In this document: positions 1 to 64,000 of the stretch, in pieces
Layout: every line of letters starts with the position of its first letter
Numbering within the stretch: the first letter of the stretch is position 1
NCBI RefSeq assembly: GCF_011742145.1
Contig: NZ_JAAQQU010000104.1
Coordinates: 81,938 to 145,937 of the forward strand
DNA: 64,000 bases
Direction: 5' to 3'
Source of the DNA: Flavobacterium sp. J49
Lineage (GTDB): Bacteria > Bacteroidota > Bacteroidia > Flavobacteriales > Flavobacteriaceae
The notes under the pieces: model-generated
What the model was told of the DNA's origin: nothing
What the model saw: the letters and a program-made list of their open reading frames with translations, nothing else
Databases searched by the model: none
Program-made: the position numbers and the translations under genes

Positions 1-434
1 TTATTGAGATTCTTTCCATGCTCGAAAACAAAAACTGCAAGGCAGTAATTATAGGCGAAGGTGAAGAGTTGGAGGATTTAAAAGCAAAAGCAAATCAATA
101 TGGGTTAGCCAACAATATCCTTTTAACAGGTGCTTTGTCTCATAAAGAAGTGTTGAATTATATGAATAATGCTAAAGTTTTTTTACACACTTCCAAATCG
201 GAAGGTAGCGGAACGGTATTGCAAGAAGCGCTTTATTCCGGTTGTCAGGTAGTGAGTACTATTGCCGTTGAAAATACGGAAACATTAGACCAATTTTATT
301 TTAGTCTCAACAAAGAAGACTTATCCGCAAAAGTCTCGGCTTATTTGAATCATCCTAACATTCCTAAAAGAACAGAGCATTTCAAAATGGAGGATACCAT
401 TTCGGTTATTTACAAGGCATTCTATAAAGATTGA
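1..434 (+). CDS. glycosyltransferase, C-terminal part (5' end outside window)
   Basis: This is the C-terminal Rossmann half of a GT-B glycosyltransferase, probably family 4, which moves a sugar from a nucleotide-sugar donor to a glycan or lipid acceptor. The frame is open from the window edge, so the visible Met at 18 is not the real start. A GEGEELEDL-type loop is followed by LTGALSHKEV and then by the donor-binding EX7E signature (EGSGTVLQE), as in GT4 enzymes. The gene meets a second GT4 gene tail to tail, with the last 13 nt overlapping. This suggests the edge of a surface-polysaccharide cluster that continues upstream. The substrate cannot be told. Confidence 0.85.
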   Translation, partial: IEILSMLENKNCKAVIIGEGEELEDLKAKANQYGLANNILLTGALSHKEVLNYMNNAKVFLHTSKSEGSGTVLQEALYSGCQVVSTIAVENTETLDQFYFSLNKEDLSAKVSAYLNHPNIPKRTEHFKMEDTISVIYKAFYKD

Positions 435-1507
435 AACCCCAATTCGATATCGTTGGCAATGGCTTGGAATGACAGTTTGTTGTCGAAATAATTCAAAACT
501 TTTTGTTGAAGTTCTTCATAATTTATAGTGGTCGTTTTGGTCAATTGTGCCGATAATTCTGCTTCGCTTTTTGGAGAAAACAACAATCCATAACGACCAT
601 TAGCAGTCATAAATTTAAAAGACGGAATGTTGGTCACAATAGGAACACAGCCGCAAGCCATAGCTTCCAGCAAGGCATAACCACTGCCTTCATAATGCGA
701 CCCTAAAACAAAATATTGATGCTGATTATAAATCGATTCTAATTGTTGATGTTCAACATAGCCTTGTAATTCAACTGCTTTTTCTAAATTTTTGCTTTTT
801 GAAATGCTGTCGGTTACTTCTTCTATTAATTCTCCTTCCTGAAAAATCATGGTAAGTTTGGCTGTTGGTTCAACCTTTAAAAACAAATCAAAGGCATTTA
901 AAATGGTCATTGGGTCTTTATTGTTGTCCAATCGCCCAACCCAAATAAAACTATTTTGTTTTCTTCTTGTATTTCCGTTGTATTTAAAATGGGTGGAACC
1001 TTCCATCACTTCAAAAACTTTGCTTTTCTTCAAGATTTTGGATTCATACCAAGCGCTGGCATTTTCAGTACCGGTAAACAAATAACCATCGATAAAGCGG
1101 TCCGAAATGGTATAGGCTAATTTCTTAAACCCTTTTGGTTTAGGAGAAAAACCGTTGCTTTGCAATAGTATCTTGGCTTTCGGACACATCATTTTTAACA
1201 AAATCAAATAATGTGCAGCACCAAAACCGTGTACCAAAATATAATCCGGGTACAATGATTGTATGTGCTTATGGAATCGAAACGGAATTTGCCATTTGTT
1301 CAAGCTTTTTCCTTTAAAAAAATCGAATTGAATTAAATGTTGGTTTAAGGACGGAAGCTCATTGCTTGATCTTACCACAAAATGAACGTTGAATTTTACG
1401 CTTAACTTTTCAAGAAATCCAATAGTGCTCTGACATTTACTTATAATGTCATGCGGATTTGCCTCTGAAAAGGAATAATACGTTAAATCGACTAGTGTCT
1501 TTTTCAA
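422..1507 (-). CDS. glycosyltransferase family 4 protein
   Basis: A 361-residue GT-B glycosyltransferase without a signal peptide or obvious membrane segment, so probably cytoplasmic. The N-terminal half contains the ILVHGFGAAHY segment. The C-terminal half starts around FIWVGRLDNNKD (roughly residue 185), typical of the GT4 donor domain, and ends in an EX7E motif (EGSGYALLE) followed by AMACGCVPIV. Length is normal for the family. It converges on the truncated glycosyltransferase with a 13-nt overlap of the 3' ends. The pair probably builds an exopolysaccharide, LPS or glycoprotein glycan; the acceptor is unknown. Confidence 0.85.
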   Translation of the reverse strand: MKKTLVDLTYYSFSEANPHDIISKCQSTIGFLEKLSVKFNVHFVVRSSNELPSLNQHLIQFDFFKGKSLNKWQIPFRFHKHIQSLYPDYILVHGFGAAHYLILLKMMCPKAKILLQSNGFSPKPKGFKKLAYTISDRFIDGYLFTGTENASAWYESKILKKSKVFEVMEGSTHFKYNGNTRRKQNSFIWVGRLDNNKDPMTILNAFDLFLKVEPTAKLTMIFQEGELIEEVTDSISKSKNLEKAVELQGYVEHQQLESIYNQHQYFVLGSHYEGSGYALLEAMACGCVPIVTNIPSFKFMTANGRYGLLFSPKSEAELSAQLTKTTTINYEELQQKVLNYFDNKLSFQAIANDIELGFQSL

Positions 1508-1580
1508 TTGGACTTAAAATTTAAGGATTCGAGTTAAAAATAGGAATTTAAAAGTAAATTTGAGGTACTAATCAATTTTC

Positions 1581-2155
1581 ATGAAAATTTTTAACCAAAA
1601 AAAATCATCCTTACTCATTAGCTTTCTTATTGGCTTTGCAATAGCCTTTGTTGTGTTGTTTTTTTATCCTTTTTTTATGTGTTTACTCCCGATTTTGATG
1701 CCAAACAATACGACTCCAAATTAACCGAATTAGGCCAAAAGAGTCTTCTTTCCAAAGATATTCCGGTTGCGGCGTTACTAATATACAATGATGAAATTAT
1801 AGGCGAAGGCCATAATGATGTGGTAAAAAACAATAACCCATCAGGCCATGCCGAAATAAATGCGATTGCTGACGGGTTTAAAAAATTGGGTTACCAAAAA
1901 TTCATGGCTTTAGATAGAGAAAAGTTAATTGTATTAACCACCTATGAACCCTGCACAATGTGCCGAGGCGCTATTGAAGAATATGGAATCAAAAGAATCA
2001 TCTTTAGTTTTGCCAAAAGGAAGGAAGATAAGTTCCAATATCTTAAAAACGATTTGAAATATTATTATCATTTGCAACAAATGAAAAACAAGCGATTACA
2101 ATATGACTTGTTTAAAATGCACCCCGATTTTGACTCCGTAGCTTATCCCTATTAG
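1581..2155 (+). CDS. membrane-anchored nucleoside/cytidine deaminase-like protein, frameshifted near the N-terminus
   Basis: The catalytic part is open from a GTG at 1679 to 2155 (158 aa). It has the zinc-deaminase signature: SGHAEINAI (His and proton-shuttle Glu) and EPCTMCRGAI (PCxxC). A separate frame from ATG 1581 encodes MKIFNQKKSSLLISFLIGFA followed by a hydrophobic run, a clear membrane anchor, which ends in two T7 runs (1659-1676). Adding one T to either run joins anchor and deaminase into one continuous protein of about 190 aa. I therefore annotate the whole locus. The break may be a sequencing error, a real mutation or slippage. The GTG start alone would be poor. The substrate is unknown; PCxMC resembles TadA/guanine-deaminase relatives. 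Confidence 0.7.
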
Positions 2156-2176
2156 CCTTTTTACTCAAAAGATTGC

Positions 2177-4849
2177 TTAAAGCAAAAAACGATACGTCGC
2201 TTTAATCAAAAAGATATTCTCGGGTTTTCTTCCTAATATTTGAGCGTCTAAACTGTTGAACAAATCGGCTTTTGGATTCCCCAAACCGGTGGTTCCTTGT
2301 GACCAAACCAAAAATATTTCGGACCCGGGAATGTATTCCCAACGCAATACCAAATTCGACCTAAATTGAACGTACGCAAAATTGGGATTCGCAATAGTAT
2401 AATCTGTAGCGCCATTAAGATCTTCATCCACCGAATAAGTGTCACTGGTGGTGTCAAATGAAATTTGGTTTGAGTTAAACACTTCTATTCGGTCTCCGAA
2501 ATAATTAGCTGTCGGATTGGTAACCCTATTAAAATCTCTATATCTTCCCCTTGAAATAAAAGGTTCTCCATAATATTGAATCGTCAGGTTCGGATTGACA
2601 TTAAAATCTACCCTAACTGAAGCACTCAATGTTCTTTGATCGATATCGGCCATAATATATCTTGGTGTACTGCCAAAACTGGTTTGGGTTACATATTGCG
2701 TTTTGTTTTTACTGATAGAATAAGTCGGATACATGGAAACGGTTAACGCATTGATCGGACGATAAGCGATTCCGGCATTGAACTCTGTATAAGAAAATGA
2801 ATTGTCTTTCCCTTGGGACGAAAAAAGACCGGAGTCAAAACGAATTTTTTTTCTGGAATCGGTAGAAAAATTTAACGAATTAATCACTTCTTCCGAGTAC
2901 CTAAATCTTGGACCACCTTGCAAAACCGTGTTAGTAAAGATTCTTGGCTTATATTCAAGTTGATAACTCACAAACCAATTGTTTTTTAAATTGGCATTAG
3001 AACTCAATGAATATTGGGTTCGGTTGTGATTGCCGTCAAAATCATAGGTGGTCATTTGTTCAAATCTGGTGTTGATTCTTCTGAAAGCGCCACTGGGTTT
3101 TAAGGTTTGATGTGTAAGTATTCCTATTTGTTTGATATCATCGGCTTGTCTTAAAAAGCCGATGTCATTGAGTTCCAACTCGGGAGAACGCCAAGAAAAG
3201 AATCCGAAATAGCGCCAATTCCCGACACTTGATTTCCCGATTTCCAATTTACCGCCGGTTCCGGTTAAGGAAGTTCTGTTTTCATCCACGCCAACATGAC
3301 CTGCGTCAACCCTTTGAAACAAATGCGTTAGCTCGCGTTGTGTTCTGGTGATGGCTTCTTTGCTGCCGCTAACCTGACTTGCCACAATATTTCCGCTTAC
3401 GTAGTACTTTCTGTTCTTCCAATTGTGCATAAAATCAAATCCGGCCGTGTAAGCTGCTTTTCTCAAATAATTCAGTTGATTGCCTTCTAAATTTCTGTTG
3501 GTGGCCGAAAAAATACCGCCGATAAAGCTATTCCTGTTATTGAAATCTTTTTGCGCTCGGGCTACCAAATAATTGGTCATCGGTTCTACCAAGACTTCTC
3601 TTTGATTGGTGTTGTCATCAATTTTGGCAAATTCTTTATCGGTTAAACTTTCTAAAATACCTATGGACCAACCATTTTTTGTTTTCCCGCTAAACTTGGC
3701 TGCGCCCAAAATAGTTGTATTATCCGGAATATCAATGTATTCTCCGCCACTTGTGTTGGGATAACCTTGCGGACGCCTTCCTATTCTTCTCGAATAAAAT
3801 AAATTGTCTTGTCCGTCTGCAAATTGGTAATTGAAAATGTTTTTGTTTTCAACAAAAAACGGCCTTCTTTCTTGGAAAAATATTTGAAACCCATCTAAGG
3901 CAATCGCTGCAGGATCGGCGTCTACTTGCCCAAAATCGGGATTAATAGTTAAGTCTAAAGTCAAGTCATTGGTGATTCCAATTTTGGCGTCTAAACCACC
4001 ATTGATTTTGGTGTCATTACCGTCTCTGAATGGATTTCCTGCTTCTTTGGGATAGGTTTTGAGTTGGGACACCGCAAAGGGTTGGATCTCCAATTGTTTT
4101 TGTGGCTCGATATTGACTAATCCGCGCAGCTCGCCAAATTCACTAACCCAACCCGGAGCGTCTTGGGTAATTCTCTGCCACACCGAACGTTCTTCTGCTC
4201 TGAAAAATCGCCTTTGGACTTGCAATCCCCAAACTTGTTCTTTGTCGTTGCCAAATTTTAATTGGCTCAACGGAATTTTGGCTTCGGCAGTCCAGCCTTC
4301 CTCATCGATATGGGTTTTTAAAATCCAAATCGGATTCCAACTTCCATCCCAATTATTGCCATTCTCCGAAATAAATTCATCTCCTTTTACTCCGGAAACC
4401 GATGAAGTAAAGGAAAACCCTGTTCTTTTATCGTTGTAACTGTCGATATTAACTTCTATCCAATCGCCTTCAAAACCATCTCGACGGGAAAGTCTTTTTA
4501 CAATACTTTTGGGGTCTTTGTCATAACATCGGAAAGCAAAATAGAGGTAGTTTTGGTCATACACTATTTTGAATTTGGTTTGCTCCGTTGGTGGGGTATT
4601 CTCATCGGGTTCTCTTTCAATAAAGTCTCCGGTCCAGTCCACAATATCCCAAGCATTATCGTTCAGCTTTCCGTCAATATCGGGCGCTGCAGTTTCTTTT
4701 AAAAACTTTGTGGTGTAGACTCTTTTCTCTATTGGCTTTTTTTCCTGAGCTTGGACAGACGCAAATGGTAAGACAAGTAAAACTAGTATCTTGATTTTTT
4801 TGGCCCGACTCAAAACAATTCGAGCTTTGTTCTTGGATGATGATTGCAT
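2177..4849 (-). CDS. DUF5916 outer-membrane protein with CBM9-like domain
   Basis: An 890-residue exported protein. A long basic N-terminus leads into a signal peptide ending near ASVQAQ. A carbohydrate-binding-family-9-like beta-sandwich (about residues 45-250, containing PDIDGKLNDNAWD and DDWIEV-type strands such as GDWIEVNIDS) is followed by a long beta-barrel-like region. The barrel ends in the aromatic FLIKATYRFLL typical of outer-membrane insertion. This architecture matches the DUF5916 family of Bacteroidota; the ligand is not known. It lies 72 nt downstream of a LacI-type regulator on the same strand, so sugar-responsive control is plausible. A hairpin abuts its start codon. It converges on the deaminase locus with a 21-nt gap. 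Confidence 0.85.
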   Translation of the reverse strand: MQSSSKNKARIVLSRAKKIKILVLLVLPFASVQAQEKKPIEKRVYTTKFLKETAAPDIDGKLNDNAWDIVDWTGDFIEREPDENTPPTEQTKFKIVYDQNYLYFAFRCYDKDPKSIVKRLSRRDGFEGDWIEVNIDSYNDKRTGFSFTSSVSGVKGDEFISENGNNWDGSWNPIWILKTHIDEEGWTAEAKIPLSQLKFGNDKEQVWGLQVQRRFFRAEERSVWQRITQDAPGWVSEFGELRGLVNIEPQKQLEIQPFAVSQLKTYPKEAGNPFRDGNDTKINGGLDAKIGITNDLTLDLTINPDFGQVDADPAAIALDGFQIFFQERRPFFVENKNIFNYQFADGQDNLFYSRRIGRRPQGYPNTSGGEYIDIPDNTTILGAAKFSGKTKNGWSIGILESLTDKEFAKIDDNTNQREVLVEPMTNYLVARAQKDFNNRNSFIGGIFSATNRNLEGNQLNYLRKAAYTAGFDFMHNWKNRKYYVSGNIVASQVSGSKEAITRTQRELTHLFQRVDAGHVGVDENRTSLTGTGGKLEIGKSSVGNWRYFGFFSWRSPELELNDIGFLRQADDIKQIGILTHQTLKPSGAFRRINTRFEQMTTYDFDGNHNRTQYSLSSNANLKNNWFVSYQLEYKPRIFTNTVLQGGPRFRYSEEVINSLNFSTDSRKKIRFDSGLFSSQGKDNSFSYTEFNAGIAYRPINALTVSMYPTYSISKNKTQYVTQTSFGSTPRYIMADIDQRTLSASVRVDFNVNPNLTIQYYGEPFISRGRYRDFNRVTNPTANYFGDRIEVFNSNQISFDTTSDTYSVDEDLNGATDYTIANPNFAYVQFRSNLVLRWEYIPGSEIFLVWSQGTTGLGNPKADLFNSLDAQILGRKPENIFLIKATYRFLL

Positions 4850-4887
4850 GATAGTGATGATGATTGTATGTAATAGTCATCACTATC
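4850..4887 (-). promoter_or_regulatory. inverted repeat abutting the DUF5916 start codon
   Basis: Perfect 11-nt arms GATAGTGATGA (4850-4860) and TCATCACTATC (4877-4887) flank a 16-nt loop. In the minus-strand mRNA the hairpin ends exactly one base before the ATG at 4849. It could control translation initiation, or act as an operator if a protein binds the DNA. There is no U-run, so it is not an intrinsic terminator. Confidence 0.5.
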
Positions 4888-4899
4888 CTATAATTGTTA

Positions 4900-4911
4900 C
4901 ATCAATTGATG
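4900..4911. promoter_or_regulatory. perfect 12-bp palindrome in the LacI-DUF5916 gap
   Basis: CATCAATTGATG is a perfect even palindrome in the 72-nt gap between the LacI-type regulator gene and the DUF5916 gene. LacI-family operators are commonly even palindromes near the regulator gene, but this one lacks the usual central CG, so assignment as operator is only a guess. Confidence 0.3.
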
Positions 4912-4921
4912 AATTTTAACT

Positions 4922-5944
4922 TTATAATCTTTTGGTAGAATCTCTTTGACGCAATTCCGTTTTAATGGTTGTGGTCGTAAAAGTGAAGGTTTCTTCTTCG
5001 CTTTCCAGTTTATCGATTAACAATTGGGCCGCGACTTCTCCTATTTCCGGACCGTGTTGGCTTACGGTTGACAAACTTGGTGTCATTCTGCGTGACCAAA
5101 CCCCATCGGCAAAGCCAATTACAGAAAGCTCTTGAGGGATTTTGTAACCATTTTGAATTCCGAGTTTCATAGCCGTTACCGAAGCATGTTCATCTACCGC
5201 AAAAACGCCATCGGGTTTATTCTTGATAAAAAAGCCACCGATTTTCGAATTGAATTCTTCGTTATTATTGGCTAAAATCACTAAGTTTTCATCTGCTTTC
5301 AAGCCGTGGTCTTCCAGAGCTTTGTAGAATCCTTTGGCTCTTAACTTTCCAACACTTAAATCATCAATGGCAGAAAGCAAAGCAATTTTTTTGCAACCGG
5401 TTTTTATCAAATGTTCCATTGCGTTTACAGCCGATTCAAAATCGTCTACGATAACTTTATCACAATTTACCTCATCGGCAATACGGTCAAACATTACTAT
5501 GGGCGTGCCTTCATTAATAATTGAGGTAAAATGATTGAACTTTTGCAGTTTTTGGGATTCTTCGGCTATCGAAAGAATGAAACCGTCAATGGTTCCATTA
5601 CTGAGCATTTCGAGTGCGTTGATTTCTTTTTCCAAAGATTCATTTGAAATGCACGTAATCACCTTATAGCCTTTTTCATCTGCTACTTTTTCGATACCGC
5701 TAAACACTTTGGCAAAAAAGGAATTCAAAATGTTCGGGATAATTACGCCTATGGTTTTGGTTCTTCTGTTTTTGAGGTTCAAACCAATCACATTGGGCTT
5801 GTAGTTTTTTAATTTGGCATATTCCTGCACACGTTGTTTGGTGGGTTCGCTGATTTCCGGGCTTCCGTTCAGGGCTTTTGAAACGGTGGAAACGGAAACA
5901 CCTAACTCTTTGGCAATTTGTTTTAAGGTGGCTTTCGATTTCAT
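4922..5944 (-). CDS. LacI family transcriptional regulator
   Basis: A 340-residue regulator. The N-terminal helix-turn-helix reads TLKQIAKELGVSVSTVSKAL and is followed by a hinge helix near KLKNYKPNVIGLNL. A periplasmic-binding-protein-like effector domain (from about residue 60, TIGVIIPNILNSFFAKV) ends in the ELSVIGFADG segment. It should bind a sugar-type effector and repress or activate a catabolic operon; the effector cannot be told. It is transcribed with the DUF5916 gene downstream. Length and domain order are normal. The start is supported by the canonical position of the HTH at residues 5-27. Confidence 0.92.
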   Translation of the reverse strand: MKSKATLKQIAKELGVSVSTVSKALNGSPEISEPTKQRVQEYAKLKNYKPNVIGLNLKNRRTKTIGVIIPNILNSFFAKVFSGIEKVADEKGYKVITCISNESLEKEINALEMLSNGTIDGFILSIAEESQKLQKFNHFTSIINEGTPIVMFDRIADEVNCDKVIVDDFESAVNAMEHLIKTGCKKIALLSAIDDLSVGKLRAKGFYKALEDHGLKADENLVILANNNEEFNSKIGGFFIKNKPDGVFAVDEHASVTAMKLGIQNGYKIPQELSVIGFADGVWSRRMTPSLSTVSQHGPEIGEVAAQLLIDKLESEEETFTFTTTTIKTELRQRDSTKRL

Positions 5945-6142
5945 TTTTTTCGTTGGTTAAAGTGTAAAAATAGTAAAATTTCTGCTGCTACCTCCAATAC
6001 AAGAATGAAAGTTCTTTGTAATTCATCAAAAATTATAAACTTTTTCGACCCAAATCTGAACAGTTTTTGATGTGCTAAGTCTGTTCATTTAAAGGATTTT
6101 AACCAAAATCACGCACTTAGTGAAAAAATTTGAAAATTGGTA

Positions 6143-6173
6143 TTTGCTTTATTAATAAATAATTGTACTTTTG
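6143..6173 (+). promoter_or_regulatory. promoter of rplM-rpsI
   Basis: TTTG at 6143-6146 and TACTTTTG at 6166-6173 with a 19-nt spacer match the Bacteroidota consensus (TTG, 17-23 nt, TAnnTTTG). The predicted start of transcription is near 6179. The 270-nt region upstream to 5945 shows no gene. Confidence 0.75.
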
Positions 6174-6216
6174 CACTCCCTTTATTGGGAATGGAATGTT
6201 TAATTAAAAAAATATT

Positions 6217-6672
6217 ATGGACGCATTAAGCTACAAGACACAATCTACAACCAAGGCCACTTCTGGAAAAGAGTGGATCATTGTAGATGCTGAAGGTCAT
6301 AACTTAGGTCGTTTTGCTTCAAAAGTTGCGATGCTTTTAAGAGGTAAATACAAGCCAAGTTACACCCCTCACGTCGACTGTGGAGATAACGTAATTGTTA
6401 TCAACGCAGAGAAAATCAACCTTACCGGTAACAAACTTGACGACAAGACTTACATTCGTCACACAGGTTACCCAGGAGGACAAAGAAGTTTGACTGCAAA
6501 GGTTTTGCAATCAAAAAACCCTGCTTTACTTGTTGAGAAAGCAGTGAAAGGAATGTTGCCTAAAAACAAATTAGGAGCAGAACTTTTCAGAAATTTAAAT
6601 GTTGTTGTAGGAACTGAGCACAAACAAGGAGCTCAAAAACCTAAAACAGTTAACCTAAACGATCTTAAGTAA
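6217..6672 (+). CDS. rplM: 50S ribosomal protein L13
   Basis: A 151-residue large-subunit protein that binds 23S rRNA early in assembly. The family core is clear: [21 protein letters not shown] near the N-terminus, then [24 protein letters not shown] and [10 protein letters not shown]. The first 15 residues are a short extension common in this phylum. The stop codon overlaps the rpsI start (TAATG), so the two are translationally coupled, as in most bacteria. The A-rich stretch before the ATG has no Shine-Dalgarno motif. Confidence 0.98.
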
Positions 6673-7058
6673 TGGGAGTTATTCACAAAATCGGTAGAAG
6701 AAAATGTGCAGTAGCACGTGTTTATGTTTCAGAAGGAACTGGAAAAATTACCGTTAACAAAAGAGAATTTAACAACTACTTCCCAACTGCTACTTTACAG
6801 TACAAAGTATTACAGCCAATGTCTATGACAAACAACGCTGACAACTTTGACGTAAAAGTAAACGTATACGGTGGTGGTTCAACAGGTCAGGCAGAAGCTG
6901 TGAGAATGGCTATTGCAAGAGCAATGTGTGAAGTGGAAGCTGAAAACAGAGCTATCCTAAAACCAGAAGGATTACTAACCAGAGATCCAAGAATGGTAGA
7001 ACGTAAAAAATTCGGTCAGAAAAAAGCGAGAAAGAGATTCCAATTCTCGAAACGTTAA
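6672..7058 (+). CDS. rpsI: 30S ribosomal protein S9
   Basis: A 128-residue small-subunit protein whose C-terminal tail reaches the P-site tRNA. It begins with IGRRKCAVARVYVSEGTGKI, contains the GGGSTGQAEAVRMAIARA core, and ends in the basic tail KKARKRFQFSKR; the terminal SKR that contacts tRNA is intact. It overlaps rplM by one nucleotide and forms the standard L13-S9 operon. Confidence 0.98.
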   Translation: MGVIHKIGRRKCAVARVYVSEGTGKITVNKREFNNYFPTATLQYKVLQPMSMTNNADNFDVKVNVYGGGSTGQAEAVRMAIARAMCEVEAENRAILKPEGLLTRDPRMVERKKFGQKKARKRFQFSKR

Positions 7059-7080
7059 TATTCGGTTTTTACCGCAATAT
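7057..7080 (+). terminator. weak stem-loop after rpsI
   Basis: ATATT-GGT and ACC-AATAT can pair around a TTTT loop with one bulged position, just after the rpsI stop codon. The tail is pyrimidine-rich rather than a clean T-run, so it may be only a partial terminator. Confidence 0.35.
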
Positions 7081-7234
7081 CTTTTCAGATTATTTTTTAC
7101 AATTAAATTAGAATTTAAAACAAAGTTGTCGATATTCCTTGTAAAAAGGGAATTAGTTTAGCATCTAAATTTTCAAGACCAACGCAAGTGACTACTTGAA
7201 GATTGCTATAACACGGAACGTAAACTATTACACA
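7081..7234 (+). other. rpsB leader region
   Basis: No gene is visible here. The segment contains two short inverted repeats: ATTCC with GGAAT near 7134-7152, and TTCAAG with CTTGAA near 7173-7200. These would lie in the 5' leader of rpsB. S2 autoregulates through its leader in some bacteria, so a regulatory RNA is possible but not shown. Confidence 0.3.
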
Positions 7235-8056
7235 ATGGCAAACAAAATTGACGTTAAAGAATTATTAGAAGCAGGTGTTCACTTCGGACACATGACTCGT
7301 AAGTGGGATCCAAACATGGCCCCTTACATCTATATGGAGCGTAATGGAATTCACATTATCAATCTATATAAAACGGCAGCAAAAATTGAAGAAGCTAACG
7401 AAGCTTTGAAAAAAATCGCTGCATCCGGTAGAAAAATACTTTTCGTAGCTACCAAAAAACAAGCTAAAGATATCGTATCTGAAAAAGCATTGGCTTGTAA
7501 CATGCCTTACATCACTGAAAGATGGCCAGGTGGTATGTTAACTAACTTCGTTACTATCCGTAAAGCCGTTAAAAAAATGGCTGCTATTGATAAAATGAAG
7601 AAAGATGGTACTTTCATGACTTTGTCTAAAAAAGAAAGACTACAAGTTGATCGTCTTCGCGCCAAATTAGAGAAGAACTTAGGTTCTATCGCTGATATGT
7701 CAAGATTACCTGCTGCTTTATTCGTAGTAGATATCAAAGCGGAACACATCGCAATCAAAGAAGCACAAAAATTAAACATTCCAGTTTTTGCAATGGTTGA
7801 TACTAACTCTGATCCACGTGAAGTAGATTACGTTATCCCAGCCAATGATGATGCTTCAAAATCAATTGATAAAATTTTAACTTTAGTAACTGACGCTGTT
7901 AAAGACGGATTAGCCAACAGAACTTCTGATGCTGCTCCTGAAGTTGATGCTGAAGAAACTGTAGAAGTAGTAGCTGCTCCGGTAGCAGAAGCTCCGGCTG
8001 TTGAAGCTGAAGCGGCTCCTGAAGTAGAAGCTACCGAAACTAAAACTGAAGAATAA
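7235..8056 (+). CDS. rpsB: 30S ribosomal protein S2
   Basis: A 273-residue small-subunit protein. The start at 7235 gives the conserved MANKIDVKELLEAGVHFGH N-terminus; an in-frame upstream Met at 7196 would add a non-homologous leader. Conserved segments include KWDPNMAPYIY, RWPGGMLTNF and FVVDIKAEHIA. The last 45 or so residues are an Ala/Glu/Pro-rich acidic tail, a common extension in Flavobacteriia. It is followed by tsf, the usual S2-EF-Ts pairing. Confidence 0.97.
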   Translation: MANKIDVKELLEAGVHFGHMTRKWDPNMAPYIYMERNGIHIINLYKTAAKIEEANEALKKIAASGRKILFVATKKQAKDIVSEKALACNMPYITERWPGGMLTNFVTIRKAVKKMAAIDKMKKDGTFMTLSKKERLQVDRLRAKLEKNLGSIADMSRLPAALFVVDIKAEHIAIKEAQKLNIPVFAMVDTNSDPREVDYVIPANDDASKSIDKILTLVTDAVKDGLANRTSDAAPEVDAEETVEVVAAPVAEAPAVEAEAAPEVEATETKTEE

Positions 8057-8067
8057 AACAAAAAAAT

Positions 8068-8136
8068 AATTACGAATTATGAATTAAGAATTACGGATTA
8101 TTTTGACTCGTAATTTGAAATTCGTAATTCGTAATT
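8068..8136. repeat. imperfect inverted repeat of AATTACG words between rpsB and tsf
   Basis: Two 28-nt arms, 8068-8095 and 8109-8136, pair with about four mismatches around a 13-nt loop. Each arm is built from repeats of AATTACGAATT. The same word recurs after ahcY (23146-23172). In RNA this is a long AU-rich hairpin in the tsf leader. Confidence 0.6.
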
Positions 8137-8170
8137 TACTTTTAAAAAAACTTTTAAATTAAAAAATATT

Positions 8171-9139
8171 ATGTCAACAATCACAATTACAGCTGCAGAC
8201 GTAAATAAATTAAGACAAACTACAGGCGCCGGAATGATGGACTGTAAAAAAGCTTTGGTTGAAGCGGAAGGCGATTTCGATAAAGCTATACAAATCCTTA
8301 GAGAAAAAGGACAAAAAGTGGCTGCTAACCGTTCTGACCGTGAGTCTTCTGAAGGAGCTGCAGTTTCTTTTATCAATGCTGACAATACTAAAGGAGCGAT
8401 TATCACTTTAAACTGCGAAACAGATTTCGTTGGTAAAAATGAAGCTTTCGTAACTTTGGCTAATGAATTAGTTAAAAGAGCTATTAACTTCTCTTCTAAA
8501 GAAGAATTTTTAGCTTCAGATTTCAACGGTATTACTGTGGCTGAAAAATTAATCGAGCAAACTGGTGTTATCGGTGAAAAAATCGAAATCGGTGGTTTTG
8601 AAATTTTAGAAGGCGCTTTCGTTGGATCTTATGTTCACGTGAACAAAATTGCTGCCTTAACTGCCATTTCTGCACCAATTGCCAATGCTGACGTTTTAAC
8701 CAAAGACATCTCTATGCAAGTGGCTTCTATGGGAGCTGATACCTTATCTTACAAAGATTTTGACCCAGCTTTCGTTGCTTCTGAATTGGCTGCTCGTATT
8801 GCTGTAATCGAAAAAGAAAATGAAGAAGCAAAACGTTTAGGTAAAACTTTAAAAAATGTTCCTAAATACATCTCTTTCTCTCAATTAACTGAAGAAGTTT
8901 TAAAACAAGCGGAAGAAGATGCTAAAGCGGAATTAAAAGCTGAAGGAAAACCAGAACAAATTTGGGATAAAATCATCCCGGGTAAAGTTCAACGTTTCAT
9001 CTCTGACAATACTACTTTAGACCAAGAAAAAGCTTTATTGGATCAAAACTTCATCAAAGATGACAGTAAAAAAGTAAGCGATTATGTGAAAAGTTTCAAC
9101 GTTGAAATCACCGGTTTCAAAAGAGTTACTTTGGGATAA
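8171..9139 (+). CDS. tsf: translation elongation factor Ts
   Basis: A 322-residue guanine nucleotide exchange factor for EF-Tu. It has the N-terminal UBA-like module (AADVNKLRQTTGAGMMDCKK through AIQILREKG), the NCETDFVGKNEAF motif of the core, and two subdomain repeats. It is somewhat longer than the 283-residue E. coli protein, with the insertion in the second core subdomain as in other Bacteroidota. It sits 114 nt downstream of rpsB and ends before a strong terminator. Confidence 0.97.
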   Translation: MSTITITAADVNKLRQTTGAGMMDCKKALVEAEGDFDKAIQILREKGQKVAANRSDRESSEGAAVSFINADNTKGAIITLNCETDFVGKNEAFVTLANELVKRAINFSSKEEFLASDFNGITVAEKLIEQTGVIGEKIEIGGFEILEGAFVGSYVHVNKIAALTAISAPIANADVLTKDISMQVASMGADTLSYKDFDPAFVASELAARIAVIEKENEEAKRLGKTLKNVPKYISFSQLTEEVLKQAEEDAKAELKAEGKPEQIWDKIIPGKVQRFISDNTTLDQEKALLDQNFIKDDSKKVSDYVKSFNVEITGFKRVTLG

Positions 9140-9173
9140 TCACAAGAATTAAAAATTATTAATTCACCATATT

Positions 9174-9208
9174 AAAACCCCGGTTCATGCTTGAATCGGG
9201 GTTTTTTA
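9174..9208 (+). terminator. intrinsic terminator of rpsB-tsf
   Basis: AAAACCCCG at 9174-9182 pairs with CGGGGTTTT at 9197-9205, followed by further T residues. This is a textbook rho-independent terminator 35 nt after the tsf stop. Confidence 0.85.
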
Positions 9209-9259
9209 TTTTCACAAAAAACTGTACATTTGGTTGATTAGGTATGTAAATCAAAACTC

Positions 9260-9910
9260 ATGTTCCAATCCAAAAAAGACACCGTTTATGTGGTGCTGGC
9301 CGGCATCTTTATTACGAATGCCGTTGTGGCCGAACTCATAGGCGGAAAACTAATCGATGTAGGCGCTGCCGTGATGAGCATCGGTATTTTACCGTGGCCA
9401 ATCGTATTTGTCACCACCGATTTAATCAATGAATATTTCGGCGAAAAAGGAGTACGAAGACTTTCCTTCATCACCGCCGGACTCATCGCTTATACTTTTT
9501 TTATCTTGTATTTTGCCATGAAAATTCCATCTACCGGAATCAGTTCGGTGACTACAGACCAATTCAATGCGGTTTTTGGACAAAGCCAACTGATCATTGT
9601 CGGCAGTATCATCGCCTTTTTAGCTTCTCAGTTAATTGATGTTACTATTTTTCATTTTGTCAAAAGAAGAACCGGCAACAAAATGATTTGGCTGCGAAGT
9701 ACCGGCTCAACAGTAATCTCACAATTTTTTGACAGCTTTATTGTTTTGGGCATTGCGTTTTGGTTACCGGGAATTATGGACACCAAAACCTATATTATTT
9801 CAGGTTTAACGGGCTATACTGTTAAATTAATTATAGCCGTCGGGATGACACCGTTTATTTATTTAGGACATTATTTAATTCAAAAATACATTGCCAAAGA
9901 TGGAGACTAA
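9260..9910 (+). CDS. queuosine precursor transporter (YhhQ/DUF165 family)
   Basis: A 216-residue polytopic inner-membrane protein with about six hydrophobic segments. The family hallmarks are visible: an early VAELIGGKLIDVG segment, the PWPIVFVTTDLINEYFGEKG motif, and a late QFFDSFIVLGIAF segment. Family members import queuosine precursors (preQ0/preQ1) used for tRNA wobble modification. It overlaps the following tag gene by 11 nt, so the two are co-translated. The start at 9260 places the first membrane segment normally. Confidence 0.88.
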   Translation: MFQSKKDTVYVVLAGIFITNAVVAELIGGKLIDVGAAVMSIGILPWPIVFVTTDLINEYFGEKGVRRLSFITAGLIAYTFFILYFAMKIPSTGISSVTTDQFNAVFGQSQLIIVGSIIAFLASQLIDVTIFHFVKRRTGNKMIWLRSTGSTVISQFFDSFIVLGIAFWLPGIMDTKTYIISGLTGYTVKLIIAVGMTPFIYLGHYLIQKYIAKDGD

Positions 9911-10460
9911 AATACGCTGCGCTTGGTGCGAAAAAGACGATTTATACCGCGATTACCACGACAACGAATGGGGAAATCCCGTGTATGATGACGACAAATT
10001 ATTCGAGTTTTTGATTTTGGAAACTTTCCAAGCCGGATTGAGTTGGTACACGATTTTGAAAAAAAGAGACAACTTCCGCAAAGCGTTTGACCAATTCGAT
10101 TACAAGAAAATAGCGAAATACAACGAAGACAAAGTTGCCGAACTGATGCAAGACGCAGGCATTATCCGAAATGGTCTAAAAATAAAAGGAACGATTACCA
10201 ATGCCATTGCGTTTATGGAAGTTCAGAAAGAATTCGGAACTTTCTCTAAATACATCTGGAATTTTACCGGTGGAAAACCCATCGACAACAAGATTAAAAA
10301 AATGAGCGACATTAAAGCCACCACACCACTTTCCGACGAAATCAGTAAGGACTTGAAAAAACGCGGATTTAAATTTGTCGGCTCAACGGTAGTTTACGCA
10401 CACATGCAAGCGACCGGAATGGTAAATGATCACGTGGAAGATTGTTGGAAAAGGAAATAG
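9900..10460 (+). CDS. tag: DNA-3-methyladenine glycosylase I
   Basis: A 186-residue helix-hairpin-helix base-excision enzyme that removes 3-methyladenine from DNA. The N-terminus has the zinc-site Cys7 and His20 (CAWC then YHDNEWG, the same spacing as Cys4/His17 of E. coli Tag), and the C-terminus supplies HVEDCW for the other two ligands. The core ETFQAGLSWYTILKKRDNFR is typical. I chose the ATG at 9900 because it gives the family N-terminus; an in-frame TTG at 9891 is less likely. It overlaps the queuosine transporter gene. Confidence 0.95.
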   Translation: METKIRCAWCEKDDLYRDYHDNEWGNPVYDDDKLFEFLILETFQAGLSWYTILKKRDNFRKAFDQFDYKKIAKYNEDKVAELMQDAGIIRNGLKIKGTITNAIAFMEVQKEFGTFSKYIWNFTGGKPIDNKIKKMSDIKATTPLSDEISKDLKKRGFKFVGSTVVYAHMQATGMVNDHVEDCWKRK

Positions 10461-10505
10461 TTATGAGTCGCGTCAACAAAAAAACTGATCACTGATTACT
10501 GAACA

Positions 10506-11141
10506 CTAACTATTCAATACCTTAATAAAAGTCTCCCGGGAAATCTCAAACGCACCCAATTTCTCCAAATGGTCGTTGTGAATTTGACAATCTAAGAGTT
10601 TGTAATTATGTTCTTTTAAGTATTGAACCAAAGTCACGAACGCAATCTTACTAGCATTCGGAACTTTTGAAAACATGCTTTCTCCACAGAAAACGTGTCC
10701 TAAATCGACACCATACAAACCGCCAACCAATTCGCCATTTTGCCAAACTTCAACCGATTGGGCGAAACCCATTTCGTGTAAGTTAGTATAAGATTCAATA
10801 ATGTCATCCGTAATCCAAGTGCCGTCTTGGTCTTTGCGTTCTATTTGTTGGCAATTCCGAATCACTTCTTCAAAGCTTTGGTTGAAAGTGATGTCGAACT
10901 TTTTCTGGTTCAATAAATTTCGTGTGCTTTTAGAAACTTTATACAATTGCGGCACCACTACCATACGCTCCGAAGGTGACCACCAAAGAATCGGCTCATC
11001 TGCATTAAACCAAGGAAAAATACCATTGCGATACGCCAACAGCAAGCGCTCGGTCGACAAATCGCCGCCAACGGCCAAAATGCCCTCATAAGAAGCTTCG
11101 TCGACCGGTGGAAAGTATAAATCTTTGGTTAGGAAATACAT
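10506..11141 (-). CDS. aat: leucyl/phenylalanyl-tRNA-protein transferase
   Basis: A 211-residue cytosolic aminoacyl transferase that adds Leu or Phe to N-terminal Arg or Lys of proteins, creating N-degrons for ClpS/ClpAP. Conserved parts are FPPVDEASYEGILAVGGDLS, the RNGIFPWF loop, WWSPSERMV, GGLYGVDLG and the CGESMFSK segment. I chose the ATG at 11141 (MYFLTKDLYFPP) over the in-frame Met at 11171, whose leader is not conserved. It is convergent with tag. The gap holds ACTGA-type word repeats (10478-10505) but no clear terminator. Confidence 0.95.
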   Translation of the reverse strand: MYFLTKDLYFPPVDEASYEGILAVGGDLSTERLLLAYRNGIFPWFNADEPILWWSPSERMVVVPQLYKVSKSTRNLLNQKKFDITFNQSFEEVIRNCQQIERKDQDGTWITDDIIESYTNLHEMGFAQSVEVWQNGELVGGLYGVDLGHVFCGESMFSKVPNASKIAFVTLVQYLKEHNYKLLDCQIHNDHLEKLGAFEISRETFIKVLNS

Positions 11142-11257
11142 GTTTTTTAGAAAAATAGAGGAAAGAAGCAAGAGGCAAGAAAAGTATTAAACGAAAAAAC
11201 CATTCGCACATTTAAACTGTTAGAATGGTCTTTGTTCTTTACTCTTTGCTCTATTTT

Positions 11258-11635
11258 CTAGAATGGTAAATCGTCGTGCTCTTCTTCGTTAAAGTTGGTA
11301 GCCGGTGCAAAAGCTTCTGCCGGTGGCATTGGCGCCATTCCCGGAGCAGCCGGTGCTTCTGCTTGTAGTTTTTCTACTCTCCAACCTTGAATATCGTTGA
11401 AATACTTGGTTTCTCCTTGCGGATTCACCCATTCTCTTCCTCTTAAGTTGATTGAAACTTTTACCGCTTCCCCTACATTATAGTTGTTCAATAAATCGCA
11501 TTTATCTTGCACAAAATTGATACTGATAAACTGTGGATATTGCTCTTCTGTAGCCACAACTAACTCTCTTTTTCTAAAACTGGCACTCACTTGTTGCTCA
11601 GGATTAATCACTTTAATTTTTCCGGTAACTTCCAT
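11258..11635 (-). CDS. DUF3127 domain protein
   Basis: A 125-residue cytosolic protein matching DUF3127, a small beta-rich family of Bacteroidota with an OB-fold-like look. It starts MEVTGKIKVINPEQQVSAS and contains FRKRELVVATEE and NLRGREW, then a Pro/Ala-rich linker and an acidic tip ending EEEHDDLPF. That tip resembles the C-terminal protein-binding peptide of SSB, which suggests a DNA-related role, but the function is not established. The ATG at 11635 is preferred to the upstream one at 11665. It lies 2 nt after the flavin reductase gene, so it is likely in the same transcript. Confidence 0.8.
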   Translation of the reverse strand: MEVTGKIKVINPEQQVSASFRKRELVVATEEQYPQFISINFVQDKCDLLNNYNVGEAVKVSINLRGREWVNPQGETKYFNDIQGWRVEKLQAEAPAAPGMAPMPPAEAFAPATNFNEEEHDDLPF

Positions 11636-11637
11636 AA

Positions 11638-12513
11638 TTATTGTTTTGCTAAAAGCACTTTCCAAGCCGAAAGCACTTCATTATTATTCAAATATTCTTT
11701 TGCTTTTTGGTGTATTTTTTGCTCGTCATCCGAACTCAAAACACCTTTCACCGCAAAATTCTGTTGTACAAATATAGTAATTTCTTCTTCGGTTGGCAAG
11801 GCTTCTACATTTCCTAATTTACCCAAATCATTCCCATCAAAAACGGGACTTTTTTTGATAAAATCCGGAATTGCATCCACGCCGATTCCCAATGTCACCA
11901 ACGGTTTTTCGACTTCAAACAACCCTTGATTCGAACGCGAATACCAATTGCCGCCAAGTCTTGAAACCAAATCAATTTTGCTTTGGTCAATCGCACCTTT
12001 GTCATCCAAAACGTTTTCATTGATGTGAATTTTCACCACTTCACAGATAATTAAATTTCCGGCGCCGCCTTGATTGCCAAGCGCAATAATTTCATTGACT
12101 TTGCATTCCATTTGCACCGGACTTTCCGCTACGCGAAACGGTTTTACCATATCTGAAGGCAACATCGTTAACCCGGATTTGATAAATTCGTTCACGCCTT
12201 CGGCATATTCTGTACTCGACAAGGAAGCTTGTTGGACAATATCGTAATTCACCACATTAATCACAACTTCTTTGGTCGCTTCACAGTTTTCCAAAGTGTG
12301 TTTGGTTGTATTATTTCTAACCCTACGAGCCGGCGAAAAAACCAGTATCGGGGGATTCGAACTAAAGACATTAAAAAAACTGAAAGGCGACAAATTAGGC
12401 TTGCCGTTTTTATCTACCGTACTGGCAAAAGCAATCGGGCGTGGCGCTACCGCACTTTGCAAATACCCTTGTAATTGCGCCGGTGACAGTGTATGAGGTT
12501 CAAAACTGAGCAT
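11638..12513 (-). CDS. flavin reductase family protein
   Basis: A 291-residue protein with an FMN-binding split-barrel domain. The hallmark region AVAPRPIAFAST leads into GKPNLSPFSFFNVFSSNPP, and the later parts match the flavin reductase / DIM6-NTAB family. It probably reduces or binds FMN, or acts with a monooxygenase; the partner is not visible nearby. The ATG at 12513 (MLSFEPHTLSPAQ) is chosen because the open frame upstream runs through a repeat element (12579-12647). DUF3127 follows closely on the same strand. Confidence 0.85.
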   Translation of the reverse strand: MLSFEPHTLSPAQLQGYLQSAVAPRPIAFASTVDKNGKPNLSPFSFFNVFSSNPPILVFSPARRVRNNTTKHTLENCEATKEVVINVVNYDIVQQASLSSTEYAEGVNEFIKSGLTMLPSDMVKPFRVAESPVQMECKVNEIIALGNQGGAGNLIICEVVKIHINENVLDDKGAIDQSKIDLVSRLGGNWYSRSNQGLFEVEKPLVTLGIGVDAIPDFIKKSPVFDGNDLGKLGNVEALPTEEEITIFVQQNFAVKGVLSSDDEQKIHQKAKEYLNNNEVLSAWKVLLAKQ

Positions 12514-12578
12514 ATTTTTTCTTTTCCCCAAAAATACAATTTTAATTGATTTCAGGAGCGATTGGCTAGGGCATTCTT

Positions 12579-12647
12579 GGAATCCGTATTCCTGCTTTCT
12601 GTTACAATCAACTTTTGCAAAGTTGATTTGCTCGGCAATCAGGGCTA
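12579..12647 (-). repeat. dispersed repeat element, copy E
   Basis: Minus-strand copy in the flavin reductase leader. It starts TAGCCCTGAT and ends with the TAACAGAAAGCAGGAATA core. The interior holds a perfect hairpin of AATCAACTTT with AAAGTTGATT. Its 3' core differs from copy D in only a few positions. Confidence 0.65.
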
Positions 12648-12704
12648 AACAGAAATCGTCTTGCACTTTTGGCGCTTTTGTCTATATTTATAAAAAATTT
12701 CAGC

Positions 12705-13847
12705 ATGCAGTTTTCGGAAAAAAGAAACACCACCCGTTGGATTATCATCATGGCATCCTTTGTCATCGTGGCTTTAATTCTCTGGAACACTTATTCTTTT
12801 TTCCAAATCTTTAAAAACGAAGAACGTTTGAAGATGGAACTTTGGGCAAAATCCCAGGAAACCTTAATCAACGCTAACGAATATACCGATGTTGATTTAC
12901 CCTTGCAGATTATTCAAACAGCCACTATTCCTATCATAGTCACCGAAAAGGATTCTATCATCAACACCAAAAATATCGATGAAGATATTCTAAAAGACAA
13001 AAACAAACTCCTCCGTTTTTTGCAAAAACTGAAAAATCAAAATGACCCCATTGTCATGCAAATTTCAGAAGGCAAGACACATAATTTGTATTATGGTGAC
13101 TCTTCCTTGTTGAACAAACTAAAATACTATCCGGTGGCTTTGTTGCTGATTATTTTTCTCTTTGGTGGCTTGGTGTACAACTTCTACCGCAGTACCAAAA
13201 TGGCCACGCAAAATAAACTTTGGGCCGGAATGGCAAAGGAAACCGCACACCAAATCGGCACTCCATTGTCTTCCTTAATCGGTTGGCTCGAAATCATGAA
13301 AGCCGATAACGTGGCTGAGACTACCATCGTTGAAATTGAAAAAGACATCACGCGACTGCAAACCATCACCGACCGTTTTTCAAAAATAGGTTCCGAACCT
13401 ATATTGGAAAGGCGCAACATCATCGAAGAAACCGAACAATCATTTGATTACTTAAGATCAAGATTTTCCAAACAAGTGGAATTCTCTTTCAAAGCGCCCA
13501 AAAAACCGATTATGGTTTTGCTCAATCCGGCTTTGCACAGTTGGACTGTAGAGAACTTAGTCAAAAATGCCATCGATGCCATGAAAGGCCGAGGCAAACT
13601 TTCGGTAGCCATTGAAAGCGACAATACTTATGTGAAAATCTTGGTTTCCGACACCGGAAAAGGCATTCCTAAAAACCAATTCAAACGCGTTTTCGAACCC
13701 GGTTTTACCACCAAAAGACGTGGTTGGGGTTTGGGTTTATCTTTAACTAAAAGAATTGTAGAAGAATACCACAAGGGCAAAATCAAAGTCGCTCATTCTG
13801 AAATAGACAAAGGCACCACTATGCAGGTTACCTTTAAAAAGGCCTAA
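12705..13847 (+). CDS. sensor histidine kinase
   Basis: A 380-residue membrane kinase. One membrane helix near residues 12-33 and a second near 145-167 bracket a small extracytoplasmic sensor region. No HAMP or PAS domain is obvious. The phosphoacceptor is His182 in KETAHQIGTPLSSL. The ATPase domain has the N box ENLVKNAIDAM, G1 DTGKGI and G2 GWGLGLSLTKRIVEEY. No response regulator gene lies next to it, so it is an orphan here. I chose ATG 12705 (MQFSEKRNTTRW); the TTG upstream is less likely. Confidence 0.92.
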   Translation: MQFSEKRNTTRWIIIMASFVIVALILWNTYSFFQIFKNEERLKMELWAKSQETLINANEYTDVDLPLQIIQTATIPIIVTEKDSIINTKNIDEDILKDKNKLLRFLQKLKNQNDPIVMQISEGKTHNLYYGDSSLLNKLKYYPVALLLIIFLFGGLVYNFYRSTKMATQNKLWAGMAKETAHQIGTPLSSLIGWLEIMKADNVAETTIVEIEKDITRLQTITDRFSKIGSEPILERRNIIEETEQSFDYLRSRFSKQVEFSFKAPKKPIMVLLNPALHSWTVENLVKNAIDAMKGRGKLSVAIESDNTYVKILVSDTGKGIPKNQFKRVFEPGFTTKRRGWGLGLSLTKRIVEEYHKGKIKVAHSEIDKGTTMQVTFKKA

Positions 13848-13881
13848 AAAGAAAATCCCGACAACTCGGGATTTTCTTTTT
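13846..13881. terminator. bidirectional terminator between sensor kinase and HIT gene
   Basis: A perfect 16-bp stem, AAAAAGAAAATCCCGA with TCGGGATTTTCTTTTT, has a CAAC loop. It overlaps the stop codons of both convergent genes and has A- and T-runs on either side, so it can terminate in both directions. Confidence 0.92.
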
Positions 13882-14269
13882 ATAAATTACTTTGAATGGC
13901 TTTCGCTAAATCCTCGAACTCTTCTTGAGTCAAAGTCACTTTTCGTTGGAAACGCATGTCATCCATATCGTGAAGCGGAATCAAATGCACGTGAACATGC
14001 GGTACTTCTAAACCAACAACAGCCACGCCTATTCTTTTGCACGGAACGGTTTTTTCAACGGCTTTAGCTACTTTTCGGGCGAATTGCATTAAGCCTAAAT
14101 AGTGCGCTTCTTCCATGTCGAAAATCTTATTGATTTCCTGCTTCGGAATACAAAGTGTGTGCCCTTTGGCATTGGGATTCACATCTAAAAAAGCCAAATA
14201 ATTATCATCTTCAGCAATCTTGTAAGCCGGAATTTCTCCGTTGACTATTTTGGTAAATATGGAACTCAT
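13880..14269 (-). CDS. HIT family hydrolase
   Basis: A 129-residue histidine-triad nucleotide-binding protein. The catalytic triad lies in HVHVHLIPLHD near the C-terminus, and the N-terminal part IFTKIVNGEIPAYKIAEDD is typical of HinT-like AMP-lysine hydrolases. It should hydrolyse nucleotide phosphoramidates or similar linkages. It follows greA on the same strand with a 43-nt gap, the usual greA-HIT pairing in Flavobacteriia. Confidence 0.95.
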   Translation of the reverse strand: MSSIFTKIVNGEIPAYKIAEDDNYLAFLDVNPNAKGHTLCIPKQEINKIFDMEEAHYLGLMQFARKVAKAVEKTVPCKRIGVAVVGLEVPHVHVHLIPLHDMDDMRFQRKVTLTQEEFEDLAKAIQSNL

Positions 14270-14312
14270 TCTATCGTTTTAAAAAAATAACTGAACACTG
14301 AATACTAATCAA

Positions 14313-14789
14313 TTAGTCTCTTGAGATTTCTAAAATTTCAAAATTTAATTTACCGTTGGGCACACTGATTTCAGCTATTTCACCTACCCTTTTGCCCAAC
14401 AAACCTTTCCCGATTGGTGAACTCACCGAAATTTTTCCGGTCTTTAAATCGGCTTCGCTTTCGGCCACTAAAGTGTATTTCATTTCCATGCCGTTCGCTT
14501 GGTTTTTGATTTTTACATTAGACAAAACCAAGGCTTTGGAAACGTCTAATTGGGACTCATCAATCAATCTGGCGTTAGAATATACTTCTTCCAATTTGGC
14601 AATTCTCATCTCCAACATTCCTTGTGCTTCCTTAGCGGCATCATATTCTGCATTCTCCGATAAGTCACCTTTATCTCTGGCTTCTGCAATGGCTTGAGAA
14701 GCTTTTGGTCTTTCTATACTTTTAAGCTGTTCTAACTCGTCCTTCAATTTCTTTAATCCTTCTGCCGTGTAATACGATACTGTACTCAT
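14313..14789 (-). CDS. greA: transcription elongation factor GreA
   Basis: A 158-residue RNA-polymerase secondary-channel factor that stimulates cleavage of backtracked RNA. The N-terminal coiled coil (YYTAEGLKKLKDELEQLKSI) carries acidic tip residues in GDLSENAEYDAAKEAQ, and the C-terminal FKBP-like domain ends in SPIGKGLLGKRVGEIAEI. Full length. A strong promoter (14845-14874) lies upstream, and a hairpin with a U-run occupies the very start of the transcript (14813-14837). Confidence 0.97.
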   Translation of the reverse strand: MSTVSYYTAEGLKKLKDELEQLKSIERPKASQAIAEARDKGDLSENAEYDAAKEAQGMLEMRIAKLEEVYSNARLIDESQLDVSKALVLSNVKIKNQANGMEMKYTLVAESEADLKTGKISVSSPIGKGLLGKRVGEIAEISVPNGKLNFEILEISRD

Positions 14790-14812
14790 AATTTCATCAT
14801 TTATATAAATAG

Positions 14813-14837
14813 AAAAAATCCCATCGCAACGGGATTT
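14813..14837 (-). terminator. terminator-like hairpin at the 5' end of the greA transcript
   Basis: On the minus strand AAATCCC (14837-14831), an 8-nt loop and GGGATTT (14822-14816) are followed by more T residues. The stem begins only a few nucleotides after the predicted transcription start and ends about 24 nt before the greA ATG. It may be an attenuator or a stabilising 5' hairpin. E. coli greA also has a leader terminator, but the sequences are unrelated. Confidence 0.6.
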
Positions 14838-14844
14838 CTTTTTG

Positions 14845-14874
14845 CAAAGATATTATTTTTAAACTTATTTCAAA
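14845..14874 (-). promoter_or_regulatory. promoter of greA
   Basis: Minus-strand TTTG (14871-14874), an 18-nt spacer and TATCTTTG (14845-14852) fit the Bacteroidota promoter consensus closely. Transcription should start near 14839. Confidence 0.75.
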
Positions 14875-14950
14875 TTTGTTTACGTTGTATAACGTATGTC
14901 AAAGTTAATTAAATTAAATTTGTTTCGCTATAGTAATTCAATAAATTTAT

Positions 14951-15370
14951 ATGAAAAAGATAATCGTTCTGCTATTATTGTTGCCTTTTGTCTTTGGGTG
15001 TGAAAGTGGCAGCATTAATAATCGCAATCCCAACATTCCTAATTATACCGTTTATTTGCAAATCAATATGAGTTTGCCCGGTTATAGCAATTTGCAGTTT
15101 CCGAGCAATCATATTGTCGATTATTCACAAGGCGCCAGAGGTATAGTGGTTTTCAATAACGGCAGCGGATTTGTAGCTTTTGATTTGGCTTGTCCTAATC
15201 AGGCTTTTGCTTCTTGCACTACGCCGATGTCTATCAGTGGCATTGAAGCCACGTGTGATTGCGATAATACGGTTTACAATTTATTCTCGGGTCAAAGTCC
15301 GGGACAACAATATCCTATGAAACAATATCGTGTAGATATTAGCGGAAACACGTTAATCATAACTAATTAA
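14951..15370 (+). CDS. lipoprotein with degenerate Rieske-like domain
   Basis: A 139-residue lipoprotein: a signal sequence ending in FVFGC (lipid-modified Cys17), so attached to a membrane facing the periplasm or surface. The C-terminal half keeps the spacing of a Rieske iron-sulfur domain: C81-P-N83, then C102-x-C-D105, then a TVYNLFSGQSPG loop and a GNTLIIT end. Both iron-binding His positions are replaced (Asn83, Asp105), so a normal 2Fe-2S cluster is unlikely. The alignment is by eye. The gene stands alone between divergent greA and the convergent TonB receptor. Function unknown. Confidence 0.7.
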   Translation: MKKIIVLLLLLPFVFGCESGSINNRNPNIPNYTVYLQINMSLPGYSNLQFPSNHIVDYSQGARGIVVFNNGSGFVAFDLACPNQAFASCTTPMSISGIEATCDCDNTVYNLFSGQSPGQQYPMKQYRVDISGNTLIITN

Positions 15371-15400
15371 AAAAAGCCGAACAGTTCTGTTCGGCTTTTT
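15371..15400. terminator. bidirectional terminator
   Basis: A perfect 14-bp stem, AAAAAGCCGAACAG with CTGTTCGGCTTTTT, has a TT loop. It sits between the convergent lipoprotein and TonB receptor genes and serves both. Confidence 0.93.
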
Positions 15401-15402
15401 AT

Positions 15403-17538
15403 TTAGAATTTCAAAGTCAATCCCGCTAAGAAATTGATTCCGGCTTGCGGATAATAATAAGGGTAAACATCCCACATATATCCGTTGGACACATACTTTC
15501 TGTCGAACACATTATTGACCAAACCGGTTAAAACAACCGATTTAAAAATGGATTTGGGCTTAATTTCATAAGCAACATTCAAATCGTTTACAAAATAATC
15601 GGGCAATTTGGCTGAAGGCAACTCAATGTTGTTCATGTATTGCTCACCGACAAATTTGGACAACCATGATATTTGCAAGCTTTCCAAAGGTTTATAAACC
15701 AAAATATTTCCGGCTATAATTGAAGGCGAATAAGCGATATCTTTGGTTCCGACGTTGTCTCCTGAAACGTTCAAATCCAGATTTTTATTTTGGCTCAAAG
15801 TAAAATTCGGGCGAATGATTAGTTGTTTGTTCAATTCCAAAGTCACATCTACTTCCAACCCTAAACGGTAACTTTTTTCGCTGTTGGAGCGAATTGGATT
15901 GCCGACGTCGTCTAAATTTCCGGTTAGAATCAATTGGTCTTTGTAGGCCATATAATAAACATTGGTATTGATTTGGGCTTTGTCGGAAACATACCGCCAG
16001 CCTAATTCAAAATCATCCAACTTTTCCGGTTTGGCATTGCCTCCTTCATAATCGGTGCGGTTGGGTTCACGATGGGCCTTGGCATACGAAAAATAAAAGG
16101 TGTTCTTCCCATTCAAATTATAGTTCAAACCGGCTTTTGGATTGAAGAAATTAAAGCGATCATCTACCAAATCCGCCTGAACACCATTGGCTTCATAGTT
16201 TACGGTTCGGTATTGTAAATCGCCATACAAGCTGATTTTTTCTGTAATTTGATAATTGGCTTTGGCAAAAACATTTCCATCCGTTTTCACTGCGTAATCA
16301 TCGTAATAACGGTCTCCTAATTCGGTGGTAGAGGCAAATCGTGCCCAAATTACTTTACCGAAATGGTCGCCTTCGTATTTGTTCCAACCACCACCAAGAA
16401 TCAAATCAAGTTTGTCTTTTCGATAATTAGCCGAAAAAGTTGTTCCGTAAAAATCATTGTCTAACCATTTTTGGCGGACCAAATCAGTTGTATTAATTGT
16501 GGTATTTTCAATGACAATTGGTGTTAAACCATAGTCTCCGAAATCGGCATCTTCTTTATAATTTTCGTAGTAGCCTTTTCCTTTAGTGTAATGTAAGGCC
16601 AAGTTTGTACTCCAGTTTTCTGAAACCCTTTCGCTCCAGTGCAATTGGTAATGGTCTTGCTGATAATTGTCGGTTTCGTTGTCATAATAACGTGTATTCC
16701 CAAATTCATCGGTATACATTCCGGCCGAGTTGAATGTACGGTCTTCGTTCATGGTAAAACCATCTATTCCGTTCCAAGATTGGTATGTTTTTTCGGTTCC
16801 GCCAAAAACCAAAGCTTTGATTAAAGTGGTTTTCCCCACATAAGTACCTTGTAAAAAATAGGATTTCAAGTCCGAAGCCGCGCGGTCTATATAACCCTGC
16901 GAATCGATGTTAGACAATCTTCCGGCGAGTTCGAAACGATTGTTCAACAAGCCTGAACTAAATTTCACTGTGTGTTTTCGGGTATTAAAACTCCCAAACG
17001 AATTTGAAATTTCACCATTGCTCTGTTGGGCAAAACTATCCGTCAGCAAGTTCAAACTGGCACCAAAAGCTCCGGCGCCATTGGTTGAAGTGCCCACGCC
17101 TCGTTGCAGTTGCAAACTTTCCACGGAAGAAGCAAAATCGGGCATATTGACCCAAAAAGTTCCGTGACTTTCCGCGTCATTGTAGGGAATGCCATTAATG
17201 GTAATATTCACTCTGGTCGCATCGCTTCCGCGAACACGAATTCCGGTATAACCTACGCCATTCCCGGCATCGGAAGTCGTTACAACCGACGGCATGTAAT
17301 TCATCAGGATGGGAATGTCTTGCCCGAGATTGCGGAATTTGATTTCTTTTTTGTCTAAGTTGCTGAAAGAAACCGGTGTTTTAGTTGTGACGCGAACGGC
17401 GGAAACCAGCACTTCGTCAAGTGCGTTGACTTTGGTGGAATCTTTTGGCTTTTCTTGTGAGAAAGAGAAGCTAAAAGCAAAAAGCAAGAAGCAAGAAACA
17501 GTTGTTTTTGCTCTTAAAAAAGTGAATAAAGTTTTCAT
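15403..17538 (-). CDS. TonB-dependent receptor under TPP riboswitch, probable thiamine uptake receptor
   Basis: A 711-residue outer-membrane receptor. A signal peptide ends near FSFSFSQ. The plug domain follows (VRVRGSD-type segment GIRVRGSDATRVNITING, then NDAESHGTFWVNMPDF and RGVGTSTNGAGAFG). The rest is a beta-barrel ending in the aromatic GLTLKF. There is no N-terminal carboxypeptidase-like domain and no SusD partner, unlike glycan receptors. The leader carries a TPP riboswitch, so the cargo is most likely thiamine or a precursor, as for the OMR1-type receptors described in Bacteroidota. A PnuC/PnuT-type transporter gene in the operon just upstream fits this. Confidence 0.9.
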   Translation of the reverse strand: MKTLFTFLRAKTTVSCFLLFAFSFSFSQEKPKDSTKVNALDEVLVSAVRVTTKTPVSFSNLDKKEIKFRNLGQDIPILMNYMPSVVTTSDAGNGVGYTGIRVRGSDATRVNITINGIPYNDAESHGTFWVNMPDFASSVESLQLQRGVGTSTNGAGAFGASLNLLTDSFAQQSNGEISNSFGSFNTRKHTVKFSSGLLNNRFELAGRLSNIDSQGYIDRAASDLKSYFLQGTYVGKTTLIKALVFGGTEKTYQSWNGIDGFTMNEDRTFNSAGMYTDEFGNTRYYDNETDNYQQDHYQLHWSERVSENWSTNLALHYTKGKGYYENYKEDADFGDYGLTPIVIENTTINTTDLVRQKWLDNDFYGTTFSANYRKDKLDLILGGGWNKYEGDHFGKVIWARFASTTELGDRYYDDYAVKTDGNVFAKANYQITEKISLYGDLQYRTVNYEANGVQADLVDDRFNFFNPKAGLNYNLNGKNTFYFSYAKAHREPNRTDYEGGNAKPEKLDDFELGWRYVSDKAQINTNVYYMAYKDQLILTGNLDDVGNPIRSNSEKSYRLGLEVDVTLELNKQLIIRPNFTLSQNKNLDLNVSGDNVGTKDIAYSPSIIAGNILVYKPLESLQISWLSKFVGEQYMNNIELPSAKLPDYFVNDLNVAYEIKPKSIFKSVVLTGLVNNVFDRKYVSNGYMWDVYPYYYPQAGINFLAGLTLKF

Positions 17539-17605
17539 TCGTAAATAAAGTTACGAATAAAAGGGGCAATTATTCTTTGGTTAAAATTAAAAAATGATTG
17601 TTCCT

Positions 17606-17636
17606 ATGACAAAAAGCGTGCACTCTTGTTTGTCAT
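17606..17636 (-). promoter_or_regulatory. possible expression-platform hairpin of the TPP riboswitch
   Basis: On the minus strand ATGACAAA (17636-17629) can pair with TTTGTCAT (17613-17606), enclosing a GTGCAC palindrome. It lies directly after the aptamer core. It could be part of a switch between terminating and non-terminating folds; this is inference. Confidence 0.35.
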
Positions 17637-17714
17637 TTTTCCCTTAGCAACATTACTTGCTCAGGTTCATTGGGTATAATCTCAGCTCGTTATTTAGAGC
17701 ACCCCTTTGAGACG
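17629..17714 (-). promoter_or_regulatory. TPP riboswitch (THI element)
   Basis: The minus strand has the aptamer's conserved blocks in order: AAAGGGGTGC, then CTGAGATTATACCC, then GAACCTGA, and finally a TAATGTTGCTAAGGGAA segment. These correspond to the thi-box core that binds thiamine pyrophosphate. The element ends about 90 nt before the TonB receptor start codon, so thiamine pyrophosphate should repress that gene. Confidence 0.95.
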
Positions 17715-17717
17715 TGG

Positions 17718-17749
17718 CAAAGATAGAGTTATAAATTCCAATAATCAAA
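17718..17749 (-). promoter_or_regulatory. promoter of the riboswitch-TonB receptor transcript
   Basis: Minus-strand TTTG (17746-17749), a 20-nt spacer and TATCTTTG (17718-17725) match the consensus. The -7 element lies only 3 nt before the aptamer region, so the riboswitch starts almost at the first nucleotide of the mRNA. Confidence 0.75.
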
Positions 17750-17765
17750 AAACAAATTCCAAAAT

Positions 17766-18167
17766 TTAAAAATGTGGTTTTCTTCTGTTTTGCTTAATCT
17801 CGGATAGATTGCGTTTGGCTTTAATTCTTTTCTCAATAACCGAACGCGGAATTTTAGTCGCTTTTCTTTTCTTCGGAACAATTAAAGATTTATTGATTAG
17901 TTCCAAAAATCGTTTGGTAACTATGGTTTTGTTTTTGAGTTGGCTTCTGTCTTCGTCGCAGTTTAGGATTAAAATTTGTTCCGAAGTTAATCTGGTGGCC
18001 AATTTAACCAAAAGCCATTCTTTTTCTTCGACTGAAAGCGCCTGCGAATTTTTTAAATCGAAAGTCAACACTACTTTGGAGGACACTTTATTGACGTTTT
18101 GTCCGCCGGCTCCAGAACTTCTGACAGCCTTAAATTGAAGTTCCGTGAGTATTAGATCAGTTTTCAT
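17766..18167 (-). CDS. arfB: peptidyl-tRNA hydrolase ArfB (ribosome rescue)
   Basis: A 133-residue release-factor-like protein. The catalytic GGQ is in SSGAGGQNVNKVSSKVVL, and the C-terminus is a basic tail (KKRKATKIP through NRRKPHF) that enters the empty mRNA channel of stalled ribosomes. There is no codon-recognition domain, so it is a rescue factor rather than RF1/RF2. I chose the ATG at 18167 (MKTDLILTELQFKAVRSSG); its start overlaps the DUF4301 stop by 11 nt, which suggests translational coupling. Confidence 0.9.
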   Translation of the reverse strand: MKTDLILTELQFKAVRSSGAGGQNVNKVSSKVVLTFDLKNSQALSVEEKEWLLVKLATRLTSEQILILNCDEDRSQLKNKTIVTKRFLELINKSLIVPKKRKATKIPRSVIEKRIKAKRNLSEIKQNRRKPHF

Positions 18168-19758
18168 ATTGGGGTTGGTGAGCCGGTTTGAGCAAATCAT
18201 TAACTGTTTTCACCGGGTTAAAAGTAACCAATGGGACTTCGACAAAAACAGTAATCCATTTGGCCATAGCGCCGTTCCAAAGCCCGGGTAATTCATAGCC
18301 TTTGATGTCTTTTCCTCTGTTATTTTTGTGGACAATAAAACCGGTACTATGGTCTACAAAATGGGTCAAATCGAACCTTTGTCCTTTATAATTCTTAGTA
18401 GCACAAACCAAATCTACCGGATTAAAATGGGTGGCTTTAGCTAAAATGGTGCCTTGCTCTGAATCGTGTGTATCGACTTGTGAGCTTTCTACAATTTGCA
18501 ACGAAACATTGCCCTTAAAGCTTCTTACCCAAAAGGGTCCGCCACCGGGTTCGCCTTCGTTTTTAACCATCCCGCAAACGCGAATCGGGCGGTTCAGTTT
18601 GTTCTTGATGAAATCGATCTTATTCTCTAAAGTGTATTTATAGAAATCATCCAACACGTCAATGTTCAACTTTTGCTTCATAAAAGCGATGATAACGGCC
18701 ATGTTTTCTTCCTTCACTTCTTTGCGGTCGATAGCGTTTAATATTTGAAACACCTCTTCTTGCAATTCGAGTAAAATACCGGCTAAGCCTTTTTTGTAAA
18801 GCGTAATTTCTTCGATATGATTCTGAATGACATTGTCGATGTTTTTGATAAAAATGACATCAGCCTCTAGGTCATTCAAATTATTAATCAGTGCACCATG
18901 ACCTCCGGGACGGAAAACCAACAACCCTTCTTCGTTGCGAAACGGTTGGTTGTTCGGATGAACCGCAATAGTATCGGTGCTTTTGTCTTGATATGAGTAA
19001 CTTACGTTTAGTTTGGTTTTTGATTTAGCTTCTACTTTTTCTTTGACTTTATCAATCACTTTTTTGAATAAATCTTCGTGGTTTTCTGAAACCGTAAAGT
19101 GTAAGTGCGATTCCAGATTAGACGAGGCATAAAAGGCACATTCGTTTAAATGTTCTTCCACCGGTGTGGCAATGTGGTCGTTGTATTTATGAAAATCCAG
19201 CACAGCTTTGGGTTTATTGGCAAAATCAAAATAATCGTGAGCCAACATCAATTTGATAAAGTGATAACTTTTCTCGTGACTTTCGAGCGAATAATAATTG
19301 GGGTGAACTTGTTTTATTTTGGATTTGACTTCTTCGTAAAAAGGGAACTTCTCAATTCCGGCTAAAAAAGTCGGGAGATTTTTGTCTTTTTTTCGATTGA
19401 TGTAGGCGTTGATGGTTTCGTTTTCGTGATCGAATTCGATTAAAAATTCGTTCAAAAATTTAAACATTCTGCTCGCTGCTCCCGAAGCCGGAACAAACTT
19501 TTTGAGTTTGAGATTTGACTTTTTTTGGTCGAAAAAAGAAGCTTGTTTTTCAAACTCTTCTCGGGTTAATTTAACAATACCGTCTCCAATCGTAGCCGGT
19601 CTTTCGAGGTATATTTTCGGTATTCCCGATTGAAACAACAAAAGCTCGCCTTCCAGTTTATCCAAAGCAACGCCATGCGCTTTGATTTGCTCAAAGTCGT
19701 TTGCCGTTAATCCGTATTTTTTGGCTAAGCTCTCTTTTCTTGTAAAATTCTCTTCCAT
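18157..19758 (-). CDS. DUF4301 family protein
   Basis: A 533-residue cytosolic protein of the DUF4301 family. The N-terminus has GIPKIYLERPATIGDGI, then KKFVPASGAASRMFKFL, which resembles the glycine-rich nucleotide loop of sugar-nucleotidyltransferases. A later RPGGHGALINNLNDL followed by VIFIKNIDNV resembles the UDP-sugar pyrophosphorylase core. Nucleotidyl transfer is therefore plausible but unproven. The ATG at 19758 (MEENFTRKESLAKKYG) is preferred to a Met 150 nt upstream, deep inside the transporter gene. It overlaps the PnuC-like gene by 34 nt and arfB by 11 nt. Confidence 0.82.
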   Translation of the reverse strand: MEENFTRKESLAKKYGLTANDFEQIKAHGVALDKLEGELLLFQSGIPKIYLERPATIGDGIVKLTREEFEKQASFFDQKKSNLKLKKFVPASGAASRMFKFLNEFLIEFDHENETINAYINRKKDKNLPTFLAGIEKFPFYEEVKSKIKQVHPNYYSLESHEKSYHFIKLMLAHDYFDFANKPKAVLDFHKYNDHIATPVEEHLNECAFYASSNLESHLHFTVSENHEDLFKKVIDKVKEKVEAKSKTKLNVSYSYQDKSTDTIAVHPNNQPFRNEEGLLVFRPGGHGALINNLNDLEADVIFIKNIDNVIQNHIEEITLYKKGLAGILLELQEEVFQILNAIDRKEVKEENMAVIIAFMKQKLNIDVLDDFYKYTLENKIDFIKNKLNRPIRVCGMVKNEGEPGGGPFWVRSFKGNVSLQIVESSQVDTHDSEQGTILAKATHFNPVDLVCATKNYKGQRFDLTHFVDHSTGFIVHKNNRGKDIKGYELPGLWNGAMAKWITVFVEVPLVTFNPVKTVNDLLKPAHQPQYEN

Positions 19759-20342
19759 TCTATATAGCCGTAAACGGCAATAATTGTAAATATTAAATAT
19801 TGGATAGCGGTAAACGAATAGCCTTTGGCCAAGTACATGGGAATGGAAATAATATCTCCAATAATCCACAAAATCCAATTCTCTATTTTTCGTTTGGCCA
19901 TCAGCCACATGCCTACAAAGAAAATTCCTGTTACGAATGTATCAAGGTAGGATGTCCAATGGGTAAATTTATCAAAAATTGTGTAAACCGCGACCACAAA
20001 AAGAATAGTTAACACAAATATGACAAGCGACCATTTCTTTTCTGACAAAGTCATTCCGGATATAGGATATTGCACTGCGTTATCTTTTTTTCTGGTCCAA
20101 TGATACCAACCGTAAATGCTCATGACGACATAGTAAAAATTTATCATCATATCGCCTAACAAGGACCATTTCCACAATAAATAAACATAAATTGCCGTAT
20201 TGATTATTCCTGTTGGAAATACCCAAATATTATCTTTTTTGGCAAACCAAACGCTTAATAATCCGAAAATTATAGCCGTCAACTCCAATACTATTTCGTG
20301 GGTTGGATAGTTTTTATACTGGGAAAACAGGAATTCAAGCAT
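19725..20342 (-). CDS. PnuC/PnuT family vitamin transporter
   Basis: A 205-residue inner-membrane protein with about seven hydrophobic segments and the PnuC-family landmarks: ELTAIIFGLLSVWFAKKDN, the PTGIINTAIYVYLLWKWSLLG pair, YYVVMSIYGWYHW, and WILWIIGDIISIPMYLAKG. Members import nicotinamide riboside (PnuC), thiamine (PnuT) or riboflavin by facilitated diffusion. Proximity to the TPP-controlled receptor makes thiamine the best guess, but no riboswitch precedes this operon. The start overlaps the GGGP synthase stop by one nucleotide. Confidence 0.85.
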   Translation of the reverse strand: MLEFLFSQYKNYPTHEIVLELTAIIFGLLSVWFAKKDNIWVFPTGIINTAIYVYLLWKWSLLGDMMINFYYVVMSIYGWYHWTRKKDNAVQYPISGMTLSEKKWSLVIFVLTILFVVAVYTIFDKFTHWTSYLDTFVTGIFFVGMWLMAKRKIENWILWIIGDIISIPMYLAKGYSFTAIQYLIFTIIAVYGYIEWKRILQEKRA

Positions 20343-21052
20343 TAGTCAAAAAAGTTTAGGTCATTTTCAAATGCCGTCCCAATGACTACTAAATCAGCTC
20401 CGGCGTTATAAGCATCCTCAATTTGTTTTTTGGACCGAATGCCGCCACCAACGATTAAGGGCACTGAAATTCTTTGAGCCACCGTTGTTATCATCGACAA
20501 AGGAACGGCTTTTTGTGCGCCGCTTCCCGCTTCGAGGTAGATTAATTTGTTTCCTATAAATTCTCCGGCTTTGGCGGTTTGGGCTGCATAGTCCGCATTA
20601 TTTCGGTCTAATGGTTTGGTTTGACTCACTCTTTCCACAGCAGTTTCGCTTCCGCTTTCGATAAGGATATAACCGGTTGAAATGATTTCTAATTGGTTTT
20701 TTTCTAAAATGGGAACTGCATTAATTTGGTGTTCAATTAAATATTCCGGATTTCTACCCGAGAGCAATTGCAGAAATAAGACACCATCAGCTTGTGCGGA
20801 AATTTGGGTAGGATTTCCGGGGAAAAGTAGTACCGGCAAACTAGTTTTTTGCTTCAGTAAAAGAATCATTTCGTCTAAATGAGTTCCTTCAAAAGAACTT
20901 CCGCCAACAAAAATATGCGTGGCCGGCGTTTGATTAATTTTGGTAACTAAATCTGAAAGGCATTCCACCGTCAATTTATCAGGATCCAAAAGGATGGCTA
21001 ATCGTTTTTGCTTTTGGGATTTGGATTGAACTATTGCTTGGTATATCTCCAT
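20342..21052 (-). CDS. geranylgeranylglyceryl/heptaprenylglyceryl phosphate synthase family protein
   Basis: A 236-residue TIM-barrel prenyltransferase. The family landmarks are LAILLDPDK at the first strand, FVGGSSFEG, LPVLLFPGNPTQIS, ISTGYILIESGSETAVERVS, YLEAGSGA and the phosphate-binding PLIVGGGIRSKKQIEDAYNAGAD. These enzymes join a polyprenyl diphosphate to glycerol-1-phosphate; bacterial homologues occur in Flavobacteriia, but their physiological product is not settled. It begins 2 nt after the phosphopantetheinyl transferase gene and overlaps the transporter gene by one nucleotide. Confidence 0.9.
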   Translation of the reverse strand: MEIYQAIVQSKSQKQKRLAILLDPDKLTVECLSDLVTKINQTPATHIFVGGSSFEGTHLDEMILLLKQKTSLPVLLFPGNPTQISAQADGVLFLQLLSGRNPEYLIEHQINAVPILEKNQLEIISTGYILIESGSETAVERVSQTKPLDRNNADYAAQTAKAGEFIGNKLIYLEAGSGAQKAVPLSMITTVAQRISVPLIVGGGIRSKKQIEDAYNAGADLVVIGTAFENDLNFFD

Positions 21053-21054
21053 TT

Positions 21055-21687
21055 TTATTTGTTACTTTCAAAAGCGCATACAAAAACATAGTTTTCGATA
21101 AAATCAAAAAGGATGTCAAAGCATTCTACTTTGTTATTGAACCGCAATTCGACGGTACATTTCCTATCTACAAGGCTAAAATCATGCTCAAAGATATGGT
21201 CTTTAAAACTGATGCCTACTTCATTCTTTATTTTGAAAACGGACTCTTTGATACCCCAAACCACCGTGGCTTTAAACAGTTCGTCTTCCTTATTTAGATT
21301 TTTCAGATGCGAAACATCCATAAAACGCGGTGCTAGTTTGAGGGTTTTCTCCTTAAGGATTTCCAAATCGGCACCAATATTTACAGCACTCAATACAATC
21401 ACAGAAAAATCATTGGAATGTGAAATGGAAATGTGCTTACCGTCTTGTAAATGGGGTTTCCCGAATTCGTCATAGTACAAATCAAAATCGTTATAACCGG
21501 CTTCCATCAGTAATCTTCTCACACTTAGAAATCCTTTTTGGTGGCTTTCCGCTTTCATGCCTTCTAATCGGGCTAAGGAAATGTCTTTTAAAGCTACGCT
21601 TCGAAAAAGTTCATCGAAAGTTTCGGTGATTTTCCAAACGTACAATTGAGTCGTTTCGTTTAAAGCTTTGATTTTTAGTAGCGGCAT
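21055..21687 (-). CDS. 4'-phosphopantetheinyl transferase superfamily protein
   Basis: A 210-residue enzyme predicted to load the phosphopantetheine arm from CoA onto carrier proteins. The two Mg/CoA motifs are visible: NIGADLEILKEK (the GxDxE block) and VVWGIKESVFK (W-x-x-KE-x-x-x-K). Upstream, HISISHSND supplies the conserved SHS segment. Its size is that of Sfp-type enzymes. It is the first gene of the five-gene minus-strand operon ending with arfB. Confidence 0.88.
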   Translation of the reverse strand: MPLLKIKALNETTQLYVWKITETFDELFRSVALKDISLARLEGMKAESHQKGFLSVRRLLMEAGYNDFDLYYDEFGKPHLQDGKHISISHSNDFSVIVLSAVNIGADLEILKEKTLKLAPRFMDVSHLKNLNKEDELFKATVVWGIKESVFKIKNEVGISFKDHIFEHDFSLVDRKCTVELRFNNKVECFDILFDFIENYVFVCAFESNK

Positions 21688-21784
21688 GGGTGATTTTAAA
21701 TTATCTGTTTGTTTTTCAGAAAATTAAGAGGCTAAACAATTCACAAAAAAGTAAAAAACCTTTTTTTAATTCTTTCCTATTATG

Positions 21785-21792
21785 TAGCTTTG
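21785..21792 (+). promoter_or_regulatory. -7 promoter element of ahcY
   Basis: TAGCTTTG matches TAnnTTTG 33 nt before the start codon. No convincing -33 TTG lies at the right distance. Confidence 0.55.
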
Positions 21793-21825
21793 CAAAAAAT
21801 TTTAGCTAATATAAATATTTTATAG

Positions 21826-23142
21826 ATGAGTACACAAACTTTGCCTTATGTAGCTTACAAAGTTAAGGATATTAACCTTGCAGCTTGGGGAAGAAAAGAA
21901 ATCGAATTGGCAGAAGCTGAAATGCCGGGATTGATGGCCCTTCGCGCTGAATATGGTGCCAGCCAACCTTTAAAAGGAGCTCGTATTGCCGGATGTTTGC
22001 ACATGACCATCCAAACGGCGGTTTTGATTGAAACCTTAATTGCTCTTGGAGCTGAAGTTACTTGGTCTTCTTGTAACATTTTCTCTACGCAAGATCAAGC
22101 GGCTGCGGCTATTGCTGCTGCCGGAATCCAAGTGTATGCATGGAAAGGTTTAGACGAAGAGTCTTTTGACTGGTGTATTGAACAGACTTTATTCTTTGGT
22201 GAAGACAGAAAACCATTGAACATGATATTAGATGATGGTGGCGATTTAACCAATATGGTTTTTGACCGTTATCCTGAATTGATTCCGGGCATCAAAGGTT
22301 TATCAGAAGAAACCACTACAGGCGTTCACCGTTTGTATGAAAGAATGAAAAACGGAACCTTATACATGCCGGCTATCAACGTAAATGACTCGGTTACTAA
22401 ATCTAAATTTGACAACAAATACGGTTGTAAAGAATCAGCTGTTGATGCAGTTCGTCGTGCTACCGACATCATGTTGGCCGGAAAAAGAGTAGTCGTTTGC
22501 GGTTACGGTGACGTTGGTAAAGGAACAGCAGCTTCTTTCAGAGGTGCGGGTTCTATTGTTACCGTTACTGAAATCGATCCGATTTGTGCTTTACAAGCGG
22601 CTATGGACGGATTTGAAGTAAAAAAATTAAACACCGTTGTAGGCAATGCTGATATCATCATCACAACTACAGGGAATAAAGACATCGTTGTGGGAAGTCA
22701 CTTTGAGCAAATGAAAGACAAAACAATCGTTTGTAACATTGGTCACTTTGACAATGAAATTGACATGGCTTGGTTGAACAAAAACCACGGTGCGTCTAAA
22801 GTTGAAATCAAACCGCAGGTTGACAAGTACACCATCAACGGAAAAGACATTTTAATCTTGGCTGAAGGTCGTTTGGTAAACTTAGGTTGCGCTACCGGTC
22901 ACCCGAGTTTTGTAATGAGTAACTCATTCACGAACCAAACTTTGGCTCAAATTGAATTGTGGAACAACTCGGCTAATTACAAAAACGAAGTGTACATGTT
23001 ACCAAAACATTTGGATGAAAAGGTAGCAGCTTTGCACTTGGCTAAATTAGGCGTTGAATTGGAAACTTTGAATGAGGAGCAAGCGGCTTACATTGGCGTT
23101 GAAGTTCAAGGACCATACAAACCTGAGTATTATAGATACTAA
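21826..23142 (+). CDS. ahcY: adenosylhomocysteinase (S-adenosylhomocysteine hydrolase)
   Basis: A 438-residue cytosolic NAD-dependent enzyme that splits S-adenosylhomocysteine into adenosine and homocysteine, relieving inhibition of methyltransferases. The substrate domain has [16 protein letters not shown] and [16 protein letters not shown]. The NAD domain has [20 protein letters not shown] and [15 protein letters not shown]. The C-terminus closes with KPEYYRY, whose Lys and Tyr contact NAD in the family. Full length, single gene. Confidence 0.98.
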
Positions 23143-23189
23143 TAAATTACGAATTAGTAATTACGAATTACGAAGTTTATGTTATAAAG

Positions 23190-23219
23190 AACCCTTGCTG
23201 AAAAGCGAGGGTTTTTTTA
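23190..23219 (+). terminator. terminator of ahcY
   Basis: AACCCTTGCT pairs with AGCGAGGGTT around GAAA (one mismatch), followed by a run of T residues, 48 nt after the stop. AATTACG word repeats (23146-23172) lie between stop and stem. Confidence 0.85.
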
Positions 23220-23247
23220 TTGGCTGACAAAAAAGGCCAACCCAAAC

Positions 23248-23311
23248 TAGCCCCGATTGGAGCGGCACCTGCCGGCAGGCAGGCGAAGTACAGCGGAAAG
23301 CGGGAATAGGG
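23248..23311 (+). repeat. dispersed repeat element, copy A
   Basis: It starts TAGCCCCGATTGGAGCGG and ends with TACAGCGGAAAGCGGGAATA. Its interior contains the perfect palindrome CCTGCCGGCAGG (23268-23279). A further inverted repeat, TTCGCTC/GAGCGAA (23333-23369), follows. It is GC-richer than its surroundings and lies between the convergent ahcY and rpmA genes. Confidence 0.7.
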
Positions 23312-23378
23312 AAACCAAGAACACCCAAACCTTTCGCTCCAAACCCGAGCCAAAGGCGAACTGAGCGAAGCTAAACAA

Positions 23379-23406
23379 AAAACCCGCTCATTGCTGAACG
23401 GGTTTT
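23379..23406. terminator. terminator of rplU-rpmA (also readable from ahcY side)
   Basis: AAAACCCG (23379-23386) pairs with CGGGTTTT (23399-23406) around a 12-nt loop. A-rich sequence on the left gives a T-run for the minus-strand genes. Confidence 0.8.
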
Positions 23407-23428
23407 GTATTTTGATAAGAGTTTGTTC

Positions 23429-23689
23429 TTATGCCTCGAATGGAAGGATAGACACAAATGATTTGTTGTCTCCTTTTTTCTGGAATTTCACAATTCCGTC
23501 AACTTTTGCATGTAAAGTATGATCTTTACCCATGTAAACGTTTTCACCCGGATTATGTTTTGAACCTCTTTGTCTAACGATGATATTACCAGCAATTGCA
23601 GCTTGACCACCATAAATCTTAACGCCTAAACGTTTCGATTCTGATTCTCTACCATTCTTAGAACTACCGACACCTTTCTTGTGAGCCAT
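23429..23689 (-). CDS. rpmA: 50S ribosomal protein L27
   Basis: An 86-residue large-subunit protein whose N-terminus reaches the peptidyl transferase centre. It starts [20 protein letters not shown] and keeps the GVKIYGGQ and [21 protein letters not shown] core. There is no cleavable N-terminal extension of the Firmicutes type. It lies 24 nt after rplU in the standard L21-L27 operon. Confidence 0.98.
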
Positions 23690-23713
23690 GACGTTTTAGT
23701 TTTTAAATGTTAA

Positions 23714-24124
23714 TTATTCTTCTGTAGTTTCCGCTTTTTTTGCTTTCGGAGCTTTTGGCTCTGCTGCTTTCTCAGCTTTTGGTTCTGCAGCTTTTGCCGC
23801 TTTCTTAGGACCAGTAGCACTGATTCCTTCAATTACAATTTGAGTAAGATACTGACGGTGTCCGTTTCTTTTCTTGAATCCTTTTCTTCTTTTCTTTTTG
23901 AAAACGATTACTTTGTCTCCTTTTAAGTGTTGTAACACTTTGGCTTCTACTGAAGCACCTTCTATAGCTGGGGCGCCTAAAGTAATGTTACCATTATCGT
24001 CTAATAAAAGAACTTTGTCAAAAGAAACTTTTGAACCTTCTTCATTAGCCAAACGGTGAACATAAACCTTTAAGTCTTTGCTTACTTTAAATTGTTGCCC
24101 TGCTATCTCTACGATTGCGTACAT
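23714..24124 (-). CDS. rplU: 50S ribosomal protein L21 with lysine/alanine-rich tail
   Basis: A 136-residue large-subunit protein. Residues 1-100 are the family domain (MYAIVEIAGQQFKVSKDLKV, VLLLDD, KRRKGFKKRNGHRQYLT). The last 35 or so residues are a low-complexity Lys/Ala/Glu/Pro tail containing two AAEPK-type repeats, an extension seen in Flavobacteriia. It is the first gene of the rplU-rpmA operon, with a clear promoter upstream. Confidence 0.97.
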   Translation of the reverse strand: MYAIVEIAGQQFKVSKDLKVYVHRLANEEGSKVSFDKVLLLDDNGNITLGAPAIEGASVEAKVLQHLKGDKVIVFKKKRRKGFKKRNGHRQYLTQIVIEGISATGPKKAAKAAEPKAEKAAEPKAPKAKKAETTEE

Positions 24125-24155
24125 AACAATGATGTTTAATTAATTTTTAAGTGCG

Positions 24156-24185
24156 CAAATATACGACTATTTCTTTTACACACAA
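24156..24185 (-). promoter_or_regulatory. promoter of rplU-rpmA
   Basis: Minus-strand TTG (24183-24185), a 19-nt spacer and TATATTTG (24156-24163) fit the consensus. Confidence 0.7.
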
Positions 24186-24252
24186 CACTCAAACAAAAAA
24201 AGTTCGTTCCTGTTATTCGGTGGATTAAACTGCCTGTCATAAATTTGTTTTA

Positions 24253-24286
24253 TTGTTAAAATTTTGGATAAAAAAAAGTACTTTTG
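24253..24286 (+). promoter_or_regulatory. promoter of the M16 peptidase pair
   Basis: TTG at 24253-24255 and TACTTTTG at 24279-24286 are separated by 23 nt, the upper end of the accepted spacing. Confidence 0.6.
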
Positions 24287-24348
24287 GTGTAACAAAACTA
24301 AAGGTTAGTTAACTAACTGAACAATCAACGAAAAAATTTCAATTTTTT

Positions 24349-25674
24349 ATGAAAAAATCATTAATTGCTTTAAGTTCATTGCTTATGCTTGGAGGAACAG
24401 CGCATGCTCAAAAGGTCGCTTTTGAAGAGTACGATTTACCTAATGGTCTGCATGTAATTTTACACAACGATCCATCTGCACCGGTGGTTATTACTTCGGT
24501 AATGTACCATGTAGGTTCTAAAGACGAAAACCCTGAAAGAACAGGATTTGCACACTTTTTTGAACACTTATTATTTGAAGGAACCGAAAATATCAAAAGA
24601 GGTGAATGGTTCAAAATTGTAACTTCAAACGGAGGAACAAACAACGCCAACACTTCGGAAGACCGTACTTATTACTTCGAAGTTTTCCCTTCTAACAATA
24701 CCGAATTAGGATTGTGGATGGAATCAGAAAGACTGATGCATCCGGTAATCAACCAAATTGGGGTTGATACACAAAACGAAGTGGTTAAAGAAGAAAAAAG
24801 ACTACGTGTTGACAACCAACCTTATGGTCAATTAATTGCCGAGGTAAAGAAAAACATGTTTAAAGTTCACCCTTATCGTTGGGCTCCAATTGGTTCAATG
24901 GCGCATTTAGACGCGGCGACTTTAGAAGAGTTTCAAGCTTTTAACAAAAAATTCTACACCCCAAACAATGCGGTCTTAGTCGTAGCCGGTCAAATTGACA
25001 TCGCGCAGACTAAAGCTTGGATTGAAAAATATTTTGGCCCAATACCAAGAGGTGTTGAAATCAAAAAAGAAACTTTTGTTGAAGCGCCAATCACTGAAAC
25101 CATCAAGGCAAGATACGAAGACCCAAATATCCAAAAAGAAATGGTTGTGGCTTCCTATAGAACGCCTTCAATGAAGACTCGTGACGCCAGAGTTTTGGAT
25201 ATGATTTCTACTTATTTGAGCAATGGAAAAAGTTCAAAATTATACAAGAAAATTGTAGACGATAAAAAAATGGCCTTACAAGTAGGCGCTTTTAACTATA
25301 GCCAAGAAGATTACGGTCAGTACATTTTATACGGAATGCCGCAAGGAGAAAACACTTCGGCTGATTTAATTCGTGAAATTGATGAAGAAATTGTAAAACT
25401 TCAAAACGAATTAATCACCGAGAAAGACTATCAAAAACTACAAAACATTTACGAGAGTAACTATGTAGACAACAATGCCAGCGTTGAAGGTGTTGCTGAA
25501 AACTTAGCGACTTATTACCTATTGTATGGTGATGTAAATTTGATCAATACAGAAATTGAAATGTATCGCACTATCACTCGTGAAGAAATCAGAGATGCCG
25601 CTAAAAAGTATTTAAACCCTAATCAACGTTTGATTTTGGATTATGTTCCGGCCAAAGACAAAGCTCAAAACTAA
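24349..25674 (+). CDS. M16 family zinc peptidase (catalytic subunit)
   Basis: A 441-residue exported peptidase with a signal peptide ending near GTAHAQ. The inverted zinc motif HXXEH is intact in AHFFEHLLFEG, and the third ligand Glu is in the NEVVKEEKRLRVDNQPYGQ region. Two M16 half-domains follow. It should degrade peptides in the periplasm or at the cell surface, paired with the next gene. That gene starts 13 nt downstream and lacks the zinc motif, giving the common active/inactive M16 heterodimer arrangement. Confidence 0.93.
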   Translation: MKKSLIALSSLLMLGGTAHAQKVAFEEYDLPNGLHVILHNDPSAPVVITSVMYHVGSKDENPERTGFAHFFEHLLFEGTENIKRGEWFKIVTSNGGTNNANTSEDRTYYFEVFPSNNTELGLWMESERLMHPVINQIGVDTQNEVVKEEKRLRVDNQPYGQLIAEVKKNMFKVHPYRWAPIGSMAHLDAATLEEFQAFNKKFYTPNNAVLVVAGQIDIAQTKAWIEKYFGPIPRGVEIKKETFVEAPITETIKARYEDPNIQKEMVVASYRTPSMKTRDARVLDMISTYLSNGKSSKLYKKIVDDKKMALQVGAFNYSQEDYGQYILYGMPQGENTSADLIREIDEEIVKLQNELITEKDYQKLQNIYESNYVDNNASVEGVAENLATYYLLYGDVNLINTEIEMYRTITREEIRDAAKKYLNPNQRLILDYVPAKDKAQN

Positions 25675-25687
25675 GACTCAAAGTATC

Positions 25688-27742
25688 ATGAAAAAAACAA
25701 TTATAGTATTATCAAGCTTGTTTTTAACTTTAACTATGCAAGCACAAGACAGAACGCAACCAAAACCGGGTCCGGCGCCGACTATCAATATCAAAAAACC
25801 TGAGACTTTCTCTTTGCCAAACGGCTTAAAAGTTTTGGTAGTTGAAAACCACAAGTTACCTAGAGTATCTTTCAATTTAACGATTGACAATACCCCTTAT
25901 GCTGAAGGCAACAAAAAAGGAGTTGACGATTTAACCAGTAGTTTAATCGGAAACGGTTCTACTAAAACCCCGAAAGACGCTTTCAACGAAGAGATAGATT
26001 TTCTTGGAGCCAATATTAATTTCTTTTCTTCTGGAGCTTCGGCCAGTGGTTTGTCAAAACACTCTAAAAGAATTTTAGAATTGATGGCGGAAGGTGCTTT
26101 GATGCCTAACTTCACTCAAGAAGAATTTGACAAAGAAAGAGACAAATTAATCGAAGGTTTAAAAACCCAAGAAAAAAGCGTTTCCGCTGTAGCCGGAAGA
26201 GTAGAAAGAGTTTTAGCTTATGGTAAAAATCATCCTGCCGGTGAATATTTATCAGAAGAAACCATCAACAATGTTACTTTGGCAGATGTTAAAGCAAACT
26301 ACAGTACTTATTTTGTTCCTGAAAATGCTTACCTAGTAATAGTTGGCGATGTTAAAACCAAAGACGTAAAGAAAATGGTGACGAAATTATTCGGTTCTTG
26401 GACTAAAGCTATGGCGCCAAAATTGACTTATTCAAACCCAACTAACGTTCAATATTCTCAAATTAACTTTGTGGATATGCCTAATGCGGTTCAATCTGAA
26501 ATCACTATTTTAAATACCGTAAATTTAAAAATGGGTGATCCAGATTTCTTCCCGGTAATTTTAGCGAACCAAGTTTTTGGTGGAGATTTCAACAGTTATT
26601 TGAACATGAATTTGAGAGAAAAACACGGCTGGACTTATGGCGCACGCTCAAGTGTTGGTTTCGACAAAAATATCCACAGTACTTTCAAAGCCAATACCCA
26701 AGTTAGAAACGCGGTAACTGACAGTGCCGTTGTAGAAGCCTTAAATGAGTTGAAAAAAATCAGAACTGAAAAAGTAGCTGATGATGTTTTGAGCAATGTA
26801 AAAGCCGGGTATGTAGGCCGTTTTGTAATGCAGGTTGAAAAACCAACTACTGTGGCTCGTTATGCTTTAAATATCGAAACAGAAGGTTTACCGGCTGATT
26901 TCTATGAAAACTATATCAAAAATATCAATGCAGTTACTCCTGAAGACATCATGAGAGTGGCTAATAAATACTTCTTAGCTGATAACTTAAGAATATTAGT
27001 GGTTGGAAAAGCTTCTGAAGTACTATCCGGATTAGAAAGTTTGAAAATTCCAATTTTCTACTTTGACAAATTTGGTGTTCCAACCGAAAAACCGGCTATG
27101 AAAAAAGCAGTTCCAGCCGGCGTAACTGTAAAAACAGTGGTTGATGCTTATATCAATGCTATTGGTGGCGATAAAGCAATTAAAACCGTAAAATCTATTG
27201 CTTTCTTAGGCTCAGCTAAAATTCCTCAAGCGCCAATGCCTCTGACTTACACTTCAAAAACTGATTCTAAAGGAAGATTTGCCGAAGAATTATCAATGGC
27301 CGGAATGGGTTCATTAATGAAACAAGTGGTAAACGGCAATACCGGTTATGCTGCACAACAAGGGCAGAAAAAAGTATTAGAAGGTGAAGATTTAGCCGAT
27401 TTGAAAAAAAATGCAGTATTGTTCGGTGAAACTTTATTGGCGACTAAAGCCGGTGTAACCGTAACAGGTATCGAGTCTTTAAACGGAAGCGATGTTTACA
27501 CTGTGGTTGATGGTGATACTACTTACTACTTTGATGTAAAGTCTGGGTTGAAAGTTGCCGAATCTACAACCGCTGATCAAGGTGGACAAAAAGTTACTCA
27601 AGTAACTACTTTTGCTGATTACAGAGATGTAAAAGGAGTAAAAGTTCCTTTCAACCAAATCATGAATGTTGGTTTTGAATTAGACATCAAAATGTCTGAA
27701 GTAAAAATCAACGAAGGCGTTTCTGATGCCGATTTCCAATAG
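25688..27742 (+). CDS. M16 family peptidase-like protein (inactive partner) with C-terminal extension
   Basis: A 684-residue exported protein, signal peptide MKKTIIVLSSLFLTLTMQAQ. The two M16 domains (to about residue 460) are recognisable, but the HXXEH position reads GVDDLTSSLIGNG, so the zinc site is lost. It probably supplies the substrate-binding R/Y pair to the preceding catalytic subunit. From about residue 475 a different domain begins (VVDAYINAIGGDKAIKTVKS), resembling outer-membrane lipoprotein-sorting folds. The ATG at 25688 is chosen because it starts the signal peptide; an earlier in-frame Met lies inside the upstream gene. Confidence 0.92.
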   Translation: MKKTIIVLSSLFLTLTMQAQDRTQPKPGPAPTINIKKPETFSLPNGLKVLVVENHKLPRVSFNLTIDNTPYAEGNKKGVDDLTSSLIGNGSTKTPKDAFNEEIDFLGANINFFSSGASASGLSKHSKRILELMAEGALMPNFTQEEFDKERDKLIEGLKTQEKSVSAVAGRVERVLAYGKNHPAGEYLSEETINNVTLADVKANYSTYFVPENAYLVIVGDVKTKDVKKMVTKLFGSWTKAMAPKLTYSNPTNVQYSQINFVDMPNAVQSEITILNTVNLKMGDPDFFPVILANQVFGGDFNSYLNMNLREKHGWTYGARSSVGFDKNIHSTFKANTQVRNAVTDSAVVEALNELKKIRTEKVADDVLSNVKAGYVGRFVMQVEKPTTVARYALNIETEGLPADFYENYIKNINAVTPEDIMRVANKYFLADNLRILVVGKASEVLSGLESLKIPIFYFDKFGVPTEKPAMKKAVPAGVTVKTVVDAYINAIGGDKAIKTVKSIAFLGSAKIPQAPMPLTYTSKTDSKGRFAEELSMAGMGSLMKQVVNGNTGYAAQQGQKKVLEGEDLADLKKNAVLFGETLLATKAGVTVTGIESLNGSDVYTVVDGDTTYYFDVKSGLKVAESTTADQGGQKVTQVTTFADYRDVKGVKVPFNQIMNVGFELDIKMSEVKINEGVSDADFQ

Positions 27743-27766
27743 TTGAAATTTATATAGATTAAAAGA

Positions 27767-27793
27767 AAGACCGTTAGTAATAGCGGTCTTTTT
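27767..27793. terminator. bidirectional terminator
   Basis: AAGACCGTTA pairs with TAGCGGTCTT with one internal mismatch, with T-runs on both strands, between the convergent M16 and EamA genes. Confidence 0.8.
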
Positions 27794-28659
27794 TATTTCT
27801 TACTCGAAAGATAAACCCCAATCAAAATAATAAAAGCCCCGATAAACTGAACCGGAGTCAATATTTCGTTGTCTAGCAATCCCCAAAAGAAAGCCACTAC
27901 CGGAATTAAATAAGTAACCGAAGTCGCAAAAACCGGAGAAGAAATCTGTATCAATTTGTAAAAAAGCACATTGGCAATTCCGGTTCCGATGATGCCCAAA
28001 ACCGCAACAAACATCATAGCGTGTTGTACTTGCTCTACCTGAACCACCGAAAAGAAATCGGTGAAAGACAGTATAATTAAAGCCGGAAACAACATCACTA
28101 AAAAGTTGCCGACCGTTATAGTTAAAGGTTTTAAATCGGATAAATATTTTTTGATGAAATTTACATTCATCGCATAACAAATCGAAGCCATCAACACCAA
28201 TATCGTGTACCAATAATTCTGATTCGGATGGTGTGAAGCGCCGTTAAAAATCAGCAACATCGTTCCGGCAAAGCCAATTACAACACCTATGATTTGGGTT
28301 CGTTTAAAATCTAACCCAAAAACAACAGCACCCAAAATAAGTGTGTTCAATGGTGTCAACGAATTGAGTATCGAACTTACTGAACTACTAATTTGGGTTT
28401 GCGCAATGGCAAAAAGATACGCCGGAATAAAAGTTCCAAACAAAGACGTCAAGGCAATAAACTTCCACTTGTGCAGCGGAATCGTCATCAGATTTTTAAA
28501 GCCGATTATCAAAAGAAACAAGGCGCAAAATATAATTCGCAACGAACCCAATTGAAAAGGATTCAAGCTAACCAATCCTTTTTTAATCAAGATAAATGAG
28601 CTTCCCCAAATCAAGGCAAGCACGATTAATATAAGCCATTTAAACTGTTGTGATTTCAT
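27793..28659 (-). CDS. EamA/DMT superfamily transporter
   Basis: A 288-residue inner-membrane protein with about ten hydrophobic helices arranged as two EamA repeats. The first begins LIVLALIWGSSFILIKKGL, and the second begins around WYTILVLMASICYAMNVNFIKKY. Members export amino acids or other metabolites; substrate unknown. It stands alone, followed by a shared terminator. Confidence 0.9.
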   Translation of the reverse strand: MKSQQFKWLILIVLALIWGSSFILIKKGLVSLNPFQLGSLRIIFCALFLLIIGFKNLMTIPLHKWKFIALTSLFGTFIPAYLFAIAQTQISSSVSSILNSLTPLNTLILGAVVFGLDFKRTQIIGVVIGFAGTMLLIFNGASHHPNQNYWYTILVLMASICYAMNVNFIKKYLSDLKPLTITVGNFLVMLFPALIILSFTDFFSVVQVEQVQHAMMFVAVLGIIGTGIANVLFYKLIQISSPVFATSVTYLIPVVAFFWGLLDNEILTPVQFIGAFIILIGVYLSSKK

Positions 28660-28720
28660 ACGTTTTTTCTACGATTCAAATTTTGTAATTATTTTAAGAA
28701 TAATAACTTTAATTTTTATT

Positions 28721-28728
28721 TATTTTTG
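28721..28728 (+). promoter_or_regulatory. -7 promoter element of the heavy-metal-domain lipoprotein gene
   Basis: TATTTTTG matches TAnnTTTG 35 nt before the start codon; no clear -33 element. Confidence 0.5.
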
Positions 28729-28763
28729 TCCACACACAAACAAGCAATTAAAATATAAATACC

Positions 28764-29141
28764 ATGAATTTCACCAAATCATTAGTAACCTTGGGTATTG
28801 CCTCAACCATGCTTTTCAGCTGCAAAGATACCGCGAGTAAACCTGCCACTGATGACAACAAGGAAGAAGTTACCGCAACCGAACAAAAAGCTCCGGCTGT
28901 AGCGGCCAAACCCGAAACGGCAAGTTTTAAAATAGAAGGAATGACCTGTTCTATGGGTTGTGCCAAAACCATCGAAAAAGAATTGGCGCACATGAACGGC
29001 GTACAAAAAGCAACGGTAGATTTTGATAAAAAAGAAGCCACAGTCGAATTTGACGCAGCGGTTTTAACTCCGGAAAAATTATATGCAACTGTTGAAGCTA
29101 CCGGTGACGGAACAACTTATAAAGTAGTTGCAGCCAAGTAA
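28764..29141 (+). CDS. heavy-metal-associated (HMA) domain lipoprotein
   Basis: A 125-residue lipoprotein (lipobox LFSC, Cys20), with a charged Ala/Pro/Glu linker (residues 21-52) and one HMA ferredoxin-like domain (53-120). The metal loop reads GMTCSMGCAKTI: Cys62 and Cys66 are separated by three residues instead of the usual two. It may carry Cu or another soft metal outside the cytoplasm. The unusual spacing could change its metal preference. A solitary gene. Confidence 0.88.
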   Translation: MNFTKSLVTLGIASTMLFSCKDTASKPATDDNKEEVTATEQKAPAVAAKPETASFKIEGMTCSMGCAKTIEKELAHMNGVQKATVDFDKKEATVEFDAAVLTPEKLYATVEATGDGTTYKVVAAK

Positions 29142-29160
29142 CACCACAAACAGACAAACT

Positions 29161-29188
29161 AAAAAGGAACTCAAAAGAGTTCCTTTTT
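29161..29188. terminator. bidirectional terminator
   Basis: A perfect stem, AAAAAGGAACTC with GAGTTCCTTTTT and an AAAA loop, sits between the HMA lipoprotein and gldD. Confidence 0.92.
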
Positions 29189-29212
29189 TTATTTAGCGTC
29201 GCTTCGTTCGGC

Positions 29213-29782
29213 CTAACGGCTTTGGGTCCACTGAATGGTTTCCAGTAATTGTTGCATATCGTTTTTAATGTAATCGGCTGCCGGCATTATCGAATCGAAA
29301 TTGGGTTTGGCGTAAAAATAAACCGAACCGGTTACAAAATGCTTCGTGCTATCCGTGGCATAAAATTGGGCGTTGGTAGCCGCATTCCCTCTTACTTGAT
29401 AAAACATACCATAAACTTTTTTATCCGGATTGATATAAGGCTGTTCCAAAATATCGTCGGCTTTGATTACGTGTTCGTAGGTCAACTTTTGCGCATCTCT
29501 CAACAATTTATTGATATCACCATTAACCGTTTTATAGGTCAAGTAAATGGTCGCTTTCATTTTGGGATAATGGATGGAAAAACCGCAGTTTTTATCTTCT
29601 TTGATAATGGCATCTTCATTGATATCGAACGCTACCGGACAATGATTACTGAAAGCGGCATATTGCGCTACCGGATAATCCAATCGCAATTGGCTGGCCG
29701 GTTTAGGCAACACTTCATTTTTGCAACTTGTAAAACTCGCCAGCAAAACTACCGTTAAAAAACCTATTATTTTATTTGTCAT
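29213..29782 (-). CDS. gldD: gliding motility lipoprotein GldD
   Basis: A 189-residue lipoprotein (lipobox FTSC, Cys20) required for gliding and type IX secretion in Flavobacterium johnsoniae. Recognisable segments: PKPASQLRLDYPVAQYAAF, CGFSIHYPKMKATIYLTYK, and YGMFYQVRGNAATNAQFYATD. It follows gldE with a 7-nt gap on the same strand, the conserved gldE-gldD order. Confidence 0.93.
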   Translation of the reverse strand: MTNKIIGFLTVVLLASFTSCKNEVLPKPASQLRLDYPVAQYAAFSNHCPVAFDINEDAIIKEDKNCGFSIHYPKMKATIYLTYKTVNGDINKLLRDAQKLTYEHVIKADDILEQPYINPDKKVYGMFYQVRGNAATNAQFYATDSTKHFVTGSVYFYAKPNFDSIMPAADYIKNDMQQLLETIQWTQSR

Positions 29783-29789
29783 TATTCAA

Positions 29790-31085
29790 TTATTCAAGCG
29801 TTACTTTTAGTTGTTTAATCCTTTTTTTGTCGACTGTCTCTATGGTAAAAAGCACTCTTGCAAAATGGATTTTTTGTCCTTTTTTCGGAAAATTTCCGAG
29901 TATTTCAAGGATGAATCCGGCCAAGGTTTCCGCTTCTCCTTTTCGCTCTTCAAATGCTTCTTCGTCAACCGAAATAATTCGGTAGAAGTCTTTGAGGTTG
30001 ATTTTCCCTTCAAAGAGGAAATTCTTATCGTCAATTTGGGAAAAATTAATATTTTCATCGTCAAATTCATCCGAAATATCACCAACAATTTCTTCGATGA
30101 TATCTTCTAAAGAAACCAACCCCGAAGTTCCGCCGTATTCATCTACCACTATGGCCAAATGACTTTTCATGCGTTGGAAATCTTTAAGCAAATCATCTAG
30201 TTTTTTATTTTCGGGCACAAAAAACGGTTCGCGCATTAACTGTTTCCAATCAAACTCCTTTTTATGAATGTGCGGAATCAAATCTTTCACAAAGAGTATG
30301 CCTTCAATTTGGTCGATACTTTCGCGGTAAATCGGAATTCGCGAGTAGCCTTTGTCTACAATTTTAGGATAAATATCAGCAAAGGTTTCTTCTATTTCAA
30401 GCGCAAATATATCAATTCTGGGGCTCATCACTTGCTTCGTATCAGTGTTTCCAAAAGAAACGATGCCTTCTAAAATTTTTTGTTCATCAAAAGTAGTATC
30501 GTCTGTTGAAGTCATCTCAAGGGCTTGTGACAATTGGTCTACCGAAATATTGCTTTTTTGTCTTCCCAATTTTTCATGCAAAAAATTCGAAACCGAGCGC
30601 ATCGGCAAACTGACCGGCGAAAGCAATTGGTCTAAAACATACAAAGGTTGCGCCATGCAAATAGCAAATTTGATATTGTTGCGACTGGCATAAACCTTGG
30701 GCAACACTTCGCCAAAAAGCAAGATTAGGAAAGTAATTAAAATGACCTCAACAACAAATTTAATCAAAGGAGATTCGATAGCGGTAAAGAGTGAATTCCC
30801 CACAAATGAGAAGAGAATTACCACGGCTATATTGACAAAATTGTTGGCCAGTAATAAAGTTGCCAGTAGTTTTTTGGGCTTTTGTAAAAGTTTGGAAATT
30901 AAATTGGCTTTTTGTGGACTTTCATTGGACAATTTGCTCAAATCATTTTGCGAAAGCGAAAACAAGGCCACTTCTGCTGCCGAAACCATGGCCGAACAAA
31001 ACAGCAGGAAGACAATTCCTAAACTCCCAAAAAGCAGGCTGGTATCTAAAGTATCGAAAAAAGTTAAACCGGGCTCGGGGTCCAA
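29790..31085 (-). CDS. gldE: gliding motility-associated protein GldE (CNNM/CBS/CorC-HlyC family)
   Basis: A 431-residue inner-membrane protein. The N-terminal CNNM/DUF21 domain has about four hydrophobic segments (LGIVFLLFCSAMVSAAEVAL, then LATLLLANNFVNIAVVILFSF). It is followed by a CBS pair (VMSPRIDIFALE, then FVKDLIPHIHKKEF, DEYGGTSGLVSLEDIIEEIVG) and a C-terminal CorC/HlyC domain. GldE is linked to GldD function in F. johnsoniae; the transported ion is unknown. It lies downstream of ssb and mutY on the same strand. Confidence 0.92.
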   Translation of the reverse strand: MDPEPGLTFFDTLDTSLLFGSLGIVFLLFCSAMVSAAEVALFSLSQNDLSKLSNESPQKANLISKLLQKPKKLLATLLLANNFVNIAVVILFSFVGNSLFTAIESPLIKFVVEVILITFLILLFGEVLPKVYASRNNIKFAICMAQPLYVLDQLLSPVSLPMRSVSNFLHEKLGRQKSNISVDQLSQALEMTSTDDTTFDEQKILEGIVSFGNTDTKQVMSPRIDIFALEIEETFADIYPKIVDKGYSRIPIYRESIDQIEGILFVKDLIPHIHKKEFDWKQLMREPFFVPENKKLDDLLKDFQRMKSHLAIVVDEYGGTSGLVSLEDIIEEIVGDISDEFDDENINFSQIDDKNFLFEGKINLKDFYRIISVDEEAFEERKGEAETLAGFILEILGNFPKKGQKIHFARVLFTIETVDKKRIKQLKVTLE

Positions 31086-31110
31086 TGGTGTAGAAGTTAG
31101 TTAAACAATA

Positions 31111-31548
31111 TCAAAACGGCAAATCATTTTCGGGACTCGCTGTATTGGGTGCTTCAAAAGCAGCCGGTTTTTGGTCTAAATTTTGCGGCGTTTTTACGCC
31201 TTCCACTTCTTTCTTAGTGGTTAAAAAAGTGAATTCCGTAACTTGAATTTCAGTAGTGTACTTAGTAGTACCGTCTTCCGCTTGCCATTGGCGCGATTTG
31301 ATTCGGCCTTCAATGTAAATTTTGTCGCCTTTGGATAAGTATTTTTCACAAATCTCCGCCGCTTTATTTCTGACTACTAAATTGTGCCATTCGGTAGAGG
31401 TAATTTTCTCATTGGTTTGCTTGTTAATGTAAACTTCATTTGTGGCCAAAGGAAATCTGCCGATGCAATTCCCGCCTTCAAAATAGTGCATTTTAACTTC
31501 GTCACCTAAATGACCGATTAGCATCACTTTATTTAATGTCCCATTCAT
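31111..31548 (-). CDS. ssb: single-stranded DNA-binding protein
   Basis: A 145-residue OB-fold protein: LNKVMLIGHLGDEVKMHYFEGG, TEWHNLVVRNKAAEICEKYLSKGD and GRIKSRQW match SSB. The C-terminal tail ends ENDLPF, the acidic peptide that recruits repair and replication proteins. It sits 25 nt upstream of gldE, in the conserved mutY-ssb-gldE-gldD order. Confidence 0.97.
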   Translation of the reverse strand: MNGTLNKVMLIGHLGDEVKMHYFEGGNCIGRFPLATNEVYINKQTNEKITSTEWHNLVVRNKAAEICEKYLSKGDKIYIEGRIKSRQWQAEDGTTKYTTEIQVTEFTFLTTKKEVEGVKTPQNLDQKPAAFEAPNTASPENDLPF

Positions 31549-31632
31549 CTTTCAGCTATTTGTTTATTCCTCTGCGTTCCAAAGAATTTTGGCGTGCCTT
31601 GAGTCCTTCAAATTTACAATTTTTTTTGAAAA

Positions 31633-32673
31633 TCAAAACCTTTCTTTTTCAATAAAATTATAAATAACAATCGGAAACGGCATTTTTTTAACTGATTCCC
31701 AGTCAATTCCGTTTTCAAGCTTTTCTTTCACTCCTATTTTCCAGAAATTGATGTTTAGGTGTTGGTGCGTCAATTTGTGTGTCGTAGTTTCCGAATTATA
31801 CCTATGGATATCAAGGACTTCATTGGCTACAAATTGTTGGTTTTGCAAAAGCTTAAGTAGTTCTTTTTCCGTCATAACGGTTTCGGTTTCCAACAAAGGA
31901 AACTCATATAAGTTATGCCAAATGCCTTTTTGCGTACGCTTTTGTATTAATGTGTTGTCGATTTCATCTGAAAAAACCAAGTAGTTAAAATGACGTGTTC
32001 GCACCTTGACCTTTTTTGATTTCACCGGAAGCACCGCTACTTTTTTCTTTTGTAACGCCGCACAACTGTTATTAAAAACACAATTCCCACAATCCGGATT
32101 TTTCGGCACACATTGTAAGGCGCCAAATTCCATGATGGCTTGGTTGAACAGATTGGCCTTGCCTTTGGGCAATAATTCGGAAGCCAATTGCGCGAATTCC
32201 TTTTTGGCACCGGAAGAAGCAATATCGGTTTCGACTTCAAAGTAACGCGACAATACTCTATACACATTGCCGTCAACCACGGGAACGCTTTCATTATAGG
32301 AGAACGAAGCAATCGCTGCGGCCGTGTATTCTCCTATTCCTTTTAGCTTTAATAATTCGGTATAAGTTTTCGGGAATTCCCCATTGAATTCAAAAGCAAC
32401 TTGTTGGGCGGTTTTGTGCAAGTTTCGCGCTCGCGAATAGTAGCCCAATCCTTGCCATAGTTTGAGTACGTCTTCTTCAGAAGCTTTGGCCAAATCAAAA
32501 ACGGTTGGAAACGCCTGGGTAAAGCGCAAAAAATAAGGTAATCCTTGCGCTACTCTGGTTTGTTGTAACATGATTTCAGACAACCATATAAAGTAAGGAT
32601 CAACGGTATTTCGCCAAGGCAAATCGCGTTTGTTTTGTAAATACCAAAGGATTAATGATTTAGAGAAATTCAT
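31633..32673 (-). CDS. mutY: A/G-specific adenine glycosylase
   Basis: A 346-residue base-excision enzyme that removes adenine mispaired with 8-oxoguanine. The helix-hairpin-helix LKGIGEYTAAAIASF leads to VVDGNVYRVLSRYF with the catalytic Asp. The iron-sulfur site is CVPKNPDCGNCVFNNSC (C-x6-C-x2-C-x5-C). A NUDIX-like domain from about residue 225 reads 8-oxoG. Length is typical. Transcribed with ssb and the gld genes. Confidence 0.97.
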   Translation of the reverse strand: MNFSKSLILWYLQNKRDLPWRNTVDPYFIWLSEIMLQQTRVAQGLPYFLRFTQAFPTVFDLAKASEEDVLKLWQGLGYYSRARNLHKTAQQVAFEFNGEFPKTYTELLKLKGIGEYTAAAIASFSYNESVPVVDGNVYRVLSRYFEVETDIASSGAKKEFAQLASELLPKGKANLFNQAIMEFGALQCVPKNPDCGNCVFNNSCAALQKKKVAVLPVKSKKVKVRTRHFNYLVFSDEIDNTLIQKRTQKGIWHNLYEFPLLETETVMTEKELLKLLQNQQFVANEVLDIHRYNSETTTHKLTHQHLNINFWKIGVKEKLENGIDWESVKKMPFPIVIYNFIEKERF

Positions 32674-32690
32674 AGCGGAATTTAGGTTTA

Positions 32691-32698
32691 CAAAAATA
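32691..32698 (-). promoter_or_regulatory. -7 promoter element of mutY operon
   Basis: Minus-strand TATTTTTG lies 17 nt before the mutY ATG. No clear -33 element, so support is moderate. Confidence 0.45.
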
Positions 32699-32732
32699 AA
32701 TCTTTATGTGATTAAATTTTAATAGATTATGC

Positions 32733-32764
32733 TTGAAATATTGTTTTTTTAATTCATATATTTG
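32733..32764 (+). promoter_or_regulatory. promoter of the HU gene
   Basis: TTG at 32733-32735, a 21-nt spacer and TATATTTG at 32757-32764 match the consensus 43 nt before the start codon. Confidence 0.7.
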
Positions 32765-32806
32765 CAACCTCAAAAAATTACACATAATATTAAAATACGA
32801 AAGAAA

Positions 32807-33100
32807 ATGACGAAAGCAGATATCGTAGCGAAGATTTCAGAAAAATTAGGTCTTGAAAAAGGAGATGTTCAAGCAACAGTGGAAGCATTTATGGAAGAAG
32901 TGAAAACTTCATTAGAAACTGGTGACAATGTTTATTTAAGAGGTTTTGGTAGCTTCATCATCAAAACAAGAGCTGAAAAAACAGGAAGAAACATTTCTAA
33001 AAATACTACTATCAAAATTCCTGCTCACAACATTCCGGCATTTAAACCTGCTAAAGTATTTGTAGAATCAGTAAAAACCAATACTGAAGTAGCAGTATAA
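32807..33100 (+). CDS. HU-family DNA-binding protein
   Basis: A 97-residue nucleoid protein: MTKADIVAKISEKLGLEKGD, then VEAFMEEVKTSLETGDNVYL and the DNA-arm region RGFGSFIIKTRAEKTGRN, ending in IPAFKPAKVFVESVK. It forms dimers that bend DNA. I chose the ATG at 32807 over an in-frame upstream codon at 32762 because the latter lies at the promoter. The 30-residue COX24-like gene follows closely. Confidence 0.95.
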   Translation: MTKADIVAKISEKLGLEKGDVQATVEAFMEEVKTSLETGDNVYLRGFGSFIIKTRAEKTGRNISKNTTIKIPAHNIPAFKPAKVFVESVKTNTEVAV

Positions 33101-33133
33101 AAACTTATTTATTAATCACAAAAACACAAGCTT

Positions 33134-33226
33134 ATGCCAAGTGGTAAAAAAAGAAAAAGACATAAGGTAGCGACGCACAAACGTAAAAAAAGAGCGAGAG
33201 CTAACCGACACAAAAAGAAAAAGTAG
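33134..33226 (+). CDS. 30-residue AURKAIP1/COX24 (mS38-like) domain protein
   Basis: ATG 33134 to TAG 33226 encodes 30 residues, MPSGKKRKRHKVATHKRKKR followed by ARANRHKKKK; more than half are Lys or Arg. This matches the AURKAIP1/COX24-type small proteins of Bacteroidota, related to mitochondrial ribosomal protein mS38, and is probably a ribosome-associated basic peptide. It is 33 nt downstream of the HU gene and its stop codon lies inside the terminator stem. It is easily missed by gene callers because of its size. Confidence 0.85.
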   Translation: MPSGKKRKRHKVATHKRKKRARANRHKKKK

Positions 33227-33249
33227 TTCTAAACTACTTTTCTTTTTTT
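33217..33249 (+). terminator. terminator of HU-COX24 transcript
   Basis: AAAAAGTAGTT pairs with AACTACTTTT around a short loop, followed by CTTTTTTT. The left arm includes the COX24 stop codon. Confidence 0.8.
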
Positions 33250-33274
33250 AAAAAAAGTTCATTGAAATCGAAGA

Positions 33275-33359
33275 TTAGACTTCTTAGACAATTTAGACTT
33301 CTTAGAAAGTTAGATACTTTTATCTAATAATCTATTAATCTAACAATCTAACTGTCTAA
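33275..33359. repeat. quasi-palindrome of TTAGACTT/TCTAA words
   Basis: TTAGACTTCTTAGACAATTT and further copies of TTAGA on the left (33275-33315) face repeats of ATCTAA/TCTAAC on the right (33322-33359) around ACTTTT. In RNA this folds as an imperfect AU-rich hairpin in the rng leader. Confidence 0.55.
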
Positions 33360-33413
33360 AATTCACCGGGTAATAAACAATACCTGTTAAAATGTTTAAT
33401 CCATCCTTGTAAA

Positions 33414-33481
33414 GTTGATAGTTGATGGTTGATGGTTGATGGCTTTTTCCAACAACCGACAACCGACAACCCACAACCAAC
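33414..33481. repeat. tandem GTTGATGG words facing CAACCGACAACC words
   Basis: Four copies of a GTTGATGG-like word (33414-33442) are followed after CTTTTT by four CAACCGA/CAACC-like words (33449-33481). The two blocks are largely complementary with G-U pairs. They end 19 nt before the RNase E/G start codon. Confidence 0.6.
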
Positions 33482-33500
33482 ACGGATAAAAATTTACAAC

Positions 33501-35045
33501 ATGAATAAAGAATTAATCATCCGTAGTGGTGACAATGCTGTAGATTTTGCCTTATTAAAAGATGGAAAACTAATTGAATTACACAAACAGGAAGACACAA
33601 GCAACTTTCAGGTTGGGGATATTTTTATCGCCAAAATCAGAAAACCCGTTGCCGGACTAAACGCTGCTTTTGTAAATGTAGGCTTTGAAAAAGATGCCTT
33701 TTTACATTACCACGATTTGGGTCCAAACTTGGCTTCTTATTTGAAATTCATAAAACTTGTAAGCGCAGGTAAACTAAAAGATTTCTCCCTAAAAAACTTC
33801 CAGTTTGAGAAAGAGATTGATAAAGACGGCACCATATCAGATATTCTGAGTGCCAATCAATCCGTATTAGTACAAGTAGTCAAAGAACCTATTTCCACCA
33901 AAGGACCAAGAATCAGCACTGAGCTGTCTTTCGCGGGTAGATTTGTGGTTTTGGTTCCGTTTTCTGACCGCGTTTCTATTTCGCAAAAAATAGAATCCAA
34001 AGAAGAAAAAGACCGTTTGAAAAAACTAGTACAATCCATCAAACAAAGAGGTTTCGGGGTTATTGTGAGAACAGTAGCCGAAGGCAAAAGCATAGCCGAA
34101 TTAGAAAAAGATTTGCAGAACTTAATGAATAGATGGACTGCAATGTGTAAAAAATTACCAACCGCTCATCATCCGTCCAAGATATTAGGAGAGCTTAACA
34201 AAGCGTCTTCCATATTGCGAGATGTATTCAATGATACTTTCACGAGTATTCAAACAGATGATGAAGAGTTGTACCAAGAAACAAAGGACTATTTAGCCGA
34301 AATAGCTCCCGAGAAACAAAAAATAGTGAAGCTTTACCAATCGAAAGATGTGCCATTGTTTGAGAAATACCATATTGAGCGACAAATCAAAACTTCATTT
34401 GGGCGCACGGTATCCATGAGTAAAGGAGCTTATTTAATTATAGAACACACCGAAGCTTTACACGTTATCGACGTGAACAGCGGCAACCGTTCTAACAAAG
34501 CTTCTAACCAAGAAGATACCGCACTCGAAGTGAATATGATTGCCGCTGCCGAAATCGCCAGACAATTGCGTCTGCGAGACATGGGTGGTATTATTGTAGT
34601 CGATTTTATCGATATGCAAAATCCGGACAATCGCCAAGTGTTGTTCAACTTCCTTAGAGAAGAAATGAGCGACGATAAAGCCAAACACAAGATCTTACCA
34701 CCGAGTAAATTCGGATTAGTCCAAATCACTCGCCAACGCGTAAGACCTGAAGTTAACATAGAGACCAGAGAAGAAAATCCGAACAATTTGAGCGGTGATG
34801 TAGATGCACCCATCCAAATTATCGACAAGATTAATTTCTCCCTCGAAAAGATTATCAAAGACCACAAAAATGTGAAACTTAACGTTCACCCTTTCGTGGC
34901 AGCATACCTTAAAAAAGGTTTTCCATCATTACGTTCAAAATGGTTTTTTGAACATAAAAAGTGGGTGAAAATCATACCTCGTGACGCTTACACGTATTTA
35001 GAATACCATTTCTTTGACAATCAAGGAAATGAAATTAAAGAATAA
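33501..35045 (+). CDS. rng: ribonuclease E/G family endoribonuclease
   Basis: A 514-residue endoribonuclease that processes rRNA and mRNA. The S1-like RNA-binding part (FQVGDIFIAKIRKPVAGLNA, AFVNVGFEKDAFLHYHDLGP) is followed by an RNase-H-like/DNase-I-like core with the metal site VIDVNSGNRSNKASNQEDTA and VVDFIDMQNPDNR. It has no long RNase E-type scaffold tail, so it is RNase G-like. The zinc-link CPxC pair normally found after RQRVRP is absent. I chose ATG 33501; the frame upstream runs through word repeats. The last 60 or so bases are duplicated downstream (35151-35220). Confidence 0.93.
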   Translation: MNKELIIRSGDNAVDFALLKDGKLIELHKQEDTSNFQVGDIFIAKIRKPVAGLNAAFVNVGFEKDAFLHYHDLGPNLASYLKFIKLVSAGKLKDFSLKNFQFEKEIDKDGTISDILSANQSVLVQVVKEPISTKGPRISTELSFAGRFVVLVPFSDRVSISQKIESKEEKDRLKKLVQSIKQRGFGVIVRTVAEGKSIAELEKDLQNLMNRWTAMCKKLPTAHHPSKILGELNKASSILRDVFNDTFTSIQTDDEELYQETKDYLAEIAPEKQKIVKLYQSKDVPLFEKYHIERQIKTSFGRTVSMSKGAYLIIEHTEALHVIDVNSGNRSNKASNQEDTALEVNMIAAAEIARQLRLRDMGGIIVVDFIDMQNPDNRQVLFNFLREEMSDDKAKHKILPPSKFGLVQITRQRVRPEVNIETREENPNNLSGDVDAPIQIIDKINFSLEKIIKDHKNVKLNVHPFVAAYLKKGFPSLRSKWFFEHKKWVKIIPRDAYTYLEYHFFDNQGNEIKE

Positions 35046-35047
35046 AA
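34978..35047 (+). repeat. direct repeat, copy 1 (3' end of the RNase E/G gene)
   Basis: A 70-nt segment including the last 22 or so codons and stop. It is identical to 35151-35220 except for one T/C change, 173 nt apart. Confidence 0.9.
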
Positions 35048-35053
35048 AGAAAA

Positions 35054-35087
35054 GACCATCCCGTTTTATAACGCGGATGGTTTTTTT
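35054..35087 (+). terminator. first terminator after rng
   Basis: ACCATCC pairs with GGATGGT around a 13-nt AT-rich loop with flanking CG, followed by TTTTTTT. Confidence 0.85.
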
Positions 35088-35115
35088 ATGCTCTTTTGCT
35101 AAAGCAAAAATACCT

Positions 35116-35132
35116 GAAGCCCACTGGGCTTC
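35116..35132. other. perfect hairpin GAAGCCCA/TGGGCTTC
   Basis: An 8-nt perfect stem with a one-base centre, between the first rng terminator and the duplicated rng tail. There is no T-run directly after it. Function unknown. Confidence 0.5.
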
Positions 35133-35150
35133 CTCCTCTTAATATCAAAT

Positions 35151-35220
35151 CTCGTGACGCTTACACGTATTTAGAATACCATTTCTTTGACAACCAAGGA
35201 AATGAAATTAAAGAATAAAA
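35151..35220 (+). pseudogene. duplicated 3' fragment of the RNase E/G gene
   Basis: The 70-nt copy 2 of the rng tail: same frame content and stop as the gene end, with one silent T/C change. It is too short to encode a domain and has no start codon of its own. It is followed by its own terminator (35225-35254). Confidence 0.85.
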
Positions 35221-35224
35221 GAAG

Positions 35225-35254
35225 AAACCGCCTTTCGAAAGATTGGCGGTTTTT
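35225..35254 (+). terminator. second terminator, after the duplicated rng tail
   Basis: AAACCGCC (35225-35232) pairs with GGCGGTTT (35245-35252), followed by T residues. Confidence 0.85.
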
Positions 35255-35299
35255 ATACCAAAATTTGTCTCCCTAACGCATTCGAAGGGCTTTTTATTA

Positions 35300-35352
35300 G
35301 GAGCTTTTTCCGGCTTTCCGCGCTACATGGTAGCTCGCTCCAATCCGGGCTA
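35300..35352 (-). repeat. dispersed repeat element, copy B
   Basis: On the minus strand it starts TAGCCCGGATTGGAGCG, carries the small hairpin GCTAC-CAT-GTAGC, and ends CGCGGAAAGCCGGAAA then AGCTCC. It lies just upstream of the T9SS protein gene; the rest of 35255-35399 shows no gene. Confidence 0.65.
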
Positions 35353-35399
35353 GGGTTTTGCATTAAAGTTCGTATATTTGATTTCGTAAATCATTCATT

Positions 35400-36230
35400 A
35401 TGAACAAATTTTACTTTCTCATCGTTTTTGCCTTTGTACGACTAGTAGCTTCTGCTCAAACACTAAATATACCCGATGCCAATTTTAAAGCAAAGTTAGT
35501 TCAGGCAAGTACAGTTAATGTTATTGCTTTAGATTTATCAGCTCTTGCAATCAAAATTGACACTAACGATGATGGTGAAATCCAGCAGAGTGAGGCATTG
35601 GGCGTACGAACGCTTTATTTAGACTCTTCTAACATAAGTTCCTTTGAAGGAATTCAATACTTTTCAAATCTAAGTGATTTAAGATGTTCTGATAATCTTA
35701 TGACTGAATTAAATCTTTGTGGCACGGCAGTAGCTGTACTCTTTTGTGTTGACAACCCAAATTTAACGAGTATCATTTTAAAAAACGATGTAATTTCAGA
35801 AACCATATGGATAGAGCCTCCCTTTCCTCCTTTTTGGGTTTGGAATTTACCGTCGCTTCAATACGTTTGTACTGACGTTGCTGAAATGGCAGAAGCTCAA
35901 ATGTATTTTACTACATCTACAACTAACTCTATAACGTTCTCCTCAGATTGCAATATCTCTGACTGCTCCAGTTCATTAAATTCTCCTAATAATGTATCCC
36001 GTTTTACAGTTTCCGTTTATCCAAACCCGGCAAATACTAAATTGAATATTACACTTCCTCAAAGCATGAATCTAAAATCAATTAGCATTTGCAATCCCCT
36101 TGGTCAATTGGTACAAGTAGATACAAATCCAACAGAAACTATTGATGTTTCAGGATTAAAAATGGGAAGTTACTTTATTAAGATTATAACTGATAAAGGA
36201 ATAACTAGTTCAAAGTTTATAAAAGAATAA
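35400..36230 (+). CDS. T9SS-sorted secreted protein with short leucine-rich-like segment
   Basis: A 276-residue secreted protein. A signal peptide ends near LVASAQ. The N-terminal part contains NIPDANFKAKLV and an EF-hand-like DTNDDGEIQQSEA loop, then a few leucine-rich-like repeats (SSFEGIQYFSNLSDLRCSDN, LTELNLCG-type). The last 75 or so residues form a type IX secretion sorting domain (VSVYPNPANTKLNIT to GSYFIKIITDKGITSSKFIKE). It should be exported by the Gld/Spr machinery and attached to or released from the surface. Function unknown. Confidence 0.9.
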   Translation: MNKFYFLIVFAFVRLVASAQTLNIPDANFKAKLVQASTVNVIALDLSALAIKIDTNDDGEIQQSEALGVRTLYLDSSNISSFEGIQYFSNLSDLRCSDNLMTELNLCGTAVAVLFCVDNPNLTSIILKNDVISETIWIEPPFPPFWVWNLPSLQYVCTDVAEMAEAQMYFTTSTTNSITFSSDCNISDCSSSLNSPNNVSRFTVSVYPNPANTKLNITLPQSMNLKSISICNPLGQLVQVDTNPTETIDVSGLKMGSYFIKIITDKGITSSKFIKE

Positions 36231-36259
36231 AACAAAAAACCCCAATTTCTCAGGCTTTT

Positions 36260-38635
36260 TTAATCCTTAATAATCTCCACTCGTCTCTTAATCTCATTCC
36301 CAAATTCATCCGCCACCGTAATATAATGAATCCCGGTTTCGGCGGTAATTTGCATTTCATGAAACGTTTGCGTCGTGCCTTTGTATTCGTTGTCTACGTA
36401 CCAAAACAACTTGGCTTCTCGGTTGGAATGTGCCACTTTTAAAATCACGGGCTGAACATTACTGTTGAAATCCTTGGCCAAATAAATCTTGCTGTTGGTT
36501 TTAGGATAAATAAAATCCATGGCGGCTTTTTGGTCTTGTTTACAATCTTCCCGAAATGGCGGCAGCGGTTTATAATCAATGTGCAAACTCTTGTAATACC
36601 ATTCCATCACCGGTGGCAACACAAACCATTTTTTGGAAACGATTTTATCCACATCCTCACAACTGCTGTTTACCCTGAATTGTTGTGTCGCATCCAAATG
36701 CACCAATTTATGATAAGGACAAACCGAAGTTTTCTTTCCTCTTCGAGTGATCAATTGCTTGGTTTTCGGACAATCGTCTTGGGCTAAATGTCCGCTTAAA
36801 CTACAAACCTCAGCGTATTCCAAATCATTCAATGGCGGTTGGAACCATTTCTTTTTGGGCAACAAATTAAAGACATCAAACAATATCGGTGCGGCACTTC
36901 CAACACCGGTTAATTCCGGTCTGCCTTCCCCATTCGCGTTGCCCACCCAAACACCGACTACATAACACGAATTTGTTCCAATCGCCCAAGCATCACGGTT
37001 CCCGAAACTGGTTCCGGTTTTCCAAGCCAATTCTAAGGAAGAATCGTAAAACTTCCAGGCTTCGTCGCCTTCAGGTCGATTGACTTCCTTCATCGCATTA
37101 TAGGTCAAAAATATCGAGCCTGCACCAAATATGTTTTTCTGAAAACTTTCGGTACCATAATCCTGTTCGAAACCGTTGACATAATTCAGCTCGATGAATT
37201 CTTTAGTTCGGTATTTCCCGCTTGATTGATTGAAATAATTAATCGTAGACGACATATTTGCATAGGCACGACACAAATCCCACAAATTGCTTTCAGCACC
37301 GCCTAAAATCAACGACAGTCCATAATGATCGGGGTGTTGGTTGATGTTTTTGAGTTTTAATTTCTGGGTCAGTTCATAAAAATTATGCACGCCATGTTCC
37401 TGCAACATCAAGACCGAAGGAATGTTCAACGAACGTGATAACGCTCTTTGTGCCGGTACTGCGCCGTCAAACGTCAGGTTAAAATTCTGTGGTGTATACC
37501 CCGAAATTTGCGTGGGAATATCGGCGACCAACGTATTAGGCAACAATTCGCCTTCATCAAGCATTGAAGCAAACAAAAGTGGTTTCAAAATACTACCCGT
37601 ACTTCTCGGTGCTCCAATGATATCCACATCTTTGTCGTGGTCTTTATCCGTTGGAGAATTGCCGACATAACCAATCACATTGCGGTTTTGAATGTCAATG
37701 ACCATAATCGCCAAGTTGTGCACTTCGTTTTGCTTGTACTGGTTGTAATACTGAAGCGCGATTTGGTTGATGCGGTTTTGCAACGAAATATCAACCGTTG
37801 TTTTGATGCGTTTGCCTTCATCGGTTTTGGCGATTCTTTGTAGCAAATGAGGTGCAATTTGAGGCAGATTATACGGTTTTTGCGGCAAAGGTTCTTTAAC
37901 TGCTAATTCATAAGTCAGCTTGTCGATGATTTTTTCGTTGTAGAGTTTGAGCAACAAAGCATTTCTTTTTCGCATCAATTTGATTTGGTTTTTTCCCGGA
38001 TAAATCAAACTCGGTGCATTGGGTAATACGGCTAAAGTCGCACTTTCTGCCCATGACAATTGATACGATTGCACGCCAAAATACCGCCAAGAAGCCATTT
38101 CCAAACCAACCACATTCCCGCCGTAAGGCGCATGTGCCGCATACAATTCGAGGATTTTTTCTTTGGTATGACGGAACTCTAAACGCGTCGCCAATAGCAT
38201 TTCGATTCCCTTTTCAAAATAGGTTCGCTTTTTGTTTTTGCGCGATAGTCTAATGACTTGTTGGGTTAATGTACTGCCGCCGCGAACGACTTTGCCGGCA
38301 CTTCTATTCTGCTGAAAAGCTTTCGCCATCGCCACCGGATTAAATCCGGGATGATAGTAGAAATGTTCGTCCTCGAAATACACGATACATTTTTTAAACT
38401 TATCGGGAACACTGTCCTGAGCCGGGAAACGCCATTGCCCATCGCGGGCGATTTTGGCCGCCAGCAATTCGCCGTCGCTGCTTTCGATGACGGTAGCGTA
38501 AGGTTCTTCGAATAAAACGCGTGGCAAAGAAAAGTAATACACTACTAACAGTATAAAAAATACTGCTGATTTCTTTGGATTGCGTTTGATATAGTTTACA
38601 AAGCGTTGCCAGAACGCTATAAGTTTGGTCTTCAT
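36260..38635 (-). CDS. pbpC: penicillin-binding protein 1C
   Basis: A 791-residue bifunctional peptidoglycan synthase with an N-terminal membrane helix (SAVFFILLVVYYFSLP). The glycosyltransferase domain has EDEHFYYHPGFNPVAMAKAF and GGSTLTQQVIRL. The transpeptidase domain has the SXXK serine in TGSILKPLLF, SLN in SRSLNIPSV, and KTG in AWKTGTSFGNRD. A C-terminal BiPBP_C domain closes the protein. It follows the alpha-2-macroglobulin gene on the same strand, the widely conserved PBP1c-A2M pair. Confidence 0.95.
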   Translation of the reverse strand: MKTKLIAFWQRFVNYIKRNPKKSAVFFILLVVYYFSLPRVLFEEPYATVIESSDGELLAAKIARDGQWRFPAQDSVPDKFKKCIVYFEDEHFYYHPGFNPVAMAKAFQQNRSAGKVVRGGSTLTQQVIRLSRKNKKRTYFEKGIEMLLATRLEFRHTKEKILELYAAHAPYGGNVVGLEMASWRYFGVQSYQLSWAESATLAVLPNAPSLIYPGKNQIKLMRKRNALLLKLYNEKIIDKLTYELAVKEPLPQKPYNLPQIAPHLLQRIAKTDEGKRIKTTVDISLQNRINQIALQYYNQYKQNEVHNLAIMVIDIQNRNVIGYVGNSPTDKDHDKDVDIIGAPRSTGSILKPLLFASMLDEGELLPNTLVADIPTQISGYTPQNFNLTFDGAVPAQRALSRSLNIPSVLMLQEHGVHNFYELTQKLKLKNINQHPDHYGLSLILGGAESNLWDLCRAYANMSSTINYFNQSSGKYRTKEFIELNYVNGFEQDYGTESFQKNIFGAGSIFLTYNAMKEVNRPEGDEAWKFYDSSLELAWKTGTSFGNRDAWAIGTNSCYVVGVWVGNANGEGRPELTGVGSAAPILFDVFNLLPKKKWFQPPLNDLEYAEVCSLSGHLAQDDCPKTKQLITRRGKKTSVCPYHKLVHLDATQQFRVNSSCEDVDKIVSKKWFVLPPVMEWYYKSLHIDYKPLPPFREDCKQDQKAAMDFIYPKTNSKIYLAKDFNSNVQPVILKVAHSNREAKLFWYVDNEYKGTTQTFHEMQITAETGIHYITVADEFGNEIKRRVEIIKD

Positions 38636-38652
38636 TTTTAAATAAAGTTTGG

Positions 38653-38735
38653 AACCACAAAAGGATCAAAAGATTTTCGGAAGACACAAAGAAAACCAAC
38701 TTTATGCCTTTGTTTTCTTTGTGTCTTTTGTGGTT
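38653..38735. repeat. nested palindrome of ACCACAAAAG/GACACAAAG words
   Basis: Outer arms AACCACAAAAG (38653-38663) and CTTTTGTGGTT (38725-38735), and inner arms GACACAAAGAAAAC (38683-38696) and GTTTTCTTTGTGTC (38712-38725), are all perfect. The element fills the gap between the A2M stop and the pbpC start. Related words recur at 46864-47010. Confidence 0.75.
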
Positions 38736-38738
38736 AAA

Positions 38739-41700
38739 CTATTTTACCACTTCCACCCATTGTCCTTTAGTACGCGCTAAAAACTCGTTGTCGTACATCG
38801 CTTCACACTGCAATCCCGGCAAATAATATTTACCCAAATAAGAAGCATTCAACAAGATTTTGAACTGTCGTGTTTCGGCCGCTTTTAGACTGAAATAGTA
38901 ATTGGCTCGGTCATCCCGAATGTCGATATAATCAGCTACATTGCTGGTAGCATCCCCAAAATCGGTATACCGGGTGTTCACAATTTCAAATCCGGAAGGC
39001 AGAATTTGGGACAAGGCGATGTTTTCCACGCGTTCGTTTTTGCGGTTGGTCAACGTTACTTCGGCATAGAATTCGGTGCCTTGGGCAATTTTAGAAACGC
39101 TGATGGCTTTGCCTTTTCGATCTTTGAAAACCACATTGGCGCTCACGTTACTCTGCATTGGTTTTTCGCTTCCCACCGGAAGAATCCCGCTATTCAAGAC
39201 GCGAACAAACAAGGTATTCTTCTTGTTGTTTTTAATCGTCACCGAATTGTTGCCCATTTTGACGGACAAGTTGCGTTGTGCCAAAGTTTTATCGGTAGTA
39301 ATAACTTCCGGTTTTCCGGCATTGGTATACGAAATAGAAACGCCTTTCGGACCATTCGACTTAGCGAATTTGGCCATCGCATACAATCCGTATGCCGTAG
39401 TTTGGGTACTCATCCATTGTGGGCTCGAAAGGTTTTTCGCCAATTTAGTTGCTATGGCAAACGCCTTTTGCTTTTGTCCTAACAATATCAATGTTTCTAA
39501 GGCCATCGCTCTGTTTCTATCGGCTGAACCATAGTAATAATGGTAATAATTGTTATCTGAAACTTGTTCATCGATAAATGATTTACTCAATAACGACATA
39601 CCAGCTGTATTTTGTTTAACCAAAGCGTAACTCGCTGCCAAACGCAATTTACTTTCGTTAGAAATCCCAACCGTTTCACGCAGTCTGTTCATCGAAGCCA
39701 AATCTGCCGAACCGGCTAAGGCTAAGGTGTACAAACGATACGCTTGCGCAAAATCATTGCCGTATTGTTTTTCGTAGCGCCATTGTTTGGCTTGTTTTTG
39801 TTGGTACGAAATCCATTTGGTTTTGAAATTGATAGGCAACACGTACCCTTTTTTCTCGGCTTCAATCAGGAAATGTCCGGCATAAGACGTTCCCCAATCA
39901 TCGGCATCAGCATTGCCCGGCCAATAAGAGAATCCGCCATTCGCCAATTGGAAATTCCCCAAACGTTGAATTCCGGCCGTAACATTCTTTTGGATTTTTT
40001 GTTTGTAGGTCGCATCCAAATCCATGATTTCAGTCAAATACAATTGCGGGAAAACCGACGAAGTTGTTTGCTCAACGCAACCGTGAGGATACTGAATCAA
40101 ATAATCCAATCTTCGTCCGAAATCGACTGTCGGCACCGAGGACACTTCCATCTTCGCTTTGTTGCTACCGCTTACACCAAAGGTTTTCCAAGTGATGGTT
40201 TTAGAACTGTTCGGCGGAATCACCACATCGGTAAAGTCATTCGTTACCGGATTCGGATTGGTCACATCAATTTCAACCGTGTAAGTCGATTTTTCTTTCC
40301 CCGAAGTCGCAATGATGTCTATTTTCCCTATGCCGGTTGTGGCGCCAACTTCCAAATTGAAATACGCCATTTTTTCATCCGGTTCGGTGAATTTTATGAT
40401 TTGACTCGCGTTGCTTACGACTTTCACACTGCTATTGGTTTTGATTTGCAACGTAACATTTTTGATGTGTTTTTCTGTGGCGAAAAGCGTCACCGGAATG
40501 GTTACTTTTTCCGAAGGTGAAATTTTTCTCGGCAACGAAGCCAAGATCATTAACGGACTTTTCACTTGCGTAGCTTTTTCGGCCATACCGTAAGCGCTGG
40601 TTTTGGCATCGGCTGCTACGACCATGGTACGAACCGAACCGATGTATTTCGGCAATTTGATTTGGTGGGTTTTGGAGCCGCCGTTTAATTCAAATGGTCC
40701 AAAGTACATTACTACCGGTTTGAAGCGATTCGCTTTTTTGGCTTTGCCACCGCCGGCATCGGTATCACCACCAATGCTGAACACTTGGTTGACTTTTCCG
40801 CCATAAGCGCCAATCACATCATCATAGATGTCCCAAGTTCTTACGCCTAACGCTTCACGGGTATAGAAACTCGTCCAGGCATTAGGGGTTTTGAAACGGG
40901 TTAAATCCAACAAACCTTCATCAACCACCGCGATGGTGTAAGTCATTCTTTTACCTTTCTTTTCGGAGACTTTGACGTTAACGGTTTGCTCCGGACGCAA
41001 GACATCCGGCATAGAAAGTACCGGTTCCAATACCGTATTTTTATCGATTACTTCAATTGGAACGATGCCGTACATTCTGATAGGCGAATCATTTTTGGTC
41101 GAAGCGTGTGGTTGCAATAGGGAAATATTGATGTACACATTCGGCGCCATGTCACCCGTAATTGGCAATTCGACTATGGTTTCTCCTTTTTTTGTTTTGG
41201 CCCAAATGGTTTTCAACACTTTGGTTCCGTTTTCGATAGAAATCATCGCTCTGCCACCTTCACTGGAAGGGAATGAAATCTTGGCTTTGTCACCAACAGC
41301 ATAATTGGTTTTATCCGTAGTGAATCGCAACATGGTTGCTGACTCTCCATCAGTACTTCTACTTTTGGCAGACCACCAAGGCATATCAATATACACTCTT
41401 ACTCCGGTGGCATGACCATCATTAGGATCGGTTACTCGGATTAAATAATTGCCCCAATCTTCATCGGGAACCGAAAAAGAGATACTTCCTCTTCCGGAGG
41501 CATCAGTATTGACATAGAAATTTTTGTAGCCAATGGTTGCATTCGAAGTATTGTAGTTCGACAAATTATCATTCGAAGCATCCCACCACCAGCGCGACTG
41601 CAAGCGGTAAACACTAACCTGTAAATTCTTAACCGAACGCGGACGACCGTTTTCGCTTACCGTTACGATGTCGAAACGATTGTTTCTTCCGGTTTCAATC

Positions 41701-44411
41701 ATGCCGTATTTATTAGGTTCAGGCGATTTTACACCGACATATGTTTGGTAGGGAGAATAAGTAGTCGAAGCTACATCGGTACTCACATCGCCGCCGCTTT
41801 CGTAAACTTTGGTAATAAACGCAGCTTTCAACATTCCCGGAGCCTGACCTTGAATCGTTGGTTTTATGGGAATAGACGCGCGACCTTGGGCATTGACTTT
41901 TCCGGAGAAAATATTGATTTCTTCGGTGTAGAAACTGCGGGTTGGGTCATCGAATACATAGTTAGAAAATCCTTTGAAAGTCGTTACCTGTTGGGAAAAC
42001 TTGGCCTGAACTTCGGTTTTTAAATCTTTAGCCACGGCACCATGCAACCACAATACTTGGATGTTATTGACATTCTCTTTGCTCGCGGAAAGGATTGGTT
42101 CGTTGAAACTGTTTTTGATTTTCAAACGATTGGGTTTGATGGTTTCAATCTTGATGCTTTTGTAAAAACGCGCGCCACCAATGCTGATTACGGCTTCCCA
42201 ATTTCCGGTAATGTCTTCTGTTTCGGTTGGAATGATGAACTTGTAATGATTCAAGCTGTTCATTTTTTGAACCGCTTCATAAACCGTTTTGCCATTCGGG
42301 TCGTTCATTTTTAATTTAATCGGATGCGATGCCGGTAGTTTATTGGCATTGTCATTTAAAATAAAAGACAAATACACCGTATCGCCCGGACGCCAAACGC
42401 CACGTTCTCCGTAGATGTAGCCTTTCAAACCTTTCTGTAATGTTTCGCCGGAAACATCAAAATTACTCACGGACAAAGACAACTCATCATCGAGTTTTAC
42501 GTAAGTACTTTGGTCACCATCACTGACGATGGCAAAATAAGCGTATTTCTCCAACTGGAATGAAGCCACACCATCGCTGTCTGTGGTAGAAGAAGCGATT
42601 TTTTGTTGTTGGAAATTGTACAAATCCACTTTGGCGCCCGAAACCGCTTTGGTAGAAACGATATCACTCACGGCAACCACAACCGATTTATCGGTACCGC
42701 GTTTGGCAATTACGCCTAAATCTGTAGCCAAAATATTGGTCCCGACTTTAGTATTGTAAAAATAATAATCTGAACACGGATCTTGGCTTTCGCGCCATTC
42801 GTAGTCTTCTTCGTAATAGTAATCGTAACCGCTGCTGCTGTAATTCACGTCGTTTTCATCAACCTCTTCTTCATCTTCACGGTTGTAATAGCCTTCGTCT
42901 TCGTCTTCATCCGGAGTAGTCGAAGAAGCACATCTGTACATCGAATACGCTTTTTTATAGGAGAACTCTACTCGATAAATCGCGCCGGGTTCGGGTTTGA
43001 TTATTTTAGAAAGGTCTAAAGCGTAGGTATTCCATTTGGTGTAATCGATGAGATTGTTTTGTTTTAATTCGATTTTGGTCTTGGTAATGGCTTGACCAAC
43101 TTGTCTCAGATTACGCGTTCCGTTGAGCTCATTGTTTTGCAAAAACTGCATGATGTTGTTTTTGTAGATTTTGAAAACCTTAACATCAACGGCATTTAAA
43201 TTAGCGACTTCAAAATTGATTTTCAAATTATTAGAACTTGGCAAAATGTTACCGCTCTTAAGCAATTTTACACCCGGTTTTACTTGTTCGAATAACAGTT
43301 TTTCCGAGTAATTATTCTTCATTTTGTAGCCGTAGATGTTTTCAATGCCTTGAAAAACTTCTACTAATTTACTACCGGAAAACCCATCTTGAGTCGACTG
43401 AACCGCTTCCACGATCTCTTCAACCGCTGCGGCTGCAGTATCAATGGCTACTGCGGTTGTGTCATATACTTCCTGAACTGCTACTGTTTCTGTTGCAGTG
43501 CCTCGGTCGACTTGGGAATCGGGTTCTTTGTTGTAAAATACTTTGAGGACATTACCCATCGTAGCAAACTTGAGATTGCTCGTATTTTCAATCGCTACTA
43601 ATCCTTTGAAATCTTGGTCTTTTTTTAACGGGTCGGAGAAGTTGATTAATACTGATTGGTTATTGGCATCTCCAACTTCAATCTTCAACACTTTGAACTG
43701 ATTTTTACCCGGGATCGGGAATTTGGTTACGCCTTTTTGGTCGATATCCACGTCGTCTCCATCCCAATTGATGAGGATTTCACTATCGTCATCAAAACGC
43801 TGGATGCTGTCAATAATAAATTTAAAATCTGTTGCCGTACTAACGGCTTTGTCAAATTTGATTTTGAGCTTTTTATCGTTCTGAGTGGCTTCAATAATTT
43901 TCTGAGCGTCTTCAAAACTTAGATTGTCAGCCGTTTTCAAGTTGCCGTGCAAGTAATACCAATCTCTGCTGTAAGACTGCAAATCTTGGGTATTAACTAT
44001 AAAATCCTGCTTGATCGTTTTGACTGAAAAGTTAAAATCTTTGAGCTCTTTCGGCACTTTATTAGTGATGTCGGACAAATGCAAAGTGATTTGGTACAAG
44101 GTGTTTTGTTCCAATTTTTCTTTGGGAATAAACGCAATGGTATTGGGTGAAAGCGCCACTACTTTTCCCCTAACGCTGGGAGAAATGTCGAATAAATCTT
44201 CGTCTAATTCCTGATTGGGTTTCCAATCGCTCTTGTTGAAGGCCAATTGGACCCTAAAATCCGAGTTGACCGAGACGAAGCCCGATGAAAATCCTGTAAT
44301 GTAATCTTTGTAGAGTGAGGGATCTGAATCAAAATCGGAAGCCGATTTTTTAGAACAGGATTGCAATAGTAAAATTGCAACAAGCAAACCTAGAATCTTG
44401 CTGGTTTTCAT
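38739..44411 (-). CDS. bacterial alpha-2-macroglobulin family lipoprotein
   Basis: An 1890-residue lipoprotein (lipobox LLQSC, Cys19) thought to trap proteases that enter the periplasm. MG-type beta domains are followed by the bait-region half and the thioester motif GCVEQ in YPHGCVEQTTSSVFPQLYL, then an alpha-alpha toroid domain and a C-terminal MG domain. A hyperacidic, Tyr-rich insertion (42776-42925; 21 of 48 residues Asp or Glu) interrupts the N-terminal half. It precedes pbpC on the same strand, fitting a role in guarding cell-wall repair. Confidence 0.93.
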   Translation of the reverse strand: MKTSKILGLLVAILLLQSCSKKSASDFDSDPSLYKDYITGFSSGFVSVNSDFRVQLAFNKSDWKPNQELDEDLFDISPSVRGKVVALSPNTIAFIPKEKLEQNTLYQITLHLSDITNKVPKELKDFNFSVKTIKQDFIVNTQDLQSYSRDWYYLHGNLKTADNLSFEDAQKIIEATQNDKKLKIKFDKAVSTATDFKFIIDSIQRFDDDSEILINWDGDDVDIDQKGVTKFPIPGKNQFKVLKIEVGDANNQSVLINFSDPLKKDQDFKGLVAIENTSNLKFATMGNVLKVFYNKEPDSQVDRGTATETVAVQEVYDTTAVAIDTAAAAVEEIVEAVQSTQDGFSGSKLVEVFQGIENIYGYKMKNNYSEKLLFEQVKPGVKLLKSGNILPSSNNLKINFEVANLNAVDVKVFKIYKNNIMQFLQNNELNGTRNLRQVGQAITKTKIELKQNNLIDYTKWNTYALDLSKIIKPEPGAIYRVEFSYKKAYSMYRCASSTTPDEDEDEGYYNREDEEEVDENDVNYSSSGYDYYYEEDYEWRESQDPCSDYYFYNTKVGTNILATDLGVIAKRGTDKSVVVAVSDIVSTKAVSGAKVDLYNFQQQKIASSTTDSDGVASFQLEKYAYFAIVSDGDQSTYVKLDDELSLSVSNFDVSGETLQKGLKGYIYGERGVWRPGDTVYLSFILNDNANKLPASHPIKLKMNDPNGKTVYEAVQKMNSLNHYKFIIPTETEDITGNWEAVISIGGARFYKSIKIETIKPNRLKIKNSFNEPILSASKENVNNIQVLWLHGAVAKDLKTEVQAKFSQQVTTFKGFSNYVFDDPTRSFYTEEINIFSGKVNAQGRASIPIKPTIQGQAPGMLKAAFITKVYESGGDVSTDVASTTYSPYQTYVGVKSPEPNKYGMIETGRNNRFDIVTVSENGRPRSVKNLQVSVYRLQSRWWWDASNDNLSNYNTSNATIGYKNFYVNTDASGRGSISFSVPDEDWGNYLIRVTDPNDGHATGVRVYIDMPWWSAKSRSTDGESATMLRFTTDKTNYAVGDKAKISFPSSEGGRAMISIENGTKVLKTIWAKTKKGETIVELPITGDMAPNVYINISLLQPHASTKNDSPIRMYGIVPIEVIDKNTVLEPVLSMPDVLRPEQTVNVKVSEKKGKRMTYTIAVVDEGLLDLTRFKTPNAWTSFYTREALGVRTWDIYDDVIGAYGGKVNQVFSIGGDTDAGGGKAKKANRFKPVVMYFGPFELNGGSKTHQIKLPKYIGSVRTMVVAADAKTSAYGMAEKATQVKSPLMILASLPRKISPSEKVTIPVTLFATEKHIKNVTLQIKTNSSVKVVSNASQIIKFTEPDEKMAYFNLEVGATTGIGKIDIIATSGKEKSTYTVEIDVTNPNPVTNDFTDVVIPPNSSKTITWKTFGVSGSNKAKMEVSSVPTVDFGRRLDYLIQYPHGCVEQTTSSVFPQLYLTEIMDLDATYKQKIQKNVTAGIQRLGNFQLANGGFSYWPGNADADDWGTSYAGHFLIEAEKKGYVLPINFKTKWISYQQKQAKQWRYEKQYGNDFAQAYRLYTLALAGSADLASMNRLRETVGISNESKLRLAASYALVKQNTAGMSLLSKSFIDEQVSDNNYYHYYYGSADRNRAMALETLILLGQKQKAFAIATKLAKNLSSPQWMSTQTTAYGLYAMAKFAKSNGPKGVSISYTNAGKPEVITTDKTLAQRNLSVKMGNNSVTIKNNKKNTLFVRVLNSGILPVGSEKPMQSNVSANVVFKDRKGKAISVSKIAQGTEFYAEVTLTNRKNERVENIALSQILPSGFEIVNTRYTDFGDATSNVADYIDIRDDRANYYFSLKAAETRQFKILLNASYLGKYYLPGLQCEAMYDNEFLARTKGQWVEVVK

Positions 44412-44446
44412 CGTTTAAAAAGAGATTATTTGTTAGAACTTATGCC

Positions 44447-44464
44447 TTGGGAAATTTTTCCCAA
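44447..44464. other. palindrome TTGGGAAA/TTTCCCAA upstream of the A2M gene
   Basis: Perfect 8-nt arms around TT, in the 130-nt gap between tadA and the A2M gene. No T-run follows on either strand. Operator or RNA structure; nothing else is visible in the gap. Confidence 0.35.
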
Positions 44465-44541
44465 TTAGCATTATAACGCTAAAATTATTAAAATATTATT
44501 TACGTTAGGAAATATTTTTTAGGAATATTTTTCTTAACCTT

Positions 44542-44985
44542 TCATTTGCGTTTGGAAGCAAAAAAACGGACCATTAAATCCGAGGCTTCTTGGGCCATAA
44601 CCCCTTTAATTACTTGGGTTTTCGGGTGAAGTTGGGTGCCGAGATTTTCAAAACCTCGTTGCTCATCCGAAGCGCCGAAAACTATTTTGGAAATTTGACT
44701 CCAGTACAACGCGCCGGCGCACATTTGACAAGGTTCTAAAGTGACATAAAGCGTACAGCCTTTTAGGTATTTTCCGCCGATAAAATTTGCTGCCGAAGTA
44801 ATGGCTTGCATCTCGGCATGCGCGGTGACATCATTGAGCATTTCGGTGAGGTTGTGCGTTCTGGCAATCACTTTATTATCGATTACAATAACGGCACCGA
44901 CCGGAATTTCGCCTTTATCAAAAGCCAGTTCGGCTTCCTGCAAAGCTTTCTTCATAAAATACTCGTCGGTGAAAGGGTTTTCCAT
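44542..44985 (-). CDS. TadA-like nucleoside deaminase
   Basis: A 147-residue cytosolic zinc deaminase, probably tRNA-adenosine-34 deaminase or a close relative. The motifs are AHAEMQAI (His, Glu) and LEPCQMCAGAL (PCxxC), with the substrate-side segment GEIPVGAVIV. The ATG at 44985 (MENPFTDEYFMKKALQEAE) fits the family; the upstream Met at 45030 lies inside dxs. It is divergent from dxs, with only 37 nt between the start codons. Confidence 0.9.
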   Translation of the reverse strand: MENPFTDEYFMKKALQEAELAFDKGEIPVGAVIVIDNKVIARTHNLTEMLNDVTAHAEMQAITSAANFIGGKYLKGCTLYVTLEPCQMCAGALYWSQISKIVFGASDEQRGFENLGTQLHPKTQVIKGVMAQEASDLMVRFFASKRK

Positions 44986-44989
44986 AAAA

Positions 44990-44997
44990 CAAAAATA
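44990..44997 (-). promoter_or_regulatory. -7 element for tadA, 4 nt from the start codon
   Basis: Minus-strand TATTTTTG matches TAnnTTTG. Its distance from the ATG (4 nt) predicts transcription starting at or next to the start codon. No convincing -33 element. Confidence 0.45.
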
Positions 44998-45010
44998 CAA
45001 TTTCAATTCG

Positions 45011-45018
45011 TACATTTG
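45011..45018 (+). promoter_or_regulatory. -7 element for dxs, 4 nt from the start codon
   Basis: TACATTTG matches TAnnTTTG and ends 4 nt before the dxs ATG at 45023, predicting a leaderless transcript. No convincing -33 element. Confidence 0.45.
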
Positions 45019-45022
45019 TCCC

Positions 45023-46816
45023 ATGTCCAAAAAATTGCTCCAACATATTAATAACCCCGTCGATTTGCGAAAACTAGACGTCGCTCAATTGCCCGAATTG
45101 GCAAAGGAGTTGCGCGAGTTTATCATTGATATCGTTTCGGTAAAGGAAGGACATCTCGGTGCCAGTTTAGGCGTAGTCGAATTGACCATTGCCTTGCATT
45201 ATGTTTTTGATACGCCCAATGATTTGCTGGTTTGGGATGTTGGACATCAAGCTTACGGACATAAAATTTTAACCGAACGCAGAAAGAAATTCGACACCAA
45301 TCGACAGCTTGGCGGGCTTTCCGGTTTTCCTAAGCGCAGCGAAAGCGTTTATGATACCTTTGGCGTAGGCCATTCTTCTACGGCGATTTCCGCGGCTTTG
45401 GGTATGGCGATTGCTTCCCAATTGAAAGGCGAAAACAAACACCATATAGCGGTAGTCGGCGATGCCTCGATTGCGAGCGGAATGGCGTTTGAAGGTTTGA
45501 ATCATGCCGGCGTTACCGATGCAGATTTGTTGGTGATTTTAAACGACAATGCTATCGGAATTGACCCAAGTGTTGGTGCTTTGAAAAACTATTTGACTGC
45601 GGTTAAAGAAGGCAAAAATCCGAAGCAAAACAACATGATTAAATCGCTGAATTTTAATTATTCGGGGCCGATTGACGGTCATGATTTGCCTGCCTTAATC
45701 AAAGAATTAGAACGACTTAAAAAAGTAAAAGGACCCAAGTTTTTACACATCATAACCACCAAAGGCAAAGGGTTACAAAAAGCCGAAGAAGACCAAGTAA
45801 AATACCACGCACCGGGGAAATTTGATGCTGCCACCGGAGAAATTCACAAAACGGCTACGGAAAATTTGGCGCCTAAATTTCAAGATGTATTTGGATTGAC
45901 CTTAGTTGAATTGGCGAAAGCCAACCCTAAAATAATCGGAATCACGCCTGCTATGCCCAGCGGCAGTTCGATGAAATTTATGATGGATGCATTTCCGAAA
46001 CGGGCTTTTGATGTGGGGATTGCTGAACAGCACGCCGTCACCCTTTCTGCCGGAATGGCGACGCAAGGCATGGTGGTTTTTTGCAACATTTACTCCACTT
46101 TTTTACAACGCGCTTATGACCAAGTAATCCACGATGTGGCTTTGCAAAACCTCCCGGTGATTTTTTGTTTGGACCGAGCGGGATTGGTTGGTGAAGACGG
46201 CGCAACGCATCACGGGGTTTTTGATATTGCGTATTTGCGTTGTATTCCGAATATGATGATTTATGCACCCAAAGATGAAATCGATTTACAAAATATACTG
46301 TATACCGCTTCGTTAGGATTAAAACATCCGATTGCGATTCGTTATCCGCGTGGTCGCGGCAAAAATACGGATTGGAAATTCCCTAGCGATTTTCAAAAAA
46401 TGGAACTTCGCAAAGCACAGAAGTTGAAAAAAGGAAAAAAAGTGGCGATTCTTTCTACCGGAACCATTGCTTATAATGTGACTGCAGCTTTAGGTGAAAT
46501 AGAAGATGACGGTCATTTTGCGCACTATCATTTTGGGTTTATCAAACCTTTGGATGAAAAGAAACTACACAAAATTTGCGATAAATTTTCTACCATCATT
46601 ACCGTGGAAGATGGTGTAACTACCGGCGGATTTGGTAGCGCTATCTTAGAATTTGCCGCCAAAAATGATTATGTGAATGAAATATTTCTTTGTGGCGTAC
46701 CCGATTATTTTATCGAACACGGCACGGTGGATGAACTGCAACAATTTTGCAATATTGATGTAGATGGTTTGAAATCGCTTTTTTCGACTTTGTTGGAGGA
46801 AGAGGAAGAAGATTAG
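45023..46816 (+). CDS. dxs: 1-deoxy-D-xylulose-5-phosphate synthase
   Basis: A 597-residue thiamine-diphosphate enzyme that condenses pyruvate and glyceraldehyde-3-phosphate, the first step of the MEP isoprenoid pathway. It contains HLGASLGVVELTIALHYVFD, the cofactor-binding VVGDASIASGMAFEGLNHAG with the following NDN, and GIAEQHAVTLSAGMAT in the pyrimidine domain. The ATG at 45023 (MSKKLLQHINNPVDLRKL) gives the family N-terminus; the frame upstream of it runs antisense through tadA. It ends in an acidic EEEEED tail. Confidence 0.96.
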   Translation: MSKKLLQHINNPVDLRKLDVAQLPELAKELREFIIDIVSVKEGHLGASLGVVELTIALHYVFDTPNDLLVWDVGHQAYGHKILTERRKKFDTNRQLGGLSGFPKRSESVYDTFGVGHSSTAISAALGMAIASQLKGENKHHIAVVGDASIASGMAFEGLNHAGVTDADLLVILNDNAIGIDPSVGALKNYLTAVKEGKNPKQNNMIKSLNFNYSGPIDGHDLPALIKELERLKKVKGPKFLHIITTKGKGLQKAEEDQVKYHAPGKFDAATGEIHKTATENLAPKFQDVFGLTLVELAKANPKIIGITPAMPSGSSMKFMMDAFPKRAFDVGIAEQHAVTLSAGMATQGMVVFCNIYSTFLQRAYDQVIHDVALQNLPVIFCLDRAGLVGEDGATHHGVFDIAYLRCIPNMMIYAPKDEIDLQNILYTASLGLKHPIAIRYPRGRGKNTDWKFPSDFQKMELRKAQKLKKGKKVAILSTGTIAYNVTAALGEIEDDGHFAHYHFGFIKPLDEKKLHKICDKFSTIITVEDGVTTGGFGSAILEFAAKNDYVNEIFLCGVPDYFIEHGTVDELQQFCNIDVDGLKSLFSTLLEEEEED

Positions 46817-47010
46817 TAGTGGCAAAGTTGCAGAGTTTTGATTCTTTATGGTTTAAAAGATTAAACCACAAAAGACACAAAGAAAAACATAGACACAAAG
46901 AAATTAGGATGTGACTATTTTAATAAATAACAGATTTATCTCTTTTGTGACTTTTGAATACTTTTGATTCTTTGTGGTTGAAAAAATTATGCCCACAAAA
47001 GGCACAAAGA
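46817..47010. repeat. AACCACAAAAGACACAAAG words in the dxs-dgt gap
   Basis: The 197-nt gap between convergent dxs and dgt has no gene. It holds a GTGGCAAAGTTGCAGAG word (46819-46835), then AACCACAAAAGACACAAAG (46864-46882) and a second GACACAAAG. An inverted CTTTTGATTCTTTGTGGTT (46961-46979) and CCACAAAAGGCACAAAG (46992-47008) follow. The same words form the pbpC leader palindrome at 38653-38735. Confidence 0.6.
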
Positions 47011-47013
47011 TCT

Positions 47014-48348
47014 TTAAGCCGTCACAATCTTATTCAACTCCACCGCTTTTCCGTCGGTTAACATCGAGATATAATGACAAATGTGGAGCAATCTTTCGTA
47101 GAGACTTTCTTTTTCCAAATGGTGTTTTTCGGGTAGAATTTTCATTAACAACTTATCGTAATTCGTGGCTTTTCCGTCATACGTATTGTTATACGCCGTG
47201 ATGAATTTGTCCAACAAATTATTGATGATTTGGTAACCCGAAAGCTCTTTCTCGATTACTTCTCTACTTTGGTAAATGTTCTTTACGCTTAGCTTGATGA
47301 TGTCGTCCATTTGGGCTTTGTACTTACTTTTATCGGTTAAGGCAAAGTGGAATTTCCCCTGTAAAATCGCCTCTTCGTTTTCAATAAACACGCGAACGGC
47401 ATCGTTGATTAAGTTGCCAATCGCCAACGCGCGCAAGTAGCTGATTCGGTCTTCTTTGGTGGTTAAGGTTTGGTATTTCGCAGCATCAATCGTGTCTTTG
47501 ACTAGTTTGATTAAATATTCCAACGCATAATCTTCGGAAACTAAACCGAGATTGATGCCGTCTTCAAAGTCGATTATCGTGTAGCAAATATCATCGGCCG
47601 CTTCGACTAAAAACGCTAACGGATGTCTTTCATAACCGACATCATCACCGGTTTTGTTGGATATCATTCCTAGTTCTTCTGCGACTTCTTTGAAAAAAGC
47701 CACATCCGATTGGAAGAAACCATATTTTTTATCGGCTATATTTTTGGTGGGTTTTTTGGGTAGACTTTCTTTCGGATATTTGGTAAAAGCACCCAAGGTG
47801 GCATAAGACAAACGCAAACTGCCTTCGATTCCCGGACGCGAACTCGTTAGTACTGAAAATCCATTGGCATTGCCTTCAAAATCGACTAAATCCTGCCATT
47901 GTTTTGGCGTTAGTTGGTCTTTGTACTGTTGGCCTTTCCCAATCGAAAAATATTCTCCAATCGCTTTTTCGCCTGAATGTCCGAATGGTGGATTGCCAAT
48001 ATCGTGTGCCAAAGCAGCGGCAGCGACTATTGCCCCGAAATCATTCATGTGATAGCCGTGGATTTCTTTGAGATACGGATATTTTTCGATAATTTTTTTG
48101 CCGACTAATCTTCCGATGGAACGACCAACGACGGAAACTTCCAAACTGTGGGTCAAACGCGTGTGAACGAAATCGGTTTTCGACAAAGGAATGACTTGGG
48201 TTTTGTCTTGTAAACTTCTGAAGGCCGACGAAAAGATAATACGGTCGTAATCGACTTCAAAGCCGAGACGCGTGTCGTCTTGTTCAATGCGCAATCTTTT
48301 GCCGGTATCGCCTTGGCGTTTTAGAGATAAAAGTTGTTCCCAGGTCAT
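47014..48348 (-). CDS. dgt: deoxyguanosinetriphosphate triphosphohydrolase-like protein
   Basis: A 444-residue HD-domain enzyme that hydrolyses dGTP or other dNTPs to the nucleoside and triphosphate. The HD motif chain is HTRLTHSLEVSVVGR, AHDIGNPPFGHSGEKAIGEY and later AADDICYTIIDFEDGI. It starts MTWEQLLSLKRQGDTGKR, the usual N-terminus of the family. With nrdA/nrdB close by, the region controls dNTP supply from both sides. A REP-like repeat lies in its leader. Confidence 0.92.
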   Translation of the reverse strand: MTWEQLLSLKRQGDTGKRLRIEQDDTRLGFEVDYDRIIFSSAFRSLQDKTQVIPLSKTDFVHTRLTHSLEVSVVGRSIGRLVGKKIIEKYPYLKEIHGYHMNDFGAIVAAAALAHDIGNPPFGHSGEKAIGEYFSIGKGQQYKDQLTPKQWQDLVDFEGNANGFSVLTSSRPGIEGSLRLSYATLGAFTKYPKESLPKKPTKNIADKKYGFFQSDVAFFKEVAEELGMISNKTGDDVGYERHPLAFLVEAADDICYTIIDFEDGINLGLVSEDYALEYLIKLVKDTIDAAKYQTLTTKEDRISYLRALAIGNLINDAVRVFIENEEAILQGKFHFALTDKSKYKAQMDDIIKLSVKNIYQSREVIEKELSGYQIINNLLDKFITAYNNTYDGKATNYDKLLMKILPEKHHLEKESLYERLLHICHYISMLTDGKAVELNKIVTA

Positions 48349-48365
48349 ATTGATTAAGGATTTGG

Positions 48366-48389
48366 CCCTTCGACAAGCTCAGGGTGACA
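48366..48389. repeat. REP-like repeat in the dgt leader
   Basis: CCCTTCGACAAGCTCAGGGT followed by GACA contains the stem CCCT/AGGG. From general knowledge this sequence is a common dispersed repeat in many bacterial genomes. Here it falls in the predicted 5' leader of dgt. Confidence 0.6.
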
Positions 48390-48401
48390 TTATTATTATA
48401 T

Positions 48402-48409
48402 CAAAAGTA
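48402..48409 (-). promoter_or_regulatory. -7 promoter element of dgt
   Basis: Minus-strand TACTTTTG, 53 nt upstream of the dgt ATG, matches TAnnTTTG. No clear -33 element; it would lie in the end of the preceding gene. Confidence 0.45.
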
Positions 48410-48413
48410 CATT

Positions 48414-48866
48414 TTAATTTATATTTTTCTTCATGCAAACGCTGTTTTCCACGCCTATGTATTGCCCAAAGTTTTCGGTGATTTCGTAGCCGAGTTTTTG
48501 GTACAAACCAATGGCATCTTTTTGCAGGTAACCGGTTTCGAGTAGGGCCAATTTATAACCTTCTTCTTTGGCCCAAAGTTCGAGTTCGGTTAAAATGGTT
48601 TTGGCGATGCCTTTGCCGCGGTATTCGGGCAAAGTGTACATGCGTTTGATTTCGGCGGTTTGGGAGTCGTATTCTTTGTAAGCACCAATACCAACTGCTA
48701 TGTCATTTTCATAACAAATTAAGGCATTTTTGAGCAAGTTGGTTTTGTTGAATTGGGCATAAAACTCGTGATCATCGCCATCGAGAATTCGCAAATAGGC
48801 ATCGAGTTCGATTACTAAATTTTCGAAATCTTTGTTGTCGGAAGTGGTTCTGACGATTGAAATCAT
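48414..48866 (-). CDS. GNAT family N-acetyltransferase
   Basis: A 150-residue acetyltransferase. The acetyl-CoA loop is in PEYRGKGIAKTILTELELWA (R-G-x-G-x-A type), preceded by AEIKRMYTLP and followed by LALLETGYLQKDAIGLYQKLGYE. Substrate unknown. It is adjacent to the RDD gene (1-nt gap), so the two are co-transcribed. Confidence 0.9.
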   Translation of the reverse strand: MISIVRTTSDNKDFENLVIELDAYLRILDGDDHEFYAQFNKTNLLKNALICYENDIAVGIGAYKEYDSQTAEIKRMYTLPEYRGKGIAKTILTELELWAKEEGYKLALLETGYLQKDAIGLYQKLGYEITENFGQYIGVENSVCMKKNIN

Positions 48867-48867
48867 C

Positions 48868-49389
48868 TTATTCTTCGTTAGGATTTGATTTGGATTGATA
48901 AAACTCGCGTTTTTCTTGCTCTAAGGCTCTTTTATCGACTACATAGGTTTTGGAAATGCTGTCGTGCCAACCTTTGGCAGACGACCCCATGAACAATGAT
49001 AGTACGAATGGCAACCAATTAAGCGGAATCAATCGGCAAAGGGAACGTACTAAAATCATTTCGTGATTTGGTTTTTCTCCGTTTTCGTCGACCACTACCG
49101 TTTGGGTAATCCATTTTCCGACGGTTCTGGCGGTGAATATTTCAAAGACATTGTAATAAAACAAAGTAACGCTTGCGGTAAAAGTATATTGTTGCCAAAC
49201 ATCTACGGCAAAATGATCGAGATAGGCTTTGCTTTCTTTGAGTTCCATTCCGGCTACCATAAAAACCAACACAATGAAAAGCAATAGTAATTGCACCAAA
49301 GAATCGATTAGCAAGTTGACAAACCTTTGTCCATGAGAAGCCAAAAGCGCTTCGGAAATCAAGAATGGCTTTCGTAGATTTTGTTCCAT
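48868..49389 (-). CDS. RDD family membrane protein
   Basis: A 173-residue protein with a short cytosolic N-terminus and the RDD-type segment LASHGQRFVNLLIDSLVQLL (Arg then Asp in the first helix). A second hydrophobic helix lies near residue 70, and the conserved TVGKWITQTVVVDENG follows. Function unknown; members are small multi-pass inner-membrane proteins. The C-terminal 25 residues are charged. Confidence 0.85.
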   Translation of the reverse strand: MEQNLRKPFLISEALLASHGQRFVNLLIDSLVQLLLLFIVLVFMVAGMELKESKAYLDHFAVDVWQQYTFTASVTLFYYNVFEIFTARTVGKWITQTVVVDENGEKPNHEMILVRSLCRLIPLNWLPFVLSLFMGSSAKGWHDSISKTYVVDKRALEQEKREFYQSKSNPNEE

Positions 49390-49394
49390 AACTG

Positions 49395-49619
49395 TTATTC
49401 TTTTTGGTTGGCCAAAAAGAAATTTCTGGATTTCTTCGGGTATTGGTTATAGCTTTTATCGCTTGGGTTGGCAATCACCGATTTGATGTTGATTTCGTCT
49501 CCGAGTTTGAAACTCGCTTCGGTGTATTTATAATCCAATAAATATTCACCACAGAAATAATTTCCGTTTTCGTCTTTTTCAATGATGCCGGTGTAAACCC
49601 CTTTTTTTTCTTTTGACAT
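49395..49619 (-). CDS. small hypothetical protein (74 aa)
   Basis: A 74-residue soluble protein starting MSKEKKGVYTGIIEKDENGN and ending in QYPKKSRNFFLANQKE. I do not recognise the family. The ATG at 49619 is chosen because the longer open frame upstream is translation of repeat element C. It is 5 nt upstream of the RDD gene, so it heads the RDD-GNAT transcript. Confidence 0.7.
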   Translation of the reverse strand: MSKEKKGVYTGIIEKDENGNYFCGEYLLDYKYTEASFKLGDEINIKSVIANPSDKSYNQYPKKSRNFFLANQKE

Positions 49620-49634
49620 GATGTTTGTTTTTTT

Positions 49635-49726
49635 TAGCCCCGATGGCAGTGACATCCTTTTAGACCTGTCAGGTTTTAAAAACCTGACAGGTCTAAAAGA
49701 TATAACGGACAGCGGGAAATAGCTCC
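49635..49726 (+). repeat. dispersed repeat element, copy C, with 20-bp perfect palindrome
   Basis: It starts TAGCCCCGATGGCAGTGACA and ends AACGGACAGCGGGAAATAG then CTCC. Its interior is a perfect palindrome, TTTTAGACCTGTCAGGTTTT (49658-49677) with its reverse complement (49679-49698) and a one-base centre. It lies between nrdA and the 74-residue gene. Confidence 0.75.
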
Positions 49727-49796
49727 TAAAATTAATAAAAACAGCCATCTAACGACAGCTGTTTTCTATATTCTTTTTCTTTTTTCTATTCTCTGA

Positions 49797-52220
49797 TTAT
49801 GAACCACACATTTCGCAATCTTCCGGTCCGGCGTTGCGTGCGCGTTCTATCATGGCTGCGAAGTCTTCGGCGGTCATTTCTCCGGTTTCGTTGGGTGCTA
49901 CTACTTCAACGCCTACAGCTTCCGGTTCGGCCAACGTTGGTTCTGCTTTTTTATCGTTGTTCAAAGTAAACTTGATAGCATCCACCGCCGCTTTGGTTCT
50001 TAGGTAATACATACCGGTTTTTAAGCCGCTTTTCCAAGCGTAGAAGTGCATTGAAGTTAATTTGGCATAGTTGGCATCTTGCATGAACAAGTTCAACGAT
50101 TGCGATTGGTCAATAAAATAACCTCTGTGTCTTGACATATCGATAATGTCTTTCATCGACATTTCCCAAACGGTTTTGTAGAGCTCTTTTAAGTCTTCCG
50201 GTATACGTTCGATGTGTTGTACTGAACCGTTGTGACGCATGATTTCCTGTTTTAACTCTTCGTTCCAAAGTCCGCGTTTTACTAAGTCTTCCAACAAGTG
50301 TTTGTTAACCACAATAAACTCACCCGACAATACACGACGCGTGTAAATGTTAGAAGTATAAGGTTCAAATGCTTCGTTGTTTCCTAAGATTTGAGATGTA
50401 GAAGCGGTTGGCATTGGTGCTACCAATAAGGAGTTTCTAACGCCATGTTTTACTACTTCTTTGCGCAAGCTTGCCCAATCCCAACGACCTGATAATTCTT
50501 CGTCTTTGATGTTCCAAAGGTTGTGTTGGAACAAACCTTCAGAGATCGGCGAGCCTTTAAAGCTTGAGTATGGTCCTTCTTCTTTGGCCATTTCCATAGA
50601 CGCGGTTACAGCGGCGAAGTATAGCGTTTCGAATATTTCTTGGTTCAATTGTTTGGCTTCATCGCTGGTAAACGGCATTCTCAATAAAATGAAGGCATCG
50701 GCCAAACCTTGCACACCTAATCCAACCGGACGGTGACGCATGTTTGAGTTTTCGGCTTCAATAACTGGATAGTAATTGCGGTCGATTACTTTGTTCAAGT
50801 TGCGGGTTACGCGTTTGGTTACGTTGTATAACAATTCGTGGTTGAATTTGCCGTTGTCTACAAACATTGGTAACGAAATAGAAGCTAAGTTACACACTGC
50901 AATTTCGTCTTCCGAAGTATATTCCATGATTTCGGTACACAAGTTTGACGAACGGATGGTTCCCAAATTCTTTTGGTTGGATTTACGGTTCGCGGCATCT
51001 TTGTACAACATGTATGGTGTTCCGGTTTCGATTTGTGATTCGAGGATTTTCTCCCAAAGTTCACGTGCTTTTACCGTTTTTCTTCCTTTGCCTTGGGCTT
51101 CGTAAGAAGTATACATCGCTTCGAATTCATCCCCATAAACGTCGCATAAGCCCGGACATTCATTAGGACACATTAATGTCCAATTGGCATCTTCTTCTAC
51201 GCGTTTCATGAACAAATCTGACGTCCACATCGCGAAGAATAAATCACGCGCACGCATTTCTTCTTTTCCGGTGTTCTTTTTCAAGTCGAGGAATTCGAAA
51301 ATATCGGCATGCCAAGTTTCTAAGTAAATCGCAAAACTACCTTTTCTTTTTCCACCGCCTTGGTCTACATAACGAGCGGTATCGTTGAATACACGTAGCA
51401 TGGGAACAATTCCGTTGGAAGTTCCGTTAGTTCCTCTGATATAAGAACCGGTAGCACGAACGTTGTGAATTGACAAACCAATTCCTCCGGCTGATTGCGA
51501 AATTTTTGCGGTGTTTTTTAACGTGTCGTAAATTCCGTCAATGCTGTCATCTTTCATAGATAGCAAGAAACAAGACGACATTTGTGGTTTTGGTGTTCCG
51601 GCGTTGAATAACGTTGGCGTAGCATGTGTAAAGAATTTCTTTGACATTAAATCGTAGGTTTCGATTACCGATTCTAGGTCATTTAAGTGAATTCCAACGG
51701 CAACACGCATCAACATGTGTTGTGGACGTTCTACGATTTTACCGTTGATTTTTAACAAATACGAACGCTCTAACGTTTTGAAACCGAAATAATCGTAGTT
51801 GAAATCACGGTTGTATATGATGTGTGAGTTTAAAAACTCGGCATTTTCCTGAATAACTTGGTGTACTTCTTCTGAAAGTAATGGTGCTTGTTGGTTGGTT
51901 CTTGGGTTTACATAGTGGAACATTTCGTTCATGGTTTCCGAGAACGATTTGTTGGTGTTTTTATGTAGGTTAGATACGGCAATACGGGCGGCTAACTGAG
52001 CATAATCGGGGTGTGTTACGGTCATGGATGCTGCGGTTTCTGCGGCTAGGTTGTCTAATTCTGAAGTGGTTACTCCATCGTATAAACCTTCAATAACTTT
52101 CATCGCTACTTTTACAGCGTCTACCAATTCATTTAAACCATAACATAGTTTTTTAATTCTATCTGTGATTTTGTCAAACATTACCGGTTCTTTGTGACCG
52201 TCTCTTTTTACTACGTACAT
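49797..52220 (-). CDS. nrdA: ribonucleoside-diphosphate reductase, alpha subunit (class I)
   Basis: An 807-residue large subunit that reduces NDPs to dNDPs. An N-terminal ATP-cone ([19 protein letters not shown] to about residue 90) is present, so dATP feedback inhibition is possible. The catalytic core has [19 protein letters not shown], the radical-site NLCTEIMEY, and PMPTAST. The C-terminal redox pair is CEMC in the last six residues. It follows nrdB by 126 nt on the same strand. Confidence 0.97.
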
Positions 52221-52346
52221 AAAATTTTGTTTTGTGAAATAGAGAATCCCTTCGCTACTTCGAGTTACTTGTTTTGTTTTGTTAATCCCTTAACTTCCTA
52301 TGAAATTTGCATCTCACAGAAAACTTCAAAAAAATTTGAAATATTT

Positions 52347-53324
52347 TTAAAAGTCAGCGTCGAAGCTGATTTTTTGATCTTCGGTATCTTTTGACATTAC
52401 GCCGGCTTTTTGGTATTCAGCCACGCGTTTTTCAAAGAAATTGGTTTTTCCTTGTAATGAAATCATATCCATGAAATCGAAAGGATTGTTAGAGTTGTAT
52501 ACTCTTTTGCAACCCAATTCTACTAACAATCGGTCGGCTACAAACTCTAAGTATTGTGTCATTAAATTGGCATTCATTCCGATTAAACTCACCGGAAGCG
52601 ATTCGGTGATGAATTCTCTTTCAATGGTTAAGGCGTCGGTGATGATTTCGGTAATTCTGGCTTTGGACACTTTGTGTACTAAATGGTGGTTGTGTAAATG
52701 CACGGCGAAATCGCAGTGAACGCCTTCGTCACGGGAAATTAATTCGTTAGAGAATGTCAAGCCCGGCATTAACCCTCGTTTTTTCAACCAGAAAATAGAA
52801 CAGAATGCTCCTGAAAAGAAGATTCCTTCAACGGCTGCGAAAGCGATTAATCTTTCGGCAAACGAATCAGAACCAATCCATTTCAAAGCCCAATCGGCTT
52901 TTTTCTTTACGGCCGGAAATACATCAATAGCATTGAACAATTGGTTTTTTTCAGCTTCGTCTTTAACATACGTATCAATCAACAATGAATAGGTTTCGCT
53001 GTGGATGTTTTCCATCATGATTTGGAAACCATAGAAAAACTTGGCTTCCGGATATTGTACTTCGTTGACAAAGTTTTCGGCCAAATTTTCGTTTACAATT
53101 CCATCAGAAGCAGCGAAGAAAGCCAATATATGTTTGATGAAATATTTTTCATCATTGCTCAATTTATTGTTCCAATCCGATAAATCTTGGTGTAAATCGA
53201 TTTCTTCAGCAGTCCAAAAACTAGCTTCCATCTTTTTGTACCAATCCCAAATATCATGATGTTTGATTGGAAAAATCACGAAGCGGTTTTTGTTTTCTTG
53301 TAATATTGGTTCGATAGTTGCCAT
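52347..53324 (-). CDS. nrdB: ribonucleoside-diphosphate reductase, beta subunit (class I)
   Basis: A 325-residue diiron radical subunit. Metal ligands fall in [26 protein letters not shown] (Glu-x-x-His; the Tyr is in the radical position) and [14 protein letters not shown]. The normal Tyr suggests a class Ia-type enzyme rather than a radical-free one. The C-terminus ends KISFDADF, the peptide that docks on NrdA. It is transcribed upstream of nrdA. Confidence 0.97.
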
Positions 53325-53608
53325 TTTGAATTTGTATTTTGATTATTTGGGATAATTTTTTATAAAATCTGTCTGTTACAAAGATTGTCAAACCAAACGT
53401 AAAATGAAAGTCAAACTTATTCACAATCGGCTCTAGTTTTTAACAAATGCGGCCTTTTAAGTCGACTTTTGTAAAATTTACAAAATACTGTTTATCAGTG
53501 AATTAAAAAAAACAAAAAACAAAAAAAGCCCTAAAACAAAGGATGTTAGGAATTTACTGATGCCAAAATTTTAACATTTACACTCTTCTGAAAATTAAAT
53601 TTCGAGTA
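53325..53608. other. nrdB upstream region, no gene seen
   Basis: A 284-nt AT-rich stretch between nrdB (minus strand) and the terminator of the secreted protein gene. I find no gene, riboswitch or clear NrdR box; an AATCTTTG near 53379-53386 (minus strand) is a weak -7 candidate for nrdB. Confidence 0.4.
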
Positions 53609-53647
53609 TAAAAAAAGAGCGGTTTTTCCGTTGAAAAAACCGCTCTC
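53609..53647 (-). terminator. terminator of the secreted basic protein gene
   Basis: On the minus strand AGAGCGGTTTTT and AAAAACCGCTCT form a perfect 12-bp stem with a 7-nt loop, followed by TTTTTT. It lies 22 nt after the stop at 53669. Confidence 0.88.
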
Positions 53648-53668
53648 TGTAAAGTGTACATTTATTTC

Positions 53669-54178
53669 TTATTTGTCTTCCGAAATATAGGTTTTATTAC
53701 CATTAGAGTTAATATAATACTTTCCTCCTCTTGGCCCGGTATACACTTTTTTACCTTTATAGGTTCCCGTAACTTTATCTTTTATGTTTTTAGGTGCCTT
53801 TTCATTGGACACTCTTTCTTTTACTTCTTTTTTGGCTTTGGCTTCCGATTTATTGGCCGCAGCTTTGGCTTTTCCGGCAGCTGAGCTTTGTTGTCCCCTT
53901 TCAGAAGCATTGTTCGATTTAAAACGCTTGTCCGGAGTGCCGTCTTTTTTTAAAGGCACATTTGTTTTTTTATATCGTTCATCGGGAGTGCCGTCTTTTT
54001 TCAATTTAACGCCTGAAGCCTTGTTTGCTTTAGTTGTTTTGACGGCTTCCGTGATTTTCGGCTTTGTTGATTTCTCCTGTGCTTTTGTTTTTTTTACCGC
54101 TTCAGTCACTTTAACTTCCTGAGCAAAAAAGGTGTTGGAAAAAACAAACACCATACACAATAAAATTAATTTTTTCAT
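53669..54178 (-). CDS. secreted lysine-rich protein with C-terminal basic-adaptor-like motif
   Basis: A 169-residue exported protein (signal peptide ending near NTFFAQ). The middle is low-complexity Lys/Ala/Thr sequence with two copies of LKKDGTPD(E/K)R(Y/F)K. The C-terminal 35 residues, VYTGPRGGKYYINSNGNKTY followed by ISEDK, resemble the small PBCV-type basic adaptor domain, which is usually DNA- or protein-adhesive. Function unknown. It lies alone between nrdB and a large outer-membrane protein gene. Confidence 0.75.
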   Translation of the reverse strand: MKKLILLCMVFVFSNTFFAQEVKVTEAVKKTKAQEKSTKPKITEAVKTTKANKASGVKLKKDGTPDERYKKTNVPLKKDGTPDKRFKSNNASERGQQSSAAGKAKAAANKSEAKAKKEVKERVSNEKAPKNIKDKVTGTYKGKKVYTGPRGGKYYINSNGNKTYISEDK

Positions 54179-54243
54179 AATGCTTACTTTATTAGTTTAC
54201 TAATTTAAAATTACAAAAAAAATTAAACCAAAAACCGTTCCGC

Positions 54244-57200
54244 TTAAAAATAAGCTCTTAATTGTACGTTCCCGGTATGGATGGTTTGACTGGTTTCGGT
54301 TTTTCTGCCTTGGTAGTTGATGTTGATGTCTAAAAATTGGGTTAAATTCTTTTGCAACAACAATCTCCAAGTTAAATTCTTGCCCGGTTGTAATCCTTCT
54401 AACATTTGAAAAGCCACAGGCAGTAAGGCATCGCCAACAAACTTATTGTCGTAGAACGAGAATTCTCCGTTCATTGTAAATTTCTTTTCACTGGCAAAAG
54501 AAAAGGAAGTGCCAAAGCGACTTTGTTTTAATTGTTCCGAATTTCCAATTTGATTTTCTTTGTTTTGGTATTCGTAGAAAACATCCCAACTTGCATTTTT
54601 GTTAAACAAATAAGAGATTTTGGGGTTGAGTTGATAAGCTTTGACTTCAAAATTCTTGGCGGCATAATTTTCGGAGAAAAGTGCTGTTTTGATGATTTTG
54701 GTTCCCAAATTAAACAACCAAGTTTTTTGAACCAAATGGGTATACTGCAATTGGTGTGATTTATTTTCACTTTCCTGCGAACCAACCGAAAGCAAAGTTT
54801 GAAGCTCATTTTGGGTGAAAGTATAAGTCGTTGAATGTTTTTGCTTGCCTCGATTGTAAAACAAACTGTTGCGAATACTAGTGTTCAGCCCTAACAAATT
54901 ATTATCATCGGTTGAAAAAGGATTCAAGTCAAAATTATCTCCGTTGCGTTGGATTTTACGCTCTATTAAATAAGACGTTTGGTTGTAAAAATGAGACAGC
55001 ACTCTCTTAAAGCCTTTGGCATTTTGCCATTGTACCGGATTTAAAGTCAGCGATTGCGAAAATTTATTCTGATGGGTTTTGACAAAAATTTGGTTGGGCA
55101 AAAATATCCGAACATACCGCGCTTGGTCGGGAAACGGCGCTATTTCAAACTCTTGTAGCTCCTGAATACCGTTTCCGTTATAGTCATTCCAGGTGTAAAC
55201 GCCTTGTCCGGGTTCGACTTCAAGATAAGTAAATTCCTGTTGGGCAATAGTCCCGGAAGTGGTTTCATAGGCTGTGGTCACTTGGACAAATTGTTTGAAA
55301 AACTGATCGTTATACAACAACCTGGAGTTTAAAGACGGTTCGTTATCCCGAGTAGCATCTTCAAATTTAAGGTTTCTGTAGTTGACAAATAAGGACAAGT
55401 TGGATTGATCGGTTTGAACCAATCGTGATTTTAAATAATAGGACCGTGAGGTGTTTACCTTTTGCAGGAAACCGTTTTGCAAACTGTCATTAACGCGTTG
55501 CAAATAACCCAATTCTACATAAACCCTGGTGCTGTCTCCTCGGCCAACAAAGGCGCCATACTCTGTAAATCTTTGGCTTAAGGCTGATAGTTGGTTGGTT
55601 GCCACCAGTCTTTCTTTGTTGTCCTCCAAACGCAAAGAACCGCCAATCCAATTCTTTTTAAAATGATACCTGACTTGCGATTGGTTTCTGACAAAGGTTG
55701 ACTTCGCATAATCGCCATCGCTGTTTAAAGCACTGGTATTTTGAAGTAAGTTCCAATCTTTGAGTTTAAAAAACCCATTAACCAAATGACGATTTCCGGT
55801 AAAACTTTTGGAGAAATCTAACTTTTCAAACTGGTAAGTAAGCTTTCCTTTTTCGAGTAACGTAAAATCTAAACCATTAATAATTAAACTTTGATTTCCC
55901 GAGAAAGTGGTCAAATTCCAATCGCGGTTGAACTCGATATTGAACAAACGTTCAATCGTTCTGAAATCTTCTTCAACATATTGGTAATTCCCAAACGCGT
56001 CCACTTGCCATTTTTTGCTAAACAATCTTTGCTTGAAATTCAGTTTTCCGGCTATTCCTTTATTATTAGCATCATCAATAGAAGAAAACAGGTTTTGATC
56101 GTTATTGCTTACGCCAATTTCAAAATCAACCAACGTTTTTTCATTCGGATTGTATTTTCCCAGGACTGTAGCGATTTGGATTTTAGTTGGCGCAATCAAT
56201 CGAGTAATCGGTTCGTAATTGCCCTGCGGAACACCACCGATGGGTTCAACATATTGGTAAATCTTGCCAATGGCTGCGGTGTTGGTTAAAATATAATTTC
56301 CCAAATTGTTTCCCACCAACGTAAACCTGACATTGTACAATTCGTCATCCGGATTATTGGAATATTCAAAAACCTCAACCGTATTAACGAAGACTTTTTT
56401 GTACAAAATTTTGTTCTCAGAATACGTATCCAAATAAGCTGAAGGTGCATTCATCAGGTTGACATTGTCTCCGGCATTCGCCAAAATGGCCACTTGTTCG
56501 GGAGACAAACTTTGTTGCAACGGTTGGTTTTTAACATCGTTTTCAGAATACAAATAACCGCCCAAACTCCAATTTTTCGTAGTATAATTGGCACCGCCAT
56601 AAGTCACAAATCGGGTATAACTCCTATCCGAATATTGGTATTCAATGACGATTCGCATTTCGGAAGTGATGGGGAACAAAGACGTAAATGTAATTTCTCC
56701 GGCGTTGTAATCGATGATGTAATCGTTGTTTTCGCCGCGTTTTTTCAGAATACCGTTGACATAAACGCGCTCCGAACCCGAAATTACTAAGACATACAAT
56801 TCGCCATTATTGCCTCGGAGTTTATACGGTCCTTGATTGCCTTCTTGTCCGGTGAACGCGCTTTTGGCATACTGTCCGCGAACCAAAGCCGCAGAAGCAA
56901 AGATTTCGGTTTTGTTTTCTTCACCGCCAAAAGTGAAACGCGTTGACAATCCTTGCACTTTTTTGTTGAAATTCAGAAAGCGCGATTGTCGGTTTTCGAG
57001 GAATAAATCGCCGGCGCGGATGTTCCATTTGTCGGTAAACAATTCGATAAAAATTTGGTCAAACTCATCCAGTTTTTGCGAATACCCATTGTCCTGTAAC
57101 GGAATATTAGAATCCTGAATCGAGGCGCGAAGCGAGACTTTATCCGAGATTTTTCCGGTGATTTGTAAATCGAGATTGGACGTAACCGAAGCATTTTGAT

Positions 57201-57642
57201 TGTTCCCAATCGTCACGCCACGGGTGATGCTTCCGGAAGTGTTTAAGCCTTCAAACGGGACAAATTTTTTGACCGAGCGATCAATTTTATAGAGATTGCC
57301 GGCTTCGTTGGGCACGACTTTACTTTGGTCGTAAATGCTGTAGGTTTTGGTTAAATGCTCGGGGAATTTAAAATACCGAATGGTCAAACTGTCTGTTGAA
57401 GTAAAGCCATTTTTGAAAAATAATTTGCCGGTTTTGAAATCGACTTTGTAGAAAGTAGTGTCGATTTCTTGGCCTTCCCGATTCATCAATTTGAAGAAAC
57501 TCGGACTAATACTGACTTTTTCAATGGCTATGGTATCTTTAGTAACGGCAACTTTCTTGGTTTGGTACAACGATTTGATTTCCTGAGCCGAAAGACCGGA
57601 AAAACCGAGTAGCACCAATAATAATAGCCCTTTTTTAAACAT
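54244..57642 (-). CDS. large outer-membrane protein, SprA-reminiscent
   Basis: An 1132-residue exported protein; signal peptide ends near FSGLSAQ. About residues 130-260 contain ITRGVTIGNNQNASVTSNLD, ITGKISDKVSLRASIQDSNI and a KWNIRAGDLFLENRQS segment, which recall the repeats of SprA, the type IX secretion channel. It is less than half the size of SprA, so it is a relative at most. The remainder looks like beta-barrel strands, ending GNVQLRAYF. The family resemblance is by eye and moderate. Confidence 0.6.
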   Translation of the reverse strand: MFKKGLLLLVLLGFSGLSAQEIKSLYQTKKVAVTKDTIAIEKVSISPSFFKLMNREGQEIDTTFYKVDFKTGKLFFKNGFTSTDSLTIRYFKFPEHLTKTYSIYDQSKVVPNEAGNLYKIDRSVKKFVPFEGLNTSGSITRGVTIGNNQNASVTSNLDLQITGKISDKVSLRASIQDSNIPLQDNGYSQKLDEFDQIFIELFTDKWNIRAGDLFLENRQSRFLNFNKKVQGLSTRFTFGGEENKTEIFASAALVRGQYAKSAFTGQEGNQGPYKLRGNNGELYVLVISGSERVYVNGILKKRGENNDYIIDYNAGEITFTSLFPITSEMRIVIEYQYSDRSYTRFVTYGGANYTTKNWSLGGYLYSENDVKNQPLQQSLSPEQVAILANAGDNVNLMNAPSAYLDTYSENKILYKKVFVNTVEVFEYSNNPDDELYNVRFTLVGNNLGNYILTNTAAIGKIYQYVEPIGGVPQGNYEPITRLIAPTKIQIATVLGKYNPNEKTLVDFEIGVSNNDQNLFSSIDDANNKGIAGKLNFKQRLFSKKWQVDAFGNYQYVEEDFRTIERLFNIEFNRDWNLTTFSGNQSLIINGLDFTLLEKGKLTYQFEKLDFSKSFTGNRHLVNGFFKLKDWNLLQNTSALNSDGDYAKSTFVRNQSQVRYHFKKNWIGGSLRLEDNKERLVATNQLSALSQRFTEYGAFVGRGDSTRVYVELGYLQRVNDSLQNGFLQKVNTSRSYYLKSRLVQTDQSNLSLFVNYRNLKFEDATRDNEPSLNSRLLYNDQFFKQFVQVTTAYETTSGTIAQQEFTYLEVEPGQGVYTWNDYNGNGIQELQEFEIAPFPDQARYVRIFLPNQIFVKTHQNKFSQSLTLNPVQWQNAKGFKRVLSHFYNQTSYLIERKIQRNGDNFDLNPFSTDDNNLLGLNTSIRNSLFYNRGKQKHSTTYTFTQNELQTLLSVGSQESENKSHQLQYTHLVQKTWLFNLGTKIIKTALFSENYAAKNFEVKAYQLNPKISYLFNKNASWDVFYEYQNKENQIGNSEQLKQSRFGTSFSFASEKKFTMNGEFSFYDNKFVGDALLPVAFQMLEGLQPGKNLTWRLLLQKNLTQFLDININYQGRKTETSQTIHTGNVQLRAYF

Positions 57643-57676
57643 ATCCTATATAACGTAAAAATAGACTTTTTAATAT

Positions 57677-57722
57677 AAAAAAACCGCGAGCGCACTATAT
57701 TTTCGGCATTCGCGGTTTTTAT
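57677..57722 (-). terminator. terminator of the aspartate kinase gene
   Basis: On the minus strand AAAAACCGCG pairs with CGCGGTTTTTTT around a long imperfect loop. It follows the kinase stop at 57740 by about 20 nt. Confidence 0.7.
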
Positions 57723-57739
57723 ATTGATTATTTCTTTGT

Positions 57740-58993
57740 TTACTCTTTCGTCACCAATTGCATGGTTTCTCTTGAAATTTGTTTTAAGAGAACTGTTTTT
57801 CCTTTTTCTACCATTTCAGCGGCTTCTTTGGTAAAGTGGCGAATGGTATACAAAGACACGTTTTCATTATAGGCAACTTTGAATTTTTTCGACAAAATGG
57901 CTTTTAGTTCATTGAAGTTCCCGAATTTATCCTCCACACTCACCGAAAAACTAATCGCCGAATTCTGAATCAAACTTACTTTCATTTTATATTGGTGGAA
58001 CAAGGCGAAAATTTCGCTGATGTTTTCTTCCATGATAAAAGAGAAATCGATAGACGATAACGAAATCAGCAATTGGTCTCTTTTCACAATATAACAAGGC
58101 GTTTGCGGTTCTAAATCTTTCCCTTTGGAAACACTGGTACCCGGTAAAAGCGGATTGATAAACGATTTTACATGCAACGGAATTTCTTTTTTTTGTAGCG
58201 GTTGTAAGGTTTTCGGGTGAATAACGGTAGCACCGTAAAACGCTAGCTCAATCGCTTCGCGATAAGAAATTTGGTTTAACAAAATGGCGTTTTCAAAATA
58301 TCTCGGATCGGCATTCATCACACCCGGAACATCTTTCCAAATGGTTACGCTTCCTGCGTTTAAGCAATACGCAAAAATAGCTGCGGTATAATCCGAACCT
58401 TCACGGCCTAAAGTGGTGGTGAAATTGTTCTCATCCGAACCTAAAAATCCTTGCGTGATATTTAATGCTTTTTTCTTTACGCCTTTCGAAATCAACTGTT
58501 GGGTTTTTTCCCAATCCACATTCGCATCACGATAAGTATTGTCGGTTTTGATGAAATTTCTAACATCAATCCAGTTGTTTTTCAAGCCGGCTTGCGCGAA
58601 ATAATGGCTAACAATTGTAGTGGAAATAATCTCTCCGTAACTCACCACTTGGTCATACACGAAGTTATAATTCGGTGATTTATTGCTTCGGATAAAATAT
58701 TCTAAATCGGCAAAATGACTGTTTACGGCAAAGTAAACATCGTGCTCTTCGTCTTCAAATAAATCCATCAAAATTTGGTAGTGGTACTTCTTGACTTCCT
58801 GTAACGAAGAATGCAGTTCATTCGACTTCTCGAAATAATTCTTGATTACAAGTTCTAAGGCATTAGTGGTCTTTCCCATCGCGGAAATCACCAAAAGCGT
58901 GTCTTCATGACCTACTTTTTCTAATACACTAAATACGTTTTTAATACCTTCTGCATCTTTAACTGATGCTCCCCCAAATTTGAAAATTCTCAT
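57740..58993 (-). CDS. aspartate kinase
   Basis: A 417-residue kinase catalysing the first step of the aspartate pathway (lysine, threonine, methionine). It starts MRIFKFGGASVKDAEGIKNV; the catalytic domain contains the GREGSDYTAAIFA loop and VTIWKDVPGVMNADPR. A single C-terminal ACT region (about residues 300-400) is shorter than in E. coli LysC, and no homoserine dehydrogenase is fused. Whether it is feedback-regulated cannot be told. Confidence 0.93.
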   Translation of the reverse strand: MRIFKFGGASVKDAEGIKNVFSVLEKVGHEDTLLVISAMGKTTNALELVIKNYFEKSNELHSSLQEVKKYHYQILMDLFEDEEHDVYFAVNSHFADLEYFIRSNKSPNYNFVYDQVVSYGEIISTTIVSHYFAQAGLKNNWIDVRNFIKTDNTYRDANVDWEKTQQLISKGVKKKALNITQGFLGSDENNFTTTLGREGSDYTAAIFAYCLNAGSVTIWKDVPGVMNADPRYFENAILLNQISYREAIELAFYGATVIHPKTLQPLQKKEIPLHVKSFINPLLPGTSVSKGKDLEPQTPCYIVKRDQLLISLSSIDFSFIMEENISEIFALFHQYKMKVSLIQNSAISFSVSVEDKFGNFNELKAILSKKFKVAYNENVSLYTIRHFTKEAAEMVEKGKTVLLKQISRETMQLVTKE

Positions 58994-59053
58994 AATTAAT
59001 TAAATTCCACTGTTAAAAATTCCAAATTCCAACCGCTTGAGTATGGAACTTGA

Positions 59054-59542
59054 TTATGTATTATTTGAATTCAAATTTCTCAGAAAATTGGAAATTCCCT
59101 GTTCATCCATTTGAACAACGTCCCAATCTTCTAAGACTTTCGCCCCCGATTTTTTATAAAATTCTACTGCCGGCGTGTTCCAATCTAAGACATTCCATTC
59201 GATTCTTCGAACGTTGTCGGCTTTGCCTTGTTCCATAATTTTGGTGTACAAAGCGAAACCCAAACCGGTGCCGCGCATTTTTTCTTTGACAATCAAATCC
59301 TCCAAATGAATGGTTCTTCCTTTCCAAGTGGAATAACGATAATAGTATAAAGCCATTCCAACAATCTCTCCATCAACTTCCGCTACAAAAGTGTAAAACA
59401 AAGGGTTTTCTCCAAAACCATCGCGCTCTAAATCGGCCACTGTTACCACAACGGCATCCGGTTCTTTTTCAAAAACGGCCAATTCTCGGATTAAATCCAG
59501 TACCGCTTGCATGTCGGCTTTAGTTCCTTTTCGGATGTTCAT
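59054..59542 (-). CDS. GNAT family N-acetyltransferase
   Basis: A 162-residue acetyltransferase of the diamine/spermidine acetyltransferase-like type. It starts MNIRKGTKADMQAVLDLIRE and has IHLEDLIVKEKMRGTGLGFALYTKI (acetyl-CoA loop), then RIEWNVLDWNTPAVEFYKKSGA. Substrate unknown. It precedes aspartate kinase on the same strand with a 60-nt gap. Confidence 0.9.
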   Translation of the reverse strand: MNIRKGTKADMQAVLDLIRELAVFEKEPDAVVVTVADLERDGFGENPLFYTFVAEVDGEIVGMALYYYRYSTWKGRTIHLEDLIVKEKMRGTGLGFALYTKIMEQGKADNVRRIEWNVLDWNTPAVEFYKKSGAKVLEDWDVVQMDEQGISNFLRNLNSNNT

Positions 59543-59684
59543 TTGGTATAATTTTTAATACTTCGCAACCGTTCAATCTAAAGGTTTCGAGTGGCAAAAA
59601 TACAATTTATAATTTCTTTGCGAAATACATTTTTTCTTTGGCAAATTTAGCGATATTTGCAGCCACAACTACAACGATTTCGTA

Positions 59685-60692
59685 ATGGAAGAACGCAACA
59701 AAACCTTAGGTGAATTCATCATCGAAAAACAAGAAGAATTTAAGTATTCCTCCGGAGAATTATCCCGCATCATCAATTCCATCCGATTGGCCGCCAAAGT
59801 GGTGAATTACAAAGTCAACAAAGCCGGTTTGGTCGATATCGTTGGGGCAGCCGGAGACCAAAATATCCAAGGCGAAGACCAACAAAAATTGGATGTGTAT
59901 GCCAATGATGTTTTTATCCAAACGCTAATCAACCGTGAAATTGTATGCGGTATTGCTTCTGAAGAAAACGACGATTTTATCACCGTGGCCGGTTCCGATA
60001 AAACACACAGCAATAAATATGTGGTCTTGATGGATCCTTTGGACGGTTCTTCCAATATTGATGTCAATGTTTCGGTGGGAACTATTTTTTCGGTGTACCG
60101 CAGAGTGACACCGGTTGGAACTCCGGTAACTTCTGCCGATTTCCTGCAACCGGGAACACAACAAGTAGCCGCCGGATATGTGATTTACGGAACTTCGACT
60201 ATGTTAGTTTACACCACAGGTCATGGCGTTAATGGCTTTACTTTAAACCCGGCTATTGGAACGTTTTATTTATCGCATCCGAATATGCAGTTTTCGAAAG
60301 ACGGTAACATTTATTCCATCAACGAAGGCAATTATGTGCATTTCCCGCAAGGCGTTAAGGATTATATCAAATATTGTCAGCTAGAAGAAGGCGACAGACC
60401 GTATACTTCGCGCTACATCGGAAGTTTGGTTTCAGACATTCACCGCAACATGATTAAAGGCGGCATTTATATTTACCCAACCAGTTCCAAATCGCCTAAC
60501 GGAAAATTGCGTTTGTTATACGAATGCAATCCCATGGCGTTCATCGCCGAACAGGCCGGTGGAAAAGCTTCGGATGGTTTTGGTAGGATCATGGAAATCA
60601 GCCCGACAGAATTACACCAACGCGTGCCGTTCTTCTGCGGTAGCTTTAATATGGTAGAAAAGGCCGAGGAATTTATGGCGAAATATGTGTAA
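59685..60692 (+). CDS. fbp: class I fructose-1,6-bisphosphatase
   Basis: A 335-residue gluconeogenic enzyme. The metal motif is in [20 protein letters not shown], with the Glu of SEENDDF earlier, and the active-site end is [20 protein letters not shown]. Length is typical. A TAnnTTTG-like GATATTTG at 59652-59659 is a weak promoter. It is divergent from the acetyltransferase gene. Confidence 0.96.
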
Positions 60693-60694
60693 AA

Positions 60695-60812
60695 GTTACA
60701 AAGTGGCAGAGTCACAAAGTGGCAAAACTTTTAAGATTTAATAGAAAAGCCGGAATCAGAGATTCCGGCTTTTTACTTTGTAACTTAGCTACTCTGTAGC
60801 TTTGCCACTATT
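60695..60812. repeat. nested GTTACAAAG/GTGGCAAA words around a terminator
   Basis: On the left are GTTACAAAGTGGCAGAGT and CACAAAGTGGCAAAA; on the right the inverted forms CTTTGTAAC and TTTGCCAC. In the centre, AAAAGCCGGAATC (60745-60757) and GATTCCGGCTTTT (60761-60773) form a perfect 13-bp terminator for fbp, readable both ways. The GTGGCAAAG word also occurs at 46819. Confidence 0.75.
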
Positions 60813-61239
60813 TATTCATATGTGTCATTTCATATACAAACGTATCCAAATCAACATTCAAAATCAACAATGACATGGCTTTATCAATGATAAAAGGAAC
60901 GTTACCCGGCGTAAATCCTAGTGCCAAAGCAAACTTGGTTAAAATTTCTTTTTGTTTTGGCCCTAAAACATGGTCGGCATAAACCATACGGGACAAATCA
61001 TACAAACGCTCTAATCTTTGCGAATGCAAGTACGGCGGATTGATAGGATATTTTAAAGGATTTTCTAAAATCTCTTCGTATTCTGCTGCGGATATTTCCA
61101 AACGAACAGCCAGTTTGTCCAAAAACTCTTTTTCTTCTTGACTCAAATCGCCATCAGCGGTGGCAACACGAACAATAGCCGAAAAATGACCTTTGTTTCT
61201 GCTTTTAAACTCGCTATCAAATAAATCTGAAATTGACAT
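60808..61239 (-). CDS. TerB family tellurite-resistance-like protein
   Basis: A 143-residue helical cytosolic protein of the TerB type. It contains VRVATADGDLSQEEKEFLDK, the metal-binding-like acidic loop typical of TerB, and a second half with YADHVLGPKQKEI. TerB-like proteins have uncertain roles. I chose ATG 61239 (MSISDLFDSEFKSRNKG); a -7 element TATATTTG is at 61262-61269. Confidence 0.82.
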   Translation of the reverse strand: MSISDLFDSEFKSRNKGHFSAIVRVATADGDLSQEEKEFLDKLAVRLEISAAEYEEILENPLKYPINPPYLHSQRLERLYDLSRMVYADHVLGPKQKEILTKFALALGFTPGNVPFIIDKAMSLLILNVDLDTFVYEMTHMNK

Positions 61240-61261
61240 AATTATATGGGTTTTAATACTG

Positions 61262-61269
61262 CAAATATA
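61262..61269 (-). promoter_or_regulatory. -7 promoter element of the TerB-like gene
   Basis: Minus-strand TATATTTG matches TAnnTTTG and lies 22 nt before the ATG at 61239. Confidence 0.5.
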
Positions 61270-61388
61270 AGCCAATTTCCTTTTTTGAAAAACCAATTTC
61301 CAAAATGTTTTTCATCGATTTTAGGGTTTATTTTAAAAGAGCAATTAAAATTAATCGTAAGTTTACGTTCCAAACAACCAAAACTACA

Positions 61389-61982
61389 ATGTCAGATTTC
61401 TGGATATACTTTAATCTCGGATTAAAACATGTACTTGATATTTTTGCCTACGACCATGTTTTATTTCTCTTAGCTTTAACCGTTCCTTACGAATTTAAAT
61501 CGTGGAAAAGAATTTTAATTCTTGTTTCACTTTTCACTTTGGGTCATACTTTAGCCCTGTTTCTCTCGGTATTTAATGTCATTACCATCAAATCAAATAT
61601 CGTCGAGTTCCTGATTCCGATTACCATTCTAATAGCCGCTTTGTACAACATTATCGTTTCGGGTAAATCGAGCAAAAAAGACAGCATAACCTTTATTGGT
61701 ATCGTTACGGTTTTCTTTGGCGTTATCCACGGTTTAGGGTTTTCGAATTATTTCAACACCATTCTTTCAGGAAAACCAACCGACAAACTTTTGCCGTTAT
61801 TCGAGTTTGCGCTTGGGATTGAAGTTGCGCAAATCATAGTCGTGTTAGCCGCTTTACTTTTGGCTTATGTCGTTCAAACGCTTTTAAAATTCTCCAAACG
61901 CGACTGGGTTCTAATCATTTCTGCCTTTATCGTTGGGGTCGTCATTCCGATGATTTTACAAAGTGAAATTTGGGTTAAATAA
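61389..61982 (+). CDS. HupE/UreJ family membrane protein
   Basis: A 197-residue inner-membrane protein with about six hydrophobic helices. Its N-terminal segment FNLGLKHVLDIFAYDHVLF, then FTLGHTLALFLSVF and VIHGLGFSNYF match the HupE/UreJ_2 type, proposed as metal (nickel or cobalt) transporters; several His residues line the early helices. No hydrogenase or urease gene is nearby, so the substrate is open. ATG 61389 (MSDFWIYFN) is preferred to an earlier in-frame Met. Confidence 0.82.
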   Translation: MSDFWIYFNLGLKHVLDIFAYDHVLFLLALTVPYEFKSWKRILILVSLFTLGHTLALFLSVFNVITIKSNIVEFLIPITILIAALYNIIVSGKSSKKDSITFIGIVTVFFGVIHGLGFSNYFNTILSGKPTDKLLPLFEFALGIEVAQIIVVLAALLLAYVVQTLLKFSKRDWVLIISAFIVGVVIPMILQSEIWVK

Positions 61983-62013
61983 TTGTACAGAAGCGAAAGG
62001 TTTAGGTATATTT

Positions 62014-62108
62014 GCTATCCTTATTCCTGCTGTTCGTTACAATTTTTTGATTTGCCTTTCACTGGCGTTACAGGCCGATCAAAAAGATTTTCACTTCCAT
62101 CAGGGCTA
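62014..62108 (-). repeat. dispersed repeat element, copy D
   Basis: On the minus strand it starts TAGCCCTGATGGAAGTG, contains a long imperfect hairpin with TTTTTGAT/ATCAAAAA arms, and ends TGTAACGAACAGCAGGAATA then AGGATAGC. It lies between the HupE-like gene and the dCMP deaminase gene. Its 3' core is nearly identical to copy E. Confidence 0.7.
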
Positions 62109-62133
62109 AAGGAAAAACCATTGATTTTCTGTT

Positions 62134-62562
62134 ATGAAAGAAGCCAAACAAAAAAAATACGACGTTGCCTACTTGAGAATTGCAGCCGAATGGAGCAAAT
62201 TGTCTTATTGCAAACGCAAACAAGTCGGCGCCATTATTGTCCGAGATAAAATGATCATTTCTGATGGCTATAACGGAACACCTTCCGGATTTGAAAACTG
62301 TTGCGAAGACGACGAAGGATTGACCAAGTGGTATGTGCTACACGCCGAAGCCAATGCGATTTCTAAAGTGGCGCGCTCTACTCAAAGTTGTGAAAATGCC
62401 ACTTTGTACATCACGCTTTCGCCTTGCAAAGAATGCAGCAAACTCATCCACCAATCGGGGATTAAACGTGTCGTTTTTAAAAACGGCTATCGCGATGAAT
62501 CCGGTTTAGATTTCCTCAGAAAAGCCGGAATTGAAGTAACTCAAATCGAAAATTTAGATTAA
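62134..62562 (+). CDS. deoxycytidylate (dCMP) deaminase family protein
   Basis: A 142-residue zinc deaminase of the dCMP deaminase / ComEB type, which makes dUMP for thymidylate synthesis. The motifs are LHAEANAISKVARS (His, Glu) and LSPCKECSKLIHQSGIKRVV (PCxxC). The N-terminal SKLSYCKRKQVGAIIVRD carries the VGA-type strand. It is followed 18 nt later by the S41 protease gene. It is the third zinc deaminase of the window. Confidence 0.92.
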   Translation: MKEAKQKKYDVAYLRIAAEWSKLSYCKRKQVGAIIVRDKMIISDGYNGTPSGFENCCEDDEGLTKWYVLHAEANAISKVARSTQSCENATLYITLSPCKECSKLIHQSGIKRVVFKNGYRDESGLDFLRKAGIEVTQIENLD

Positions 62563-62580
62563 CACCTCATCATACATCCA

Positions 62581-64000
62581 ATGAAATCTAAGGAAAAATA
62601 CTTGCCTTTATTGCTGTTCGCTTGCGTCGCCTTGGGAATCATCATTGGTGGTATGCTCAATTTCCCTAAACGAACCCTTTCCAAACAAAATGCCAGCAAA
62701 GCCAAAATCGAAAAACTAATCGACTTCATCAATAATGAATATGTTGACGATGTTGATTCAGATTCTATTGTTGACCTAACGGTGAACAGTATTTTGGCCA
62801 ATCTGGATCCGCATTCGGTTTATATTCCACCAAGCGAACAATCCTCAGAAGCCGAATTGATGAAAGGCGATTTTGTAGGCATTGGCGTCAACTTCTACAT
62901 GTTTAACGACACCGTAACGATAGTAAAACCTTTGGCAAATGGCCCGGCCGAAAAGGCAGGTATTTTAGCCGGCGACCGCATTTTATATGCCGATAAAGAC
63001 AAACTTTTCGGAAGAAAATTACCAACAGACAGTTTGTTTAACAAATTAAAAGGTGAAGAAGGCTCAAAAGTCTTATTGACCATCTACCGAAAAAGCACCA
63101 ACAAGAAATTAAAAATCCCGGTAGTTCGGGATGTAGTTCCTATTAAGAGTGTTGACATTTATTTGAAACTAAACGCCACAACCGGTTATATCAAAATCAA
63201 TCGCTTTGCCGAAAGCACTTATGACGAATTCCGAGTAGGTTTGGAGCAATTGAAAAAACAAGGCATGAAAACCTTAGTCATAGACTTGCGAGACAATGGC
63301 GGCGGTTATTTGGAAAAAGCGGTTGAAATTGCGGATGAATTATTAAAAGACAAAGAACTCATTGTTTTTACCAAAAATAAAAAAGGCGAAATCAACAAAA
63401 CTTTTGCCACTGAAGAAGGCATTTTTGAGTCCGGAAGCGTTTTTGTTTTAATTGATGAGAATTCTGCTTCTGCCAGTGAGATTTTAGCCGGCGCCATACA
63501 AGACAACGACCGCGGTACTATTGTCGGCAGACGCTCTTTCGGAAAAGGTTTAGTGCAACGCGAAATGGACTTTGAAGACGGTTCGGCTGTTCGTTTAACA
63601 ACTTCCAGATATTACACTCCAAGCGGTCGCTCTATTCAAAAACCTTATATCAAAGGCCATGGCGAAGAATACAGTCATGATTACAAAGCCCGATTTGAAA
63701 ACGGAGAATTGTACGCCAAAAACAAAATCAAAATGGCTGATTCTTTAAAATTCAAAACCAAAAAAGGCCGAACCGTTTATGGCGGTGGCGGCATCGTTCC
63801 CGATGTTTTCGTGCCTTTGGAAGTCAAAAAAGGAGAGGAAAGTGTGGCTTATATTTTAAGCTCCGGTTTGGTGAGCCATTTTGTTTTTGAACAATTAGAC
63901 AAAAATCGAACTGCTTTCAAAGGAGTAAAATTTGATGCTTTTTTGGTCACAATGCTTCAAGACAATACCATAGTTTCTAAATTCGAAAAGTATTTAAAAG
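62581..64000 (+). CDS. S41 family C-terminal processing peptidase (3' end outside window)
   Basis: An exported serine protease, 473 codons visible. A membrane-anchoring N-terminus (LPLLLFACVALGIIIGGML) is followed by a PDZ domain (about residues 95-180, GDFVGIGVNFYMFNDTVTIV then AGILAGDRIL). The catalytic domain has the Ser in ENSASASEILAGA (second Ser of SASASE) and the Lys in GRRSFGKGLVQRE. It degrades or processes periplasmic proteins. The frame is still open at the window end. Confidence 0.94.
   Translation, partial: MKSKEKYLPLLLFACVALGIIIGGMLNFPKRTLSKQNASKAKIEKLIDFINNEYVDDVDSDSIVDLTVNSILANLDPHSVYIPPSEQSSEAELMKGDFVGIGVNFYMFNDTVTIVKPLANGPAEKAGILAGDRILYADKDKLFGRKLPTDSLFNKLKGEEGSKVLLTIYRKSTNKKLKIPVVRDVVPIKSVDIYLKLNATTGYIKINRFAESTYDEFRVGLEQLKKQGMKTLVIDLRDNGGGYLEKAVEIADELLKDKELIVFTKNKKGEINKTFATEEGIFESGSVFVLIDENSASASEILAGAIQDNDRGTIVGRRSFGKGLVQREMDFEDGSAVRLTTSRYYTPSGRSIQKPYIKGHGEEYSHDYKARFENGELYAKNKIKMADSLKFKTKKGRTVYGGGGIVPDVFVPLEVKKGEESVAYILSSGLVSHFVFEQLDKNRTAFKGVKFDAFLVTMLQDNTIVSKFEKYLK

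What the first reader, a model, noticed from the sequence alone, without database searches (positions are those of the whole stretch)
12579..62108. A five-copy family of short intergenic elements with fixed ends and variable internal hairpins
Copies lie at 23248-23311 (A, +), 35300-35352 (B, -), 49635-49726 (C, +), 62014-62108 (D, -) and 12579-12647 (E, -). All begin TAGCCC followed by a GAT triplet, and end with an AGCRGGAATA-like core. The interiors differ completely (CCTGCCGGCAGG palindrome, GCTAC hairpin, 20-bp palindrome, TTTTTGAT hairpin, AATCAACTTT hairpin). Constant ends with swapped hairpins suggest a modular element that acquires other repeats, or one whose ends are recognised. None carries a gene. 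Spurious reading frames through C and D share the peptide SLPSGLK, which independently shows the relation.
Basis: seen in the sequence. Interest (0 to 1): 0.7.

Follow-up and report, generated by a model that had tools for sequence, protein, structure and literature searches.

The report
DNA hairpins that swap their tips
These five repeats belong to a known but unexplained family of short hairpins (Flavo-1) that sits between genes in dozens of copies per genome in many Flavobacterium species; the stem and the place are kept while the tip is often a different one in a related species, and the way the stem pairs suggests that it likely works as folded DNA rather than as the RNA it is catalogued as.

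Summary
All five copies match Rfam RF01705, Flavo-1 (three over, two below its cut-off), filed as an sRNA of unknown function. The genome holds 74 matches (46 over the cut-off); 24 congeners hold 0 to 88, whereas 6S-Flavo RNA matches once in each of 25 genomes.

The stem is real: two variable pairs are Watson-Crick in 183 and 185 of 186 copies while using all four pair types. Unlike tRNA and 6S RNA from the same bacteria it has almost no G-U pairs (14 of 1,488, against 27 of 189 and 47 of 550). That points to folded DNA.

The interiors really differ site by site. Of 19 sites paired between this genome and F. buctense the tip is kept at 8, intermediate at 2 and unrelated at 9; at 4 of these 11 both adjoining flanks are conserved, at 6 one is, at 1 neither.

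A RAYT transposase is not the general mover: genomes with up to 88 copies lack one. Best reading: a REP/MITE-like non-autonomous DNA hairpin family whose tips are exchanged, probably by conversion between copies. The mobilising protein is unknown.

The parts
23245..23340 (+). Copy A, Flavo-1, long right end (class II); CCTGCCGGCAGGCAGG palindrome in the tip
   Evidence: RF01705 42.5 bits at 23245-23311; right end to GCTCC read; counterpart without the palindrome in F. buctense
35300..35355 (-). Copy B, Flavo-1, short right end (class I, ..AAAAAGCTCC); GCTAC CAT GTAGC tip
   Evidence: RF01705 35.0 bits, below the cut-off; matrix score 62.1
49632..49726 (+). Copy C, Flavo-1, class I, long palindromic tip; on the opposite strand it follows the T-run after a terminator-like hairpin downstream of nrdA
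   Evidence: RF01705 73.6 bits; context
61990..62111 (-). Copy D, Flavo-1, class II, between a HupE/UreJ_2-family gene and a comEB-like deaminase gene; tip differs in relatives
   Evidence: RF01705 68.6 bits at 62019-62111; neighbours; site comparison
12555..12650 (-). Copy E, Flavo-1, class II, AATCAACTTT tip, conserved in F. buctense
   Evidence: RF01705 40.1 bits at 12584-12650, below the cut-off; tip identity 0.97 with the F. buctense copy

Best explanation
These are copies of Flavo-1 (RF01705), intergenic hairpins whose stem and position are kept between species while the hairpin tip is often a different one, and they likely act as folded DNA, a non-autonomous REP/MITE-like repeat, rather than as RNA genes. 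Shown: copy number, patchy distribution, a co-varying, nearly always Watson-Crick stem with fixed G.A mismatches, near absence of G-U pairs, presence/absence at matching sites, unrelated tips at about half of the matched sites (with both adjoining flanks conserved at four), and another palindrome inside the tip of copy A. Inferred: (1) the strand that carries the G.A mismatches folds when the duplex opens; (2) tips are exchanged by gene conversion or template switching between copies, with the near-identical arms as the only homology; (3) copies spread now and then through a nuclease or transposase supplied in trans, not yet identified; (4) copies last where they do no harm, often after terminators and before promoters.
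For: 40 of 148 genomes of the order have it, in 13 of 62 genera. 186 distinct copies: variable pairs Watson-Crick in 183 and 185 against shuffle means of 70.5 and 60.3; G-U 14 and A-C 8 of 1,488 cells. tRNA acceptor stems: G-U 27, A-C 0 of 189; 6S-Flavo: G-U 47, A-C 5 of 550. The Flavo-1 strand is the more stable with DNA parameters in 172 of 186 copies. 19 paired sites: tip identity 0.76 or more at 8, 0.64-0.65 at 2, 0.58 or less at 9; random pairs average 0.42. At 3 of these 9 and 1 of the 2 both adjoining flanks exceed the 95th percentile of mismatched sites. At site D, eight species pairs with gene identity 0.85-0.90 have median tip identity 0.40 but 0.82 and 0.84 in the bases beside it. 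F. psychrophilum: hits lie in either sense and many outside the newly defined transcribed regions (PMC9723704, passages).
Against: No transposition was observed and no autonomous long copy found. At site nrdB-nrdA the tips (median identity 0.61-0.62 at gene identity 0.75-0.85) are not less conserved than the bases beside them (0.53-0.58 right, 0.44-0.45 left), and at site D the closest pairs (gene identity 0.90 or more) mostly share a tip, median 0.92, 2 of 6 below 0.6. Six of the 11 non-retained pairs have only one conserved adjoining flank and one has neither, so independent insertion is possible there. The clearest 'empty' D sites lie between short direct repeats and could be deletions. G-U scarcity is indirect: block exchange would also remove intermediates, and the matrix threshold could drop odd copies. 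A better match than the site partner among the other copies proves little, since the best of 73 comparisons has a median of 0.80 anyway. Orientation is not random (30 against 11 between same-strand genes, p = 0.004), which a neutral repeat need not show. No strong replication-strand bias was seen in one complete genome (24 against 18 of 46 listed hits, 4 left out at the origin bin; my sum over).
Confidence: 0.5

Rival explanations
1. Flavo-1 is a real structured RNA (sRNA or part of UTRs), as Rfam files it, present in many copies.
For: Covariation; several 5' transcribed regions in F. psychrophilum coincide with hits; one strand folds better with RNA parameters too, 151 of 186; Rfam type 'Gene; sRNA'.
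Against: Almost no G-U pairs, unlike tRNA and 6S RNA; 0-88 copies among congeners; both orientations, even in one gap: nrdB-nrdA holds it forward in ten loci detected by scan and reversed in L067, L085 and L087; many hits outside the newly defined transcribed regions.
Confidence: 0.22
2. A REP-type element moved by RAYT (Y1 HUH) transposases, with TAG-C as the foot tag and the mismatched hairpin as the substrate.
For: Hairpin with mismatches and a short 5' tag; in this genome the only Y1_Tnp match lies about 250 nt from a copy.
Against: Only 1 of the 30 fetched Y1 loci (60 matches in 30 genomes) has a copy over the cut-off within its flanks of up to 1.5 kb; a RAYT-like protein has no match in 9 of 25 genomes (own and 24 congeners), among them ones with 88, 66 and 57 copies; GTAG in only 2 of 186 copies.
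Confidence: 0.13
3. A cis-acting leader or insulator: the reverse strand lies just after a terminator or promoter and shapes transcription of the next gene.
For: Antisense bias between same-strand genes, 30 against 11; the reverse strand of several copies starts at the T-run of a terminator-like hairpin, and copies lie upstream of an rRNA operon in another Flavobacterium.
Against: All four neighbour arrangements occur; no T-run follows the hairpin in the copies read; at site D 16 of 66 loci with both genes hold a detectable copy, so the genes do without it elsewhere; the tips do not keep a sequence.
Confidence: 0.15

Closest known systems
Flavo-1 (Rfam RF01705)
   Same: Same family: all five copies match along the whole model
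   Different: Catalogued as an sRNA gene; here its stem statistics, copy numbers and changing tips look like a DNA repeat. Base variants (long right end; GCGTTAGGG base) are not part of the 76-position model as matched
GTAG/CGTC REP repeats (PMC3733652, passages read)
   Same: Short intergenic palindromes, variable loops, very uneven copy number; CGTC families occur in Bacteroidetes among other phyla and lack a dedicated transposase
   Different: Longer, with G.A-rich internal loops; no GTAG tag (2 of 186); G-U pairs rare, whereas that paper reports GT pairing as often seen in GTAG repeats; tips differ at matching sites
Integron attC sites (recalled; attC-like ssDNA motifs mentioned in PMC8632094, passages read)
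   Same: Constant pairing arms, variable central structure, one strand folds
   Different: No arrays seen; no integrase was looked for; scattered single copies
BOX/ERIC-type modular intergenic repeats (recalled, no call)
   Same: Constant ends with variable inner modules, between genes
   Different: Here the inner part is a nested hairpin that differs at matching sites; sequences were not compared

Membership tests
Flavo-1 (RF01705) | Covariance-model match | tested here: met
   A, C, D over the cut-off; E 40.1 and B 35.0 bits below it but full-length
Flavo-1 as an RNA gene | Discrete transcript from the Flavo-1 strand | not testable with these tools
   No RNA-seq held; PMC9723704 reports hits in sense or antisense and many outside its newly defined transcribed regions (passages)
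Structured RNA | G-U pairs tolerated, A-C not, in a co-varying helix | tested here: not met
   G-U 11 and A-C 8 of 744 cells at the four variable pairs, against tRNA 27 and 0 of 189 and 6S-Flavo variable pairs 16 and 2 of 250
GTAG REP / RAYT system | GTAG at the hairpin foot | tested here: not met
   2 of 186 copies
GTAG REP / RAYT system | RAYT gene flanked by the repeat | tested here: not met
   1 of 30 fetched Y1 loci, of 60 matches; copy-rich genomes without a RAYT-like match
MITE / non-autonomous transposable element | Presence/absence at matching sites | tested here: met
   Site D filled in 16 of 66 loci with both genes, two more truncated on reading; 3 sites filled here and empty in F. 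buctense and 2 the other way, on reading
MITE / non-autonomous transposable element | Target-site duplication and an autonomous partner | tested here: inconclusive
   AAATGG direct repeat at one site only; no long copy in held sequence
Integron attC | Integrase and tandem cassettes | not tested
   Copies are scattered singles; no integrase search was made

The most novel reading that the evidence does not exclude
Flavo-1 is not an RNA but a genome-wide set of folded-DNA docking sites whose hairpin tips are traded in place among dozens of loci by a dedicated hairpin-recognising recombinase or HUH-type nuclease: a cassette-swapping system without arrays and without a known enzyme.
Probability: 0.15. 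Interest if true: 0.85.

Novelty: new variant of a known kind. Interest (0 to 1): 0.58.

Why it matters
Flavo-1 is named in a review's section on the most abundant small RNAs, without a function (PMC9029176, passages). If it is a DNA element, automated annotation marks dozens of false RNA genes in a Flavobacterium genome, and the family becomes a natural record of exchange between dispersed short hairpins that share only about 20-nt arms. Counting G-U against A-C in co-varying stems is a cheap test that could re-sort other orphan 'RNA' families.

Tried and rejected
RAYT as mover: Pfam Y1_Tnp sought in 30 genomes and a RAYT-like protein in 25; no general association. Autonomous parent: of 146 strong 5' arms in the held sequence 137 have a 3' arm in reach, 5 do not (variant or broken copies on reading) and 4 lie too near an end; none encloses a gene; whole genomes were not searched for this. 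Replication-strand bias: weak (24 against 18, one genome, my reading). Intrinsic terminator: no T-run follows the hairpin in the copies listed. Recent near-identical copies as proof of movement: in one genome a unit of 129-137 nt is shared at 90.5-93% between a lone copy and three copies next to repeated DNA; that DNA holds 16S rRNA in the one locus examined (L216); suggestive only. Interior repeats as free-standing families: in 458 kb of this genome the CCTGCCGGCAGG-type pattern occurs 4 times in or near copies and 4 elsewhere, ACCTGTCAGG 3 and 0, GGATTGGCC 2 and 3 (nine bases, chance level), two more patterns 0 and 0; an outside source is thus shown only for the first. The first tRNA control was mis-registered (10 of 27 used) and was replaced. 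The Fisher tests used 1,302 cells for the whole stem; the right number is 1,488 (8 pairs x 186), which only lowers the G-U share.
Full report
What is there. The window lies in a 3.05-Mb draft genome; the best named relative of one window protein is F. buctense at 99%. A two-arm matrix finds the same five in the window and nothing near in shuffled sequence; its training set includes A-D, so this is not independent of them.

What is known. Weinberg et al. 2010 list Flavo-1 as probably an RNA, probably not cis-regulatory, in Bacteroidetes (PMC2864571, table passage). In the F. [quoted passage not shown] A review lists the family without a function (PMC9029176, passages). Searches for Flavo-1 in the held library gave five papers; two searches for palindromic or miniature repeats with Flavobacterium gave 3 and 6 papers, none with this family in its title or the abstract start shown, and I read passages of only two of those. 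Subscription papers are mostly not held, so absence from print is not claimed.

Copy number. Own genome: 74 matches at E <= 0.001, 46 over the cut-off, with 150 of 791 candidates scored. A named complete genome has 84, F. buctense 71. In 148 genomes of the order 40 have it, in 13 of 62 genera. By contrast 6S-Flavo RNA matches exactly once in 25 of 25 genomes, 8 of them over its cut-off.

Anatomy. Consensus TAGCCCsGATNGNAGYGG - tip - NYGGANAGCsGGA. In 186 distinct copies from the sequence held (matrix score over 30) the outer variable pair is Watson-Crick in 183 (C-G 101, T-A 41, A-T 24, G-C 17) and the next variable pair in 185 (T-A 75, A-T 54, G-C 51, C-G 5); shuffles average 70.5 and 60.3. 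Between and inside them lie fixed mismatches: A.G in 183, G.A in 183, A.G in 177. The strand with these purine mismatches is the more stable one in 172 of 186 copies with DNA parameters and 151 of 186 with RNA parameters. Right ends come in classes: AGCTYC directly (24 of 74), GCTYC further on (37), neither (13, including a variant with a GCGTTAGGG base). In this genome the tips fall into recurring types by pattern: AAATCCTTTT..AAAAGATT 19, TACCNYGTA 17, CATCCTTTT..AAAAGAT 16, CCTCGNAGAG 8, the rest 14 of 74.

DNA or RNA. A co-varying RNA helix should show G-U pairs and few A-C. In the eight stem pairs (1,488 cells) there are 14 G-U and 8 A-C; at the four variable pairs 11 and 8 of 744. 27 tRNAs from the same sequences: 27 and 0 of 189 acceptor cells, 13 and 0 of 130 T-stem cells. 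6S-Flavo of 25 genomes: 47 and 5 of 550, variable pairs 16 and 2 of 250. The near-equality of G-U and A-C is what a DNA constraint predicts. Block exchange of tips could also hide intermediates, and the score threshold could drop odd copies, so this is strong but not final.

Tips at matching sites. I compared stretches of C95 of this genome with the collinear contig of F. buctense. Of 27 distinct copies tested from this side, 16 had a filled partner, 4 scanned as empty (one proved on reading to hold a variant copy) and 7 could not be paired. Three more pairs were added, two from the reverse direction and one by right flank and position; the last was partly recognised by its conserved tip, which counts against my claim. 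Of the 19 pairs, tip identity is 0.76-0.97 at 8, 0.64-0.65 at 2 and 0.30-0.58 at 9; random non-orthologous pairs average 0.42, 95th percentile 0.74. Outer flanks of the pairs matched by BLAST. For the bases adjoining the element I used mismatched sites as control: of the 11 non-retained pairs 4 (D; L290 15895; L292 8742; L300 15616) exceed the control's 95th percentile on both sides, 6 on one side and 1 on neither; of the 8 retained pairs 5 do on both and 3 on one. Copy A differs from its partner by a palindrome inserted in the tip. In all 9 low pairs a better-matching tip exists among this genome's other copies (0.65-0.85), but the best of 73 comparisons has a median of 0.80 for any copy, so donors are possible, not shown. 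At site D across 16 loci, eight pairs with gene identity 0.85-0.90 have median tip identity 0.40, right 35 nt 0.82, left 21 nt 0.84; six pairs at 0.90 or more have 0.92, with 2 below 0.6. At nrdB-nrdA the contrast is absent: tips 0.61-0.62, right 0.53-0.58, left 0.44-0.45 at gene identity 0.75-0.85; there seven of ten forward copies keep the rare A-T base pair and GATTG arm under differing tips.

Place. Copies lie between genes by a simple ORF caller (not curated annotation; two of 74 were flagged inside weak or over-long ORFs). With the element forward, neighbour strands are (-,-) 30, (+,-) 14, (-,+) 13, (+,+) 11 of the 68 with both neighbours; 30 against 11 has p = 0.004. The reverse strand of several copies starts at the T-run of a terminator-like hairpin (C; L004, L148, L167, L173), and in another Flavobacterium a copy lies about 480 nt upstream of 16S rRNA. 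I take this as survival between transcription units; the orientation bias is unexplained.

Partner. The only Y1_Tnp match of this genome lies about 250 nt from a copy, but the other 29 of 30 fetched Y1 loci have no copy over the cut-off in their flanks, and copy-rich genomes lack RAYT-like matches. No autonomous copy was found in the held sequence.

Conclusion. The finding is a real, known family. What is new is the case that it is a DNA hairpin repeat whose tips change at fixed sites. Shown: numbers, stem constraint, differing tips at matching sites. Inferred: folding as ssDNA, conversion as the route, a mover in trans.

Noticed in passing
window 34968-35047 and 35141-35220: The last about 80 bases of the RNase E/G-type gene are repeated at 95% identity 173 bases downstream, beyond the stop codon, just before copy B.
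   Followed up: no
window 17622-17716 (-): TPP riboswitch match below its cut-off (36.9 of 54.3 bits, E 0.0014) upstream of the 711-aa ORF on the minus strand.
   Followed up: no
L021, L026, L143, L146, L150, L152, L179 (own genome): A sister class with a different base (GCGTTAGGG-like, right side often ..CCCGACCC..GCCCAAA; L150 is cut by a contig end) but the same core and similar tip types.
   Followed up: partly
L030, L142; L179; L267: Other palindromes (CCTGCCGGCAGG type; CCTTCGGCAGTCGCTTCGCTCGTGT) sit within the GATTG of the 5' arm, the second at the same spot in two different elements.
   Followed up: no
L211-L214 (G010): Four 144-146-nt copies share a nested hairpin with GAGCGACC..GGAAG(C/T)TCC-like core inside otherwise diverged tips.
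   Followed up: no
L216-L218 (G040); L155, L159, L164 (own genome): Copies lie upstream of 16S rRNA (shown in L216; L217 and L218 share its 3.1 kb at 99%) or of similar promoter-like DNA at contig ends; the DNA shared between L216-L218 ends at the Flavo-1 right end.
   Followed up: partly
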